DNA of 64,000 nt from Heterotrichella gracilis. Lineage: Eukaryota > Sar > Xanthophyceae > Tribonematales > Xanthonemataceae. This document shows, piece after piece, positions 1 through 64,000 of this stretch. How positions within the stretch are numbered: position 1 is the stretch's first letter; each line of letters opens with the position of its first letter. The notes under the pieces are model-generated. The model did no database searches. It saw nothing but the letters and a program-made list of their open reading frames with translations, and was not told where the DNA came from. A program made the translations under genes and the position numbers. Location: contig JAULBX010003666.1 in NCBI GenBank assembly GCA_032358255.1, forward strand, positions 1-64,000, written 5' to 3'.

Positions 1-56
1 GCGCCGCATGTGCAAGACTGACTGCTAATCTGGCTATTTTGCTGGAATGCATGTAA
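1..56. repeat. Dispersed repeat, copy 1
   Basis: Shares CATGTGCAAG, CTGCTAATCTGG and a following TTGCTG-AATGCATGT with 6945-7006. Copy 1 then runs into a short (AACT)n tract at about 56-75. Function unknown. Confidence 0.6.
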
Positions 57-270
57 CTAACTAACTAACTAACTAAATGATGTCTGTTATTCAGTGCTCA
101 GCCAGATGGAGTCTATTACAAATGAGCCGGCTGCGGCTGCATGGGCCATTGGCCACTGCTCCATCCAGGGTTCCAATCGATGCACAGGGGGCCTAAATCT
201 GGCCCTCACGCTCTCCCCCTGACCCTCTCCCATTTCTGCAACGCTTACTCTCCCACTCCCCTCCCCGCAG

Positions 271-1101
271 GCCCCGACGACTCCCCTTCCCCCTTGGCCA
301 TGCTCCAGGGCCGCTGGCGCCTGCTCTACTCATCGGGCTTCCTGTCAGGCAGCCTAGGGGGGCAACGACCAGGCCCACCTGCTGCGCTACTCCCCTTCAA
401 CCTTGGCCAGGTGCGTTGGAACAAAGCGCCCTAGGGTTTTGGTTGGGGCTATGCTACGTTGCACCCTTTACCCTACACTAGGATGCTGGTGTGCCCAAAA
501 GTCGGGGGTACTTGTACTTCTACATTGCGACAACGTGAACCTCGGCCAGTAAGGGTCAGTGGCTGGCTGTCAAGGGCCAGTGCAGCTGATACCGTTTGGG
601 TATAGGGTTTATGTTTCAGAAAGTCCACACCTGAACACCCCCCCCCATTCTTTGCCCCCCGTTTTCCAGATGTACCAGGACATCTCCCTTGCCCTGCTTG
701 CCCCCTCCTCATGTTTCTCCCCTTCTCAGGTGTACCAGGACATCTCCCTTGACCAGTCCACGCTGGACAATGTGGTTGAGCTCTACTTCAAGTACAACCT
801 GCCACCCCTGCCAAATTTCGCATTTGAGCAGGTGGTGACCACCGCCCGCCTCAAGCACAGCCTGGACATCCTGCCCCCCCGCACCGTGCAAATCGCGTTC
901 GACGCCACCGAGGTCAAAATCAAGGGCGGGCCCCAGGGGGTGCTGGGGAATCTGCCCACATTTGCCACCCCCGAGCTGCCGGAGCAGTTCCGGCCCTCCA
1001 AATCCATGCGCAGCGCCACCTTCGATGTGACGTATTTGGATGAGGAGATCAGGGTCACCCGGGGGGACAGGGGCGAGCTGCGAGTGTTTGCAAAGGTGTA
1101 A
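271..1101 (+). CDS. FBN4: Plastid fibrillin (PAP/FBN4-like), C-terminal two exons
   Basis: Exons 271-410 and 730-1101 join in phase and stop with TAA at 1099-1101; the N-terminus and transit peptide lie upstream of the window. The roughly 170 visible residues cover the PAP_fibrillin domain: the block WRLLYSSGF followed by SLGG and PGPP, then LGQVYQDI across the splice, NIVEL-like DNVVELYF, a FRPS segment, FDVTYLDEEIRVTRGDRG and the terminal ELRVF. That order, and especially the PGPP insert and the GDRGELRVF end, matches Arabidopsis FBN4/PAP6 as I remember it. Fibrillins coat plastoglobules and thylakoids; FBN4 is linked to plastoglobule plastoquinone and stress tolerance. The gene converges on the minus-strand methyltransferase. 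Odd feature: the start of the second exon, with its acceptor, is duplicated about 60 bp upstream inside the intron. Family is sure, FBN4 subgroup likely. Confidence 0.85.
668..753 (+). repeat. Duplicated 3' splice site and exon start in FBN4
   Basis: The acceptor plus first about 24 bases of the exon (CAG then TGTACCAGGACATCTCCCTT) occur twice, at about 668-693 and 727-753. Both copies keep a usable CAG and the reading frame stays open between them, so use of the upstream site would insert about 20 residues. It is one of the exon echoes described in the findings. Confidence 0.8.
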
Positions 1102-2167
1102 ATGCATGTGCTTTTCAAAAAGTTGGGGCCCGGGCACATGGCACGCGTCTGTGAAGAGGGGCTGCGGGCGCTTGCAAATGTGTAGGGTGGGGTGTCGTGG
1201 GGGCACAGTGCTTGTGAAGTGCGGGCTGCCCGATGCGTCATTGGTGGGGGGGGTTGGGGGGGGATTTATGGCATAAGATTCTAGCATCACCACATGTTGA
1301 TGGTTGGCAACTAGACAATAGTGGCGGCGTATAGTGACTCTTAAGAGTTGTGCATGGGTGTTTTTTGGAGGTCTTGTAACCTCATTGGGCCAATGAGGTT
1401 GCAATCCTTGACGGCAGGGTTGGCTGCAATCTGCATTGCCACATTGGTTTACCACACAATGCACCATACACCGTGGACCATTGCGGAAGCATGAGGAGTA
1501 GTAGTCACGGTGTAAGCCGTACATCGACTTGCAATTGTTGCATATTCTCTTTGGTCCCATGCTTGCCAGGCATTTGAAAGTGAACGACCTTTTCATGGGG
1601 AGAGAGTGTGCGCATGCAGCATACCACTAGACTGTTGTCAACTGGCTCAATAATAATCTGAAGAAGAGCAAAGTGTAATACTTGTTCGTTTCACTTGAAC
1701 GTCGTCCAGGCCAATGGGAATGGGATATCATTGTAAGCAATATCATCGTGGCATTCAATTTGGAGTTGCAGCTAAATTGTCAAGTCATTCACGGAATTCA
1801 ACCGGCTCTTGAGCCAGCTGTAATCTGCAGCCAATCCAATACCCCCCCCCCAATTCATCCCCCCACAGCCCTCGGCCCACCACCCGCACTCCATCCTCAC
1901 ACCGCCCTTGGACCAGTCCCCGCCATGACCACTTCGTCCCCAGCAATATGGCAGGGATAGCAGTGGACAGGAGGGACCACATCTTCCTCTGACACCTCCT
2001 CACCCTTACCCAGCGCGCCTGTCCAAGGCCGGCTGCGTAGTCAACCCCTCATTAACTAAAAGGCTTCATCCCCAACACCGCCCTGTGCCTAGGATCCAAC
2101 CCAGGGGGCTCATTTTCTTCATCCCCAGCACCATCCCCATGCCTGGGGTCCAATACCAGGGGCCCAA
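1102..2167. other. Convergent 3' intergenic region
   Basis: This stretch separates the stop codons of FBN4 (+) and the methyltransferase (-). No convincing coding exon is seen. About 1158-1190 holds a decayed copy of the FBN4 terminus (GGGCTGCGGGCGCTTGCAAA against GAGCTGCGAGTGTTTGCAAA at the gene end). From about 2041 to 2167 there are two decayed copies of the methyltransferase 3' end. Confidence 0.6.
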
Positions 2168-2222
2168 TTACTGAAAAGGTTTCATCCCCAGCACCGCCCT
2201 GTGCCTAGGGTCCGACCCCACA
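2041..2222 (-). repeat. Triplicated methyltransferase 3' end
   Basis: The last codons and stop (2168-2222) are followed by two decayed copies at about 2110-2160 and 2050-2106, all sharing TTCATCCCCAGCACC-like and GTGCCTAGG-like text on the plus strand. The copies extend past the stop codon, so the duplication is not tied to splicing. Confidence 0.75.
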
Positions 2223-4975
2223 GTGACCACATGGCTGAACCCCGCGCTACGCATGAGCTCCTCCAGGTCTGTGCCGTAGTAGCTGTCAGAGTGCGGCTCG
2301 GTGGACTTCATGAGGGTGAAGATAGGGGCGGGAAGGTTCTGGATCACCTTGGACCTGGGGGGGTGGAAGGGATGAAGGGTTTTAGGGTTTGGGAAATGAG
2401 GGTGACAGGGTTGAAGGCGCGGGAAGGTTCTGGATCACCTTGGACCTGAGGGGAGGAGGTTGCAGGGTTTGAGGGTTTGCATGGAGAGACTTAGGGTTTA
2501 GGGTTTAGGGTTTGAATAAATAAACCCGGCGATTTGCATGATGGATTATGAAGGCCTTGTGCTATATTTCAGGGCTCTGTGATTTTAATGAGCGTGAAGA
2601 TGGGCGCCGGCAGTAAAAACTGCGGTACGTGTGATGGCCTTGGACCTGGAGGGGGCCACAAGGAGAGAGATGAGGGTTTTTAGGGTTTTCATGGACTGGA
2701 AGCAGCATGGGTTTCAGGATTCTGGATGATGCAAGGGCTGGGGCTGGTATGAGGAGACAGGCGTTTTTATGACATGATTAATGCCCAAATTCAATCATAA
2801 GTTAATCATTTTCTCTTGCCGTTTTTATGACATTGATTAATGCCCAAATTCGTGGCCCACCAACAAACATGGGGTCCCCCCTCCAAATTCCCGCCACCCA
2901 TCCCACCCCCACCCACTCACTTTGGGTCGTTGTCCACATACAGCACCACCCCCCCTGGCCGCAGCAGGCGGTGCGCCTCCCCCACCATGCTGGCGATGAT
3001 GTGCGAGGGGCACTCGTGGATGACAAACTGCGAGGATAACAGGTCGAAGGAGGAGGGGGGGAAGGGGGCGGCCTCCGCGTTCCCGTGCACGTAGGTGATG
3101 GTGCGGGGGGGCGGCGAGGGCTGGCGCTGCTTCTGCCTGCGGGTGGTGGTGGTGGAGAGGGGAGGTCAAGGGGTGCGCGGCATTCACTTTGCTCATCTAA
3201 AACTCGACCTAGTCACTGCAGATCGGGCAACAGGACAACACAACATTGACGAAAACACCGCTGCAGATTGGTAGATTGGGGTAGGCAGCCGCTACTTCCA
3301 CACCCTACACCCTGGCCCCCCAAACCCTAAACTCACCTCTCCCTGTACTCCGCCACTGCCAAAAAGTGCGGCGACAGGTCCAGCCCTGTCACTGCAGCAG
3401 ATGGGTATGTGGCAGCCAGCCAGCGCGTGCTGACCCCCGCAGAGCACCCCACATCAAGCACATCTGACACCTCCCGGGCGCCGTGGGCTGTGCGGAAGGC
3501 CTGCGGGTGGGGTGGAAGGTGGGTGGATGCATGGGTGGTGGTGATATGGTGGTGGCTGTGGCGGTCGAGTGGGGGGTGGTGGGGCTGTATACGTGTGTGC
3601 ATTGGTCTGTATGGGCCTTGGGTGTATGTGAGGCTTGTGTGTGTGTGGATGGATGGTGGGGAGGCGTGGCATCAGGGTTGGATACATTTGGGCATTGCCA
3701 CGGGTGGCGCCCGCAGGGGAATCAAAATCATCAACTGCCAGGTGGTCCACACCAACAGGGGCCCACATCACCATGCAACAATTAGGACATTTTCGACCAA
3801 ACGTTACAGCCTGTTCAGTTAACTCTAAACTCCAACCTGCACTGCATCCATGGCCGCCCGCCTCACCCTAAACCCTGACCACCCACCTGCACCGCATCCA
3901 TGACCGCCCCCCGCACCCGCCTGCCCGCCTCTTCCACACTCAGCCCCTCCTCCTTGAAAACCCGTAGGTGCATGGCGTCAGTGGCGGGCTCCACCTCAAA
4001 TGCCGCCAGCCAGTTGAGGTTGCCCTGGTCGTATGCATGGAAGGGCTGGAGGTAGTAGCCGGGGTAGACAAGGGAGGGGTCCTCCATCTCCGCCTTGAGG
4101 GCGTACACCTGCGTGGATGCCCGTGGGTGTGCGTGTGTGGTGTGTGGTGTGTGCGTGTGTGGTGTGTGTAGGGTGTGGGGTGTGTATGGTGAGGGCTGGA
4201 AGTAGAAGTAGCCATGGTAGGCCAGGGAGGAGTCTTCCAGTTCTGGTCTTGAGGGCGTAGGTATTGATAGGGGTAACAGCAGGGTTGGTGTCTCTGCCAT
4301 GTGCCCAGGCAATGAGGGTGCTGGTAGGCTGGCTTCTTTACTGCCCCCTGAACCCCTAAGACCCAAATTGCACAGTCTCTCTTCTGCCACCCACCCTTGG
4401 CGCCTCCAGCTCACCATTGCTTGACTGCATCCCTAACACCCCAAACCCTAAAAAAAGAACCCAGCTTTATAGATGTCCACCTATCCCTGGCGCCGCGTCC
4501 AGCGCACAGAGGTGCCCACCCCAACCCACCCCCGAAACCCTAAGACCACAAAAACCCTAACCGCGGCTAGGGGTGCGTGCGCCCCACCCACCTCTGGCGT
4601 CGCCTTCAGCGCTCGGATGTTGGCGTCCCACCCCACCCCCGCCTTCTCAGCTGTTCCCTTTAGCACCCCCTTGGCCAACACCTTCATGGCTGCGTAGAGG
4701 GGCGGGGTGTTGATGGCTACATTCACCACCTTGGATAGCAACGTGTCACCGGTCCACTGCGGCTGCGCCTTGTCGGAGGGGGCGGTGGTGCTGGCGGCGG
4801 GGCCTGCCCTGGCGGCGGTGGGCCTGGGGCGGGGCGCGTGGTGGCGGTGGTGGGGGGTGTGTGTGTGCACCCGTGGTGTGTGCAGCTGCGAGGGCAGTAG
4901 GCCAGCCATGAAGGAGGAGGCTACCAATGGGTTCCACCAGTGAAAGACCGACAATGGGATCACTTTAGGCAACAC
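2168..4975 (-). CDS. Class I SAM-dependent methyltransferase
   Basis: Five exons chain in phase: 4592-4975, 3887-4108, 3337-3500, 2921-3136 and 2168-2354, giving 1,173 nt or 390 aa. The start is the first ATG of the open frame at 4975; the Pro/His-rich N-terminus could be an organelle-targeting leader but is not conserved, so the start is less sure. The Rossmann methyltransferase core is clear: motif I VLDVGCSAG at about 215-223, the acidic SAM-binding turn GLDLSP, the block HGNAEAAPF, SSQFVIHE, and LRPGGVVLYVDND. Upstream conserved text PGYYLQPFHAYDQGNLNW is typical of a plant and algal methyltransferase family of unknown substrate. The substrate cannot be told from sequence. Echo copies of exon ends fill its introns and 3' flank, and a dispersed 70-bp repeat lies in the intron at 3501-3886. 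Confidence 0.88.
2409..2650 (-). repeat. Two echoes of the last methyltransferase exon start
   Basis: The acceptor and exon start at 2325-2362 (plus-strand text GGTTCTGGATCACCTTGGAC) recur at about 2409-2450 nearly unchanged, and in decayed form at about 2583-2650. Telomere-like words (about 2488-2513, three TTTAGGG units) lie between the copies. Confidence 0.75.
2488..2513. repeat. Telomere-like tract
   Basis: Three head-to-tail TTTAGGG units in the last methyltransferase intron. Comparable patches lie at 22100-22150, 23008-23036, 50103-50122, 52674-52690, 58735-58765, 61196-61222 and 61995-62062. Confidence 0.9.
3667..3740. repeat. Dispersed 70-bp repeat, copy A
   Basis: About 73 bp, over 90% identical to copies at 40494-40566 and 40696-40768, in the same orientation. 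The core includes GGTTGGATACATT, GGCATTGCCACG and GGGGAATCAAAATCATCAA, with a short inverted repeat GCCACGGGTGGC. Weaker similarity continues on both sides for perhaps 120-150 bp in all. This copy is intronic in the methyltransferase gene. Family unknown. Confidence 0.85.
4390..4625 (-). repeat. Echoes of methyltransferase exon 1 end
   Basis: The exon 1 donor region (about 4588-4630) is echoed in intron 1 at about 4477-4525 and again near 4390-4412. All share a CCACC(T)..TGGCG core with CAGCGC text, interspersed with CCCTAA words. In the same intron, 4190-4255 is a decayed copy of the exon 2 start at 4036-4112. Confidence 0.6.
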
Positions 4976-6653
4976 CCCGTGTGGACCTGTTGTATCAAAG
5001 TCCTAGTGCGATGTGGGCATTTTACAGGGGCATGCCCAAAGATCGACAATATCTGGCCTCGATGGCAACAAACAACAGGGATACAAAGGCTGCAACAGTG
5101 TTAGTAAACAAGGCAAAGGTTTGTGTGTCGAGCGATGTGAGTACGTTGTATGGGATAAAGACGATGCTTGGACCCCAGTGACGTGCAGATAAGGGAGTGG
5201 ATATTGCAATTGTTTTAATTTAAAATGCTATTCAATTTATTTGTTCAATAAACCTGCAGCCTTTTCGAACGCCCAGTTAAGGCTGTACCAGGCAGAGGTC
5301 CTATCACTGATTATTGTCACTGGAACACGCAAAGCCTGTAAACGTTATGTGGTATGAGTCCACAACGGACCAACTTGACCTTTCAAACTGCCACACCGTT
5401 AACAGTTGGGATGGCACTGTAGACTCCACCCCAAGTTACAACTTGTCAAGAGCAGGCACTGCCAGGCAAGGAATTTCCTTTCAAAGCACACACACACACC
5501 TATCATCGGTACACCATGGATTGTGCAGTGTGGTACAGCTCCCCTTGCGCAGGCATTGCGCAAGGCCCCAAGGATCACACTTAGACACAGCCCTGTGTGT
5601 ACAGCCTACACCATGGCTCAATGACAACAGCAACCCCTGTACAAGGTGTCAAGATGGTGTCAAGTACCACGTATACCACTGGGATCTCGAGACAGTCTCA
5701 GCCCTCCCTGTGGGCCACTGCTGGTTGACAACTGGTGTTAACTCATGCAACCAACCTGCTGACAATTGGCTAGAACATCTACAACTGCTTTAGTGCGCAG
5801 ACACGCAAACAACAATATACTCAAATTGAGGCAGTTCCAAGGTGTGTCACTGTCCATTGTTGGTTCGGACGCACACAGTCTAGCCAAGGAAAACATGCCG
5901 CATGCTGTAGCAGCACCACCCTCAGGGTCTTAAGTGAAAACACACCAACTGCCGGTTGCTGGTGCCCTATCCGGCTTGCCACACCAGACCATAGCGGCTG
6001 CTCGGCAGCACAACAAGCAGTACCGATAACAACCAATAGGAATTCTTGGGTAGTTCCATGTCAACCCCAGGCGGCGCCTTGCGGCCACCCCCACCTTGGC
6101 CACAGTCACCCGCCAGCACAGCCTGAACCCTTCTCCCCCCCACAGACCAGCAGCAAGCCACAGCAGCCCCCACACCCCTTATGCCACCTCCCCAATGCGC
6201 CATCCTTAGGGTTAGGTCCTCGCACACCATGTGCGCCCCTCCCTGTGCCAGGGCAAATCCCCAGGCCGCCCCCCCCTCACCCAAAGCCAGAACCACACAG
6301 CCCAGTGCCCCATCACGGGCTGCTGCTCAGCGCCAAGAATCCCCCACAGGCTCTCTCCCCTTTAAACAAAGCCCCCTCATGCGTCCTCCCTCGGCATTGC
6401 ATTAAGGTCCATCCTCCCGGATCATCAGCGGCTCCCCCATGTGCCAGAAGCAGAGCGCAGGTGTGAAGAGGAGCAGCCCTAGCGCCCCGTCAACTGCTGC
6501 TGCTGAGCGCCGAGAGGCCTACATAGGCTGCCCATTTCGACCTGCAAGCGCTGGCTCCCCCTCAAACTGAAGCCCCCCTACGCGTCCTCCTTTGGTGGTT
6601 TTGGGTTATTTGTGGGGCCTCAAATTTGGCCCCCCTCAAATAAGCCCCCACCC
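4976..6653. other. Intergenic region between methyltransferase and kinase
   Basis: No exon-like coding was recognised from 4976 to about 6370; it must hold the methyltransferase promoter and the kinase 3' UTR. From about 6373 two decayed copies of the kinase terminal exon precede the real one. Confidence 0.5.
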
Positions 6654-6720
6654 CTATGCGTCCTCCTCCGGTACCACGTTGAGGTCGTCCTCGCGCATCA
6701 TGAGCGGCTCCTCGTGCAGG
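6373..6720 (-). repeat. Echo array of the kinase terminal exon
   Basis: The terminal exon text around the stop (plus strand TATGCGTCCTCCTCCGGTAC, 6655 onward) is echoed at about 6575-6600 and, longer, at about 6373-6440, where ATCATCAGCGGCTC matches ATCATGAGCGGCTC of the exon. The copies lie downstream of the stop codon on the gene strand. Confidence 0.65.
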
Positions 6721-9700
6721 TCCACACGCGAAACCTCCTTGCTGCCGGCGGGCGCGGCGGTACCCGCGGTGGTGATCATGTCCTGCAGCGCCTTGTTGCG
6801 AGCCTGGACGAGCTTCTGCAGAACGGGAAGAGGGGGGCGGTTGGAGGTCAGGCATACACATACACACCCTGGGGGGTCTAGAGTGCATAGTTGCACAGAT
6901 CTGAGACATGTGTACAAAATTGTAAACAGTGTTCCAAAGTGCTTGGCGCCCCATGTGCAAGTCTGGCTGCTAATCTGGATGCCTTGCTGTAATGCATGTG
7001 GCTAAGTATTTAAGTAAGGATGCATGGTGGCGGCATGAGGTGGCGTGCGCTGTGGTGCCAAGGGGTAAGGGATGCACCCCGCGAGTGGTAACGCATACAT
7101 TGGGCGCAGCAGCATGGCACCACGCATGTGGCATCCATTTTCTTCTGCTTGAATCAACCTACCGGGTCCAGCTTGCGCCGTGCGATGTACTCGTTCAGCC
7201 TGCTTTGCTCCTTATTCACACCGCCCAGCGCCTCCTGCACGCGCCATCACACACATTCAGCCCGCAGCCCGCGGTGGCAAGGTATGGGCTCCAGCACCTG
7301 GGTATAGGTTGCCACGCATGCGCAGTGGAGCATGAGGTGGCAGGCATGCGGGAGGGAGTGCGTGGGAGTCAACAAGTGCATGGCTGCTGCACCGAAGATG
7401 TGCGGGCCAGGCGCCTTGGCGGCAGAGTGTGCACGGGGTTGACTGCATGTGATTATTCATGGGGCTCCTTGCATAGGGTTCACTGCAAAGGGTTCAATGG
7501 GCACCAGAGCCCATATCCTTGGCAATAATCAATGCATGGGTATCATTGCAAGCTGGCTTTCTTGTCGGAATGCAAGTTATATCAATAATTGCAAGCGGTT
7601 ACACTGCCTGCACGCACCACTAGCTTTGGCAGCAGCGGCTTCTGGTACCAGGGGTGCTGCTCGATGTCTGGCACTGTGATCCGCTTCTTCTCGTCAATCA
7701 CAAAGATCTTGTTGAGCAGGTCGGTGCACTCGCTAGACAGCTGCAGGGGAGGAGGGGGCAAGGAGCACGTCAGCCACATGAAACCCTAAAACCCCAAGTC
7801 CTAACCACATTGAGAACTGAGCCCTAAGCCTTGGATGATGATATGGCATGCCATGCATGGCACATGAAAAGGTCTTTCAATGGCGGCCTGTAGTGAACAG
7901 TGCAATGGCAGGAGCATGGGAAGCCAACCAGCATCCCTCCACCCGGCCAATCTGGCGCACCTCCTTCAGTGGCGATGTGCACAATCGTGCAACTCTACAC
8001 AATGACTCTAAATGCAGTTGGCGAAGTACACGGCAAGCCATCCCCACCCCTTACACCCCGCGTGGTCGATGGTGTGTTCCTTGTTCACCACTCCAAGGCA
8101 CCAAACTTGGCTCAACCTGTAATTCGCTGGGAAGCCACCCATGCGCCCCGGCTGGCACCTCTTTGACCGACCCCGCAGTGTGCAGTTTATTTTGGATGAC
8201 CCTAAACCCTAACCCGCACCTTCTTGACCGACCCTGCGATGTGTGGCAGCTCGCTCCACCGCTTGCTGACCTGCTGCAGCCACACTTCCAGGTGCGCCTC
8301 ACTGGTGTTGGGGTCGGGGTGCTCGGTGTGGTCAAAGGGGAAGGTGCCCAGCAGCATCACGATCAGCAGCACCCCAGAGGCCCACACGTCCACGGAGCGG
8401 CCGTCGTACCCGCGCGCGCCGTTGCGCGAGTTGATCAGCTCCGGGGACATGTACACGGGGGTGCTGCGCGCCGGGGGTGGGGTTGAGGGTTAGGGTTTAA
8501 GGGTGCTATGGGGTTTGGTGTGGCGTTGGTGGCGGACAAATTGGCCATGCTTAGAGTACTTAGTACATAATGTGGGAGAACGTGGTGGCTTGTGTGGCGC
8601 AGCATTTCAGCATTGCTTGGGCTAGTCCAGCACAGCAATCAGGGTCAGCAGTGTATGTGCGTACCCTATGTGGGTGTACATGTTGGCGTCTTCTGACCAG
8701 GTCTTGGCAAAGCCAAAGTCGCAGATCTTGAGCACTGGGGGGTCGCTGCCGTCAAGTAGCGTGTTGTCCAGTTTCAAGTCTCTGCAGCAAGTGCCAGAGG
8801 GTCAAGCACACCACAAGCGATATGCACTGCGGCTGAAGGGTGAAGCAGTGCACCCCAACCCATGAATGCTTCACGGGCTGCCAAAAGGTGCTCCTTGCTA
8901 TGCGTGTTGATGGATGTTCAACTGACAACCTCACAGCCTGCGCCTGGAGTGACTCACTTTTGAGAAATTCCCAAGTGGGGAATTCCAACCGGCTGCGTGG
9001 TGTTCAATGTTCAATGAAAGATGCATCAACACGCTCAGCAAGCAGCACATTCCAGCAGCCTGTGCAGCCTTTGCGGCTGACCTTGCCTCAATAGTACACC
9101 TATCCTTGCCACCAACATGGGGAGGCATGCTGCTTACCTGTGCGCCACGCAGTGCTCGTGGCAGTAGTCCACAGCGGAGAGGAATTGCTGCACCACAGAC
9201 GAAACAGCCACTCAGCCTTTGAGTACAGCACGTCAGGATAAAGCCTTTTGGTTGGCAGAAGGCAGTGAAGGTGGTACAGGACGGTGGTGTTGCAGGTGGT
9301 ACATGACAAGGTGTTGCAGCCTCACCTTGAAGAAATATCTTGCCTCGTCCTCTGATAGGAAGAGCCCCGTTTGTTGGGCAGTTGTGAACCGCTCAGCCAC
9401 GTAGGAGGTCAAGCTGCCTCCTGCTGCATACTCCATCACCAGCGCCAGGTGGGTGGGCGTGAGCAGGGCCTCAAACGCCTTGATCACATTTGCATGGCCC
9501 CACCCAAGGTCTGCTTGTATCTGTTGGGGAGCAAGATACCCAGTAAATACTTTACTTCAGAGTTGTGTGCTGTGAGCCAAGCTCACCATGCACCTGTCCC
9601 TCACCACCAGGGCTGTCTGTCTGTCTGGGGTAATGGCATGAAGGGGCCCGGAACAGAAGGTCCCTAACTCCTCAAGGACACAAGGCTACAGATGGACGAA

Positions 9701-10093
9701 CCAACACAAATAAACGCAGGCAAGTTGGGTCTGCGACAAGGGCATACCGTGGACCTTCTGCCTTGAGCCTTCATGCATTTGCGGATGTGCCATCCTTACC
9801 GTGAACTCCCGCAGCAGCGTTGCCATGAGAACCCGAGGGACGGGGCGTTTGATGAACTTGATTGCCACCAGACTATTGTTCCCAGGCGTCTTCCCAAGCC
9901 ACGTATCCCCCGTCCCACCGCGCCCTAAATGCTTCACCAGCGAATACGTCCCGTTGAGCCCAAAGTCGGGTCGTACTGATCCCCCCGCCCTAGTCTTTGA
10001 GCCATCTTTGTGCTTCTTGTCCTTGTTGCCCGAAGTCCTAGCGCTCGCTGGCTCGTACCCGTCCCCACTGGATGGAGAAAAGCAGTTGCCCAT
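6654..10093 (-). CDS. Ser/Thr protein kinase, SnRK2-like, predicted N-myristoylated
   Basis: Eight exons chain in phase: 9800-10093, 9326-9520, 9138-9187, 8665-8781, 8220-8463, 7618-7740, 7163-7234, 6654-6815; 1,257 nt, 418 aa. The start at 10093 gives MGNCFS, a classic N-myristoylation signal with a palmitoylatable Cys4, so membrane anchoring is likely. All kinase landmarks are present: glycine loop LGRGGTG at 56-62, VAIK lysine 79, HRDLKLDN with catalytic Asp 181, DFG at 201-203, and GTPVYMSPE. The catalytic core and the post-kinase helix best resemble SnRK2/CDPK-type plant kinases; no EF-hands or NAF motif are seen. The tail is charged and ends LNVVPEEDA. The exon 6 donor could be 3 nt further downstream. 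An echo of the exon 5 end lies at about 8157-8185. Substrate unknown. Confidence 0.85.
6945..7006. repeat. Dispersed repeat, copy 2
   Basis: Second copy of the roughly 60-bp repeat at 1-56, lying in the last intron of the kinase gene. A weaker relative may lie at about 7527-7570. Confidence 0.6.
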
Positions 10094-11546
10094 CGTGCAA
10101 AGCTGTCCAAGGCCCCTACCTCAAAACCGCTGAGACCCAGGCCATGGCCCAACAACCCTCCCAGCACAAAACGCACGCAGCGTACGCCACCGTTCGCGTA
10201 GGCACGTTAAACAGCAGTTCTCATCAAGCGTTGATAACTAGAAGACAGTGGCAGACGATCAACAGAAAGATGATTTGCTGCTTGGCCAGTCACAAAAAAG
10301 CCTTTAGTAAAGGTATATAGGCGTTGTGATATCCCTTTTGCCCCGCTTGCGGAGTGGGGGGTGCAAATTGCTGCATACCAGGGTTTTAGAACCACCACGT
10401 TTGAGGGTACGCCAGCTTTTCTTACTGGTGACTAGCTTGCTAAACTTCCAACGCGGCTGTGTAAACCAAACGCGAATTTTCCGGTTGGGATCACTTGATG
10501 CCAAGTGAAAACCCTGAGTGCTACCGGACCACTCCTTCAATACCTCCAGGTTTTGGGACACACATAGCCAGTCTAGGCTGACAGGCTCGTGCATGGTTTC
10601 AAACCTGCTTAAAAGACAACCAGACAACCCAGAAAGCTATGGTTCACAAGCCTTGGACCAATGCTCGCATGGCTGGGGCATGCCAGAAAATGGTCACTGC
10701 CCATATGCCATCGGACACTGCCCAGGAGTAAGAACCACCGTGTGGTTGCTGTACCACCTCGATAAGCCTGAATAGCGCAGACGGGCATAGAGAAATACCA
10801 CTGCAATGCGTACTTCACTGGTGCATGAAATATGGTAAGGGTGCCATCCCAAGCTCAGAAAAACGGGATTTATTTGACCCACAGGACTCGAACCCTCATG
10901 GAACCGTTCTTATACCAGCCACTTTTAATATTTAAGCAACCTGCTGTGTGTTCCTGGCTGCACGACAAGGCCATGACCTCGACTAGCGCCAGCGTGGGTT
11001 TGGTGGTGGCAACCATCAATCAGCAGAGGACACTTACAAGGACTTGCACCCTACAGTGGCAACAGGGTGCCGTGTCATACCATATATGGGCACTGTCTTG
11101 GGCCACTGAACACACCCTGGACTCTAAGTCACAAATGCTGGGGCTTGCCACGGGCTGCTGCTGTACAGCTGTGGAGCAACACCATGCCCTGACCCACGTC
11201 CCCAGCCCCATCCCTCCCCACCCACCCACATGCCTCGGACAGTGGTGCACCTCCTCATCACAGGGCACCGCAACCCCAACCCCCCACCGCGTGCGGGTTG
11301 GCAGTGCAGGGCTTCCCCCCCGATAGCCCAAAACAAGTTCCACGCCCCAAAACCGTGCACCTCCTCGCCCCCCCCCCCCACCACCCTGTCCAGCGGGTTA
11401 CCCAGCGGGCACCCTCTCTATTATCCGTGTGCCAGCTGCGTATGCGTTGCCATCCCCAGGAAAGCAATGGAGCGCTGCAACTCCCCCGGGTAGGCGCTAG
11501 GGTTTAGGGTCCTTGCGTTAGGGTTGCGGGTCGTCCCCTCGTCCCC
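10094..11546. other. Intergenic region between kinase and SELENOF
   Basis: Both neighbours are on the minus strand, so this holds the kinase promoter and the SELENOF 3' UTR. No exon with a recognisable product was found. A tRNA-like B box near 10884 was examined and rejected. Confidence 0.5.
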
Positions 11547-12669
11547 TCAGGCCCCCAGCTTGTCCCTCAGGAACTCCTCTATGTTGTCGGTCTGCCAGCT
11601 GTCAATGCGCAGGCTGTCCTTGGCCTTGGACCCCGCGCCCTTGAGCACCAGGCGGGGCCAGGCCCCGTACACGTAGCGCACGCTCAGCGCCTTGAAGGAC
11701 TTGGCGCGCTTGTCCACAAACTCCTGGATGTGGGGGTAGGCCCTGCGGGGGGTGGGGATGGCAGGGTGGGTGGGGCGGCACTTGTGGGATGGGTGGGCGA
11801 ATGCACAGGACAGGAAGGGCATGCAAAGGGAGGTAATGACACCACGCAGACTGTAGCCAGTTTTCGTCTGCGCCAACCGTGGATTGCGCCACGGCATGGA
11901 CTGCCCCCTGAGTGCGCAACATGTAAACGCCCCCTCCAATCCTGCGTGCAGGACACGTCCGGCTGTGCGCAGTGGCCTCCACCAGCCGGCGACCCAGAGC
12001 AGGATCAGGCAGGGCAGGGGGAGGATAATGCATGTGGGGGTGCAAGGGGGGTTGCGTACTTGATGCCATGCTTGCACACTTCCAAGACCGCCGATTTGTA
12101 CTTCTGCGGGCTGGCGGCGGACTCCTGTGCGCAGCAGCGCTTGCACTCATCGACCAGCTCTGCACCAGGGTGAGCGGGCTGTGTTTGAGGCGTGTGTCTG
12201 GGGGTAGCAACGCTGATCGGTAGTTGCAAGTGCTGTTGCAGAGTTGTAATGATATTTTGATTCTAGGTCAATATGGGCAAGTGGAAAGGCAATATAAAAC
12301 CTGAGCTCTCGGTGGCAGACTGCATGCACTGATGCTATGCATGCATATGGAAACAAGACGCATGCATGTGGCCTTGCAAGGGTCGAGTGTATCAGGTGGT
12401 GCCCCACCTTCGTCCTTAACGAAGGTCGACATCGTCTCGCAGTCTGAACACAGGTTTAGGCCCGTGAACCTGCAGAAGGAGAGCACGTGGTTGCAATACT
12501 GCAATGAGTTGTGGGTGCACAAGCTTCTACGTGTTGTACAGACCCGAGAGTGACAACTTGCAGGCTATGCGTACCCTAGGTCCCTGCATGATGTCTCATC
12601 GCTCTTCTCTGCAGCTTGAACGACGTAGCAGGTGGTCAGGAGCACTAGAACACACCGCAGCGCTTGCAT
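11547..12669 (-). CDS. SELENOF: SELENOF (Sep15)-like ER oxidoreductase without selenocysteine
   Basis: Exons 12575-12669, 12408-12469, 12060-12159 and 11547-11742 chain in phase to 150 aa. The N-terminus MQALRCVLVLLTTC reads as an ER signal peptide, which decides the start. The Cys-rich part carries CSDC (39-42) and CKRCC, as in the segment that binds UDP-glucose:glycoprotein glucosyltransferase in animals. The thioredoxin-like part has AVLEVC, YPHIQEFV, the strand RYVYGAWPRLVL and the end NIEEFLRDKL. Animal SELENOF has a Cys-Gly-Sec redox motif; here the aligned residues are C81-K82-H83, so neither Sec nor a second Cys is present, similar to land-plant forms. No in-frame TGA is needed. Likely role: quality control of glycoprotein folding. 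No KDEL-type end is visible; retention would depend on a partner. Confidence 0.9.
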
Positions 12670-13786
12670 GGCTGTCGACTGTTTTGTGCCCACTACAATG
12701 CCATATGACGCCAGCTGTAACCTCCGAAGGTGGAGTCTGTAAGCAACACGCCGTTGTTGACAACTGTGGGCAATGCGCCCCTGTAGACCAGATCTAAACA
12801 GTTCAAACACCGATGACAATCTATTGTTGCTTGTCTGAACAGTAGACAATGAGCAGAACAACGAAAGGAGGTCGAGTACAGGGTAGCAGAACTCTCCAGG
12901 TTGTCGATGTGGTATACGCCGGTATGCACAACACTTCGTGTTCTGAAACAAAGCAAAGCAGATGCATGCTTCAGTTATTTGCACACTATTTTGACCATTA
13001 AACAGTCACATTTTTCAGAGTAAAAAGTTTGTTCTTTTTGGGCTACCAGGACTCAGCCATGGCTTCATCCCTAGAGAAGGTGCACACTGTGGGACCAGCG
13101 CCACAGACAACTCACTCAGACATGTTTAGACACCCTAGGGCAAACACATTTTACAAAGCGCTTTCAAGCCCAACGCGGACTGTCCAGAAAGGTCGAGGTT
13201 TGGTGAACCTCAAGTGCACATTTTACGATTTATATATCAGGTCAGAGTGTGGAATACTGAGGGGTGCATACATACATACTTGCTAAAGGCGAATAGAAAC
13301 TGAAAAGAGTTAAAAGCTCTCAGCACTGAGCAATAATTTCTGCAATATTTAATTTCAAGCAATTTACGGCCACAGACCCTTGGCCACAAAGCCAGAGGGC
13401 AAAACACTCGTGTACAAAAAGAAGTGTGAACCAGAGAGGTAGAGGCGAGGCACGAACTCGTTGCGTCCCCCAAACCCTAAACTCTTCACCCCAATCCTAA
13501 CAGTGGTGCCAACCTTGCCACCCGAAACCCTATCGGTGGCGTCCCCATGGTGCACCCTGAACTCGGCCCCCCGGTGCAACCCCCCACGCTGAGCCGCAGC
13601 CCTCCCCCCCACCTGTCCAGGCGCACCCCCCCCTCGTCCCACCACCACCCCTTCAGCCGGTGCTTTTGCACTGCAACAGACACCCCACAACCAGCGATGG
13701 CCAGGTGGTGACGGCAGTGAGTCTCATCCTTCATTGGTTTCCCTCTCTACCATCGGTGCTTGAGAATGGGGGGCGTGCCACGAGCG
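12670..13786. other. Intergenic region upstream of SELENOF
   Basis: Holds the SELENOF promoter and the 3' end of the glycosyltransferase-like gene. An open minus-strand frame at 13364-13690 was considered as a last exon of that gene but a better terminal exon exists at 13787-13859. Nothing else recognised. Confidence 0.5.
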
Positions 13787-16700
13787 TTAGTGGGGGGCGG
13801 CTGCCAGCTTGCGCAGGTGGTTATGCCTGGAGGGGGGCTGGGTGAACTCACAGGTGTACCTGCAGGGTGCCGGAAGGGGTTTTCAACATATATGGACTAA
13901 CAACAACAACAAAAGTGAGATCAGCATTGCTGTGGACCTGCAGGGGCGGTGGAGGGGACAAACAATGGTTCCACACGTCCCCATACAGAATACCCCACCC
14001 CACTTCACCCATCCCACAAGTCCCCACCTGAACCCCCTGTCCTCAAACGCGCCATAGTTCACAAAGTGGTCCCAGAACTGGTCATCGCTGCTCATCTTGT
14101 CTAAAAGGTCGGGGTTGGCCTGGCGGCAGTGGTCAAAACTCAGTAAAAATAGATGGATAATATAAAAACAAACCAGATCAGTGACTTTTAAGTACATTCC
14201 AGCTGAAACCAGTTAGCATGTCTGGATATTCCCCATCCCAGGACGAGAGCAAAGGCTTGCCTGACACTGACCTGGCGGTAGTAGTCAAAGTCAAAGCACT
14301 CCCTGCCCCGGTAGGAGTAGTATGCCACCCGGTCCACCTTGAAGCGCCAGGGGTTGGTCTTCCAGGCGTTGACGGTCACGTTCAGCTCGCCGCGTCGCTG
14401 CGACAGGGGGGGAGGCTTATAACTTAGGGCTTAGGGGGTTTAGGATCCATTATTTGTGCGCCGGGGGTAGGGATTGGGATTTCGCAGTGGGATGCGATGG
14501 CAAGGAAGATGGCATACATTGACTTTGATGGGGATGGCACTGTGGCTTCGGTTGGCCTCCTACCCAGCGCCCCAGCCCCTGCTAACACTTTTCATGCAGG
14601 CACATGCCGCCCCCACCCCCACCCCCATCCCCACCTGCTGGTCCATCCACTCTGAGTACTTCTTTGCCTGCAGCGCCGACGACCACTGCCCTGCCATGGC
14701 GCGCTCCTTCATCTTCACAAACATGACCTCCAGGGGGTTGAGGGTCAGGCCGTCCACGTGGTGCTCGCCGCTGGGGTTGGCCCTGGGGGAAGTGGGCATG
14801 TAGGGTTTAGGGTAAATGGTTTAGGGTGTAAATTGAGGGTCAGGGCTAGTTGAAAAGGTGGCCAACAACGCACGGTTCTGTAAATCGCCTAAGCGTTTGG
14901 GGATAGCGACGCCTGCTTGGTCTCCATACATATGTATTGACGTCACTAAGCACCGTCACGGTCAATTGCACCCCAGCAGCTTGTGTTGCGCTGTCAGTAC
15001 CAGATGTTTCGAAAGCAGGTTCAAAAGCTTTGCACCACCACCGTCAGCGCCCTTTCCCACGCCGACGCCGTAGCCTATTACGAGGCGCTGAGCGGGAGCA
15101 TAAGGAACGTGGAGGGCCGCGTGGATAGGGTGGTTAGAGACCTGGGGTCCAAAGTGGACCACACAGACGCAGCTGTAATTGGGGCGACGTGTGGGCTGAA
15201 GGCCGCCGGGATTGTCTACATGTTCACGAACGGCTCAGCGAACGGCTCGGAGAAGGGCATCTTCAAGAACGACGCGGATGAGCGCATCGCGGCACAGCTC
15301 AACAGCAGGATGGATCGCTTGGAGGAGCAGGCGCGGGTGCGAGGTCCCACCTATTCGCTAGCAACACGTTACCCTCATTGCGTGAATGTTGAATCTAGTT
15401 GGGTGCGCTGGCCAGTACAAACTAAGTGACTAGGTGCGTTGCTGCAGAATAATACGGTGCATTGTCTGCTAACGTATATGCATGCATGCCAATTAAGTGA
15501 CAAGCATGCACTGCTCCTCGTTTACCACCGCTACAACCGTGCGCCTGGTTGAAGTGCAACGTCTTTGTGCTCATGCCGTCCATCACCGCTTTGCCAGAGC
15601 ACGACACTGTGGTTCACATAACGACTTTGCCACCAACTGGAACCTGCGATGGGTGGCAACCTGCAACTTACCCACTGCAACTCTGACCTACCTCACTCAG
15701 CTGAGCTAACCCAACCAAGCTGTAGCCGCTTCACTGCTGATATTATATTCCACTTCTTTATGCAGGACAACCACCTTTGGGTGGCGACAATGCTGATACA
15801 GAGGGCCAGGCCAGGCTTGGAGCTATCCAACCACCGGCCAGAGAGTGGCAAACGTGCGGAGGGTGGCAACAGTGCGGAGTGATGTGATGATCAGCTTGGT
15901 GCCGCTTACCTGGTGCTAAGGCAGGGCTAGTGAACCTTGCCTCAACACGAAAACCCTGGCCATATTCCAAGTTAACCTTGCTACACCTGCCTCAGCACCA
16001 AATTAACCGTGCTAAGGCAGGGCCAGCATCGGCGCCGAGGCATAAATACTTAAAATGGCCAGGATTTACGTAGTGAGGCAAGGCTCATTTGCAAAGCAAG
16101 CTGAGGAGGCATGACCTTGCAAAGTCATCGTCAGGCACTATATATGCCTTGTGTTTATAGCTATGACTTTTCCGCTTGCCCGCTTGCGATAGAGTTATAT
16201 GCTTATAGGTAGGACTTGAATACATTCACAGGACCCACCGACAGGGCATATTAGGGATTTTAAAGAGCCCTGCAGGTAGTGATGTACATAGTTTCCAGGG
16301 TATAGAAAATGTATGACGTTATATCATAGTTGTATAGACATGGGCAAACCTGGGTTATCAGGTTTAGTCTGCAAGATAACTTCTATTACGTACTCCACTG
16401 CGGTCATAGTTTGCTTTATGCTCAAAAGCTTCTTGCATCGCTCGTTCTATATTTTGTGCACCAGTGGTTCACCGTACACTGGAATGTGAGCTTTAAGCAA
16501 AATAATGACGGCAGTGGAGTACGTAATAGGAGTTCTCTTGCAAACTAAAATGACCAATTTCAGATCAGTTTATGGTAGATTTACCCGGGCACAAGCCTGG
16601 CGAGCGCAGATACTACAGTTGCCATGCACCTATGGGCGGCCAAAATTATGAACATTTCACCGCCTTGCTAGTAGGAAACTTTGATGTCCATGCTGGAGCT

Positions 16701-19626
16701 ATCTGATGTGTAACAGTAAGGCAATAACCAGCAACACCGCTCAAGGAGCCTATTGTGTATCATTGTGAGATCACAAACTGTTGACAGTCAATACACACTT
16801 TGGAAGAGGTCGTAATTGCGTTTACAATTGGAACTTGCCTGTCGTCCTTGTAAAGGAAACGCCCACAAGTGGCAGACGGGAACGTCAGTGCATATGGCGG
16901 CAATGTTAACAGGGTGGGATGTACACTTCTGAGCAAACCAGGCTAATATGCATATAAAAAGGGCTTGCACAGCAGCAAACATGTGTTGTGCAGTTTGGCG
17001 TACGTTGTTTGTATATTACAGTCAAGATTTACAACATTGACATGATAATAAATGAGATTTACAAAACTGAATTTTTGAGTACCGTACATGACATGATACT
17101 AAACGGTACCACGCCACACACCCCATCCCACCCCACCCACCCACCTCTCGTTGCACTGCCAGTTGCTCTTGTTCCTCCAGTCCACTCCCTGGTAGCGCAT
17201 CATGAGCGAGGCCAGGTTGTAGCCCGCGTTGAGGATGGCCAGGCTGGAGCCAATCTCGGCGTAGTAGATGGTGTCCCACATGTCCTTGTGGCACTTGAAC
17301 ACGCGCCCGTTGCTCAGCCAGATGTTCAGCCCAACCTGAAGGAAGGGGGAGGTGGCATCCGAAGTCCTTTATTACATTTTCAGGTTTGCAGCCTGACGTA
17401 GCAGCTGGGGTGTGCTGCTGCGGTTTGTGGCAATGACAACTCTCTGCAACGATCTTCTTTTTTGCACGTTCGGGTATGGTTCAGGGTTTGCGATCTAGGG
17501 GTTTCCCCACCTGATCCGTCGCCAGCGTGTATGACGCATGTGCGGGTATGGTTTCAGCTTTAGGGTGTGCAGTTTAGGGTTTTCCCACCTGATCCGTCGC
17601 CAGCGTGTACGACTGCACGTGGGGGTACGAGCGCCACTTGCCCGCCACGTTCCCCCGCTTGGGACTGCCCTCGCAACTGATTGATGGCCCAACCAGCTTG
17701 GTGTCGTTGTCAAGCTGGGAGGTGAGCATGTCCTGCCACCGCACGCCGCGGCCCTGCACACAAATGGCAAGTGTGTGTGTGGTGGGGATGTGTGGTGCAC
17801 CACACACGCCATGGTGGGGGTGGGTGGATTCATGGTGGGCCTCTTCCATGTAGCCTGCAATTGAAATGTACCAATAAATGGAGTCCGATTCTTACTATCA
17901 TGCCGTCAAATCTCTCAATCCCAATATAGCATGCGCTCACCATTTCAGATGGTGTTCAATTACGCCTCCAGCTACGCCAGCATAGCTTTCATTGCCGCAA
18001 ACATTATATTCTCGACAATCGCACAGTTTATCGCCAGTGATTTTATTAAAAAACAAACACCCCCAACACTCACCTGCAGGTACGCCGGCATGAACGGACC
18101 CCGCACCGAGCTGTTGATGAAAATGAAATACTTGTATTTCTTGGGGTCTGCCTCCCCGCTGCTGAACACCCAGCCGATTGTGCCCCAGTCGAAGCACTTG
18201 TTCTTGTGCACAACATAGCGCGCGTTGCGGGGCAGCTGGGGGAGCGCCTTCACCTTCTGCGGGTGGGGGAGGGGAGGAGGGTTGGGAAAGGGGGAGGATT
18301 CGGACGAGGTCTGAGGTGCTCCGCATTGCAATTGTTGTCTGACCAACCTAGATCTTCCCAGGGGGAGTTTATCACATCCATATCAGCAATATCAATAATG
18401 CTATTCAAAGTTTAAAAATTGTAATTAAGAGCCCCTACATGATCTTCCCAGGAATCCTCTCTCTATAGCACAATATCACCCCCTGAATGTTGTGCCCTTC
18501 CCACCACAAATGCCTCCACCTACCCTGGACTTCCGATTGATACCTACTGATGTAATAATTGTTATCATAAAATATTCCACCTACCCTGGACACCGTCCCC
18601 TTCTGCACCACAAAGATGTAGTCGCAGCCGTCGTCCTCCCGCACCCCCCACCGCACAAACCAGCGCAGGTTGAAGTAGTAGTGGCGGTCGGTGTTTGAGA
18701 AGATGTAGATGACCAGGATGGGGGGGGCCTCCATGAGGGCCCGCCCGGGGTGGGTGGGGGTGGTGGGGGGGAGGGAGGGGGCGGTGGCGGGCGCTGAGGG
18801 AGGGGGGAGAGGTGGTAAGTGGGTTTGGAGGGGTATTGGGAGGAGATTTGGAGGTGGGGAGCTGGAAAATATGTTCAATTGGTTCATCAGCTGACCATTC
18901 AATTTATTCTCCTTCAACCCGAATGTTGCAATTTTCCAGGGTAGGTACTACATGCACCCACTCTCGCCATGATGCATCCCATGCCGCATGCCATCGCAAC
19001 CCTGGCCCAGTATACAGTCTGCACCACCTCGAGTTGACTGCAATACGAGCTCAGATGCATGCGGTCCATGATGCATCATGCACATTGCACGCCTCCGAGG
19101 CATGATGGACACCCCCCTGATGGACACGCTATGCATGCGTGCCTACCCCCCATTGCATGCCATGCTGTCACCCTTGCGTGTAATGCAACCTGCCGCCATT
19201 TGCCCATTGCATCATCCCGCCGTCATCATTTCACCTTCCCCATGCGCCAGCGGCATCTGCAGGGTCAGCGCCGCTTAGTGCCCGCCAGTGACACCGCCGC
19301 ATACACCCCCATTGCACACTCCCTCGATGCACAACAACACAACCATCCACAGTAGCGGCATGCACGCACCACCGTGCTCCCATCCCCATCCACCCACCTT
19401 CCCCCTGCGCCAGCGCCAGCGGCATCTGTAACGTCAGCGCCGCCGCATCCGCCAGCCGCTGCGTGGCGGCCAGCGACACCACCGCATACACCCCCACCGC
19501 CGCCAGCAGTAGCAGGGACACAGCCAGGGGCAGGGCGTGGCGCACAGCGGAGGGGTGGGGGGTGGAGGGGCCGGAGGAGCCCCTGCGCCCGGGGCGGTGC
19601 CTGTCCCGCAGCCTGCCGCGGTTCAT
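13787..19626 (-). CDS. Type II membrane glycosyltransferase-like protein
   Basis: Nine exons chain in phase: 19398-19626, 18585-18793, 18074-18256, 17589-17753, 17145-17335, 14635-14782, 14272-14397, 14028-14119, 13787-13859; 1,416 nt, 471 aa. A basic N-terminus (RLRDRHRPGRR) is followed by one membrane segment at about 31-51, the layout of Golgi type II enzymes. The lumenal part has YYFNLRWFVRWG, DYIFVVQKG, YFIFINSSVRGPF, LVGPSISC, a phVQS-type block HVQSYTLATD, and AGYNLASL, ending FRYTC plus a short tail. This pattern matches a family of eukaryotic and bacterial proteins related to polysaccharide-synthesis glycosyltransferases; I cannot name donor or acceptor. The terminal exon was chosen because it restores the FR(F/Y)TC ending seen in relatives. 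A 2.36-kb intron (14783-17144) holds an antisense ORF and two foldbacks. Divergent from GSA. Confidence 0.78.
15004..15882 (+). CDS. Possible nested antisense gene, unknown protein
   Basis: Two exons, 15004-15336 and 15766-15882, join in phase 0 (donor GTGCGA, acceptor TATGCAG) to 149 aa ending in TGA. The protein begins MFRKQVQKLC, has a small hydrophobic stretch (GLKAAGIVYMF) and a charged region ERIAAQLNSRMDRLEEQAR likely to form a coiled coil. The codon use is GC-rich in the first exon, unlike the surrounding AT-richer intron. It lies wholly inside the largest intron of the opposite-strand glycosyltransferase-like gene. No family recognised; extra 5' exons are possible. Could be a chance ORF or an old inserted fragment. 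Confidence 0.4.
15910..16095. repeat. Foldback (inverted-repeat) element 1
   Basis: Left arm about 15930-15974 and right arm about 16041-16090 are imperfect reverse complements around CCTTGCCTCA..CCTGGCCAT. Inside, a second short hairpin pairs CTGCCTCAGCAC with GTGCTAAGGCAG, and GTGCTAAGGCAGGGC occurs twice as a direct repeat (about 15913 and 16010). MITE-like, or a hairpin RNA precursor. Confidence 0.7.
16365..16547. repeat. Foldback (inverted-repeat) element 2
   Basis: Arms 16365-16430 and 16489-16547 are reverse complements over about 58 bp with few mismatches; the longest perfect run is CTATTACGTACTCCACTGC. The loop is about 58 bp and has its own small hairpin CCAGTG/CACTGG. It lies in the same intron as foldback 1, about 270 bp away. 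Confidence 0.8.
17500..17630 (-). repeat. Echo of glycosyltransferase exon 4 end
   Basis: The donor-side end of exon 4 (plus text CCCACCTGATCCGTCGCCAG at 17584 onward) is repeated nearly unchanged at about 17507-17550, in the following intron, with GTTTAGGG-type words between the copies. Confidence 0.85.
19225..19310 (-). repeat. Echo of glycosyltransferase exon 1 end
   Basis: About 85 bp in intron 1 copy the donor end of exon 1 (19390-19500): shared text includes CACCTTCCCC, GCGCCAGCGGCATCTG and GACACC.CCGCATACACCCCC, with small deletions. Confidence 0.8.
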
Positions 19627-20800
19627 GGCGGGGGGGGCGCAGGGGTGGCCAGCGTGGGTGGGGTGGGGTGGGGGTTCACCTGGGTGGTGAGTGTATGTGG
19701 GGAGGTGGGTGTGGGGGGGGGGGCAGAGGGTACTGGCAGTGGCAGTGGTGTGGCTGTGTTTGGTGCAAGGAGGGGTGTTGTGGAGTGGTGGGGCTGGCAC
19801 AAGTGGGGAGTGCTCCAGGTAGGACAGTGTGCAGGCTGACAACATGGAAATGGCATTAGATGACAGTGGGTTTCCCACGACAGCTGTATATCACAGCAAC
19901 AGACGAAAGCTAAATACCCTGTCACAGCAATAAGCAAGGCTTGTCTGCCTTGCCCAAGCACAGGGGCTGGAGTGTACTGCCCCCATCTTGCGATACGGAA
20001 TGCAGGTGTGTAACTCAACCAGGAGCAGGCAGTTGCATTGGTGCAAAAGAGATGTACAAAAGCTTCTAGCTATGGTTGGACTGGCGGAGAGGGTAGTGGT
20101 GGCGATTGTATAGGCATAGTTCGTACCAGATCAATGTGCTGTCTCGCTCTGGCACCAAACACTCGGAGACTCAAGCGAAGATAAGCCACCTGTATCCAAG
20201 TATATTACATGAAGCCTAGTGATCGCTTATACGCCACATCGTACGTCACAACGTATCACAGCTTCTTCCTTAATAGAAGAAAGCACAGCAGTGCTAGCCA
20301 CCTAAGCGGTAGGTTACTGCGCGTTGGGCGCTTTCTCCAACCGTGGTCACCATAGAAATAGCAAGCTGTTATTGTATTGTTCAAAGGCTTGCTTGACAGC
20401 GGAGTGGTCACTGTCTCGAGGCAAAAAACGGCGTTTATTTGCTGGCAGCCATGCACAATGCATGCTCATCAAGGGGGTGAAATAACGAAGACGGGGACAT
20501 TTTCCGCTGACGGTGGCGGCGGTGGCGGCGGTTGCCGCATGCATTTCCACGTGGCGTATGCACATCACTCGGCCTATCTTATCCGAGGTGGGATTTGTTG
20601 GCAAGCGCGCAGCCGGAGTTGGGAGTTGCATAAACAACACCCAGGGCATTGCTGTGTTGATGTAAGCAGACGTTGCCCACTCTTCTATTTCAAAGTTATT
20701 TCTGCAGTCCTTTAAGTCCTTAGAAGAGAACGCATCAACGCATCGGTGGCGTTGGCTAACTAAAGAGGCTTGAACTCGTTAACTGTACCCACTGCGCACG
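19627..20800. promoter_or_regulatory. Divergent intergenic region between glycosyltransferase-like gene and GSA
   Basis: About 1.17 kb between two divergent start codons, so it must contain both promoters and 5' UTRs. No coding exon or clear core element is identified; a GGCGGC-type triplet run lies at about 20511-20535. Confidence 0.45.
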
Positions 20801-23800
20801 ATGAAGACCCTCACACAAAAGGCCTTCTTGGGCACCAACGTGCCCACCCAGAGGGTGGCATCCAACACTACTAGCCGCCGCGTGGTGGTGGTGAAGGCAA
20901 TCGCAGCACCACCCAAGCTTGTCACCACAAAATCGGAGGCGGTAAGAGCAATACTTCCCATGGTACTCACTCTTCTTGCATATTACTAGCTGCCGCACGT
21001 TGCAGTGAACTAGGTTTATGTATCTGATATTTAGCCCAAGTCCCAAAGTAGATAACCAAGAAAGCATAAGCAAGCTGGCACCCTGATCAATATACAAACC
21101 ATCGTTCTAGTACGGTCGCATCAGCCTATCAAGCTGTCCAATTTCCCGTCACGCAGATCTTCAAGGAGGCACTGGAGATCCTCCCCGGCGGTGTCAACTC
21201 CCCCGTGCGGGCCTTCAAGTCCGTGGGCGGCCAGCCCATCGTGTTCGACCGCGTGAAGGGGCCCTACTGCTGGGACGTGGATGGCAACAAGTACATCGAC
21301 TACATCGGCTCCTGGGGCCCAGCCATCGTGGGTGCAGCCAATGACGAGGTCAACGACGCACTCAAGGCGCAAATAGACAAGGGCGTGTCCTTCGGCGCTC
21401 CCTGCGAGCTGGAGGTGGGTGGGGGTGGCGGGGTGCTGTGGGTGGGGTGGGAGTGGCTGTGGTGGGTGGGAGGTCTTTGCCTGGTGTGGCAACCGGGCAG
21501 GCTAGTATGCACAAAATTCTGGTTTGATGCATAGGATTTCAAAGTATTCTTGCTTGTATAGAAGCCGGTGCAGTTGTAGCATTTCTTTGCGCCATGCTTG
21601 CGAGGACCAATGACCAACTCTCGGTGCACAAAACCACCCCTTCCCCCCCCCCACCGCCCCCAAACCACCACCACCTAACCCCACCCCACCACCCACTGCT
21701 CGCAGAACGTGTTGGCAAAGGTGGTTATCGACCGCGTGCCCTCCGTTGAGATGATCCGCTTCTGCAGCTCCGGAACAGAGGCGTGCCTGTCAGTGCTGCG
21801 CCTCATGCGCGCATACACCGGCAGGGAGAAGGTGAGGGTGCAGGGGTTCAGGGCTCAGGGTTTACGATTTTGGGAACTGAGGCGTGCCTGTCAGTGCTGC
21901 GGCCATACACCAGCATGGAGAAGGCGAGGGGGTAGGGTCACCACAGCTGTACTCAGGGTTAGGGAGCTTCTGGCGGATTGCAAGCCACCACCTGTTGGGG
22001 TTTGAGCAGTGCACATGCCCACGTTCATGCAGAGGTGGAGCCATAAACCTCAAACCCTCCTGACCGCCCCTGCTTTCCCCCGTGCGCCTGCAGCTCACCA
22101 AATTCAAATCCTAAACCCTAAATCCTAAACCCTTTGCTAGACCCTAAAATTTTCCCGTGGGCGTGCAGCTGATCAAGTTCATTGGTTGCTACCACGGCCA
22201 CGCAGACTCCTTCCTGGTCCAGGCAGGGTCGGGTGTGGCCACACTGGGGCTGCCAGACTCACCAGGCGTGCCAGCGTCATCCACAGGTGAGTAGAGGCCT
22301 GGGGGTTTGGGGTAAAGGGTTTAAGGATCTGGGTTTGATCTACACTGGGGCTGCCAGGCTCACCAAGCGTGCCAGCGTCATCCACAGGTGGGGCTAGGGT
22401 CTGGGGGGTTGGGGTTTAGGGTCCATTCACACGTGACCACCTTTGCGGTGAGGGCGCGGGGAGTGTGCGATGGGTGCAGAGGTGGCGCGTGAGTAAAGTG
22501 CACCTCATGCAGGAATTGAGCAGGGGAAATGCATTTGGTGGGTGGGGAGGTCAATACATGTGGCATTGGGCCATGTGAGCAGGGTAGCATCATGGCTAGC
22601 TACCCCTGTGCCTGGCCACCATTGTCCTGACAGCCATGTGCATGCACTTCCTGTTGTGTCATGTTGTCAACAGATGGTATGAAGTTATTTTATGTCTGTA
22701 GTTTTGCACCCTCGCCCCCCCTTTCTGCGGCTCATCTCCCTCCCTTACGCACCCTCCTGCAGCCTCCACCCTGCGCGCCGCCTACCACCGACCCAAACCG
22801 TAAACCTTAAACCCCCTCCCCCGCAGCCTCCACCCTGTGCGCCACCTACAACGACCTTGACAGCGTGCGGGCGCTGTTTGCCGCGCACAAGGGCGAGATC
22901 GCTGGTGTCATGCTTGAGCCAGTGGTGGGCAACTCTGGGTTCATCAAGCCAACGCAGGAGTTCCTGGAGGTAAGCACTGTGTGTGGGTATTACCACAATG
23001 CATGCGTTTAGGGTTTAGGGTTTGTGGTTTAGGGTACATGGGTTGCCTGCCACGCAGGAGTTAGTGGAGGCGCGCACGCTCACGCTTGGTGCATGGACAC
23101 AGCACTTGGCAGGCGGATCCATGCATAATATGGACTGTGGCGACGAGACTGGGTTGGCGCCGGCAGGCTGCACGCGTTTAGGGACTAGGAATTGAGGTAT
23201 AGGGTGTTTGCCTGCCACGTTTTAATACCTCTAGGGCGATTCCATAGGCTAGTGGCATTGCATGCGGCAAGCACATCCACACATACACGCACACGACCAA
23301 CCCTGTGGGATGTAGGGCATGCGCATTGGTACACCTGGTGCAAGCAGTAAGCGGCGCTGGAATAAAAATGGAAATCTACCATAATGGATAAAAGGAGGTA
23401 CAAAAATTCTCGAATAATTGGTTTGTGCCGAAGAAGAGCTTTGCCAATTTTGCTGTATTATTGTTTCCAATTGCTGTTCAGCGCCCATGTGCTGTTGGCG
23501 ACAATGCACATTTGGCGGCGCACACATGTTGGGTCCGCGCCATCCTTCCTCCCCTGTACCCTGCCCTTTAACCTCCCCTCACCCCAGCCCCCACTCACCC
23601 CCACCCTACCCCACCCCACCAGGGCCTGCGCGAGATCTGCACAGCCGAGGGCGCCCTGCTCACCTTTGACGAGGTCATGACCGGCTTCCGCATCGCCAAG
23701 GGCTGCGCGCAGTCGCACTTTGGCATCACGCCAGACCTGACCACAATGGGCAAGGTCATCGGGGGAGGACTGCCAGTGGGCGCGTACGGTGGCAGGTGCG

Positions 23801-25101
23801 TGGGATACATTTTTTGGGGGCGTGGGTGTGGGGGGCGCGTGAGGTGCATATGGATAGCGAGGGTCCTAAGTCTGTCGTGGGGAAAAGCGGGTTCATTGTG
23901 AAGAATGGTGTTGTTGGGTGAGATAAATTTGGGTCGAACCAAGGCCTGACCATTATCAGAGGGTTTGAATACCCTGGGGCTGCCAGACTCACCCGGAGTG
24001 CCAGGATCATGCAAAGGCAAGGATAAGGTGTAGGGGCACAGACAAGGTCATTGTCGGAGGCCTGTCGGTGGGCATGCGGTGGCAGATGCATGGGTGGGGG
24101 TGGCGGGCATGGTTGCCGGGCTGGTGGGCTGGTGGGGGATGGGGGCCGTAAATGTTAGGTGGTGCATGGGGTGCGGGGCAGACGCCAGCAGCCACAGTAG
24201 TCAATCGCCAGTCCTACGCCACAGCACACAGGCCAACACATGGATCCATCCAAGACCCACCTCATCGCTCCACATGCGCCTCCTGGTCCCCTAATCACCC
24301 TCCCCTCTCCCCCCCCTTGCAGGAAGGACATCATGTTGACGGTGGCCCCCGCCGGCCCCATGTACCAAGCCGGGACCCTGTCAGGCAACCCCCTGGCCAT
24401 GGTGTCCGGCATCAAGACCCTAGAGATCCTAGACCGGCCGGGCACCTACGAGTACCTTGACAAGATCACCAGCAGGCTGATCGAGGGCATCCTGCAGGCG
24501 GGGCGCGACGCGGGGCACGAAATCTGCGGGGGGTCGATCTGCGGTGAGTGGTGGGGGCTGGCACGACTTGTGATTGTTGTTTTTGTGGGTGGGGGGGGCG
24601 GGGTGGGGTCCTGCCGCCATGGGGGGGTGAATGTCGTGTGGGTGGGACAGGGTGGGGGTAACAAGGGGAGGTCAATGAGCTTTCGCCTGGCTGCACCACT
24701 TGTTGCGGCTGGCGCAGGGTATGTCTGCACAACCCCCTCTCTAGTTGAACTTATCATTGGAGATCAGCAGGAGACATGCATGCCCCATTGCTCCGTCACT
24801 ACATCCACCGCAGCCGCTACCCCCCGGAGACAGCATGCCTTCCCCTGTCAACCCACTAACACCCTCCCCATCTCCCGCAGCCATGTTTGGCTTCTTCTTC
24901 TGCAAGGGCCCAGTCAACTGCTTTGAGGACGCCACCGCCTCGGACACAGCCAAGTTTGCGCGCTTCCACCGCGGCATGCTGGAGCGCGGCGTGTACCTGG
25001 CGCCCAGCCAGTACGAGGCTGGATTCACTGGCCTTGCGCACACAGAGGAGGATATCGATGCCACCATCGCCGCGGCAAGGGAGGTCATGAAGATCATCTG
25101 A
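20801..25101 (+). CDS. GSA: Glutamate-1-semialdehyde 2,1-aminomutase, chloroplastic
   Basis: Eight exons chain in phase: 20801-20941, 21157-21414, 21706-21831, 22169-22286, 22827-22969, 23623-23795, 24323-24543, 24881-25101; 1,401 nt, 466 aa, the usual algal length. Exon 1 is a transit peptide (MKTLTQKAF, Ser/Thr/Arg-rich). The mature enzyme starts [20 protein letters not shown] and has the class III aminotransferase signature: [16 protein letters not shown], the FDEVMTGFR block, and [18 protein letters not shown] with PLP lysine 306, then [10 protein letters not shown]. The C-terminal part MFGFFF and [10 protein letters not shown] is intact. It converts glutamate-1-semialdehyde to 5-aminolevulinate in the plastid stroma, the last step of the C5 route to chlorophyll and haem. 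Introns 3, 4, 6 and the 3' flank carry echoes of its exon ends. Confidence 0.97.
21872..21930 (+). repeat. Echo of GSA exon 3 end
   Basis: Copy of 21778-21840, sharing GAGGCGTGCCTGTCAGTGCT and GCATACACC.GCA(T/G)GGAGAAGG. The copy keeps a GAGAAGGCGAGG in place of the donor GAGAAGGTGAGG, so the donor is lost. A CAGGGTTTACG patch lies between exon and copy. Confidence 0.9.
22337..22395 (+). repeat. Echo of GSA exon 4 end with intact donor
   Basis: Copy of 22240-22290: CACTGGGGCTGCCAG, CTCACCA.GCGTGCCAGCG and TCATCCACAGGTG are shared, so a second GT donor context lies about 107 bp downstream of the real one. TTTAAGG and GGGGTAAAGGG words lie between. Confidence 0.9.
22755..22797 (+). repeat. Echo of GSA exon 5 acceptor and start
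   Basis: CTGCAGCCTCCACCCTG(C/T)GCGCC(G/A)CCTAC occurs at about 22758 and again at the true exon start (22821 onward). Between the copies lies CCCAAACCGTAAACCTTAAA, a decayed CCCTAAA patch. Confidence 0.85.
23960..24105 (+). repeat. Echoes of GSA exons 4 and 6 in intron 6
   Basis: About 23965-24010 copies the end of exon 4 (CTGGGGCTGCCAGACTCACC), 1.7 kb away from its source, and about 24035-24100 copies the end of exon 6 (ACAAGGTCATTGTCGGAGG, then GTGGGC..CGGTGGCAG(A/G)TGC). The two run on from each other, so the intron holds pieces from two different exons. Confidence 0.8.
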
Positions 25102-25275
25102 GCAGGGCTAGGCATGGATTGGCTCGAGTGCGGTTCTGAGCAGGGGAGGTGGTGAAGCTGGATTGAGATGGGGAGGTGGTGGAGCACGCGGCGACCTCAT
25201 CTGAGCAGGGGAGGTCACAGGGGTGGTGGGGCAGGGGAGATTATGAAGCCGCTCACCTTTGAGCAGGGGGAGTCA
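25095..25275 (+). repeat. Echo array of the GSA stop region
   Basis: The gene end (GAGGTCATGAAGATCATCTGAGCAGGG, partly quoted: ATCTGAGCAGGG) is followed by decayed copies centred near 25137, 25200, 25240 and 25263, each with TGAGCAGGGGA and most with a following GTCA/TTATGA. All lie in the presumed 3' UTR. Confidence 0.75.
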
Positions 25276-26921
25276 TGATAATTCACCGGAATGGGGGAGG
25301 AAGCTTGCATGCAGGTTGCTCGCCAGGGGGGGGCCGCGGGCGGTGGCGGTTGCGGGGGGCGCAATGGGTGGAGCGCGAATGGGGAGGGAGGCGGACTGGC
25401 TCATTGGCCATTTTAGTGGGTGGGCATGGCTTAAGGGTGTGCGGGGTTTGCAAACTGGCTGCCGGAGGGTTTCACCTTCCCGCTTATCCAGGGGGGCGCA
25501 GGGGTGTGGGGTTGGAGCATGGCAGCTGGGCCCAAGGGCAGTCTGGAGTGCAGTTTTTATCCATTTTTATCTATAGCCACGGCGACGATGTAGGGTCTGT
25601 ACTCCAGGCCTTGTGAACCTCGCAGGAACTAGACGCAGCTTTAGGATTGTTTTTGCAACACCCTGTAAAACCACTGAGCGCACTACTGGTTTGAAAGTCT
25701 TTGTTAAACCTGGCGCTTGCTGCCTTCAAGGCAGTGCCCCGCAGCTGTCGCCTTGCAGAGCTAGTGCGGCAGTGCGCACCTTCCAAGTTTACCATGTTGT
25801 ACAGCTTCTTGCGTGCACTGCATTGCTTCATGGTGTGCGTGCCTGCGCCTGTGCGGTGTCTACAGCACTGATAGGGTCGCAAACAAGGGGATGCAACCTG
25901 CAATGGGCTGCAACCTTTTGCCTTGTCAACAGCCCAGGCTGCCACAGTGCCACTGCAGTGTTGTTACCCGTTTACCCTGAACCCTAAGCAGGCACGTCAG
26001 TAATGCCTTAATCCAAGTGGCTTTTCGTATTTTCTGCTGTCGTGGCAAGCGCTGGTTGGGCCATCCGCCTGAGCCGCCGTCCGCGCCCCCGTCGGCGGCC
26101 ACACCCATGTGACTGTTCAAACCACGGGAGAAACCGCCAAGTGGGCGATGTGGCTGTTGGCATTCCCGCTGCAGCCCCGGGTTGGGAACGGTGTGTTGCC
26201 TTGATCACCCAAGGCTGCTGCACGTATAGTACAGCTATAACCCCTGGGAGTAGGCAACATGGCACTTCAACTCAATCAGGTCGAGTAGTGTGTACAGTGT
26301 GTGCATCGTGCCTAGGTACAGCTGTGTTCTGCCGTTTCCACTGGCGGAGTGTTGGTCCTTGTATTCTAATCACCCAGCCCGTTGAAAGCCCGCAAGGACA
26401 AGCGCTTGATGCCGAACTAAGAGACACCGAACTCCAAGATACCAGAACGTAAGTGAGTTCATTATAGCTGTGCCAGGAAGGAAGGTGGCCCTGGCGGGCA
26501 AGGGTATGCTCCCTCTCGCGCGGGCATGTACTGCATCAGGGTTTCGCAAATCCCGTGAGCAACCACACACCTGCGTGCATCCCTGTCTCGGCTTTGCTGT
26601 AGGGCAGAGTAATACAAGCTGCACTCTACAAGGGCTTTACATTGCCAGCTGCACTGTGCGTGTCATCGACCTCCCCTGCCCACCCATCGGTTCAGTTTGC
26701 ATGCCTCGTCAAGCTTGTTTGCCATCGCCACCCCAAGCACGACCCCACACCCAGCCATCGCCGCACGATATCCATCCAACACCTTTAGAGCACATTTTCC
26801 TGTCGTACTTGCCAACCTTGAGCGCCTTTCAGCACTTACCTGATCACCCCCGCATGCCCGTTTTCGGTTTCGGTTTTCAAGCCTGGCACTGACCCACCCT
26901 CCTGTGCGTGTGCAGTCAACC
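25276..26921. other. Intergenic region GSA to unknown ORF
   Basis: No recognisable exon. The end at 26909-26915 has TGTGCGTGTGCAG just before the next gene's ATG, which could be the acceptor of a 5'-UTR intron. Confidence 0.45.
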
Positions 26922-27659
26922 ATGACGCTCGTCAACGTCTACCGTACGGACGCAGCCCTCTACGACGACGACGGCGCCGTGGCCTACTACTACGACCACC
27001 AGACCCTCCACTACGACCAGCCATGCACGCCCTCCACGGCCCTGTTCCTGTACCAGGACGCCAAACCCCGAGGAGGGTCCCACCCGGACCCCTCCACCCA
27101 CTTTGACCTCAAGCACCCCACCACCGGCGCTATACTAAAGTCAGTGCACTTCAGCGAGTGTTCAGCCAGCTCATCACCTTCTTCCGTCAGCGCGGAGAGC
27201 TCGGATGAGGAGTGGTGCATGGAGTCCTACCTGGACCGGTGGGAGGCCGCCAAGGCTCCCGCGCCACCCCCCTGCAGCAGCAGCAGCGACGGCAGCGACG
27301 CGGCGGGGCCCCTGTGGGAGTTTGCGTGGGCGTACGACACCTTTTTGTGGCGGGAGGTGTGCATTGCGGGCAAGCGGGGGCCGGAGATGGAGTGCATAGA
27401 GCGCAGCACCGGGCGCCTGGTGGCGTTCCTCACACCCACCGCCGCCACCGCCTCCACCAAGGGCGCCAAGCTGTGCAAGTTTGAGATCCTGGACGCGGAG
27501 ATGGCGGACGTGCTTGTGGCCACCGGGCTGCGGGTTTCAAGGCAGGCGGACGGTGGGGCTGGGGCCAAGGCCAAGCCATCCAAGCCACAGGTGAAGAAGA
27601 GCAGCACTTTCCGCAGCATGTTCTCCCGCAGGAAGTCCACTATTCTCGCCCTAGACTAG
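26922..27659 (+). CDS. Unrecognised intronless protein
   Basis: A single open frame from ATG 26922 to TAG 27659, 245 aa, with strong third-position GC. It starts MTLVNVYRTD and has Tyr-rich acidic text (DDDGAVAYYYD), a Ser-rich acidic linker (SSSPSSVSAESSDEEW), a second folded-looking part WEFAWAYDTFLWREV, and a basic Ser/Thr tail KKSSTFRSMFSRRKST. No transmembrane segment or signal peptide is seen. The tail resembles a kinase-target or membrane-binding basic patch, but that is guesswork. Being intronless stands out among neighbours with 4 to more than 60 exons. Upstream non-coding exons are possible. Confidence 0.75.
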   Translation: MTLVNVYRTDAALYDDDGAVAYYYDHQTLHYDQPCTPSTALFLYQDAKPRGGSHPDPSTHFDLKHPTTGAILKSVHFSECSASSSPSSVSAESSDEEWCMESYLDRWEAAKAPAPPPCSSSSDGSDAAGPLWEFAWAYDTFLWREVCIAGKRGPEMECIERSTGRLVAFLTPTAATASTKGAKLCKFEILDAEMADVLVATGLRVSRQADGGAGAKAKPSKPQVKKSSTFRSMFSRRKSTILALD

Positions 27660-29124
27660 GGTTTTGGTACCCTCCCCCCGGGCCTGAGGCTCAGGGACTT
27701 TGTATTGATATCATCTGCCTGGGTGCAGAGTAGGGGGTGCTGTATTTCCTAGTTGGGTGCTCTGTGGTGAACTGCGTGTTGCCTTTGTGGCCAAACTTGC
27801 CATTGGCTGCTCAAGCAAAAGTCCCTTTGTATTGCAAATTCCAGACTAGTTTTATGTGTTCTGAACCCCCTTGCGTTGCTCGACAAAATGCACAGTGGCT
27901 TCACACTTATATAAGGTCTATAAACCATTTAGCCTATTATGGCCCACTGAAGAGCCTGAACAGGCCCTGATAAAACGGTTTATAAACTTCGGAAGGAGGA
28001 TAAGCCAATTGGTACTAGGGCACATGCGCAAGTGAGTGAAGCTCGCTCCCACTTGCAGCAAAATGCACTGGGTGCCACTGGCATAGGCAGGCTGTGTCAA
28101 TTTATTTTTTGTAGCTAGGCGGATGTACTTACCTCGGTATCTCTTTTTCTTTGGGATGCACTGAACATCAGTTTTGGATAACCTGGAACGGTTCAATTAC
28201 GTCTCGTGATGTGGGTGAAGCGCAACCCCCACTTGTGAACCTGTACTGCAGACACTTGCTACCTGGTGGTGCTTTCAGCAGAATAACAAGCCAACTTTGT
28301 AATAAACTTTGACCACGCTGCCACACTTTCGTTAGGCTGGGGTGCTTTGTAGCACACCCCATACTTTGCAAGCCTTTGCAGCAACTGGCCGTTCAAGAGT
28401 GCATATTGGAGGGCCGTAGAAGGGTGGGTACACACCCTGTGCCGCACAAAACCACTGGATGCCCAACAGGCTCCGCTATTTGCTGCTAGGCTGGGCCTCT
28501 GTGCGGGTTTCAGTTCCTGTTACGTGTTGTGACTACGTGCACAAACCATGACAAGTAGCTGCAGTTTTGTGGCTGTGGATGAGTTATGTTTGTTGCTTTG
28601 TTACAAGCTGGAAGTGCCGTATCCAGCACTGGCACTCACACTTTGGTGGCGGGCAAGGAAAGCCAGCCGGCAGCCCAGTGGCACACACTACTAGCTGGAA
28701 ACCAACCGTGTCCTGCGCGATTAACGCCAACACGTGGGCAACCTCGATACACAATCACGCTCATCAGTGTCAGGACTACAGTGACTCGTGTACAACAGAT
28801 ACGGTACAACTCCTAGACATACAAGGGGGGCAATTAAACAAACGCGCCAGGTATATGTACAGCTCACAGCAGGCGGATGGACCCGTGTACTACCTGGTGG
28901 GGCTGGCACTCCAGGCCTGACCTCGCACAGTCCCCCCACCCGTCCCCCATCCCACCACACCTGCCCACTCCATGGCTAGGGCCCCCACACAGCCAGCACC
29001 CCTCCCCCCCCAAACACCGAGACGCCCTTGGAAGAGGGGCCCTGCATTGCCCCTGCCCCTGCCAAACCCTCCTCCCCGCTGTCCCCCCCCCTCAACACAC
29101 AACCACCGGCCCCCTGCCGCCGCC
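27660..29124. other. Convergent intergenic region
   Basis: Between the stop of the unknown ORF (+) and the stop of MDN1 (-). No coding exon recognised. Small hairpins occur (for example GCAAGTG..CACTTGC near 28028-28057). A C-rich tract at about 28930-29110 lies immediately past the MDN1 stop. Confidence 0.5.
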
Positions 29125-31041
29125 TCACCCGCCCCCAGCGCTCAGCTCAAACCACTGCCGCATGAGGTCCGCCAGGGTCTGTGGCAGGGCCGCAATATCG
29201 CGCAGCACTATATAGTATGGGAAGGGGAAGGAATCCATGTACTTGGAGAACACGGGCTTGCCCCCCTGGAATGCCACCGTCTGCATGTCCATCACCGATG
29301 CCTGGGGGTTGTCCAGCACGATGAAGCACAACAGCACGCCCTGCAGGGAGAGGGTCTCGCGCACCTGCGGGAAGGGGAGGTTGGTTAGGGTTCTGTTAGG
29401 GATTTGGTGTAGGGTTTAGGGTTTCGTGAAGGGTTTCTTATATACGCCAACAAGAATGGAAACAAAAAGTACGAAATTCACAGCCCTGATGCAGTGCAGT
29501 ACTACCTTCATGCACCACCGGAACTCGACACACACAGATCCCACTATAACCATCCCAATGCACCATCCGGTGCAGCCACTCCTCTTGAAACCCTCCATCT
29601 TCACCCTTAAAACCCCGCTAATTAGACCCTAAATACACCATCCTGTGCATCACTTTTCACAGAACCCTGAACCCTAACCCATACACCCCCCACGCACCAT
29701 CCTGTGCAGCGACTCCTTCTCGTGAAAACGCCCATCCGCCAGCACCAGCACCAGCTGATGCAAATCCACCCCCGGGCCCAGCCCCCCCCCACCCATGCGC
29801 AGCCGCTCAGTCTGCAGCATGTGATTGAGCTCGCCTAGCAGCTGCACCATGGGCCGATCAGCGATGGTGTTGTCCGCAGTGAATCGCAGCTTGGACATGA
29901 CCAGGGGGCCGTTGGAGTCTGAGAAGGGGAGGTCGAGGGGGTGCAGGGGGGTGACCCCCGAGGAGCCGCCGAAGCTCACCACGCCCAGCTCGCCAACCTG
30001 GGGATAGGAAGGGGGGAAGTGGGGACTTCAGTATTGGGGTAATGATGAGGTGGTAAAGATGAAGAGCGGGATGGTTAGATTTGAGCACACAAGTACCAGC
30101 CACAAACTGAGGAACTTGACGCAAGTGCTGTTGCCGGGGTCCAGCAGCGCCACCCCCCACACCCAGCCCCCAAATCGCCTCCCAATTTCACCAGCACTCC
30201 ACACACCCACCAGCTTGGCCATCGCCTTGCTCAGCAGCGCCAGGGCCTCCAGCGCAAATGGCCCGCACCCGTTCTCCGCCATGAACATCCACCCACCCAC
30301 CCACTCACCAAAACCACCGCCTTGGCAGCGCCAGCGCCCCCAGTGCACAGGATCCACAACCACTCCCCACCACAGACAACACCCACCACCCACCCACCCA
30401 CCTCCAGCTTGGCCATCGCCTTGCTCAGTAGCGCCAGCGCCTCCAGCGCAAAGGGCCCGCACCCGTTCTCCGCCATTGACCTGGAGTCATCCACCGCCAG
30501 CAGCACCTGGTACCTGCGCTTGTCGGGCCGGCTGCGGCGCATCCAGATGCGGTCCTTGCGGAATCCCGATGCGATGTAGGCGATCACGCGCTTCATGTTG
30601 ATGCGCTTGCCGCTGCGGTACTCGCCTGCAGGGTGGAGGGGTTTGGGTGAGAATAAAGGGTGGCCCAGGCACAGAGGGGTTTGGGTGAGAATAAAGGGTG
30701 GCCCAGGCACAGAGGGCGGATGTGTGCGCGGGCGCGCTGATGGCGCACATGCATGGGTGCACGGATGCATAATCCTGCCGTACAGATGCACCCAGGTGGC
30801 CGTGGTTTGGCCCACCGTATGCACACATGCACCTACCTCCCTACACCCACATATAAGCGTGCTCGTGCTCTTTCAACCCAAACCCACTCACCTGCCAGCT
30901 TTGTTGCCAGGCTGGGAGCCAGTATGAGCCTCAGCTGCTCGGTGAGCTCAGCCGCCAGGCCAGCAGTGAGGGCGTCGCAGCGCTGCCACATGGCGGCACC
31001 GTAGGCGACGTCCGCTTCTTCGGGGTTGGAGGCGGCGCCAC
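29125..31041 (-). CDS. MDN1: MDN1 exons 59-62: VWA/MIDAS domain and C-terminus
   Basis: Exons 30892-31041, 30402-30625, 29698-29997, 29125-29364. The domain starts ELTEQLRLILAPSLATKLAG, then EYRSGKRINMKRVIAYIAS, and the metal-binding MIDAS motif D-x-S-x-S appears as VDDSRSM in 30402-30625. LADGRF gives the later Asp, and the end FPFPYYIVLRDIAALPQTL plus RQWFEL is the hallmark of midasin. It binds the UBL domains of Ytm1 and Rsa4 through Mg2+. The true exon 30402-30625 has a near-perfect partial copy downstream at 30208-30284. Confidence 0.97.
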
Positions 31042-34000
31042 CTGGCACAAGGGGGATGGGTGGGAGATGAGCAGGTGGGTGGGGTGGGTGGGGTGCGGCA
31101 AGTTGGGGGGCGTGAGGCGGGATGAACTTGGGGTTTCAGGGAACATGCCTTGGTTCAGAGCAAGATGGCATTTCAGGCAGAACAATGGTGCGGAGGCAGA
31201 ACAATGGTGCAACCACACTCCTTCCACATATGACAAAACCCCAGGCAAAACCCTAAACCCTACAGACCCTTCTGCCACCCACCATCTGCCGCCAGCCTCA
31301 GCTTCTCATCCAGCTGCTGCCTCAGCTCCGACACCTGCTCCTCTGACAGCACGCCACCTGGCACTGTCCCGCCCTCACCCGCCACGTCAGCATCGCCGTG
31401 GCCCGGCTGCTGGCTGTGCGCGTGGATGTAGCTGTCAAGCGCTGCCTCCCTGCCCTCCTGGTCCTCTGTGACTTGCCCCCCCTGAAGGAAAATGCAGGGT
31501 TTATACTTTAGATAGTGGGGTGTAAATTGAAACAGAATTGAAACAGACACTTTGTGCCTTAAAACAGCACCCCTTAAAAATGCAGATTTCAGAAATCCGG
31601 GATAGAGGAATTTTTGAGGGGTTTAGGGGTTAGGATTCTAGTAAGGAATTGGTATAGGATTTAAGGTCCCAGCTGGTGGCTTCACATGCATAGAGCAGCC
31701 AAGAGGTCACGTGTAAACGATTTCCCCCTCTGCAGCGATCACAGGTAGGTCTGACCATGCACACCCCAGGGAATGTCCTGGCACCACCCTCACCTCCCCG
31801 TCTTCTTCGTCCATCTCCTCCCCTGCCCCCTCCTCCTCCTCGCCCCCCTCATCCCCCACACCCGCGCGCCTTGCGCCCCCCCACTCCTTTGGCACAGGGC
31901 CCCGCAGGGGCTGCTGCTGAGCTGGAGTATCCTCAGGCCCGCCATCTGACATGGCGTCATCCTCCGCTGCCTGCTGGGCTGCCACGTCAGCATCCGGGTC
32001 GGTGACGTCGTCGTCGCCAGGTGGTGGCTCCTGGTGCAGCGCTGATGCCTGGTCCTCGGTGGCTGGGGCAAGGGCTTGGGTATCCCCTGTCCTTCTGGGG
32101 TCATCTTTGCCTGGGGAGGGTTCACATGATGGTTAACGTCCAGATTTAGAAAGAAAAGGGATACACACAGCTGTAAGGGTCCACTGGGAGGGTAGACACT
32201 GAGATAGGGGTACAGACCGGGTAATTGTACCCTTGTAAGAGGTGGGAGGGGATGGCACAGCCAACATAGTTGATCAAAGGATTGCCCCAACGACAATGTG
32301 AATCCCTTCCTCCAACCCCTTTTCCAAAACCACACCCACCTGTGAACTGGTACTCCCCCTGGTCGTCATCCCCCGCATCCTCCTCCTCCCCTTCCGCCTC
32401 GTCATCTGCCACCCCCCCTTTCTCCTCAGGTGCAGGTGGCGCGTCTGAAGCCACCGCCAGCTGCGCACGCCATCGCTCCATGGCGTTGCCCAGGTCACGC
32501 AGGGGGTTGGATTCGAGCTTGGGTGGGCGGGGAGGGGGCGCGCCGCTGCCGCCAGGCGCGTGCTGGGGCGCACCCTGCGCAACAAGGGTTTTGCGAGGTT
32601 CAGGCTAGGGTTTTGTTTGGGCCTTCACACTGGCTTTTGAGATTTCTGGACTTCAGGGATGCTGAGTGTTTCATGAATGAGTAGAACCATGAAAGTTGCC
32701 ACGTAGATTGTAAGCAGCGTCTACAAATACAAGAAAGGGAGCATCACCCATTACAGCAGTGCACCTACCTTTTCTCCCCCATCCGGCGCCCCCCCTGCCC
32801 CCTGATTGGCTGCAGGCGGCTCCACCTCCCCTCCCCCTGTCATCATTTCCTCCTCCCCCCCTGCAGCTGCGGCATCCTCCCTCTCCTCTTCCTCCTTCCC
32901 TCCCTGGCCCCTGGAGGCCTGCTGGGCAGGGGTGGGGGCTGAGGAGGGGGCGCCACGGGGGCCTGCCTCTGGCTGTGCCTGGGTAGGGTCTTCCTTAGGG
33001 TTTTCGCCATGGGAAGCTGCGAGGTGGGTGGGGAATTCAGTTGGTGGCGGTCCAGGCAGGGGTGTGAAAAAGATCGATGCAACAGGGGGGTTTGGTGCAC
33101 GTGCACGTGCAGGTGCACATGCCACACCCAGTCGGGCAGTCAAATCTCACTGTCATCAGTCTTGTAAGCCCATATGCAAAAGCGTACAGCAAGGAAGCGA
33201 CAGGATACCGTGAGCTCCTAAACATATTGCTTCTTCAAAGTATGCTCATGTAGATGAATACCAATGCCTACGTGCCCCACCTGCCAGGTCAGCATCCTCC
33301 TCCGCAGGTTCATCCTCATCCATCGCCCCCCCTTGACCATGACCCTCCTCCTCTTTCTTTTCTTCCTCCTCGTCCTCCCCTGGGGTGGCACCGTCACCAC
33401 CGGCCTCCTCCCCGTCCCTCCCCTCATCCTCATCCTCCCCTTTTCCTTCCTCTTCCTCCGCACCATCCTGATCTGGCACCTGGAATAGTGACCCAAGGTG
33501 ATATAAATGCAGACGAAGGTAATTGGATCTAGCTACAATAGTGGGTGCAAAGAAAGGAATACAGGGGGTAACCAAAAGACAAGCTGTCAAGTTGTCCCAA
33601 GCCAGAAGGGGAGAGTGGCAGGGCAGGACAGGCAGATAATATTATAGTTACAATTTGGGGTCAATTCTTGCAGAAAAGGGCACATGATTTAGTACCTCTG
33701 GGAAGCTCCCCCCCTGCTCCTCCGCCCCCGCCTTATCCTCCCCTTGTTCCTCCCCCTCCCCTTCCTCCTCCGCCACATCAGCATCCCCACCCTCCTCCCC
33801 ATCCAGCTGCATGTCCTCAGGCAGCTCGAAATCAGGCTCCTCAGCTTCCGGGGGGGCAAATTGACGGTCCTCGTACCTGGAGGCACATTTGCCGAGGGGG
33901 GCACAAATTTCAGCACCCATGCCAGCAGCAGCGCACATGTGGAGCACGGGACAAAACGCAACAAAATGCATTCACAAGGCGAATGGTGCAAGCAAGAGGA

Positions 34001-37000
34001 TAAAATTGGCACATGATCACAATTGCTGAGGCCATGCGAGGTTGGGGTTTTCAAATATACCCTGCCACTTTTACGCATTTTTAGCAAACTGGTGTGCTTG
34101 AGCAGGGGTGTTGACACTGTACAATAGGGAGTGTATGGCTTTCTTGTGTGCTGCTGGTGTGGGGCCCTGGGAGTGCACCTCAGTCCAAATTTCTGCATTT
34201 TGCTCTCATAGGGGTCAAGCAAGGTTCAGTTATCATCCTTGGCGCACTCCCGGGGTGTCCCATGCACTAGAGGTATCACATATTACGCAGTGATTTGCAA
34301 TTAAAACAAGGATGAACATGACGGCGTGTATCCCGCCACATGCCCCCCATTTGCATCCCCGACCCGTGGTCCCACTCACTTTTCTGGCCTGTCCTCGTTG
34401 ACCTCCCCTTCTCCATCCTTGTCCTCTTCCTCCCCTTGCTCCTCATCCTGCTCCTCCCCTGGAGCCTGCGGTGCCTCCTGGGGCTTGTCCCCCCCCTTGT
34501 CATCATTCTCCTCGTCATCCCCCTCGCCAGCCTGGAGCGCAAAAGACCACACTGTGTCAACACCCTAGGCTAGGGTGCGTACGCAACACCGCTGGTCTAC
34601 ATGCTAGGCCAGGCCAAAGTGAGTATGCAGCTGCGGCTGAGTCGGCACCTAAACTACTCAAACTCTAGGCCAGGGATTACTTCAGATGAAAGCCGGGGTA
34701 CGTACAGACCACCCTGTGCACCCCACATCCATCGGAGGGCGCTTGAGAAACGCAAGCAAAGCCTCCCGAGTCACACCCTAGGCTAGGGTACATGTACAAC
34801 ACAAGCAGGCAGGGCAGCGTTCCCAAGGGGAGCATCTGATACACGCAGAACAAGAACGGGGAGGTAGCTATGCACGCCTCACCATGTACTCTAGTTGGCT
34901 CTTGTCCTGCACCTGCACCGGCGCGTCCTTCTCAAATTTCTCCTCCCCTTTGGCCCCTTGGTTGTCGTCCCCTTGGTCGTCGCCCCACAGCTTCTCATCC
35001 AGCACCTGTCAAGGGGGGAGGATATATATTAACACAAGGGGCTGCTGGACAAGTGAAGCACTGTGGCAGACATGTGTGTAATGAGAACGTTGCGGCCCGA
35101 GCAAGATTCAGATACCGAGTAAACAGCGTCATTCAGTCACGGACAAGCAACAAATTGCATCGCCCGAGTGTGCCAATCAGTGACGTGTTGGTTGTCAATG
35201 CAAACTGCCATCCCCACCTCCTCATCCTCCCCAACCTCCCCCATCTGCTTGTCCAGCTCTTCATCCCCCTCCTCCTCATCTTCCTCATCCTCCCCTAGGT
35301 CATCGCGCTTCAAATCCTCCATGGCCCCATCAAAGTCCTGGTCCATCTCAATGCCTGCAGAAAATGATCACATATGGTTACACAAATGATTACAAATGGA
35401 TTTACGTTTACAGAGTCCTCTAAAACACCATCAAAGTACTGGTCCATCTCAATGCCTGCAACAAAATGAGTTGCAAATGGTCAAGCATTTGTAATCGCCA
35501 TTGGGCGGCAATAATACGGCTCTTAGACACATTGACCAATTTCATGGAGAAGAAAAGCAGAAAGTTGAATAGGTGAACAAGTGAACAATTTTTCATAAGG
35601 AAAGCATGTCGACAAGTTCTCAAAGACAACACTAAGATTTTGTTTCCCCTCATTTCCTCCCAACCTTTAACGTCCTCCTCCTTGTCCTGCGCCCCCCCCT
35701 CCTCCTGCTTCTCCTCCTCCGCCCCCTGCTGCTTGGCGCCAGTCACCTGGTCCTCATCCTCTATCTGGTCGCTCACGTCCTTCTTGCCCTGCCCCTCACC
35801 CAGGCCAGTGCCCTCAGCCTCTTGGAACTTGCCATCGCCCTCGCCGCCTTCCTCGCCTGTAATATTCGAGTACGTTTACATTATTTTCATATTTCCTAAA
35901 AAGTATACAAAGTAGCAATGATTAGGCGCAGGGGTGTGGGGGTGAGGGAGGTGAGGGGGTGTGAGAGCTGCACGTGTGTGTGGTTCGTGGCAATGGGGGT
36001 TGGTGGTGAGCGGTGCTTTGGTTCCCCTTTCAAACCCACGAATTTTAGGCAGTGAAAATGCATACAATGGCAAGGGCATAGACAAACACGTGACCGCTTA
36101 TTAACTGTATGCATGTAATAGGGTATAAAAACGTTGAACACAAAACCAGAACCCTAGAGGGCTGGCCCAAAACCCTACCTTCCACGCTGTCCGGCACGCA
36201 GAACCCTTCCTTGATGACGCTGCTGAAAATGGCCCCTGAAATGAGCGCCAGTTTTGCCACCCCCTTGTGCACCACCGCCCCCTCCGCCGCCAGCCACTGC
36301 ACCCCCCCAGCCACCATCCCCACCAGGGGGGAAAACTGCACCAGCCGCTCCACCAGGGGACGCAGCTGGGTTGCCTGGCGGGTGGCGTCGGCTGCTGTCG
36401 ACACCTGGCAGAGGGCAAATGAGTACATGATTAGAATATGAACCAAGAATTATACTGAACTGAAATATCCTTGAACATTTATGAGCAAAGTACAACAAAT
36501 GCACCTGGCAATGGAGTTCGTATTCTTCGTGCAGAATGCACATATAGAATTGTGGATATTGCAGAGGCCTATCACCGGGCGCACTGAAGGGGATTTTAAA
36601 ATGGGCAGCATATCACCCTCCTATCCATTCATAAAACCCTCCCCTGTACAGTTTCTGTCCACCACAACTCTTACCTGGCTCAGGCAACTGGCAAGCGAGT
36701 CACCAATGGCCTGCAGGCGCGAGGGGTTGATCCTACGATCGATGGAAGCCAGGAGGTCTGGCAGGGACTGCGCGTCGGCCCAGTGGGGGTCGGGCGCATC
36801 CCCGGAAGGTGGGGGCTTGGTGTCTGTTGAAGCGGGCCTGCAAGGGGAGTGGGGTTCAGCGTGCTGAGTGGATAGATACACAACAAACAATATATTCACA
36901 TATTATGTACAGGTTATTGGCCAAGGGGGCGATGGGTCCAAGCTGCACAGTACATAGATTTTTTGCCATTTTTGAATCCCCAAGACAGCCTTGTTCCCCT

Positions 37001-40000
37001 TGTGACCACCCTTGTATCCCCCGCCCTCACCTCAGGCCCTGTGCCCACAGCAGCGCCCCGCTCACAGCCTCCTCAAGACTCGCGAGCGCCGAGTCAAATG
37101 ACTCAGCCGCCTCCGATGCATTGCCAGCTGGCGCCTCGTCAGCATGAGCTGCAAACGCAGCAGCCAGGTCAGCAATGTGCACCGCTGCCTGCTGTGCGGC
37201 TGCCGCCAGGTGGCGCTCTGCCGCGTGCCAGCCGGGGATGGTGGTGCTCCACTGCCTGTCGGTGCTGAGCTGGCGCATGTGGGCATGGTGGGCCTGCACG
37301 GCCTGCGGGAAGGGTGCGGTGGGATTCGGAATTTCGCGCCTGTGGTTGGTAGGGTTCAGGATCGAGCGCCATGCAGTGGTTCTGGCTCCAAAACCGAAAA
37401 TTAAGGAAACTGTGGAACCAGAGCTTTTTATGCTTCAGGCAAAACCCTTGGCAATGCATAGCAAACCACAACATGCACAAACACCAAAACATAAAAAAGG
37501 GCCCAAACCACACACCTGCAGGCTCCTCTCCAGCTTCTCCACTGCCTGCCGAGTCACCAGCACCAGCTCGCCCCCCCGCACCAGCCCCCCCACCTCCCCT
37601 CGCCCCAACGCCAGCGCAGCCACCACCCCTTGCAGGGCGGCGGCGGCCTCCGCCAGCTGGCGGGAGCGGTGGGGTGCGGCCTCCACCCCCCTAGCCGCCG
37701 CCACCAGCGCGTGTGTGTCTTGTAGGAATGGGAAGAGGGCGTCCAGGGTGGCGGTGTGGGTCTCAAGGATGCGCCCTGTCAGGCCCTGTTGGGCAGCAAA
37801 CATGGCGTGATACTAGGGCATTTTTATAAGTATTGGTGGGTTCAATGACGTATTATTTAATTTGTGGCTGGTGAGGATGAGCCCTAGTGGAAGCAAGGGA
37901 GAACTAATATTGGCGCCTGTTCCCTATCATGTTGCTACTCTGGCGGTATTGCCAAAGCGCATGTAACTTGCTTTTAATCATTGCAATAATCATCTAAGTA
38001 CACCGCTGCAACTTTTCTCTTGTACGCCTATTCCTCGCCTAAATGCCAACGAAATCATGACAACAGATCAGAGACCCACCTGCGGCGGCAGCGGCTGGCT
38101 AGGGTCTAGGGTTTCCAGCATAGCCCTGAGGCCCTCCAGGCGCGCGTGCGCCTGCGCCGCCCCCGCCAGCGCGCGCCTTGCCCCCCTGAGCATGTGCATC
38201 ATGTGCTGCTGCAGGTTGCCTGCGGATGCCACCTCAGTGGGGCTGATGTCGTGGTGGGGGGAGTTGCTGGCCTGCGGGGTGGATGGAGGTGTTGCGAAGG
38301 AGCATTGTGGGGGTTGTGGATGGTGGCGAGGGATGTGTAGGTCGAGAAGAAGATATGGGATTATTAGTTGCTATAGCCTTCACAGGAATGCGTGCGTTTG
38401 TCAAGAATCGGTGGAAAGAGGAAGGGATGGGTGCGCGGTGGTGTGGTTTTGCCCCCGAGGATGGGAAGATAATACGGGTCATGATGATGGGATGGCAGGT
38501 GAAAGCAGGTGGGCGTGTGGGTTTGGCGACGGGCGCTGGCTGTCAGGCAGTACGAATACATAATGATCATTGCGAGCTCATTGAAAATGGTATGTTGGCA
38601 TCACCCAGCCGATCAACCCGCCGCCCAACAAACCACACGCATCTCTGAATATACTGCACAATCGCAAACCCCTAATAGCCACTGCGTTTGGGACTGTGAT
38701 GCAATCGCCAATGGTACATTGACACAGTAATCGGCATTGTGACTATGCCATGCCGCATGCTGTGCGCACCTCCCATATGTTTTGTATGCATGCAATCCCC
38801 CTCTGGTAGTAGCCCTGCGCCTTAGCCCAGGCAACGCAGGCGGGAACCTCCTCCACTGCCATCCCATGTGCCTCAGTGGGGGGGCACAGCAGGGGGGTGA
38901 GGTCGGTGGGGGGTGGGGGCTGCACGGGGGGAAAGCAATTTATTGTCAAGAGGGCAAGCAACGGGGTGTTGCTGTTGTTTTGGCAACATTGCTCGAGCCA
39001 TGATGAGACCTCAGACCGTTAACATGCAGCAGTATGGACCAGCAGTGTACAGCATTCGCAACCATATCAGCGACGCATACCCATGCGCGCAGCAGTCAGG
39101 GGCCCACCGAGGCACCAGCAAATCAAGGCCCAGGCCAGTGCCTTGCTCATTGCCATAGCCAAGGGTTACAACAACACTATCGCTCCACACATACACACCC
39201 CGCACCCACCTCCTGGAACCAGGCATACACCCCCCGCTCGCCCACGGGGACCGCACCCCTGCGCCGCGACACGCCCAGATCTTCCAGCGCCCGCAGGAAA
39301 TCCACCAGCGCCTTTTTCTTCCTAGTTTTTGCACCCTTGCCGATGTCCCCCTTGAGGTCGGCGGCGTGGGAGGCGGCCTCGGTGGCAAGCTCCTCGACGG
39401 CGGAAAACCCTACGGGAGGGTTTGGGGCGGGAGTTGGCGGACGTTTTTTTGGGGGTTGTAATTTGGTGTGATACGACAGGCACTGCGTTGAAGAGTGTTG
39501 AGAGCAAGTGCATGACAGTGATTTACTTACAGCTGGATAAAACATCAAAATAATCCATGCGGTGATGCAGTGTCCTTGTCAGTAAACCTGGAAAAGTGGC
39601 TTCATACATATGGCAGGCAACAAGAAGAATACTCTACAGATACCCACAAGATATCCCAGCACAACCAAATATGAAAATGCCATGCAGGGTTTCCGTTCCT
39701 CACCAGCTGGCGCCCCGCTGTCCGCCAGCCCCTCGCCCACCACCCGCTGCAGACGCTGAGCAAGCTGGGGGAGCTTATCCTGGTATCGCTCCCCTTGCAA
39801 ACCTTCGGCAGGGTTTTGGGGCGGGCCGGGCATGCGGCTGCGCAGGTGCGCGCACATGGCCTGCCAGCTGGCGGCGTCTCGGCCAATGAGGGTTGGCCAG
39901 GGGGCGTCGGGTGGGGTGGCAGTGGGATCCTGCGGGGGCCAAGGGTTTTGCTTAGGGTGATGGTTAGGGTTTTGGCTTAGGGCACCGCATGACCATGATG

Positions 40001-43000
40001 TAGTCGAGGACTTGATGAAGTCAAATTGCAAATGGCCCTGTCTGGCACCATACAGGCTAGGTCCTCTGGAGAATCAGGGTTCAGGGTTTTAAAATCAGGA
40101 CACCGGCTGGAAACAAACCCGCGACCTCCCCCCACACACCCACGCCCACGTGCACCGCACCTGTTTCCCCCCCTCCTCCGCCCCCGCGCCCGCCGCCCCC
40201 CTTGCCGCCTGCGCCACCACCCCCGCAGCTGCCTGGCCCAGCACCTGGCGTGCACGCACCACCAGGCGGTGCAGCTGGCGACTCGCCCTCTCACTCGACA
40301 CCCGCATGGTGTAGTACCCCCTGTCCTCCCACCGAGCCAGGCGCACAAAGTCCTGCGGGGGTGGGAGGGGTGGTGGGTGAGGGTGGTGGGTTATGAAATC
40401 AACCAAGGGGTGAAAGTGGTATGGTGGCATCGGGAGAGGAGGAGACCAATCAAGGGTGGACGAGAGGGTGTGTGGTCTGGTGCGGGGGAGGGGTGGCATC
40501 AGGGTTGGATACATTCGGGCATTGCCACGAGTGGCGCCCGTAGGGGAATCAAAATCATCAATTGCCGTGTCCTCCCCCTTGCCCCAGGGAGGTCCCCTAC
40601 CACCATGCACGTGCACAGAAAGTGGAGGAATTACGGCAAGAGTGCTGATAGAAGAACCAGGGTTTTTTCCGAGCTGTAACTTGCATGTACACTATTGGCA
40701 TCAGGGTTGGATACATTCGGGCATTGCCACGAGTGGCGCCCGTAGGGGAATCAAAATCATCAACTGCCACAGCCAAGAACATTTCATGGGGGACCTACCA
40801 CCATCCAAATGTGCACAATGCGACCATAAAAGCAATGCCCGCGTGCACCAATGGTATGATTCCAGCAAGGCAACGTAGCATCCACAGGCTTGATGCATCG
40901 AACCGTAGAGACCTGGGCAAACACGATAGAAGGTCTAAAGTATGCAGACATTCAGATAAATGCGTACCCTGTACCCTAACCCTACGCCTTTATACCCTAT
41001 GCTCTGCCCTGGCTTAGCTGCAGCTGCTTCCCCAGTGTGCCATCCTAATTTCCACACCTTGCACCCCACTCTTTACCCTAAACCCTACACCTGTGACACC
41101 TTTGAACCCAATGCCCTGGCTCACCTGCAGCTGCTTCTCCAGTGTTTCCATCCCCTCCTGCATGGCCTTATCCACCTGGACCTGCCACATGCTGTAGTAG
41201 GCGTGGATGTTTGATATAACGGCAGCCAGGAGGCGCCACCTGGCACACACACAGGCTTGATCACGCAAGAATTCACTTGTCCCCTCAATCACACTCAACC
41301 ACACCAACTGCACGTGATGAATTATAGCAGCACCAGCATAAGCAATGTGCGATGTCAGCAGAACTACATGCAGTAGCCATGCATGTGATGTGGTACTTTT
41401 GGGGGTAGGCCTATTCTGGGGGTGCTGTCAGAAAGCATAGGTGATCAGCATACCTGTCGGCGATCAGATCCGAAAGATGGTGTTTTTTATGCAGATCATC
41501 ACACCGCACCCCCTGGGACCCAGAATACAACCATCATAAAAAAACATATTATTGAATCTCCCTAGAAAGAGCTTTCAGCCAGTACCCTCTTCCGCACCTG
41601 GCCTCTTCCGGTGCCATCTGGCCCATCATTGCCACCTGGCGGCCAAAGGAGGCAATCAGCGCCAGGCGCGCCGCGTACTCGCCAAGTGGCGAAGACTGCA
41701 GGAACTGCTCCAGCGCAAGCGCGGTGTCGGCGGCTGTGGCTGCGGCTGTGGTGGTGGCTGCGGCTGTGGCTGTGGGTGGTGCGGTGAGCAGGCGGTAGAG
41801 GTGGAACCACGACTCGTGCACGCCTGCGGGGTGGGCAGGGGTGTTCGGTAGGGTTTTTGCAAGGGTTTTGTTGGGTGGCGCACAACCCCTGCTCTGGCGG
41901 TTTGCACCAAGCCACCCCTCAAAGCTGCAGATGCAACCAAAGGCTGCCCAGCAGCATTGCACATGGCTAGGGAGCTAGACATTAGGGTTTGAACCCTGAC
42001 CCCAATCCTGTGCCCTGCTGTTTCTCACACGCATGCCATCCAACCAGCACCCCCAGCGTGCAGTATGCTTGAATCGCCATCAAGCCATCAGCGCAATGAC
42101 TACAGAACCAGGTCCACTGGTATTTGAGACCATAGAGCTGACCACTGGTATAGGCACAGAATGCGCCAGGGGTGACATTGGCCAGCATACAAGTGGGAGA
42201 CAGCAGCATGTGATCTCCAATCCGAAAGGCAAAAGAAAGGACAAAGAAACGCATCGTTCCCACAATCAGCAGCAACCACAAACCAGCAATGCCAAGAACC
42301 TAATGCCAGGTAGGGCACCCACCCCCCACCCCCACCTGCCGCGTACTCCACCCTGGTCCTCTCCAGCAGCCCCCGCCAGCTAGCCAGCTCCAGCTTGCGC
42401 CACCTGGCAGCCAGCGCAGCCAGGGGGTCCAGCTGCTCCTTGAGTGACACGTGGCGGGCAGCGGTGGCCTCCCACACCTGGGCGCGTGCTAGCACCAGCT
42501 CCACACCCGTCAGGGCGGTTTTGAGGGGGGAGGAGAGGGGTAAACCTGCGGTAGGGGGGAGGTGTGCGTGGGTGGATGGTGGTGATGGGGCGTTGAGTTT
42601 GAGGTGTTTTTCAGGCTGGGGAAAGCAGGCCTGCTCTGGGGGCAAACTCGAGTGCGTTTGGTTTGAAGATTGGGTTCTGGACATTAGCCTGCTCCAGCAG
42701 CCAACGAGGTGGTGAGTGACAGCTTTGGCTGCTCTACCAGAGGCTGGTCTAGGGTTCTGATACAGGGTGCTAGGGTATTATTTTCTTACCGATGAGTCGG
42801 TCGGTGATGGCTGCCAGCTGTGCCAGCAGCGGGTGTTCCGGCCAGGTTGACAATAGTGAAGTGAGACGGGAGCGCATGGCTGCTGCAGGGGTGAGTAACA
42901 GCGCACATTCCGAGGGGAAGGGCTGCTGCAGGTCTACGGCCTCTGTGGCGCTGCCACCTGGCGGGGGGAGTCAAGGGAGGGTGTCAGGAAACGGGTCACA

Positions 43001-46000
43001 GAGGATGGGGGAAGTATATAATATAAAGAAAATATGAAAAAAATGTAATCATGCAGTGGTGTTGATTACAAGGGGAGGAAGCCAACTTATGTCTGCGGCA
43101 ATGCCTTTCTTTTTTCCAGACAAGGAAATAATGGTGTTGTCACAACACCATAATGAACAGGGTTGTCAACCTCGATGGACATTCTCACCCCTAAAAGGGC
43201 ATGCTTCACATAAAACATGTAACGCACGTTGATCAAATTGTGCGGTTCAAAATGCAGGGCGAGAAAAAGCAACCCACCTGATGAAGCTGCCTGGGAAATG
43301 CTTGCATGCAGCTGGCAGATGCGCATCAAATGCCCACCCCCGGTTGCGTCATCAATGTGCCCCGGCAGCGCGCCCCCCGCATACTGCAGCAATTTGGCCC
43401 CCAGGTCGTAGCAGTGCACAAATGATTGCGCCCCTGAGCCATCTGGAGGGGGGGCAGCAGGAGGGACAATATTGAACACCCTGCACAGGGGAAAGTCATG
43501 CGTTGGCACAGCTGTCACTACAAAAGCTGTCGTACTGTTCTTTGACAACTTAAGTGCTGCTAGTTTGTATATACAAGCAGTACAATACAGTACCAAAAAC
43601 CACAATAGTACTTCAGCCCAACCTTTGCAAACCACCCCACCCAATTAACCCCATCATGGGGCTGCTCATGATGGGCACAACTGCTGACTGCTTATAGATA
43701 CAACGAAGACTGCAGGACCCAATCCCTACCTCGCCCCCTCACCTGTGTGCTGTGCACCTCCACAATCTGGCGCCACAAACCCTCAGCCAAAACCCTACTC
43801 TAAAACCCTACACCGGACCTAGCCACCACCTCACCTGCTGTGCACCTCCACGATCTGACTCAGCAGCCCCCCCCGCATCAGCTCCCTGGCAGCCACACTC
43901 CCCATCTCAGCCCTACTAGCCTCCCCCCCTTGCTCCTGCCGCCACCTGGCGGCCTGCAGCAGCGCCCCGTCAGCATCCATGTGGCCGTCCTCGGGATCTG
44001 GGATTTGGCCCTCCTCCTCCGCCAGGTCCGCAAATGTGTCGAAATGCGCTGTGGGGAACCTGCGGCGGTAGTCCTCCTCGTCCTCCTCTTCCTCGTTGAG
44101 GATGGTGGTGTCGCGGGTCTTGCTCTTGAAGAGCTCCGCCTCCTCCTACGGGTGAATGGGAAGGGCAGTTAGGGTTTAGGGTTTACAGTCTAGGGTCTTC
44201 CTTATATTCAACTCCATGAAGGGGAGGGCTTTCAGGCATCGGAGAAGGTCACAAGTGTGCATGTGCATGGCACAAGCATTGATGTGCGGCTCACCCACAA
44301 TGGAAGGGTCTAGGTGTTGCGAGCACCTCATGAAGGTGCAGGTTTCAGGTTTTGGACTTCCTCACCGCTGCGCGCTTCTCCTCAGCTGCCTTGAGCTCCT
44401 CCCAGGCGCTCACAAAGGCGCCAAAGATGCCGCACGCCGCCGCCACCCCCGCCGTATCCGCCCCCCTCCCCTCCACCCCGCGCGCCACCCCCTGCATGGC
44501 CGCCTGCAGCGCCGCCAGCCTGGCACTGTACGCCGCCACCTCAGCAGCCCTCGCCAGCCCCTCCGCCACCTCAGCGGTGGGGCTGGACCCTAGGTAGGGT
44601 CTTCCGGCGGACGCCGACGCGGCGGCGGCGATCGTCGACAGCGCTGCGGGCTGCGCGGCGGCCGTGATGGGGATTACCCCCAAATCCTGGGGATTTAGCC
44701 CCGTGGGAAGGGGTTGCGGGAACGCCATGAGCCCGCCGATCAGGCCCGCCAGGTTTGGGCTGGACGATGACATCATCGCGAGGTTTGGCGTGGCGGCTGA
44801 CGTCAGCAGCGACAGCCCGTACTGGACCTGGAGCGCCGCCAGCTGGAGGGGTTGGGTGATGTCGGCGTAGAGCGGGTACTCGCGTGCCAGCCGGGCCGAC
44901 CAGGAGTGCCCGGACTGCTGCCAGCTCAGCGCCTCTGCTGCGGCGGATTCCCTCCCCTCCTGCAGGCAAAAGCGAATGTGTTTAGTCCCCCTTGTATGGC
45001 ACGCCTCACTTTTTCACATGGTGCCGCAACGGGACCACCAGCTATATTCGTGCAGCAACTGGCATTTTGCGTGTGACATGCTTTTGCCAAGGATATCAAC
45101 AGCAGCGCAATCAAAGCGGGTGGCAAGCGTCGATAACAAACGCTTTTAAATCCCTCTCCAAACGTTTTGCAACCCGCACCTCCAGCTGCTTCACCAGCCC
45201 CAGCAGCCTGGCCTGGGACCCAAAGGCATCCACAAAGCGCACAACCTCAGCCCGCAGCTGCCAGTACTGGGAGGGCACGGGGCGGGGCACCGCGCGCGCC
45301 GCCAGCTCAGCAATGGTGCGCCCCAGCGAGGTTTCGCGTGTGCGCAGAGCCGCGATGCGCGAGGTTTCGTCTGCCCCTGCTGGCAGCGCCTGGAGGCGGG
45401 TGCGCACCTGAAAAGGGGGGAAAGAGGTTGCGGTTGGTCGTGTGGTGTGGTGTGGTGGGTAATTGAAGAGTGTTAATAGCGGGGGAAACAGGTCATGGGC
45501 ATGACAAGTGGCGGTTGGTATGGTTGGGGGTGATGGAATTGGCAAGGAAGCGCACTGTTGACCAATGCCCCCTCATCCAGCAAAAGCATGCCGCATCACC
45601 TTCACAGTTGCAATCCTAAACGCCCCACACCGCTGGTGCGGATTCCTTAGTGTGCGCTCCCCACACCCTCACCTCAATCTCCGCCCGCACGTCGAAATCC
45701 AGCACCCGCTGCGTGTGCGCCTGCTTGAGCGCGTACTTGGCACTGGGGTCAGACCACGCAGGGGGCACCAACAGCATCAACCGAGCCGCACCCAGCAGCG
45801 CCCAGCAGCGGCCGCGCGCCCGCAGGGGGTGCGCATTTGCGCCGGAATGTGGGGATTTGGCGGGGGCCTCGGTGGCCCCAAGGAGCGTCTCCAGGCAGGG
45901 CAGGAGGATGGGTTCCAGCAGGGTTTTAAAGGCTGGGTGGGTGGTTGTGGCGAGGGCAGATTGGAGGGTGGCCAGGCAGTCTGCGTCCCTGGGACAAGGG

Positions 46001-49000
46001 GGAAAGTGGAAGGTTACATTTTTGTTGAGGTTGGTGTTGACATATGCACTATACTGAAGTGAGATGAACACTGATACCCATGTTTGACAACCTATTTTAA
46101 AATAATATGCAAAATAATACTACAAATTAGGATTATCATCACTGCACTTGGCAATTTAGGTCAATTAGGCCACACATACAGACAAGCCATGCCCTCCTCC
46201 GGACGTTCTCACCCTTGGCCCCCCTCCCTCCCCCCCACCCTCTCCACCAGCCAGCGCGCAGCCCCCTCCGCAGCCACCCGCGCAGCCTCATCAGGCAATG
46301 TGGTCACATGCGCCAGAATGAGCTGACTCAGCAGCGCGCCAGCAGCCAGCCAGTCAGCAGCCGCCAGGTCAGCAGATGAGGGCACGCCACCCAGGGTGCT
46401 CCACCTACAAAGGGAGGGATGATGTTAAATGTCCGGGAGTGCGTTTTCAAAGGATCGGAGGGAAAACAGAGGAGAACATCCCTTGAATCATGCAGCGTCA
46501 CCCAAAACAAGTTAAATAGGGCCATTTGCGTCACCCTGGAAATCCTGGGGTTACACTCATCCCAGAAAAGCCCTTGCGTTCGCCCCACCTCGCCACGTGG
46601 CGCGCAGCCAGCTTCAGCTGCGCCATCTTGGCCCCGTGGTGGGCGATGGCGGTGGAGGATCCCCCCACAAGCGCCACCGCAGCGGAGGTGTGTGAGGCGC
46701 CGCCCACCGCCGCCGCCGCCCCACACCCCTCCGCTCCACCCCCCAGGGTGTTGCCCCACAGCCCCTGGTGCCACCTCAGCCAGGCATCGTGGACGGCCGC
46801 CGCCACCTGGCGCCTCCCCTCCTTCCCCTTGGTTGGATCGGATTGGATCAAGTCGGATCGGGTTGGATCGGATTGGATTGGGTCGGATCGGGTTGCATCG
46901 GATTGGATGAGCCATGTGAGCTGCTGGTGGGGGAGGGCTGTCTGTATGTCTGACACGGCGCCGGTGGTGGCTGCGGTGATGTGGCGGCGCAGGGCGGGCA
47001 GGAAGGGGGCTAGGGTTTCCGCCGAGGGTTGCAGGGCCGCTGCAGTGATGGCTGCCAGGGTGGGGAGGGTGGTGTGCAGGAGGTAGAGCTCCTGTGGGGG
47101 GTGGGGGCAATTGTTGACAGATGTGGGAGGTGTGACCTGAAGATGTGCAAATTCATGCCTTTGAACATTCCACAGCGTGAGCACTAGCCGCAGGGCCTTT
47201 CACCCAATACCCTAAATCCTGAGAAAACCCTCACCTGCAGTGGCAACAACCCTAGTTGCAGCGCCCTCACGCCCTCGGATCCCAGCCAGGCAGCAGGCAG
47301 CACCTCAGGCAAATCCTCCCCTTCCATCCCCGAATCAATTGATCTCAGCTGCTCCCCTTGCAGGGACATTACTTGTCCAGGGGCGGAGTGGGCCAAAATG
47401 TGGGTCACCCGAGCGAGCACCTGGGCGCGCAAGATGTGCGGGATCTCGTGGACCCTCGCTGCCAGCTGGGCGTTTTGGCCCCCACGCAGATCTGCACACA
47501 GGCCAGCAGGGTTACACAATTGTTGGTTGATGAGAGGATAGATGGACGGCTTTGGAAGAGGATTAGCTGGTATGGTTTGGTGGTTCACTGCAAGCGTGGC
47601 ATAGAGAAATAGCAATGTGCAACAGCAAGCGCATAGGCAAGCAAAATCCTAACATAGGGTTTTGTTGTTGTGCACCCAACCCTAGCTTGGGGTATTGCTG
47701 CCAAGCCCTCCTAACCCTCACACAAACCCACCTCTGCTGGTAGCGCCAGTCACGAAAAACCCTAGACCCTCCAGGAGGGTTCTCCTCAGCTGCACATCAC
47801 ACGCCAGTTGGGCAGCCACTGATGCAGACAGCTGCTCGAGCCTGGCCTTCTTGATTTCATCGGTGTCGTCAAATTCTCCCTGGTCCCCAGCCAGGTCCCC
47901 AACGTCGATCCCCGCGGCGGCCAATGATGGGATTTGGCCGCGCGCGTCGGGAGAAAACCCACCGACACCCACCCTGCACGGTGAGTACATCAGATTGTCA
48001 TGGTGTTGACCGTCGCAGCACATCTGTAGGTGGGGCAGCACTGACCACTGCTAATAGATTCCTGGTCAGATTTGGGAGGTTGCGCAGGCCCCTTTTAGGG
48101 GCTGGTGTAGGGAACTTTAAGCAAAGTCGATTAAATGTACTATCAGCAACAAACAATCAGCCCCGGGTGCAGAAAAGGATGCCCACTTGGCCATAAGGCC
48201 CATCGAACCCCTGACATCCCAAAGTCCCCTCCTCTTACTTTGTGACTCCACACAGCCCCCTGAGCCCCCCCTCCTCCTCAGCCAGCTCCACACTCACTGC
48301 AGTGGCGGGGTGACCCCCCCGTTTCCACGTAAGGGGCTGGCCCCCCTGGCCCCCACCCACACCCTGTGCACCGTCCACCTGGCACTCCACCGCCCGCAGG
48401 CGCTGCCAGGCGGGCGAGGCGGCGCCAGGTGGAGGCAGGGCGGCGGCTAGGATGTGGAGGGTGCGGCGCAGGCGGTGGAGGGTGAAGGATTGGGGCTGGA
48501 GGTCGGGTGGGGCGGAGGGTGGGGCGGGGGGTGTGGGGATGTGGGTGGCATGCCAGGTGGCGGCTCGCCAGGTGTTCACTTCGCGGAGCTGCAGGGAGGG
48601 GATGAGGGGTGTTGTTTTTGAATTGGTTTATTTGCATCCTTTTATTTACCTTCACATTTTGCAGACTTCAACAAGCAAGCCTGCGCACTGTAAAGCACAG
48701 GCAGTACTCGTCACACACAGAGGAATCCAATGCAAAGCAACAGCACACACACGTCTGGGGGTGTCAGGCAGTGCAAGCGGGGCCATTTCATACACCGATA
48801 TATGCGACGCAGGGATGAATTCCTACACCCATTTAAGGGAAGACAGGGGGGGATTCCTACCAGGTCCACGGGGAGGTCGCCCCACTGCTGACTGGCAGCA
48901 AACAGCTCCTCCATGACGTCATCCACCGCAGCCAGCAGGGGGTAAAACCAGTCGATCAGCGGGTGGGGAGGGGCCTTGCGAGCACGCTCCTGCGCAGCCA

Positions 49001-52000
49001 TGGACACCAGGGTTTAGGCAAGGGTGAAGAGTTACATTCCGTGGCGCATGTATGTGCTACTACAGTACTGTGGAGCATGTAGTACCGTTGAGGGTCAGCA
49101 GGACTGTGCAGCACTACAAATGCTGTTTAGGGATTAGTTTGGCGAAGAGTCTTTGGAAAGTGCAGAAGGAACAATCAGACAGCGAGTTTTGAACTACTGC
49201 CACATGTGAGTTATCCTCTTCTTGAAAAATAACAATCCAACCCCGCCGCCACCCACCTTTGGGTTGCAATGCCTCCAGTAGGACAGCTGCACCATGGTCC
49301 CCCTGCCCCCCCGCATGTCATCCCCTGCGCGCCCCACCACCACCGCCTCCCTTGCACACAGCAGCGCGTGCACTGCATGCGCCCCAGCCACCTCCGACAC
49401 CCGCGCCACCACCCCCCACAACCCCACAACTTGGTCCGCCACTCCACCCCCGCACGTCGCCACGTACGGGCGCAAGAGGTCCGAATCTGCCGCGCGAATG
49501 GGCACCAAATCCAGCACATTTTCCGGGATGTGGGCCAGGTTCTGCAGGCTGCGGAGGGCGGAAATGAGCCCCTGGGTGAGGGGGTGCGCCAAATGTTGGC
49601 GGATGGCGGTGGAGGAGATTTCCGCAGGCAGGGTGGAAAAGCTGCCAGCTGGCAGTCCCCAGTAGGAGGGTACCCTCTGTAGGGTTTCCACGTGTGCGGC
49701 GATCCAGGTGGCACGCAGGGACGCGTCGCCAGGTGTCGCCCTCTCAACAAAGCACAGCGCGGCATGCCACGTCAGCGCAGACCCCTCCAGCGCTGCGGCC
49801 TCTGCGTATTCCGCCCCCCTTAGCATTTCACCGATGTCACCCCCCTGGAGCAGCCTCCCCAGCAAGGGGGCTGGCAGAACGGCCAGTGCACCAGGGGAGG
49901 TAACACCATGGGTATGGTTTCCTCCTACCCCCGGCGAAAGCTGTGCAGCCAGCATTTGTGAGGCGTAATACTCGAGCAGCGCCCCATCACGCCCCACTGT
50001 GGCGCCAGCTGCGTCTGCTGCCAGGTGGCGCACCGTGATTGGCTGGGGCCACAGGCCGGGGCGCACCAGGGACAGGTGCTGCCAGGAGGTGCCGGCCTGC
50101 ACAGTAGGGTTTTAGGGTTTCAGGGAATGCAAACTTGGAGGGTTTGAAGGCTTAGGGTTTGAGAGCACGCAAAAGAAATACTCCACTTCCCTTTCAAATC
50201 TGTCCAAAAACAGACCTTGGCAACGCGTGCTGATGACAAGACAGCATACAAAACACAATTTCTCCACCATTTCCATTAAAATAAATTGACAACCAGTGAC
50301 AATTCACACCCTTCACAAGGGTCTCCATAACAGCACCCCCCATACTCACCCACCCCACACCTACCTCGCCACCGGGCAGCACCGCCCCACTCATGCAGCC
50401 ACATGCCGCCTCAAAAGCAGCCGCCGCAGCCTGACGCAGGGGGAGGAATCCCTCCCCTCGCACATAGATCTGCTCCCATGCGGCAGCCGCTGCGGGTGCC
50501 GGTCCCCAGCCGCGCTGCACCAGTCCCTGGGAGAGCTGGGCCCAGCGGCGGGCGTCGCGCAGGGATGGGGGGCGCCTGCGGTGGAGTTTCATTCTGTTGT
50601 TGGTGTGCTGTGGGTAGCGTGATAATGTACATTTGGAGGGGAGCCGTCAGCAATAAATATTTACATTATACGGTAAGCTTGGCAGCCAATACTCGCAAGT
50701 AGGTTCCGTCGGAGTGAGAACACTTCACACGGTAATCAAGGTGCCTTATATCAGTTCACCGTTGCATGAGTCATGTGCCATGCAGCAAACAGTACTGCTT
50801 GGCACCTCAAATGCACTGTGTACAGCCCACCCGCCACCTCACCTGTGCATGGCCATGGCTGCCCCCACCAGGCGGCAGTGGGCGGACGCCATCGCCCGGG
50901 GCAGGTGCCAGCCAGGGATGCCCTCCCCTGCAAAAAGCGTCTCCAGCTCCCCTTGGAGGGTGCCGGGGGTTTTCTCTAGGGTGTCGGCTGGGGTTTCTGG
51001 TAGGGTTTCCGGCAGCAGGAAGACCTCGATGCCTCGGTTGCGCATGGCGCGGGAGACCTCCCCGTGCCTGTTTTCACAAGGGGGGGAGGGGAGAGTCAGC
51101 CACCAGGGTTTTGGTAGGGGTTTTGGTATGGGTCCACCAGCATGGTTAGTAAAATTTTCCACCATGGGGTTTTGGTTGGGTCCCTGGTAGAGCCTGATCA
51201 GGGACACCTCGATGCCCCATGTAAGGGTTTGTTGAGCACTGGCACTCCATCCATGTGCACTCAAGGGGTCTCCACAGTTCCAAACATTCCCTGTCTAAAT
51301 ACGGTGAAAACGAGCAAGTTCACACACAAAGCCCTCCTAAGGGCCCCTTGCCACCAGGCCCTTACCTGGGGTCCATGGCCATGAACAGCCTGAAGTCTGG
51401 GTGCGGCACCACCACCCGTTCCCTCCCCTCCACCAGCCCGCACTCGTTCAGGAATAGCACCCCTTGGGGCTCAAGCAGCGCATTCAGCCTGTCCAGCACG
51501 CTGGGGTTGCACAGGTTGGCCTGGTCGAGCAGCAGCCAGTGACCCTCCTCTAGGGCGCGGGTCAGGGCGCCATCAACCCACTCAAACCTGCGCGAGGGGA
51601 CAAGTCATGGGGTTCACATGCCGGGCTTTGGTGTTCAACATTGGATGGAGCGCGAAGCCCATAGGAAGGGTTGTGGTTTAAGGCGTAGGGTTTGAGTTGC
51701 ACATGTTGGCTTGGTCTTGCAGCAGCCAGTGGCCCTCCTCTAGGGCGCGGGTCAGGGCGCCCTCAACCCACTCAAAACCTGCGGGGGGTTGGGGCAGGGT
51801 ATTGGGGTGTGATTTTCTGTTAAGGGGGTGCTGACCTTGTATAAGGACATATCAATAGCACTCAGCCAGGGATTCACCAGGACTTATGGCAAGCATTATA
51901 AAACGGCAACATATAGGGTGATGCGAGTGTCAAACACGGGTTTTGAGCGGGTAAGTCTAGGGGTCTGTCTTACTGCACTGAGTGCATTTCTCACCTGCCC

Positions 52001-55000
52001 CCCGTGCCCTGCTCCTTTGCTGTGCGCAGCTCATCCCGCAGTGCCTGCAGGGACTCGGTTGCCTGCGCCAGGCGGCGACGCAGCAGCGGTCGTGCCACGT
52101 CAGCCAGGCACTGATCCAGCTGGCTCGCCACGTCAGCAAGGGCCTGGAGGCGCTGCAGGGAGGCTGCATGGGGACGAACAGGGTCAGCAATTTGTTGAAG
52201 TGTACCAGCGTGGACCCCAGCCAATTTCCTATGGGAAGTAACCCTCATCTCCGTGTTTTGTGGCATGGTCCAAATTTTAGCAAAATTTAAGAATAAAACT
52301 GTATCCCTTCCTGGGGAGGTAACGAGAACGAAAATCATATACCACAATGTGTGTTATTTTGACTGGCCCTGTCATTGTTAGGGTTTCTGCCTTGCCCCAC
52401 CTTCATTCCCAGCAGCGCTGTCATCCCCTGTGGGCATCGCCTCAAACGCCCCCCATGCAGCAAACACGCGCCGAGCTGCATCCAGCCGATCGCTGCCGAT
52501 CAGACAGCAGTCGCCCGACTGATCAGACATGATCACATCTGACTGCACGCCACCTGGCGCCGGTGCCTGGGGTGTGTGTGCCATCCCCCCAGGGGGGAAC
52601 AATAGCTCCACAGCAACCTCCTGGGCCAGGACATGCAGCCTCTCAGAGAGCTCCTGTAGCAAGGGTAAGCAGGGTTTAGGGTTTAGGGCTTCAGCAAGCT
52701 CTTATTGGACGGTTCACAGTCATAGGTGCACGTGTGCCCATCTCCTCTTACGAGCCTATATAAAGACATCTCTTCATGAACGGAGGTAGTACAATTTTGG
52801 TTTTACCGAATATTTCTCTGCCAATCCAAAACCCTCAACCCTAAAAGCCTCCCCTCTCCACCACCCACCTGCACCTTCCTCCCAGGCTCCAGCTGCTCAA
52901 ACCCTCCCAGCAAGTCACTGGTGTCAGTCCCACTGGTCAAACTCAACTCTGCCAGGTGGCGCCCAGCCAGGGCCGCCAGCTGGCGCACACACGTGGTCTT
53001 GCCACTCCCGCCACCCCCCACCACCAGCCCCATCCACCCCATGAGGCTGCACTGCGCCAGGCACTCGAGAACCGCCAGCTGGCGCGGGAGCAGGTGGGTG
53101 GTGGTGGTGGTGGGTGGGTGGGGGGCGGCGGCGGCGCGGGGCAGCGTTGCGGCGCCGATGCGGAGGGTGGTGGGGGTGATGTGGATGGGGGGCGGTGCGG
53201 TGGGGGGTGGGGGTTGGCCGAAGGCAGAGGTGTAGAGGCGGGCGATGGTGGTGCGGTCGGCGGGGGTGCGCAGGCGGTGGGTGAAGAGGAGGGGGAAGAA
53301 GTGGTGGATGGCGGACTCCAGGGCGGCGGTGTGGAGGGGGGAAGGGGGCCTAGGAGGAGGGGGGGTAAGTTTTGGTGAGGTCGAGGCAGAAGGTTTGGTA
53401 TACTTCAGCGCTCTACTTTCGCAAGAGCAACAACCTGCAGTAGCATTTTCCTGTGACTAGCTTCTGTTAAGCATGTGTGCTATATATCTCTTTGAGGCGC
53501 TGCCAATATTTTACAGGTCTCTTGCAAAGATCGAGAATAATGGACAAACGTGCTCCTTCACCCCAATTGACAGGACTTCAGGTTTCAGCGTTGAGGTGAT
53601 TGTAGCTGGTTAACGCCACCATCCTACAGGTTACAAAACTCACCCGTCCTCTGTGGTCGCAGGCAGTGTGGATTCTGCCAGGTGACACCAGCGCAGCAGG
53701 TCACGCAGATTGAACTCCCAAGGCCCCCCGGCAGACCCGAATTCCCGCGAAATGTTGACCCCCTGGTGCAGGGCCTGCAGGAATTTCACCATTCGCGCCA
53801 GCAGGGAGCGCGGTATGGAGGGGTGCAGGGCGCCTACAAGGGGGGGAAGGGGGTCAGCGCATGAGAGCTGAGGGGAAGGACAATGCCGGTGGCTACACGG
53901 CTTGACATGGGCATCAACTTGTTACATGCCACTTTTCCAACACAACAGCTGACATTGATATGCATATATCCAGCAGCGCAGCCAGATCAGCAGTCACCCA
54001 GCGGCCCTTCCATTCCAGTGGATGATCCCACACCCTATACCTCCAACCCTGACCCTCCACTCTCACCTGCGATGAACTCAAGATCCTCCCCCTGCAGCAG
54101 CTCCACATGCACCTTGGTGAATCGGTTCAGGAAGGACCGAGGCAGGCCCTTGCGCCCGCCACCCTCCTGCACCGGATTCTGTGCCGCAAACAGGCGGAAT
54201 GTGGGGGGGCACTTAAATGTGCGCCCCAGCTCCGGGATAAAGATTTCGGCGCGGTGGTCCAGGACCGCATTTAGGCCCTCCAAAATTGATTGATTTGCCA
54301 GGTTGAGCTCGTCCAGGAGGACCCAGTGGCCTGCCTTGATTGCGGCCAGGAGGGGGCCGTCGCACCTGCGGAGGGTTTTGAGTAGGGTTTTGGTGTTGGA
54401 TTTTGGTGTTGGAATCAACTTTGTGGAATGACGCAGTAAGGACAAGTTATGCACTGTTTTTCATCAACTCATTTTTCCTCACTGATCACATTATGGTATT
54501 TAATGAATGATCAAAATGATTGCCTACTCTGACCCATCACTATTCCAAATGGAAATGATCACCTCCATGACACATACAGCTGACAACCTGAGATCAAGGG
54601 ACGATCCTAGCCTAGGGTTCTGTGTGTGGCTGCTGCAGTGCGTGCGTTCTTGTGTGCCTTTGTAGCGGTCAGAGAACTTTGAAGACTGATCAACCAATCC
54701 GTCAGGGTGCATCAGGGGTTGTAAAATGGGGTATCATCAACCCGCCACGCGCACACACGCAGCGCACGCGCCACACACAGAACCCTCACACAAACCCTAC
54801 GCAAACCCTACAGACCCAGTCCACAATGCCTAACATGCACCCTACACCAAACTTGATGGACCAATACACCCGCAGCTGATATCGCAGAGACATGCATACA
54901 CATCACCCAGCCACCACCACCACCACCACCTCGACCACTACCACCCAATGCACCACTCAAACCCCCCCGCCCCATCCACCCCTCCACCACCACCACCCCA

Positions 55001-58000
55001 TGCACTACTTAATCTCCACCCCCAACCCCGCCACCACCACCACCCCACGCACCACTCAAACTCCCCCGCGCCGCCCCCCGAGCGCGGCAGGTCAGCTCCC
55101 AGAAGGTCCATCATGTCGGTACCCTCGCTTAGGTTAATCCTGTGCAGCGGGGTGCCCGTGGCAGCTGCCAGTGCAGCAACCAAACTGCTCTTGCCCACTC
55201 CAGGGCTGCCCTCTAGGAGGACGGCCTTGGGAACCTAGGGTTTGGAGGAAGAGTTTGTGTCAGGGTTTGACAAGGGTTTGTGGTAGGGTTTGTGTCACCA
55301 CCAGGCTGCTCTTGCCCACTCCAGGGCTGCCCCCTAGGAGGACGGTCTTGGGGACCTAGGGCTGTGGTAGGGTTTGTGTTAAGGCATGGAGATAGGGGGA
55401 GACAACGTAGGGTCATTGCATGGGCAAACCTCATCTGCATCTGTACTTCTTGCGCACGTTATGAAATCGCTGTGGAGAATTGCATACCTGTAATGCGCGC
55501 AGGACACGCAGGGCGTTGCGGGCTGTGGTGGGTGCTTGGAAGCTGAAGGCTGGTTTGGATCCCTGGGACTGGTCGGAGGGGCCGCGCGAAACAAAAAACG
55601 GCGCGATGCCCCAGCACCCCGGTGGGGGGTCACCCCCAGATTGGTTCATTTCTCTCTCCCCCTGGGGCGCAGATTGGTTCAAAGAATGTGCCCTCACGCC
55701 TTCCATCGCTGTGGCTGAAGAATCTGAAAGAATTTCTGAATTTGAAACGGGGGTTAGATCCCTCCCTGGGATCCCCCCAGCGGCCATAGCAGCAGCGGGG
55801 TGAAATTCTGGGGGCAGCTGGGACACCAGAAATGCTTGGCATTTGGCCCGGAGCTCTGCCGCGGCGGCCGCAGGCATTCCTACCCCCAGCCCGATCCCGT
55901 CCAGCAGCACCAAATGTGCCCCGTGCGCATAGGCCTCCAGGGGGGCCATTTTATTCGACATTGCATTGATAAAGTTCACCTGCAAAGAGATACAAATGAC
56001 AATCAATACTAAACCCAGCAAAGTAAGGACGGAAAAAAATAACAACAATGGATTGGCACTTTAAAAATACATAGTAGAATCAACATAGTAAAATTAATGT
56101 ACTTATCCACTCCGGCCTTTTCGGGTTTCCTGAGGTTTGTCAAGGGTTCCCGCCCCACTCACCCACGCCAGCAGGTCCCTGACTGACAGCCCCGCCCGCA
56201 CAACCCCGCCCCCTGTGGCCCTGAAAAACCTCCAGAATTCCGCCAGCCTGCCCGCCACCTCCTGGCGCTTGGGCCCCTCTGCTAGCCTGGACTCAAGAAT
56301 GGCCCGAAGCTCGGCTTCGTCCTCAATGGCGGGAACCCAGATCTGCAAAGGAGTGGGGGCGGCTGAGAGCGGTGAAGGAAGTAGACGGCGTTCACATTGC
56401 ACGTGTCAATAACTTCAAGGTTAAGGGACGGGTTCGAGATACAAGGTGTACATACAGGAGGGACCTTATCCAATTTGGTTTCCAGAACCCAAAGGGCCTT
56501 GTGGGTGGTAGAAACTCATCCGGCATTGCAGCTTTAATGCCACAAAAAACCCTAACGCCTGATACCCTCAGACCAAAACCCTCACCTGCGTAAACCTGTT
56601 GCTGAGCGCCGGGGATAGCTCCTTCTTGCCGTAATCCCCACCGGGGTTCATGGTGGCCACCACCCGAAACCCCTCCGCAGCCACCACCACCTCCGCCCCC
56701 GCGCCCCCCCGCTCCGCCAGCGTCAGCGTCCTCCCCCTCTCCAGCACACTATTAAGCCTCTCAAGCACAGCATCCTCCGCCAGATTCAGCTCATCGATAA
56801 GTAATATGTCCCCATGCTTCATGGCGATTACAAGGGGCCCATCCACCCACTCGAACGGCGCCTTGGCGGCGTCGGCGGCAGCGGCAGCGGCTTCGGCGGC
56901 GGAGCGGAGGGTCCCGAGTTCGATCCCCAGGGGGGAGTCGGGGGCTGGGGGGAGGGATTCTGGGGATTCGGCGATTGCTGCGGCGGCTGCCGCAGCGGCT
57001 AGGGTTTGGAGGGCTGCAGCTGCGGTGAGGAGGTCGGGGCCGGCTAGGGTTTTGGGGTTTTCGGGCGACGAGAGGCCAAACCTGCGGGGTAGGGGAAATG
57101 CAATCATGTCAACAGAGGTAGTTGTAAGTAAATATCCAGGGTAGAATTGTTTTCTGAAAACTTATTTCGACTTGTCCTGCACAGGAGCAAGCATCCACAT
57201 GTGCATGGCTCCCGCACACCAACAGTCACATGGCCCCTTACACACCCACCCAATCACTGCCAAAGCATGTTTCCCCCCATCACCCCCCTCCATTCCTACC
57301 CACCCACATCCCCTCCACCCACCTTGCCAACAGCGGGCTACCCCTTGCCACACCCAGCGCCGCATCCAGCTGCCCAAGCGCCCTCGACCGATTTCTCACA
57401 GGGCGGAACCCCCCCAGGAAATCCGCTGTCTCTGTGTGCTGGTTGCAGTTGATGGTGCGCAGCCGCTGGCCCCGCATGAGGGTCGCCAGCTGGCACACGG
57501 AGGTTTTGCCTGTGCCTGTTTCGCCTACCAGCAGCACCGGCTCCGAGTGCTCCAGGCACCTGGGACAAAAACCCTGATCAGAACCCTAGCAAGACCTAAG
57601 GAAGGGTTTTTAGTAAAGAACGATCCTGTTCTGAGCATTCAGGGCACACGACCACAGTGAAAACCCATGCTAATGCAGACCCTAGAATAACCCCATAGCC
57701 TGATTTTTGCCCCTGGGAGTGAAATAAAAGGGGTGGGGCCATACGTGGAAGCAAATAGGGATAGGAAGGATGGGAGTGAATGTTTGCAGGGGGTGTATGG
57801 CCGTGTTGACAACGGGCGTGTCAGCGCAGCAGCAGCACCCCATGTGCGTGTTGGGGTTCATGTGCGCAGCCTCTTGCCTCACCGGCCAATGGGGGGCCGA
57901 CAAAGTGGTTGGGATGCAGTTGGGTGGTCAAGTGCTTGGGTGGAAACATATCCTAGCCAACGCGGGGCGCAAAACGGAAACTCTCACCACTTCCAGTAAC

Positions 58001-61000
58001 GCGTGTGCATGGGTACATCTGTGGCCAAACCATAGCCCAACACCCTGGCCAAAACCCTAGCACAACCCTTCCCCACCTGTCCACCAGGGTGTACATTCTC
58101 CGCATGCTGGGTGTCCACACCACCCCCGCCAGGGCGCCCGCCAGCTCACCACCATCCGCGGCACCCTCCGCACCACCGGTGGGGGGCGCGGTGGCGGGGT
58201 CGGTGGCTGTGGCTGCCAGCACCTCCCTCAGCTTCGTAATGGCTTCCTCCCCTTGCTGGGTGTACAGGGCAGGCATGTCCAGCTGCATGGGGTGCGGGGG
58301 ACACGCATTAGGGTTCAGGGTTTTAGGGTTTAGGAGTTTGCAATGGCTTGCTCCTATTGCTGGGTGTACAGGGCAGGCATGTCCAGCTGCATGGGGTGCG
58401 GGAGGAAGGCGTTAGGGTTTGAGGGTTTGAGGAGCGTGCAAGCAATAACAAAACTGGTTGATTTTTTTAAATTGATGTTGAATTTAATTTTAGTTAATGT
58501 TGTGCTGCAAGCGCACCTTGACCCTCATGACCTGCTCCAGCGCCAGCGCCACCTGCTGCCGCTCCCCCTCCCCCCGCAGCCGCTCCCCCAGCACCATGAA
58601 CCCACTGGCAGCCAGGTCATCGTATGATATTCCCCCCCTGGAGGCCCACCGGAACAGGTCGCGGGGGGTGATGAGACCATACTTGCCGGCAAACACATTG
58701 GTGGCCTGCGGGTGGGGGTGGTTGGGTGCTTTGTAGGGTTTAGGTTTACCATTTAGGGTTTAGGCGTGACATCGCCGTTCCTTGTCGGCAAACACATTGG
58801 TGGCCTGTAGTTTTCCACTCTACACATGTGGCTGGGTGTGACTCTGCAAGGCTCATATGGAGATGATAACTGCTGTGCGCCCACACCAACGTGGGAGTGA
58901 CAGGACGTCAAACCTGGGAGTGACAGGACGTCAAACCTGGGCTCTAATCTTGCTGCAGCTCCCTCCTACCCAGAGACGGTTCTTGGTGGGGTTTTCAGAG
59001 TACGAAGCAAGGTTTCTATATCTTTCCACACCTGCCGCCTCCTCTGCAGCTCCCGCATGACCGCCAGCATGCGCCCCGCGTGACTCGGCGCCACCGCGCA
59101 CCGCCTCTCAATAATGGTCGCCAGCTCGCCATCGGGTATGTCGGCCACATGCAGCTCCAGGAAACGGGACCTGAAAGCCCTAGAGAGGGTTTTGCGCCCC
59201 GCGTAGGCGCCGCCCGCGGGGTTCTGTGTGGCGAACAGCATGAAGTGCGGGTGCGGGGTGATGGTCTCCTGGGTCTCGGGCAGGAACAGCTCGCGGTTGT
59301 CGTCCAGCAGCCTGCAGGGTGGTGGAAGGGTTTTCATTACGGGGTCTTAGAGTTTACATGTTAAGCGCCCCCAGCACCTCCATAAATCACAACCTAGGGT
59401 TAAATACATGTTGAGCGCCTCTAGCACCTCGCTAAGCGCCAGCTTCAGCGCATCCAGCACCAGCGAACACCCTCGTTATAGAACCCTAAATCCTACACCC
59501 TACACCCTAATCCAGGGTATAATACCTGTTGAGCGCCTCCAGCACCTCGCTGGGCGCCAGGTTCAGCTCGTCCAGCACCAGCCACCAGCCCGCGCGCACC
59601 GCCGCCACCAGCACCCCCTCCCGCCACACCAGCCGGCCCCGCTCGTCCGCCACGTGGCACCCCAGGTACTCCGCCAGGTCGGTCTGGTGGTGGTTGTTGA
59701 TGCGCACGCAGCGGTGGCCGGTGGCGGCGGCGAGGTGGGCCACCAGGGAGGTCTTGCCGCTGGAGGTGGGGCCCTGGGAAGAGAAGGATAATGATTATTA
59801 TTGACTATTAATTATTATTTTAATTAATTCATGATCTATTATGAATTCTTTACTTCAACAATAATGCGTAAAATGGGGATTTAAGTAATGGATAAAGTCG
59901 GGCACCAAGGGAGGCCTTGCCTCTAAAGGTGGGGCCCTAGGAGGGGGAGGGAGGATAGTGCACATGTGCAAACCTGATCCAAACCCTAGGGCATGGGGGT
60001 GTTGGCTCAGGGGAATGAAATAGAAGGGGATGAGGCATAGGTGAAAGGGAATGGGGATGGGAGGGAATGTTTGCGGGGGGTGTATGGCCGTGTTGACAAC
60101 GGGCGTGTCAGCGCAGCAGCAGCACCCCATGTGCTTGTTGGGGTTCATGTGCGCAGCCTCTTGCCTCACCGGCCAATGGGGGGCCGACAAAGTGGTTGGG
60201 ATGCAGTTGGGTGCTTGTGGTCAAGCATAACCCTAGGGTTTCACCTGCAGCAGGATGGGGTACTTCCTCAGCAGCACCGCCTTGGCCAGGCTGCCCAGGT
60301 GTTTGTAGTTTAGGGTTTAGGGGTTAGGGTTTCACTCTACCTGCAGCAAGATAGGGTATTTCCTCAGCAGCACCGCCCTGGCCAGGCTGCGCAGGTGTGT
60401 AGGGTTAAGGGTTTTAGAATTTAGGTTTTAGGGTTTCCTCCTACCTGCAGCAGGATAGGGTATTTCCTCAGCAGCACGGCCCTCGCAAGGCTGCGCAGGT
60501 GTGCAGCGACGCTGGCGGTAGCCACAAATTGGGACCCCTCGCCCTCCAGATTCCCCGCATTTTCCGGCACCCCCAGGGGCCCCGCCTCCACCCAAAAGTG
60601 GTCAAACAGTACGTGGGTGCCGCCTGGGGGCTGCGCAGGGGTGCGCATCAGGGCCTGTGGGGGAGGAAAAGGGGGGGTTTGAGGACGAGCAAACAGGGGG
60701 GGGAAAGTGGGGTAGATGTGTGAAATTTGAGACAATGGATATCTACACTTGCGTTGACGTCCACACGAAGAAAATTGGGACAATTGAATCTAAGAAGGCT
60801 GGCAGGAGGCAACGCCCTCTTCAATGTGGCCGGCCTGTTGCCCTACATTATTTTACCAGTTGGGTGGTACCGTAGCAAGATCTGGCCAATAGCTGCCCAG
60901 GCACCCCCCCCGACCGCCCCTGCCCCAGCCACAGCAAGCAGCCCCCTCACCTTGAGCTCCGCCTTGCCCCCCAGCAGCTGCCTATGCAGCAGCGCCTCAA

Positions 61001-64000
61001 CCACACCCGCACTCGCACCCCCCAGCTGCGTTAGGAAGGCCATGGCGAAGCCGTCGTACAGCGCGCGCTGCAGGCCATACACGGGCAGGGCGCAGGAGGC
61101 GTACTCCAAAGCCCTGGCGAGGGTTCGCAGGCTGTAGGAGGGCTTCTGGCCGGCCCCATCGGTGAGGGTGGTGTCCTGCGGGGGAGGTAGGGTTTCAGGT
61201 TAGGGTTTAGGGTTTAGGGGTTGTCGATGGGCCTATGTGGTAGGCACAGCGCGGCCCTTGGCCACATGACAGAATATGATCCAGGCAACACCCTTCCCTA
61301 GGGTTTCCACCTTCCTCTGCCTAAACCCCTCCCTCTACCTTTTACCCTTACCCTGCAATTAACCCAGAGAAACTAGATCTACGTGCAGTGAACCCCAAAA
61401 GAACCCTTCCCTAGGGTTTCCACTTACCGCCTTGTCCTTGACCTCAACATAGAGGTCCACGATTGCGTCAAGGGGTGCGCTGGGCCCCGCGGTGGGTAGG
61501 TACCCCGCCACCATCAGGCGCAGATCCTCTCGGCTGGTGGGCTCAGATACCCACACCTCCGTGAACCTGGGGGGGAGTGGGGGGTGGTGGGGGTTGGGGG
61601 AGTGGGAGGGGAGTGGCGCCAGTCCAGAGCACTGCTTACTTTACAGCCTTTGCGTACACGCGTTGGTTGCTGTAGCCTGAGACTGTGCTCGTAACCACAA
61701 AATGACAAAACAGTGGGGTACTGGTATGCGTTTCACATGAACAACGTCATAGTTTTCTTGGGCACAGAAGCGATAATGAATAAACCTAGTATCAGCCCCA
61801 CCTGTTGCGCAGCGCGGGCGGCAGCTCCCGCTTGCCTGCGTCTGTCCCTGGGTTCATGGCTGCAAACACACGGAAACCAGGGTGCCTCGCCAGCGCCTCC
61901 ACGTCACCCCTCTCGGTCAGGGTGACACTACCGCGCTCCCCTTCCAGGAGCCCAGCGAGGCGCTCCAGGGCCTGGGAAATGGGGGCAGAAGTGGTTTCTA
62001 TGGTTTAGGGTTTGCGGACTAGGGTGTAGGGTTTGGAGTTTGGGGTTTGGGGTTTGGGGTTCGGGTGGGTTGTGCCTGCATGTTCCCCCATGACTGCAAA
62101 CCCCAAACAGGAATAAGGTGTGGAAAGGGTTTGATCGCCATAGCTACTCTCCTCACCACACACCCTTGGAGCAAAAGGTGAAACCCAGGTATATTGACCT
62201 CGTACGTTTGCACGGCAAAATCACAACATTTTCCCAAATGCCACGCACCTCGGGCGGGGCCAAGTTTATTTCGTCCAGCAGCAGCCACCAGCCCTCCCGC
62301 AGGGCCTTAATCAGCGCCCCCTCCAGAAACGCAAATGCAAAACCCCCCTCCGCCGCCGCGGCCGCACGCTCAGCCGCCGCCAGGTCAGCTCGAAAATGCG
62401 CCCATTGCTCCTTGAGGCTGTTACCCCCCCCTTGGCGGCGGCGCTTGGCGGGGGGCTCTGAGGAGGCGCCACCTGGCGCCTCCTGGGTGGCTTGGTACTG
62501 CAGGGGGAGGAGGACGGAGGTGCAATATGTAAATACAGGAGGGGGTGCATTTATGGGTGCGGATGGTTCAAAGTGGTTGGCCGCTTGCGGCCCCTGTTTG
62601 GGACGGAGAGGGGGCTGGAATGCCTGGGGTAAAAGATGAGCAGATTTGGAGGGCACCTTTTGGGTGCACGGGAGGGGTGACAGGATATGTGGATGAGTGC
62701 TTGGAGACTAGGAAGATGCAAAATGCTTCTGATGGCAATGCAATGCGGGTGTTGATGCGTGGTGTGATTTGCACAGGCTGTGCGCGGCGTGGCTCAGAGA
62801 ATTGTAGTCTAATTTATCTGTAAGGATCCTCATAGTGGGAATTGGAACAAAAATCTTCAGCATTGCCACGCCGCGCATGCTGTGCTGGGTGCCGGTGCAC
62901 CGTGAGGAGTGCACTATGGTGAGTGGTGACCAAAATACTGTGGTGGGTGGTGATTGGATAGTTTCATCCATTGATGTGGGTACGTAGCAATGTTGCTGAG
63001 ATGCGTCTTTAATAAAGACTCTTTATGGTACAGCGACAAGCGTGCCTGTGGTGGTTGTGCGGGTGCATGGCAAGATGCTCAAGTTGATGCTGCAATTTGA
63101 CGATGCAAGCCTTCCTACATAGGTTAGGTCTACTACCTAGTCTAGCTAGAGTTTCTGCTAGGGTTTTCCCATCGGCTGCTCAGGGCAAAATTTGAACTCA
63201 ACCCGGAGTAACCCGGTCAGTAGTCTAACATGTATATTGATGCAAGATCATCACTGCAGCCGAGGAGGAAAACCCTGACAAAAGCCTACAAAGTGGAAAC
63301 CGCTACTCCCAACCCTGCAAACTCCAAGACCCTTCCCTTCAACCCTACAAAAAGGAGATCGCTACTGCCAAAACCCCTCCACCTACCCAGTTAACACCTT
63401 CCCTTTGACCCTACATCCTACACCAAACCCTTCCCTAAAAACCCCAACAAAACCCCTACCTTGTCCGCGGCCGCCCTCAGCGCCTTGAGCAGCGTGGCCC
63501 ACTTGCCCCTCTCCGCGTACTTGGCCACCCTCCCCAGGAAGGCGTCGTTATCCCCCTTGGTCCAGGTGCGGCGCACCAGGGGGGAGAAGCGCTCAAGCAG
63601 GGGGAGCAGCGCATCGCGGGGCTCCACGGGGCGGAACCCCCCCAGCAGGTCTGCGCTGTCCGTCTGCTGGCTCAGGTTGAGCACAAGCAGCTTGGCGCCA
63701 ACCTGGGAGATAGGGTTTGAAGGATTTAGGGAAAGGAAAACCATAAATAGGATGTTTAGGGTGTGGGTTGTAGGGTGTGGGCATGCTGGCTCAGGTTGAG
63801 GAACAGCAGCTTGCCGAAATACGGGGGGGTAGGATGTGGGGTTTTTCATGTAGGGTTTTGTCAAGAAGGTGTAGAATGCAGACTGAGCTAGTCTTGTGCC
63901 TGACAAGCTACCCTACACCATACCCCCCTGACCCAAAAGAACTGATTCCACAAACCCATGCTCCAGGTGACCAGCACACCAAAAGGTGGTACAATGTGGA
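29125..64000 (-). CDS. MDN1: Midasin (MDN1/REA1), AAA2 to C-terminus, 5' end beyond window
   Basis: Sixty-two consecutive exons from 63702 down to the TGA at 29125-29127 chain with matching phases; they sum to 15,468 nt, about 5,155 aa, and with AAA1 missing upstream the protein should be near 5,800 aa (human 5,596, yeast 4,910). Midasin is the dynein-like AAA+ giant that strips assembly factors (Ytm1/WDR12, Rsa4/NLE) from pre-60S ribosomes in nucleolus and nucleoplasm. Order seen: five AAA modules (AAA2-AAA6), a long helical linker, an Asp/Glu-rich region and a C-terminal VWA/MIDAS domain. No frameshift or internal stop is needed. Block entries give exon coordinates. Introns are mostly 150-600 bp and carry most of the echoes and telomere-like patches in the window. 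Confidence 0.97.
29565..29660 (-). repeat. Echoes of MDN1 exon 61 donor end
   Basis: Plus-strand GCACCATCC(T/G)GTGCAGC.ACTCCT of the exon end (29695 onward) recurs at about 29565-29590 and in decayed form at 29634-29660. CCCTAA words lie between the copies. Confidence 0.75.
30190..30400 (-). repeat. Partial duplicate of MIDAS exon 60
   Basis: 30208-30284 is over 90% identical to the 3' part of exon 60 (30405-30480), including CTTGGCCATCGCCTTGCTCA and GGCCCGCACCCGTTCTCCGC, and keeps the frame. It is flanked by the same CCACCCACCCACC tracts. A third, much decayed copy may lie near 30318-30355. Confidence 0.88.
30638..30717. repeat. Tandem repeat, about 41 bp twice
   Basis: Two nearly identical units containing GGTTTGGGTGAGAATAAAGG and GGCCCAGGCACAGAGG, in the intron before exon 60 of MDN1. 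Confidence 0.9.
31283..35856 (-). CDS. MDN1: MDN1 exons 49-58: acidic D/E-rich region
   Basis: Exons 35665-35856, 35218-35354, 34883-35005, 34380-34531, 33696-33876, 33281-33479, 32769-33016, 32340-32574, 31794-32110, 31283-31481. Almost every exon is a separate acidic block rich in Glu, Asp, Gly and Gln. Landmarks shared with human midasin keep the order: KKDVSDQIEDEDQV, IEMDQDFDGAMED, LDEKLWGDD, NPLRDLGNAMERW. This flexible arm gives the MIDAS domain its reach. Reading frames on the opposite strand here look open only because they mirror Glu/Asp codons. Confidence 0.92.
35425..35465 (-). repeat. Echo of MDN1 exon 50 start
   Basis: CATCAAAGTACTGGTCCATC and CTCAATGCCTGCA repeat the exon start and acceptor at 35325-35358 with one or two changes. 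Confidence 0.88.
36179..50575 (-). CDS. MDN1: MDN1 exons 23-48: linker
   Basis: Exons 50365-50575, 49257-50096 (largest, 840 nt), 48861-48989, 48239-48588, 47732-47973, 47235-47491, 46589-47091, 46213-46404, 45673-45988, 45180-45407, 44366-44959, 43835-44145, 43278-43480, 42790-42957, 42336-42545, 41598-41823, 41125-41239, 40161-40352, 39704-39929, 39210-39409, 38770-38919, 38080-38271, 37516-37785, 37031-37302, 36675-36837, 36179-36404. Helical, Ala/Leu-rich and weakly conserved, but local matches fix the order: REYPLYADITQPLQ, EEEEDEEDYRRRFP, WPEHPLLAQL, WRKLELASW, HAYYSMW, LQQHMMHMLR. In midasin this stalk links the ring to the MIDAS domain. The donor at 46213 (GTGAGA) was chosen because a nearer GT breaks the phase. 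Confidence 0.88.
40494..40566. repeat. Dispersed 70-bp repeat, copy B
   Basis: Same orientation as copies A (3667) and C (40696). Lies in the MDN1 intron between exons 40161-40352 and 41125-41239, only about 130 bp from copy C; similarity continues to a shared CTACCACCAT about 35-40 bp downstream of the core. Confidence 0.9.
40696..40768. repeat. Dispersed 70-bp repeat, copy C
   Basis: Nearly identical to copy B through GGGGAATCAAAATCATCAA, in the same intron and orientation. Confidence 0.9.
41008..41050 (-). repeat. Echo of MDN1 exon 39 end with lost donor
   Basis: CCCTGGCTTAGCTGCAGCTG matches CCCTGGCTCACCTGCAGCTG at the exon end (41113 onward). The donor complement CACC has become TAGC, so the copy cannot splice. 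CCCTAAACCC lies between copy and exon. Confidence 0.85.
46832..46909 (-). repeat. Coding minisatellite in MDN1 exon 29
   Basis: Units built from GGATCGGATT and GGTTGGATCG repeat through about 78 bp in frame and encode a run of I/L-Q-S-D-P/A-T/I-R/Q units, an insert absent from human midasin as I recall it. Confidence 0.85.
50843..53349 (-). CDS. MDN1: MDN1 exons 18-22: AAA6 module
   Basis: Exons 52869-53349, 52401-52653, 51995-52163, 51366-51587, 50843-51067. Walker A is GGGGSGKTT and SDLLGGFEQL follows. The Walker B position reads LLLDQANLCNPSVLD: the catalytic Glu is Gln, and human has DNVNFC at the same place, so AAA6 is probably a non-hydrolysing site in both. FMAMDPR and HGEVSRAMRNRGIE close the module. 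Confidence 0.94.
51690..51788 (-). repeat. Echo of MDN1 exon 21 first half
   Basis: About 90 bp copy the exon start at 51495-51592: CAGCAGCCAGTG(G/A)CCCTCCT, CTAGGGCGCGGGTCAGGGCG and CAACCCACTCAAA, with the acceptor-side CCTGCG also kept. A GTGGTTTAAGG/GTAGGGTTTGAG patch lies between. Confidence 0.92.
53644..55234 (-). CDS. MDN1: MDN1 exons 15-17: AAA5 module
   Basis: Exons 55053-55234, 54067-54365, 53644-53833. Walker A GSPGVGKSS, then INLSEGTDMMDLLGADLP; Walker B WVLLDELNLANQ; FAAQNPVQEGGGRKGLPRSF; FNLRDLLRWC. The acceptor of the first exon is TAG rather than CAG. The intron 54366-55052 has CCA-triplet runs and copies of the donor region. Confidence 0.95.
54905..55050 (-). repeat. CCA tract and donor echoes in MDN1 intron 15
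   Basis: Runs of CCA triplets alternate with three copies of a CCA(T/C)GCACCACTCAAAC-like unit; the last copy is the real donor end of exon 15 at 55053. Confidence 0.7.
55275..55346 (-). repeat. Echo of MDN1 exon 15 start (AAA5 P-loop)
   Basis: CTGCTCTTGCCCACTCCAGG and GCTGCCC.CTAGGAGGACGG repeat 55180-55240, including the TAG acceptor. Several AGGGTTTG words lie between. Confidence 0.92.
55488..57559 (-). CDS. MDN1: MDN1 exons 11-14: AAA4 module
   Basis: Exons 57323-57559, 56586-57081, 56163-56342, 55488-55979. Walker A GETGTGKTS, then TADFLGGFRPV; an Ala-rich insert; GPLVIAMKHGDILLIDELNLA (Walker B); ATMNPGGDYGKKELSPAL; and a long tail with GIAPFFVSRGP matching the same place in human midasin (HPFFIPRGP). 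The insert in 55488-55979 is Ser/Glu-rich and lineage-specific. Confidence 0.94.
57767..57926. repeat. 160-bp intron repeat, copy 1
   Basis: About 97% identical to 60054-60213, same orientation, in intron 10 of MDN1. Contains TGTATGGCCGTGTTGACAAC and ends TTGGGATGCAGTTGGGTG. It has no long reading frame or obvious terminal repeats. Confidence 0.92.
58077..59773 (-). CDS. MDN1: MDN1 exons 7-10: AAA3 module
   Basis: Exons 59526-59773, 59032-59311, 58517-58705, 58077-58282. Walker A GPTSSGKTS, the conserved CVRINNHHQTDLAEYLG, Walker B LVLDELNLAPSE, then LLDDNRELF, MLFATQNPAGG, RAFRSRFLELH and the ITPRDLFRWA arginine-finger region. All key residues are present, so this site should hydrolyse ATP. 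Confidence 0.95.
58335..58405 (-). repeat. Echo of MDN1 exon 10 start
   Basis: AATGGCTTGCTCCTATTGCTG and GTGTACAGGGCAGGCATGTC copy 58239-58295 including the CTGCATGGGGTGCGGG acceptor side. GGTTTTAGGGTTTAGGAG lies between. Confidence 0.92.
58780..58810 (-). repeat. Echo of MDN1 exon 9 start
   Basis: GGCAAACACATTGGTGGCCTG repeats the exon edge at 58688-58708, with GTAGGGTTTAGG and ATTTAGGGTTTAGG between. Confidence 0.9.
58893..58940. repeat. Tandem repeat, 24 bp twice
   Basis: GGGAGTGACAGGACGTCAAA plus CCTG occurs twice head to tail, in the intron before exon 9. Confidence 0.9.
59350..59465 (-). repeat. Two echoes of MDN1 exon 7 donor end
   Basis: TTGAGCGCCTC(C/T)AGCACCTCGCT of the exon end (59529 onward) recurs at 59408-59465 over about 55 bp, and as a shorter decayed copy at about 59358-59385. 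In both copies the donor complement ACCT is ACAT. Confidence 0.9.
60054..60213. repeat. 160-bp intron repeat, copy 2
   Basis: Partner of 57767-57926, in intron 6 of MDN1, 2.3 kb away with four exons between. Weaker similarity extends about 40 bp upstream of both. Confidence 0.92.
60247..60400 (-). repeat. Two echoes of MDN1 exon 6 donor end
   Basis: The exon end and donor at 60440-60505 (ACCTGCAGCAGGATAGGGTA, TTCCTCAGCAGCAC) recur at about 60243-60300 and 60340-60397. Both copies keep ACCTGCAG, that is, a usable CTGCAG/GT donor, with telomere-like words between every pair. Confidence 0.93.
60445..63702 (-). CDS. MDN1: MDN1 exons 1-6 of window: AAA2 module
   Basis: Exons 63460-63702, 62249-62497, 61802-61971, 61428-61566, 60951-61175, 60445-60654. 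The first exon opens just after the Walker A loop (VLNLSQQTDSADLLGG), so the P-loop exon is past position 64000. Walker B is LLLDEINLAPPE in 62249-62497, sensor text FAAMNPGTDAGKR in 61802-61971, and YSLRTLARAL in 60951-61175. The segment before Walker B carries a basic insert PAKRRR that could act as a nuclear signal. The 1.0-kb region 62498-63459 is intron. Confidence 0.93.
63780..63815 (-). repeat. Echo of MDN1 exon 1 start
   Basis: GCTGGCTCAGGTTGAG and ACAGCA/ACAAGC GCTTG match 63665-63695, upstream of the exon on the gene strand; GATAGGGTTTGAAGGATTTAGGG-type words lie between. Confidence 0.75.

Follow-up and report, generated by a model that had tools for sequence, protein, structure and literature searches.

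About one fifth of the introns in the DNA analysed here, a single 64-kb stretch of the Heterotrichella gracilis genome hereafter called the window, carry a worn copy of the end of an adjoining exon. These copies, or echoes, were detected by comparing the last or first 100 bp of each exon with the adjoining intron, at an SW score of at least 32 and with the other introns as control. In the refined gene model 14/102 donor-side edges and 10/102 acceptor-side edges match their own intron, as opposed to 0.05 and 0.12 expected; taken together, 24/204 exon edges match the adjoining intron, and 0.17 would be expected from other introns. The first model had given a similar picture (22/206 edges in 19/103 introns, 0.2 expected), and its inverted control at the same score returned 0 matches. 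Identity between copies ranges from 69 to 100%. The local duplication signal at exon edges is therefore confirmed as real in the window, and the proposal that introns resemble their own exons more than unrelated introns do holds in its within-window version. All figures refer to this one window of one genome, and to predicted exons.

The window is eukaryotic nuclear DNA, intron-dense, with a G+C content of about 57%. Exons were predicted by a gene-finding HMM trained on the 64-kb window itself, which recovered AG|GTGAG-like donors, and acceptors formed by a pyrimidine tract and GCAG|G. Predictions are backed by Pfam and midasin matches. Predicted proteins match PAP_fibrillin (FBN) and aminotransferase class-III (GSA) in Pfam, and the minus-strand chain at 2168-14927 includes methyltransferase, protein kinase and Sep15/SelM domains. 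This chain is made of several genes fused by the HMM, and the model of the GSA chain similarly extends into a second gene. The minus-strand protein initially labelled glycosyltransferase-like has no Pfam match. The largest gene, MDN1/midasin, has 72 exons in the first HMM model and 68 in the refined one; the first 2500 of its 5007 residues, used as phmmer query, match solved midasins at 1261 bits. In the refined model the echo mask was set by hand and short exons were omitted, and the boundary of the MDN1 Walker-A exon (first base 55234) was also placed by hand. MDN1 fragments found no match in collections of prokaryotic, viral and plasmid contigs, and nothing was found in the window by Rfam at gathering thresholds or by ARAGORN.

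Some echoes are exon-like. The first gene model called at least four of them exons, plus parts of two more (55320-55333 and 24060-24131). Copies featuring open frames and splice signals, and called exons by the gene finder, are located at 60245-60280, 51703-51778, 30211-30273 and 35429-35455; they are possibly annotation errors or alternative exons.

The abundance of local repeats was measured independently of the exon models by a blastn self-comparison of the window, with dust masking and a cut-off of at least 30 bits. Direct pairs number 39 at offsets of 20-300 bp (12, 21 and 6 in three bands), 0 at 300-500 bp and 2 at 500-1000 bp. More distant direct pairs provide the background: they occur at 0.121 per Mb2 at 1-3 kb and, beyond 3 kb, at 0.045 per Mb2, and the corresponding chance expectations at 20-300 bp are 2.2 and 0.8. 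The view that the copies go beyond simple-sequence noise is upheld by this excess. At the same offsets only 2 inverted pairs were found, versus 39 direct ones. Three of the 39 pairs (2295, 18515 and 25135) lie at the threshold, at 30.1 bits. Switching dust off added 5 pairs at offsets below 400 bp, and the self-comparison without dust revealed no class of intron-intron pairs hidden by low complexity. In an ungapped diagonal scan with a complexity filter, 65 segments were detected at offsets 8-599, versus 5.5 per 600 control offsets.

The 39 blastn pairs and three short-offset pairs, found by TRF and by the diagonal scan, were merged into 35 loci. The pair 40494/40696 was dropped because it belongs to a dispersed element with a further copy at 3667-3740, and 34 loci were retained; figures on random placement, intron length, geometry, telomere words and locus gaps still include the dispersed element (35 loci). 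Exons are touched by 27 of the 34 loci, and 7 loci lie wholly outside exons, so the phenomenon is not confined to exon ends. The initial annotation had counted more than 30 copies of exon edges: the number of loci is of this order, but not all of them involve an exon. By our own assignment of the final list, exon-touching loci are 1/1 in the FBN/PAP-fibrillin gene, 6/7 in the 2168-14927 chain, 3/3 in the glycosyltransferase-like gene, 4/6 in the GSA chain and 13/17 in MDN1. The donor side of the exon is involved in 16 of the 27, the acceptor side in 11. Aligned copies are 16-169 bp long (median 54), the median gap between them is 49 bp, and locus offsets range from 23 to 292 bp. Offsets divisible by three are 6/35, and leave no trace of the coding frame. 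Two loci, 18515 and 25135, are 16-bp exact pairs at threshold, and could be chance matches. The duplications had been described as occurring throughout the window. This is too strong, as a locus-free gap extends from about 6.5 to 17.5 kb (11 kb centre-to-centre, P=0.045, computed with 35 loci); by coordinates, the nearly 11 kb from 6700 to 17460 are devoid of local duplication loci.

All MDN1 loci are on the minus strand. Exon ends are repeated in introns at 29554-29736 (exon end 29688-29736, 80% identity) and 43734-43857 (exon end 43826-43857, 83%). The repeated segment includes the donor at 40965-41153 (exon end 41074-41153, 75%), at 59355-59590, where the exon end 59514-59590 has two intron copies, 59396-59472 and 59355-59380 (84-88%), and at 60234-60506, which hosts three copies. 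One intron copy at the latter locus, read as exon 60245-60280 in the first model, adds the segment AVLLRKYPILLQ, which is unmatched in solved midasins. Exon starts with their acceptor are similarly repeated upstream, within the intron, at 35327-35469 (35327-35367 and 35428-35469, 93%, gap 60), 51506-51783 (51506-51592 and 51696-51783, 92%), 59735-59950 (59735-59787 and 59897-59950, 80%), and at the Walker-A exon (55179-55379, intron copy 55300-55379, 87%). No tandem residue is detectable in the 103-bp gap of 51506-51783. At 58238-58432 the duplicated segment spans acceptor, exon start and intron end (58238-58327, upstream copy 58342-58432, 88%). An exon start at 58682-58708 is copied upstream in the intron at 58781-58807 (58682-58807, 96%, gap 72), and the locus 63665-63816 pairs an upstream intron copy with an exon segment that stops 5 bp short of the acceptor-side edge (88%). 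A three-copy array with a period of about 100 is found at 30210-30482, where the outer copies are 96% identical and the middle one is decayed; its intron copy was called exon by the first gene model. Two intronic tandem arrays are located at 30636-30716 (38 bp x 2.1, 100%) and 58888-58941 (23 bp x 2.3, 96%), and two pairs lie wholly in introns, at 34560-34802 (83%) and 61290-61423 (21 bp, 100%).

The fibrillin gene, on the plus strand and identified by its PAP_fibrillin Pfam match, hosts one locus, 667-754, in which the exon start with acceptor 727-754 is repeated upstream in the intron at 667-694 (93%). The other loci in the first 7 kb are on the minus strand. The last coding exon of the methyltransferase has its end (2174-2218) copied past the stop codon, at 2058-2102 (locus 2058-2218, 91%), and another decayed copy is seen by eye in the spacer. 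At 2295-2613 an exon start plus intron end (2324-2391) has an upstream intron copy at 2415-2479 (84%); this locus also includes a weak overlapping pair, 2295-2335/2573-2613, at 30.1 bits, the source of which is 19 bp inside the exon. The pair at 2762-2851 is wholly in an intron (97%). A short-period array at 3821-3918, with a 25-bp unit and an offset of 50, covers the donor-side end of exon 3887-4108. The exon segment 4042-4105, which ends 3 bp from the acceptor-side edge, has an intron copy at 4192-4259 (locus 4042-4259, 78%), and the exon end 4584-4641 a downstream intron copy at 4477-4534 (locus 4477-4641, 74%). The locus at 6298-6711 is a cluster of four pairs that overlap one another; one of them extends to exon 6675-6815.

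The minus-strand glycosyltransferase-like gene has an exon end that is repeated, donor included, almost in tandem at 17464-17627 (78%). Another exon end hosts an exact pair of 16 bp, at 18515-18591 (30.1 bits, at threshold), and at 19232-19496 the exon end 19395-19496 has an intron copy, 19232-19311 (69%). GSA loci are on the plus strand. Exon ends with donor are repeated at 21772-21937 (21772-21845, intron copy 21873-21937, 78%), at 22241-22422, where the unit also includes the intron start (22241-22320, intron copy 22342-22422, 88%), and at 23751-24094 (23751-23804, copied 292 bp on at 24043-24094, 78%); part of the last copy was read as exon 24060-24131 by the first gene model. Acceptor and exon start 22805-22856 have an upstream intron copy at 22743-22793 (locus 22743-22856, 81%). 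The pair at 22999-23219 (77%) is outside exons in the refined model, from which an adjoining predicted exon of 12 bp was omitted, and 25135-25215 is a 16-bp exact pair at threshold (30.1 bits), also outside the counted exons. A third copy of the exon-end echo at 22241-22422 is located 1.6-1.7 kb downstream, at 23961-24036. It also matches flanking sequence specific to the intron copy (22331-22407), and the echo may therefore itself have been copied.

Repeats share a distinctive geometry. Of the 27 exon-touching loci, 24 have an exon copy that runs across the splice junction, and in the other 3 it stops 3, 5 or 6 bp short of it. Were copies taken from random nearby positions, 45% of the exon sources would be expected at more than 6 bp from the edge, in the exon interior; exon-interior-only sources are 0/27 (P=8e-8, geometry of 35 loci), the interior pair 2295/2573, 19 bp inside its exon, having been merged into a junction-crossing locus. 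The duplicated block is thus contiguous with the junction, and duplication in place is its most likely origin. Past the splice site most exon-edge copies continue into intron sequence, which indicates that the intron was already present. Pairs with both copies wholly in an exon are absent from the self-comparison with dust. Without dust there are two, a 21-bp pair (280-300/389-409) and a low-complexity acidic stretch (33405/33706). The copies are separated by at least 15 bp in 27/34 loci, and by less than 15 bp in 7/34. Gap and outer flanks share no residual similarity in 21 of the 27 gapped loci, in a test that is weak for short gaps, and a tandem residue is found in 6/27, versus 1.4 expected. 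In two of the 21 residue-free loci (2058 and 30213) the gap contains a middle copy that has decayed; along with the 6 loci with residue, these two indicate that part of the loci are decayed arrays.

Direct orientation, short range, junction-spanning position, near absence of exon-exon pairs, range of ages, and lack of tandem residue in the gaps of most gapped loci are probably best explained by duplication in place during the repair of staggered breaks. A staggered double-strand break, or nearby nicks on opposite strands, would arise; both overhangs would be filled in and the ends joined, at times with filler DNA, leaving a gapped direct duplicate. Duplicates formed wholly inside an exon would break the coding sequence and be lost by selection. 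In a duplicate spanning a junction the spliceosome would keep using the site beside the intact exon, the second copy becoming intron; the exon copy would be held by selection and the intron copy would decay, and be read as an echo. Intron-intron duplicates would form as well, but with both copies drifting they would vanish sooner, and the bias towards exon edges may accordingly reflect survivorship. In textbook tandem duplications derived from breaks the copies are adjacent, and the gap of at least 15 bp found in 27/34 loci tells against this simple form of repair; the GSA copy 1.6-1.7 kb away is at odds with a short-range process. Small tandem duplications are reported to result from breaks with protruding ends, through fill-in and end joining (PMC5730883, PMC8355091), and, among human genome insertions of <100 bp, to be the commonest kind (PMC8355091, PMC5730883); insertion at staggered breaks can also duplicate the flanking sequence (PMC7215372). 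The loci described here resemble such duplications in being direct, short-range, tens of bases long and in place. They differ because unrelated DNA mostly lies between the copies, and because many of them extend across a splice junction and survive in the intron as a decayed copy. The known system depends on end joining and on Pol alpha-primase-CST fill-in.

The age of the loci bears on the origin of the edge bias. If blocks other than wholly exonic ones are placed at random, 9.7 +- 2.6 of 39 pairs are expected to contact an edge, versus 29 observed. When decay was also simulated, with constrained exon bases changing at a rate of 0.35, a value chosen by us, the expected edge share was 30, 42 and 54% for block lengths of 30-90, 50-120 and 80-150, respectively. 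The pooled share of 27/34 exceeds the simulation for short, middle and long units (p 3e-9, 8e-6 and 0.0017), as does that of older loci (20/22; p 3e-9, 2e-6 and 2e-4). In young loci, at least 90% identical, the share is 7/12 (p 0.036, 0.19 and 0.49). The edge excess thus resides mainly in the old class, as predicted by a faster fading of intron-intron pairs; the young-old contrast is only suggestive (p=0.07, or 0.03 with the dispersed element included). Since the old class is above the simulation at every unit length, either the model sets intron turnover too low or there is a true preference for edges. Real targeting could take the form of breaks concentrated at exon-intron junctions, for instance because of R-loops or of donor flanks rich in G, or of selection in favour of duplicated splice sites; it would be compatible with break repair and additional to it. 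The pooled share, above neutral placement and decay, argues for targeting, but the effect is not clear in young loci, and targeting is judged unlikely. The initial annotation had suggested a steady process of local duplication, tolerated where coding constraint ends. Recurrence, mixed ages and the near absence of exon-exon pairs agree with this; exon ends as a special target receive no clear support, as the 7/12 of the young loci compares with an expected 30-54%, and the higher share of older loci goes in the direction predicted by survivorship, although it exceeds the simulation.

Replication slippage would account for the loci as plain tandem duplications, in which the unit equals the offset (23-292 bp) and the gap is the decayed intron part of the unit. 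True arrays at 30210-30482, 60243-60503, 30636-30716 and 58888-58941, the residue in gapped loci above expectation and the 7/34 loci with gaps below 15 bp all fit slippage, and these few arrays are better explained by it than by break repair. As a general explanation it is nonetheless rather unlikely, because 21/27 gapped loci lack residue, including the young 51506 (92%), 35327 (93%) and 58682 (96%). Templated insertion, by polymerase theta end joining or serial slippage, would copy a nearby segment into a break that had arisen in the intron. The copies are indeed short-range and gapped, and inserts whose template lies no more than 250 bp from the break have been described (PMC5730883). This origin is very unlikely all the same, given that no exon-touching locus has an exon-interior-only source when 45% would be expected, and that the 2 inverted pairs at 20-300 bp are fewer than expected if either strand could be copied. 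A further candidate is intron gain, which other eukaryotes are known to achieve when an exon segment with AGGT in it is duplicated in tandem (PMC3443670, PMC2891723); this likewise is a local duplication hidden by splicing. Of the matches that would be its signature, those between the upstream exon end and the 3' end of the intron slightly exceed expectation at lower scores (2/102 at SW of at least 28, 0.04 expected; 3 at 24 or more, 0.38 expected). At SW of at least 32 they drop to 1/102 introns, and matches between the downstream exon start and the 5' start of the intron to 0/102. Moreover, as most exon-edge copies include intron sequence, the intron is older than the duplication: unlike in AGGT-type gain, it predates most duplications and was only lengthened. 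The probability left to intron gain is close to nil.

Telomere-like sequences were considered as a source of the DNA between copies, since telomerase could heal a break and the added TTTAGGG-like repeats act as filler. Mammals offer a precedent, in telomeric insertions accompanied by duplication of the flanking sequence (PMC2246262, PMC7215372); some loci have the same copy, telomere-like tract, copy anatomy, and telomere-like words are common in the introns of the window. AGGGTTT/AAACCCT occurs 121 times in non-coding DNA, versus 12.4 expected from a trinucleotide model, an excess of about tenfold. Telomere-like bases in repeat spans are 803, versus 207 at position-matched introns (3.9-fold, 95% 2.5-5.3; 35 loci, dispersed element included). 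Within the copies, non-coding parts are enriched 4.0-fold in the telomere motif, above the 1.6- to 3.7-fold of the seven of 19 scrambled motifs listed, and spacers are rich in these words while the nearest outer flanks are at background (80 bases versus 81.7 in the 60 bp outside loci; 3.0% in 50 bp, versus 3.3% far away). Other data tell against the hypothesis. Young loci show no excess (67 telomere-like bases versus 57.8 expected, present in 3/13 loci), while older loci do (428 versus 81.9, and 308 versus 66.9). In spacers, where filler should be found, the telomere motif is enriched 3.7-fold, and the seven of 19 scrambled motifs listed rise comparably, 2.0- to 4.7-fold. The orientation of the G-strand, pointing away from the exon, is also common to the scrambled motifs listed. 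For these three reasons telomerase filler is unsupported as a specific cause, and is considered highly improbable; the loci differ from interstitial telomeric insertions in that young ones lack a tract excess, and in that scrambled G/T motifs share the spacer enrichment. Outside repeat spans, no difference in telomere-like density was seen between echo and echo-free introns (p=0.70), nor any relation of this density to that of loci in 4-kb bins (p=0.59). In favour of telomerase filler, at the ends of echo-free introns the telomere class covers 204 bases on the donor side and 253 on the acceptor side, versus at most 98 and 129, respectively, in all 19 scrambled classes. TTTAGGG-like words are denser within 40-80 bp of exon edges, where scrambled motifs have the same orientation and a lower density.

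Repair of staggered breaks, the preferred reading, involves a type of mutation that is already known; what is new are gapped, junction-spanning duplications made visible by the exon-anchored copy. As far as titles and the opening of abstracts tell, among the open-licence matches listed decayed exon-edge copies in introns are undescribed as a class. Tandem duplication of (mutually exclusive) exons similarly places the copy next to its source, but the copies here are partial and mostly decayed, and a few keep open frames and splice signals. Introns with a local repeat have a median length of 386 (n=27), those without of 268 (n=75; p=0.001, dispersed element included), a difference expected if the events add length, and equally if longer introns offer more room. 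The broader idea that introns here grow mainly by gapped, in-place, junction-crossing duplications, arising from frequent staggered breaks at exon edges, with about one fifth carrying a dating copy and spare splice sites, is doubtful, and is put forward tentatively. Were it true genome-wide, the exon copy would serve as a near-fixed reference and the intron copy as a molecular clock of intron lengthening; mutation and selection could be separated in intron growth, and the origin of spare splice sites would be shown. For annotators echoes are a warning, since gene models can take them for exons.

Sequence sharing among introns was also monitored. Introner elements were rejected as a candidate, because only 3/5151 sense-sense intron pairs reach an SW score of at least 50, and introns therefore share little sequence. 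The dispersed element, at least 73 bp long, is found at 3667-3740, 40494-40566 and 40696-40768, in introns of two genes. Its pairings are 96% identical, 99% (40494/40696, 73 bp) and 89% over 99 bp; it starts with TGGCA, and ends with TGCCA in 2/3 copies. A miniature element could have as its terminal repeats the two copies that lie 129 bp apart, though one pairing runs 26 bp further left. A direct repeat of 212 bp (90%), the longest alignment in the self-comparison that brought out the third copy of the dispersed element, links 57715-57926 to 60011-60213, in two MDN1 introns 2.3 kb apart, and a 72-bp repeat (81%) is found at 1-72 and 6946-7017.
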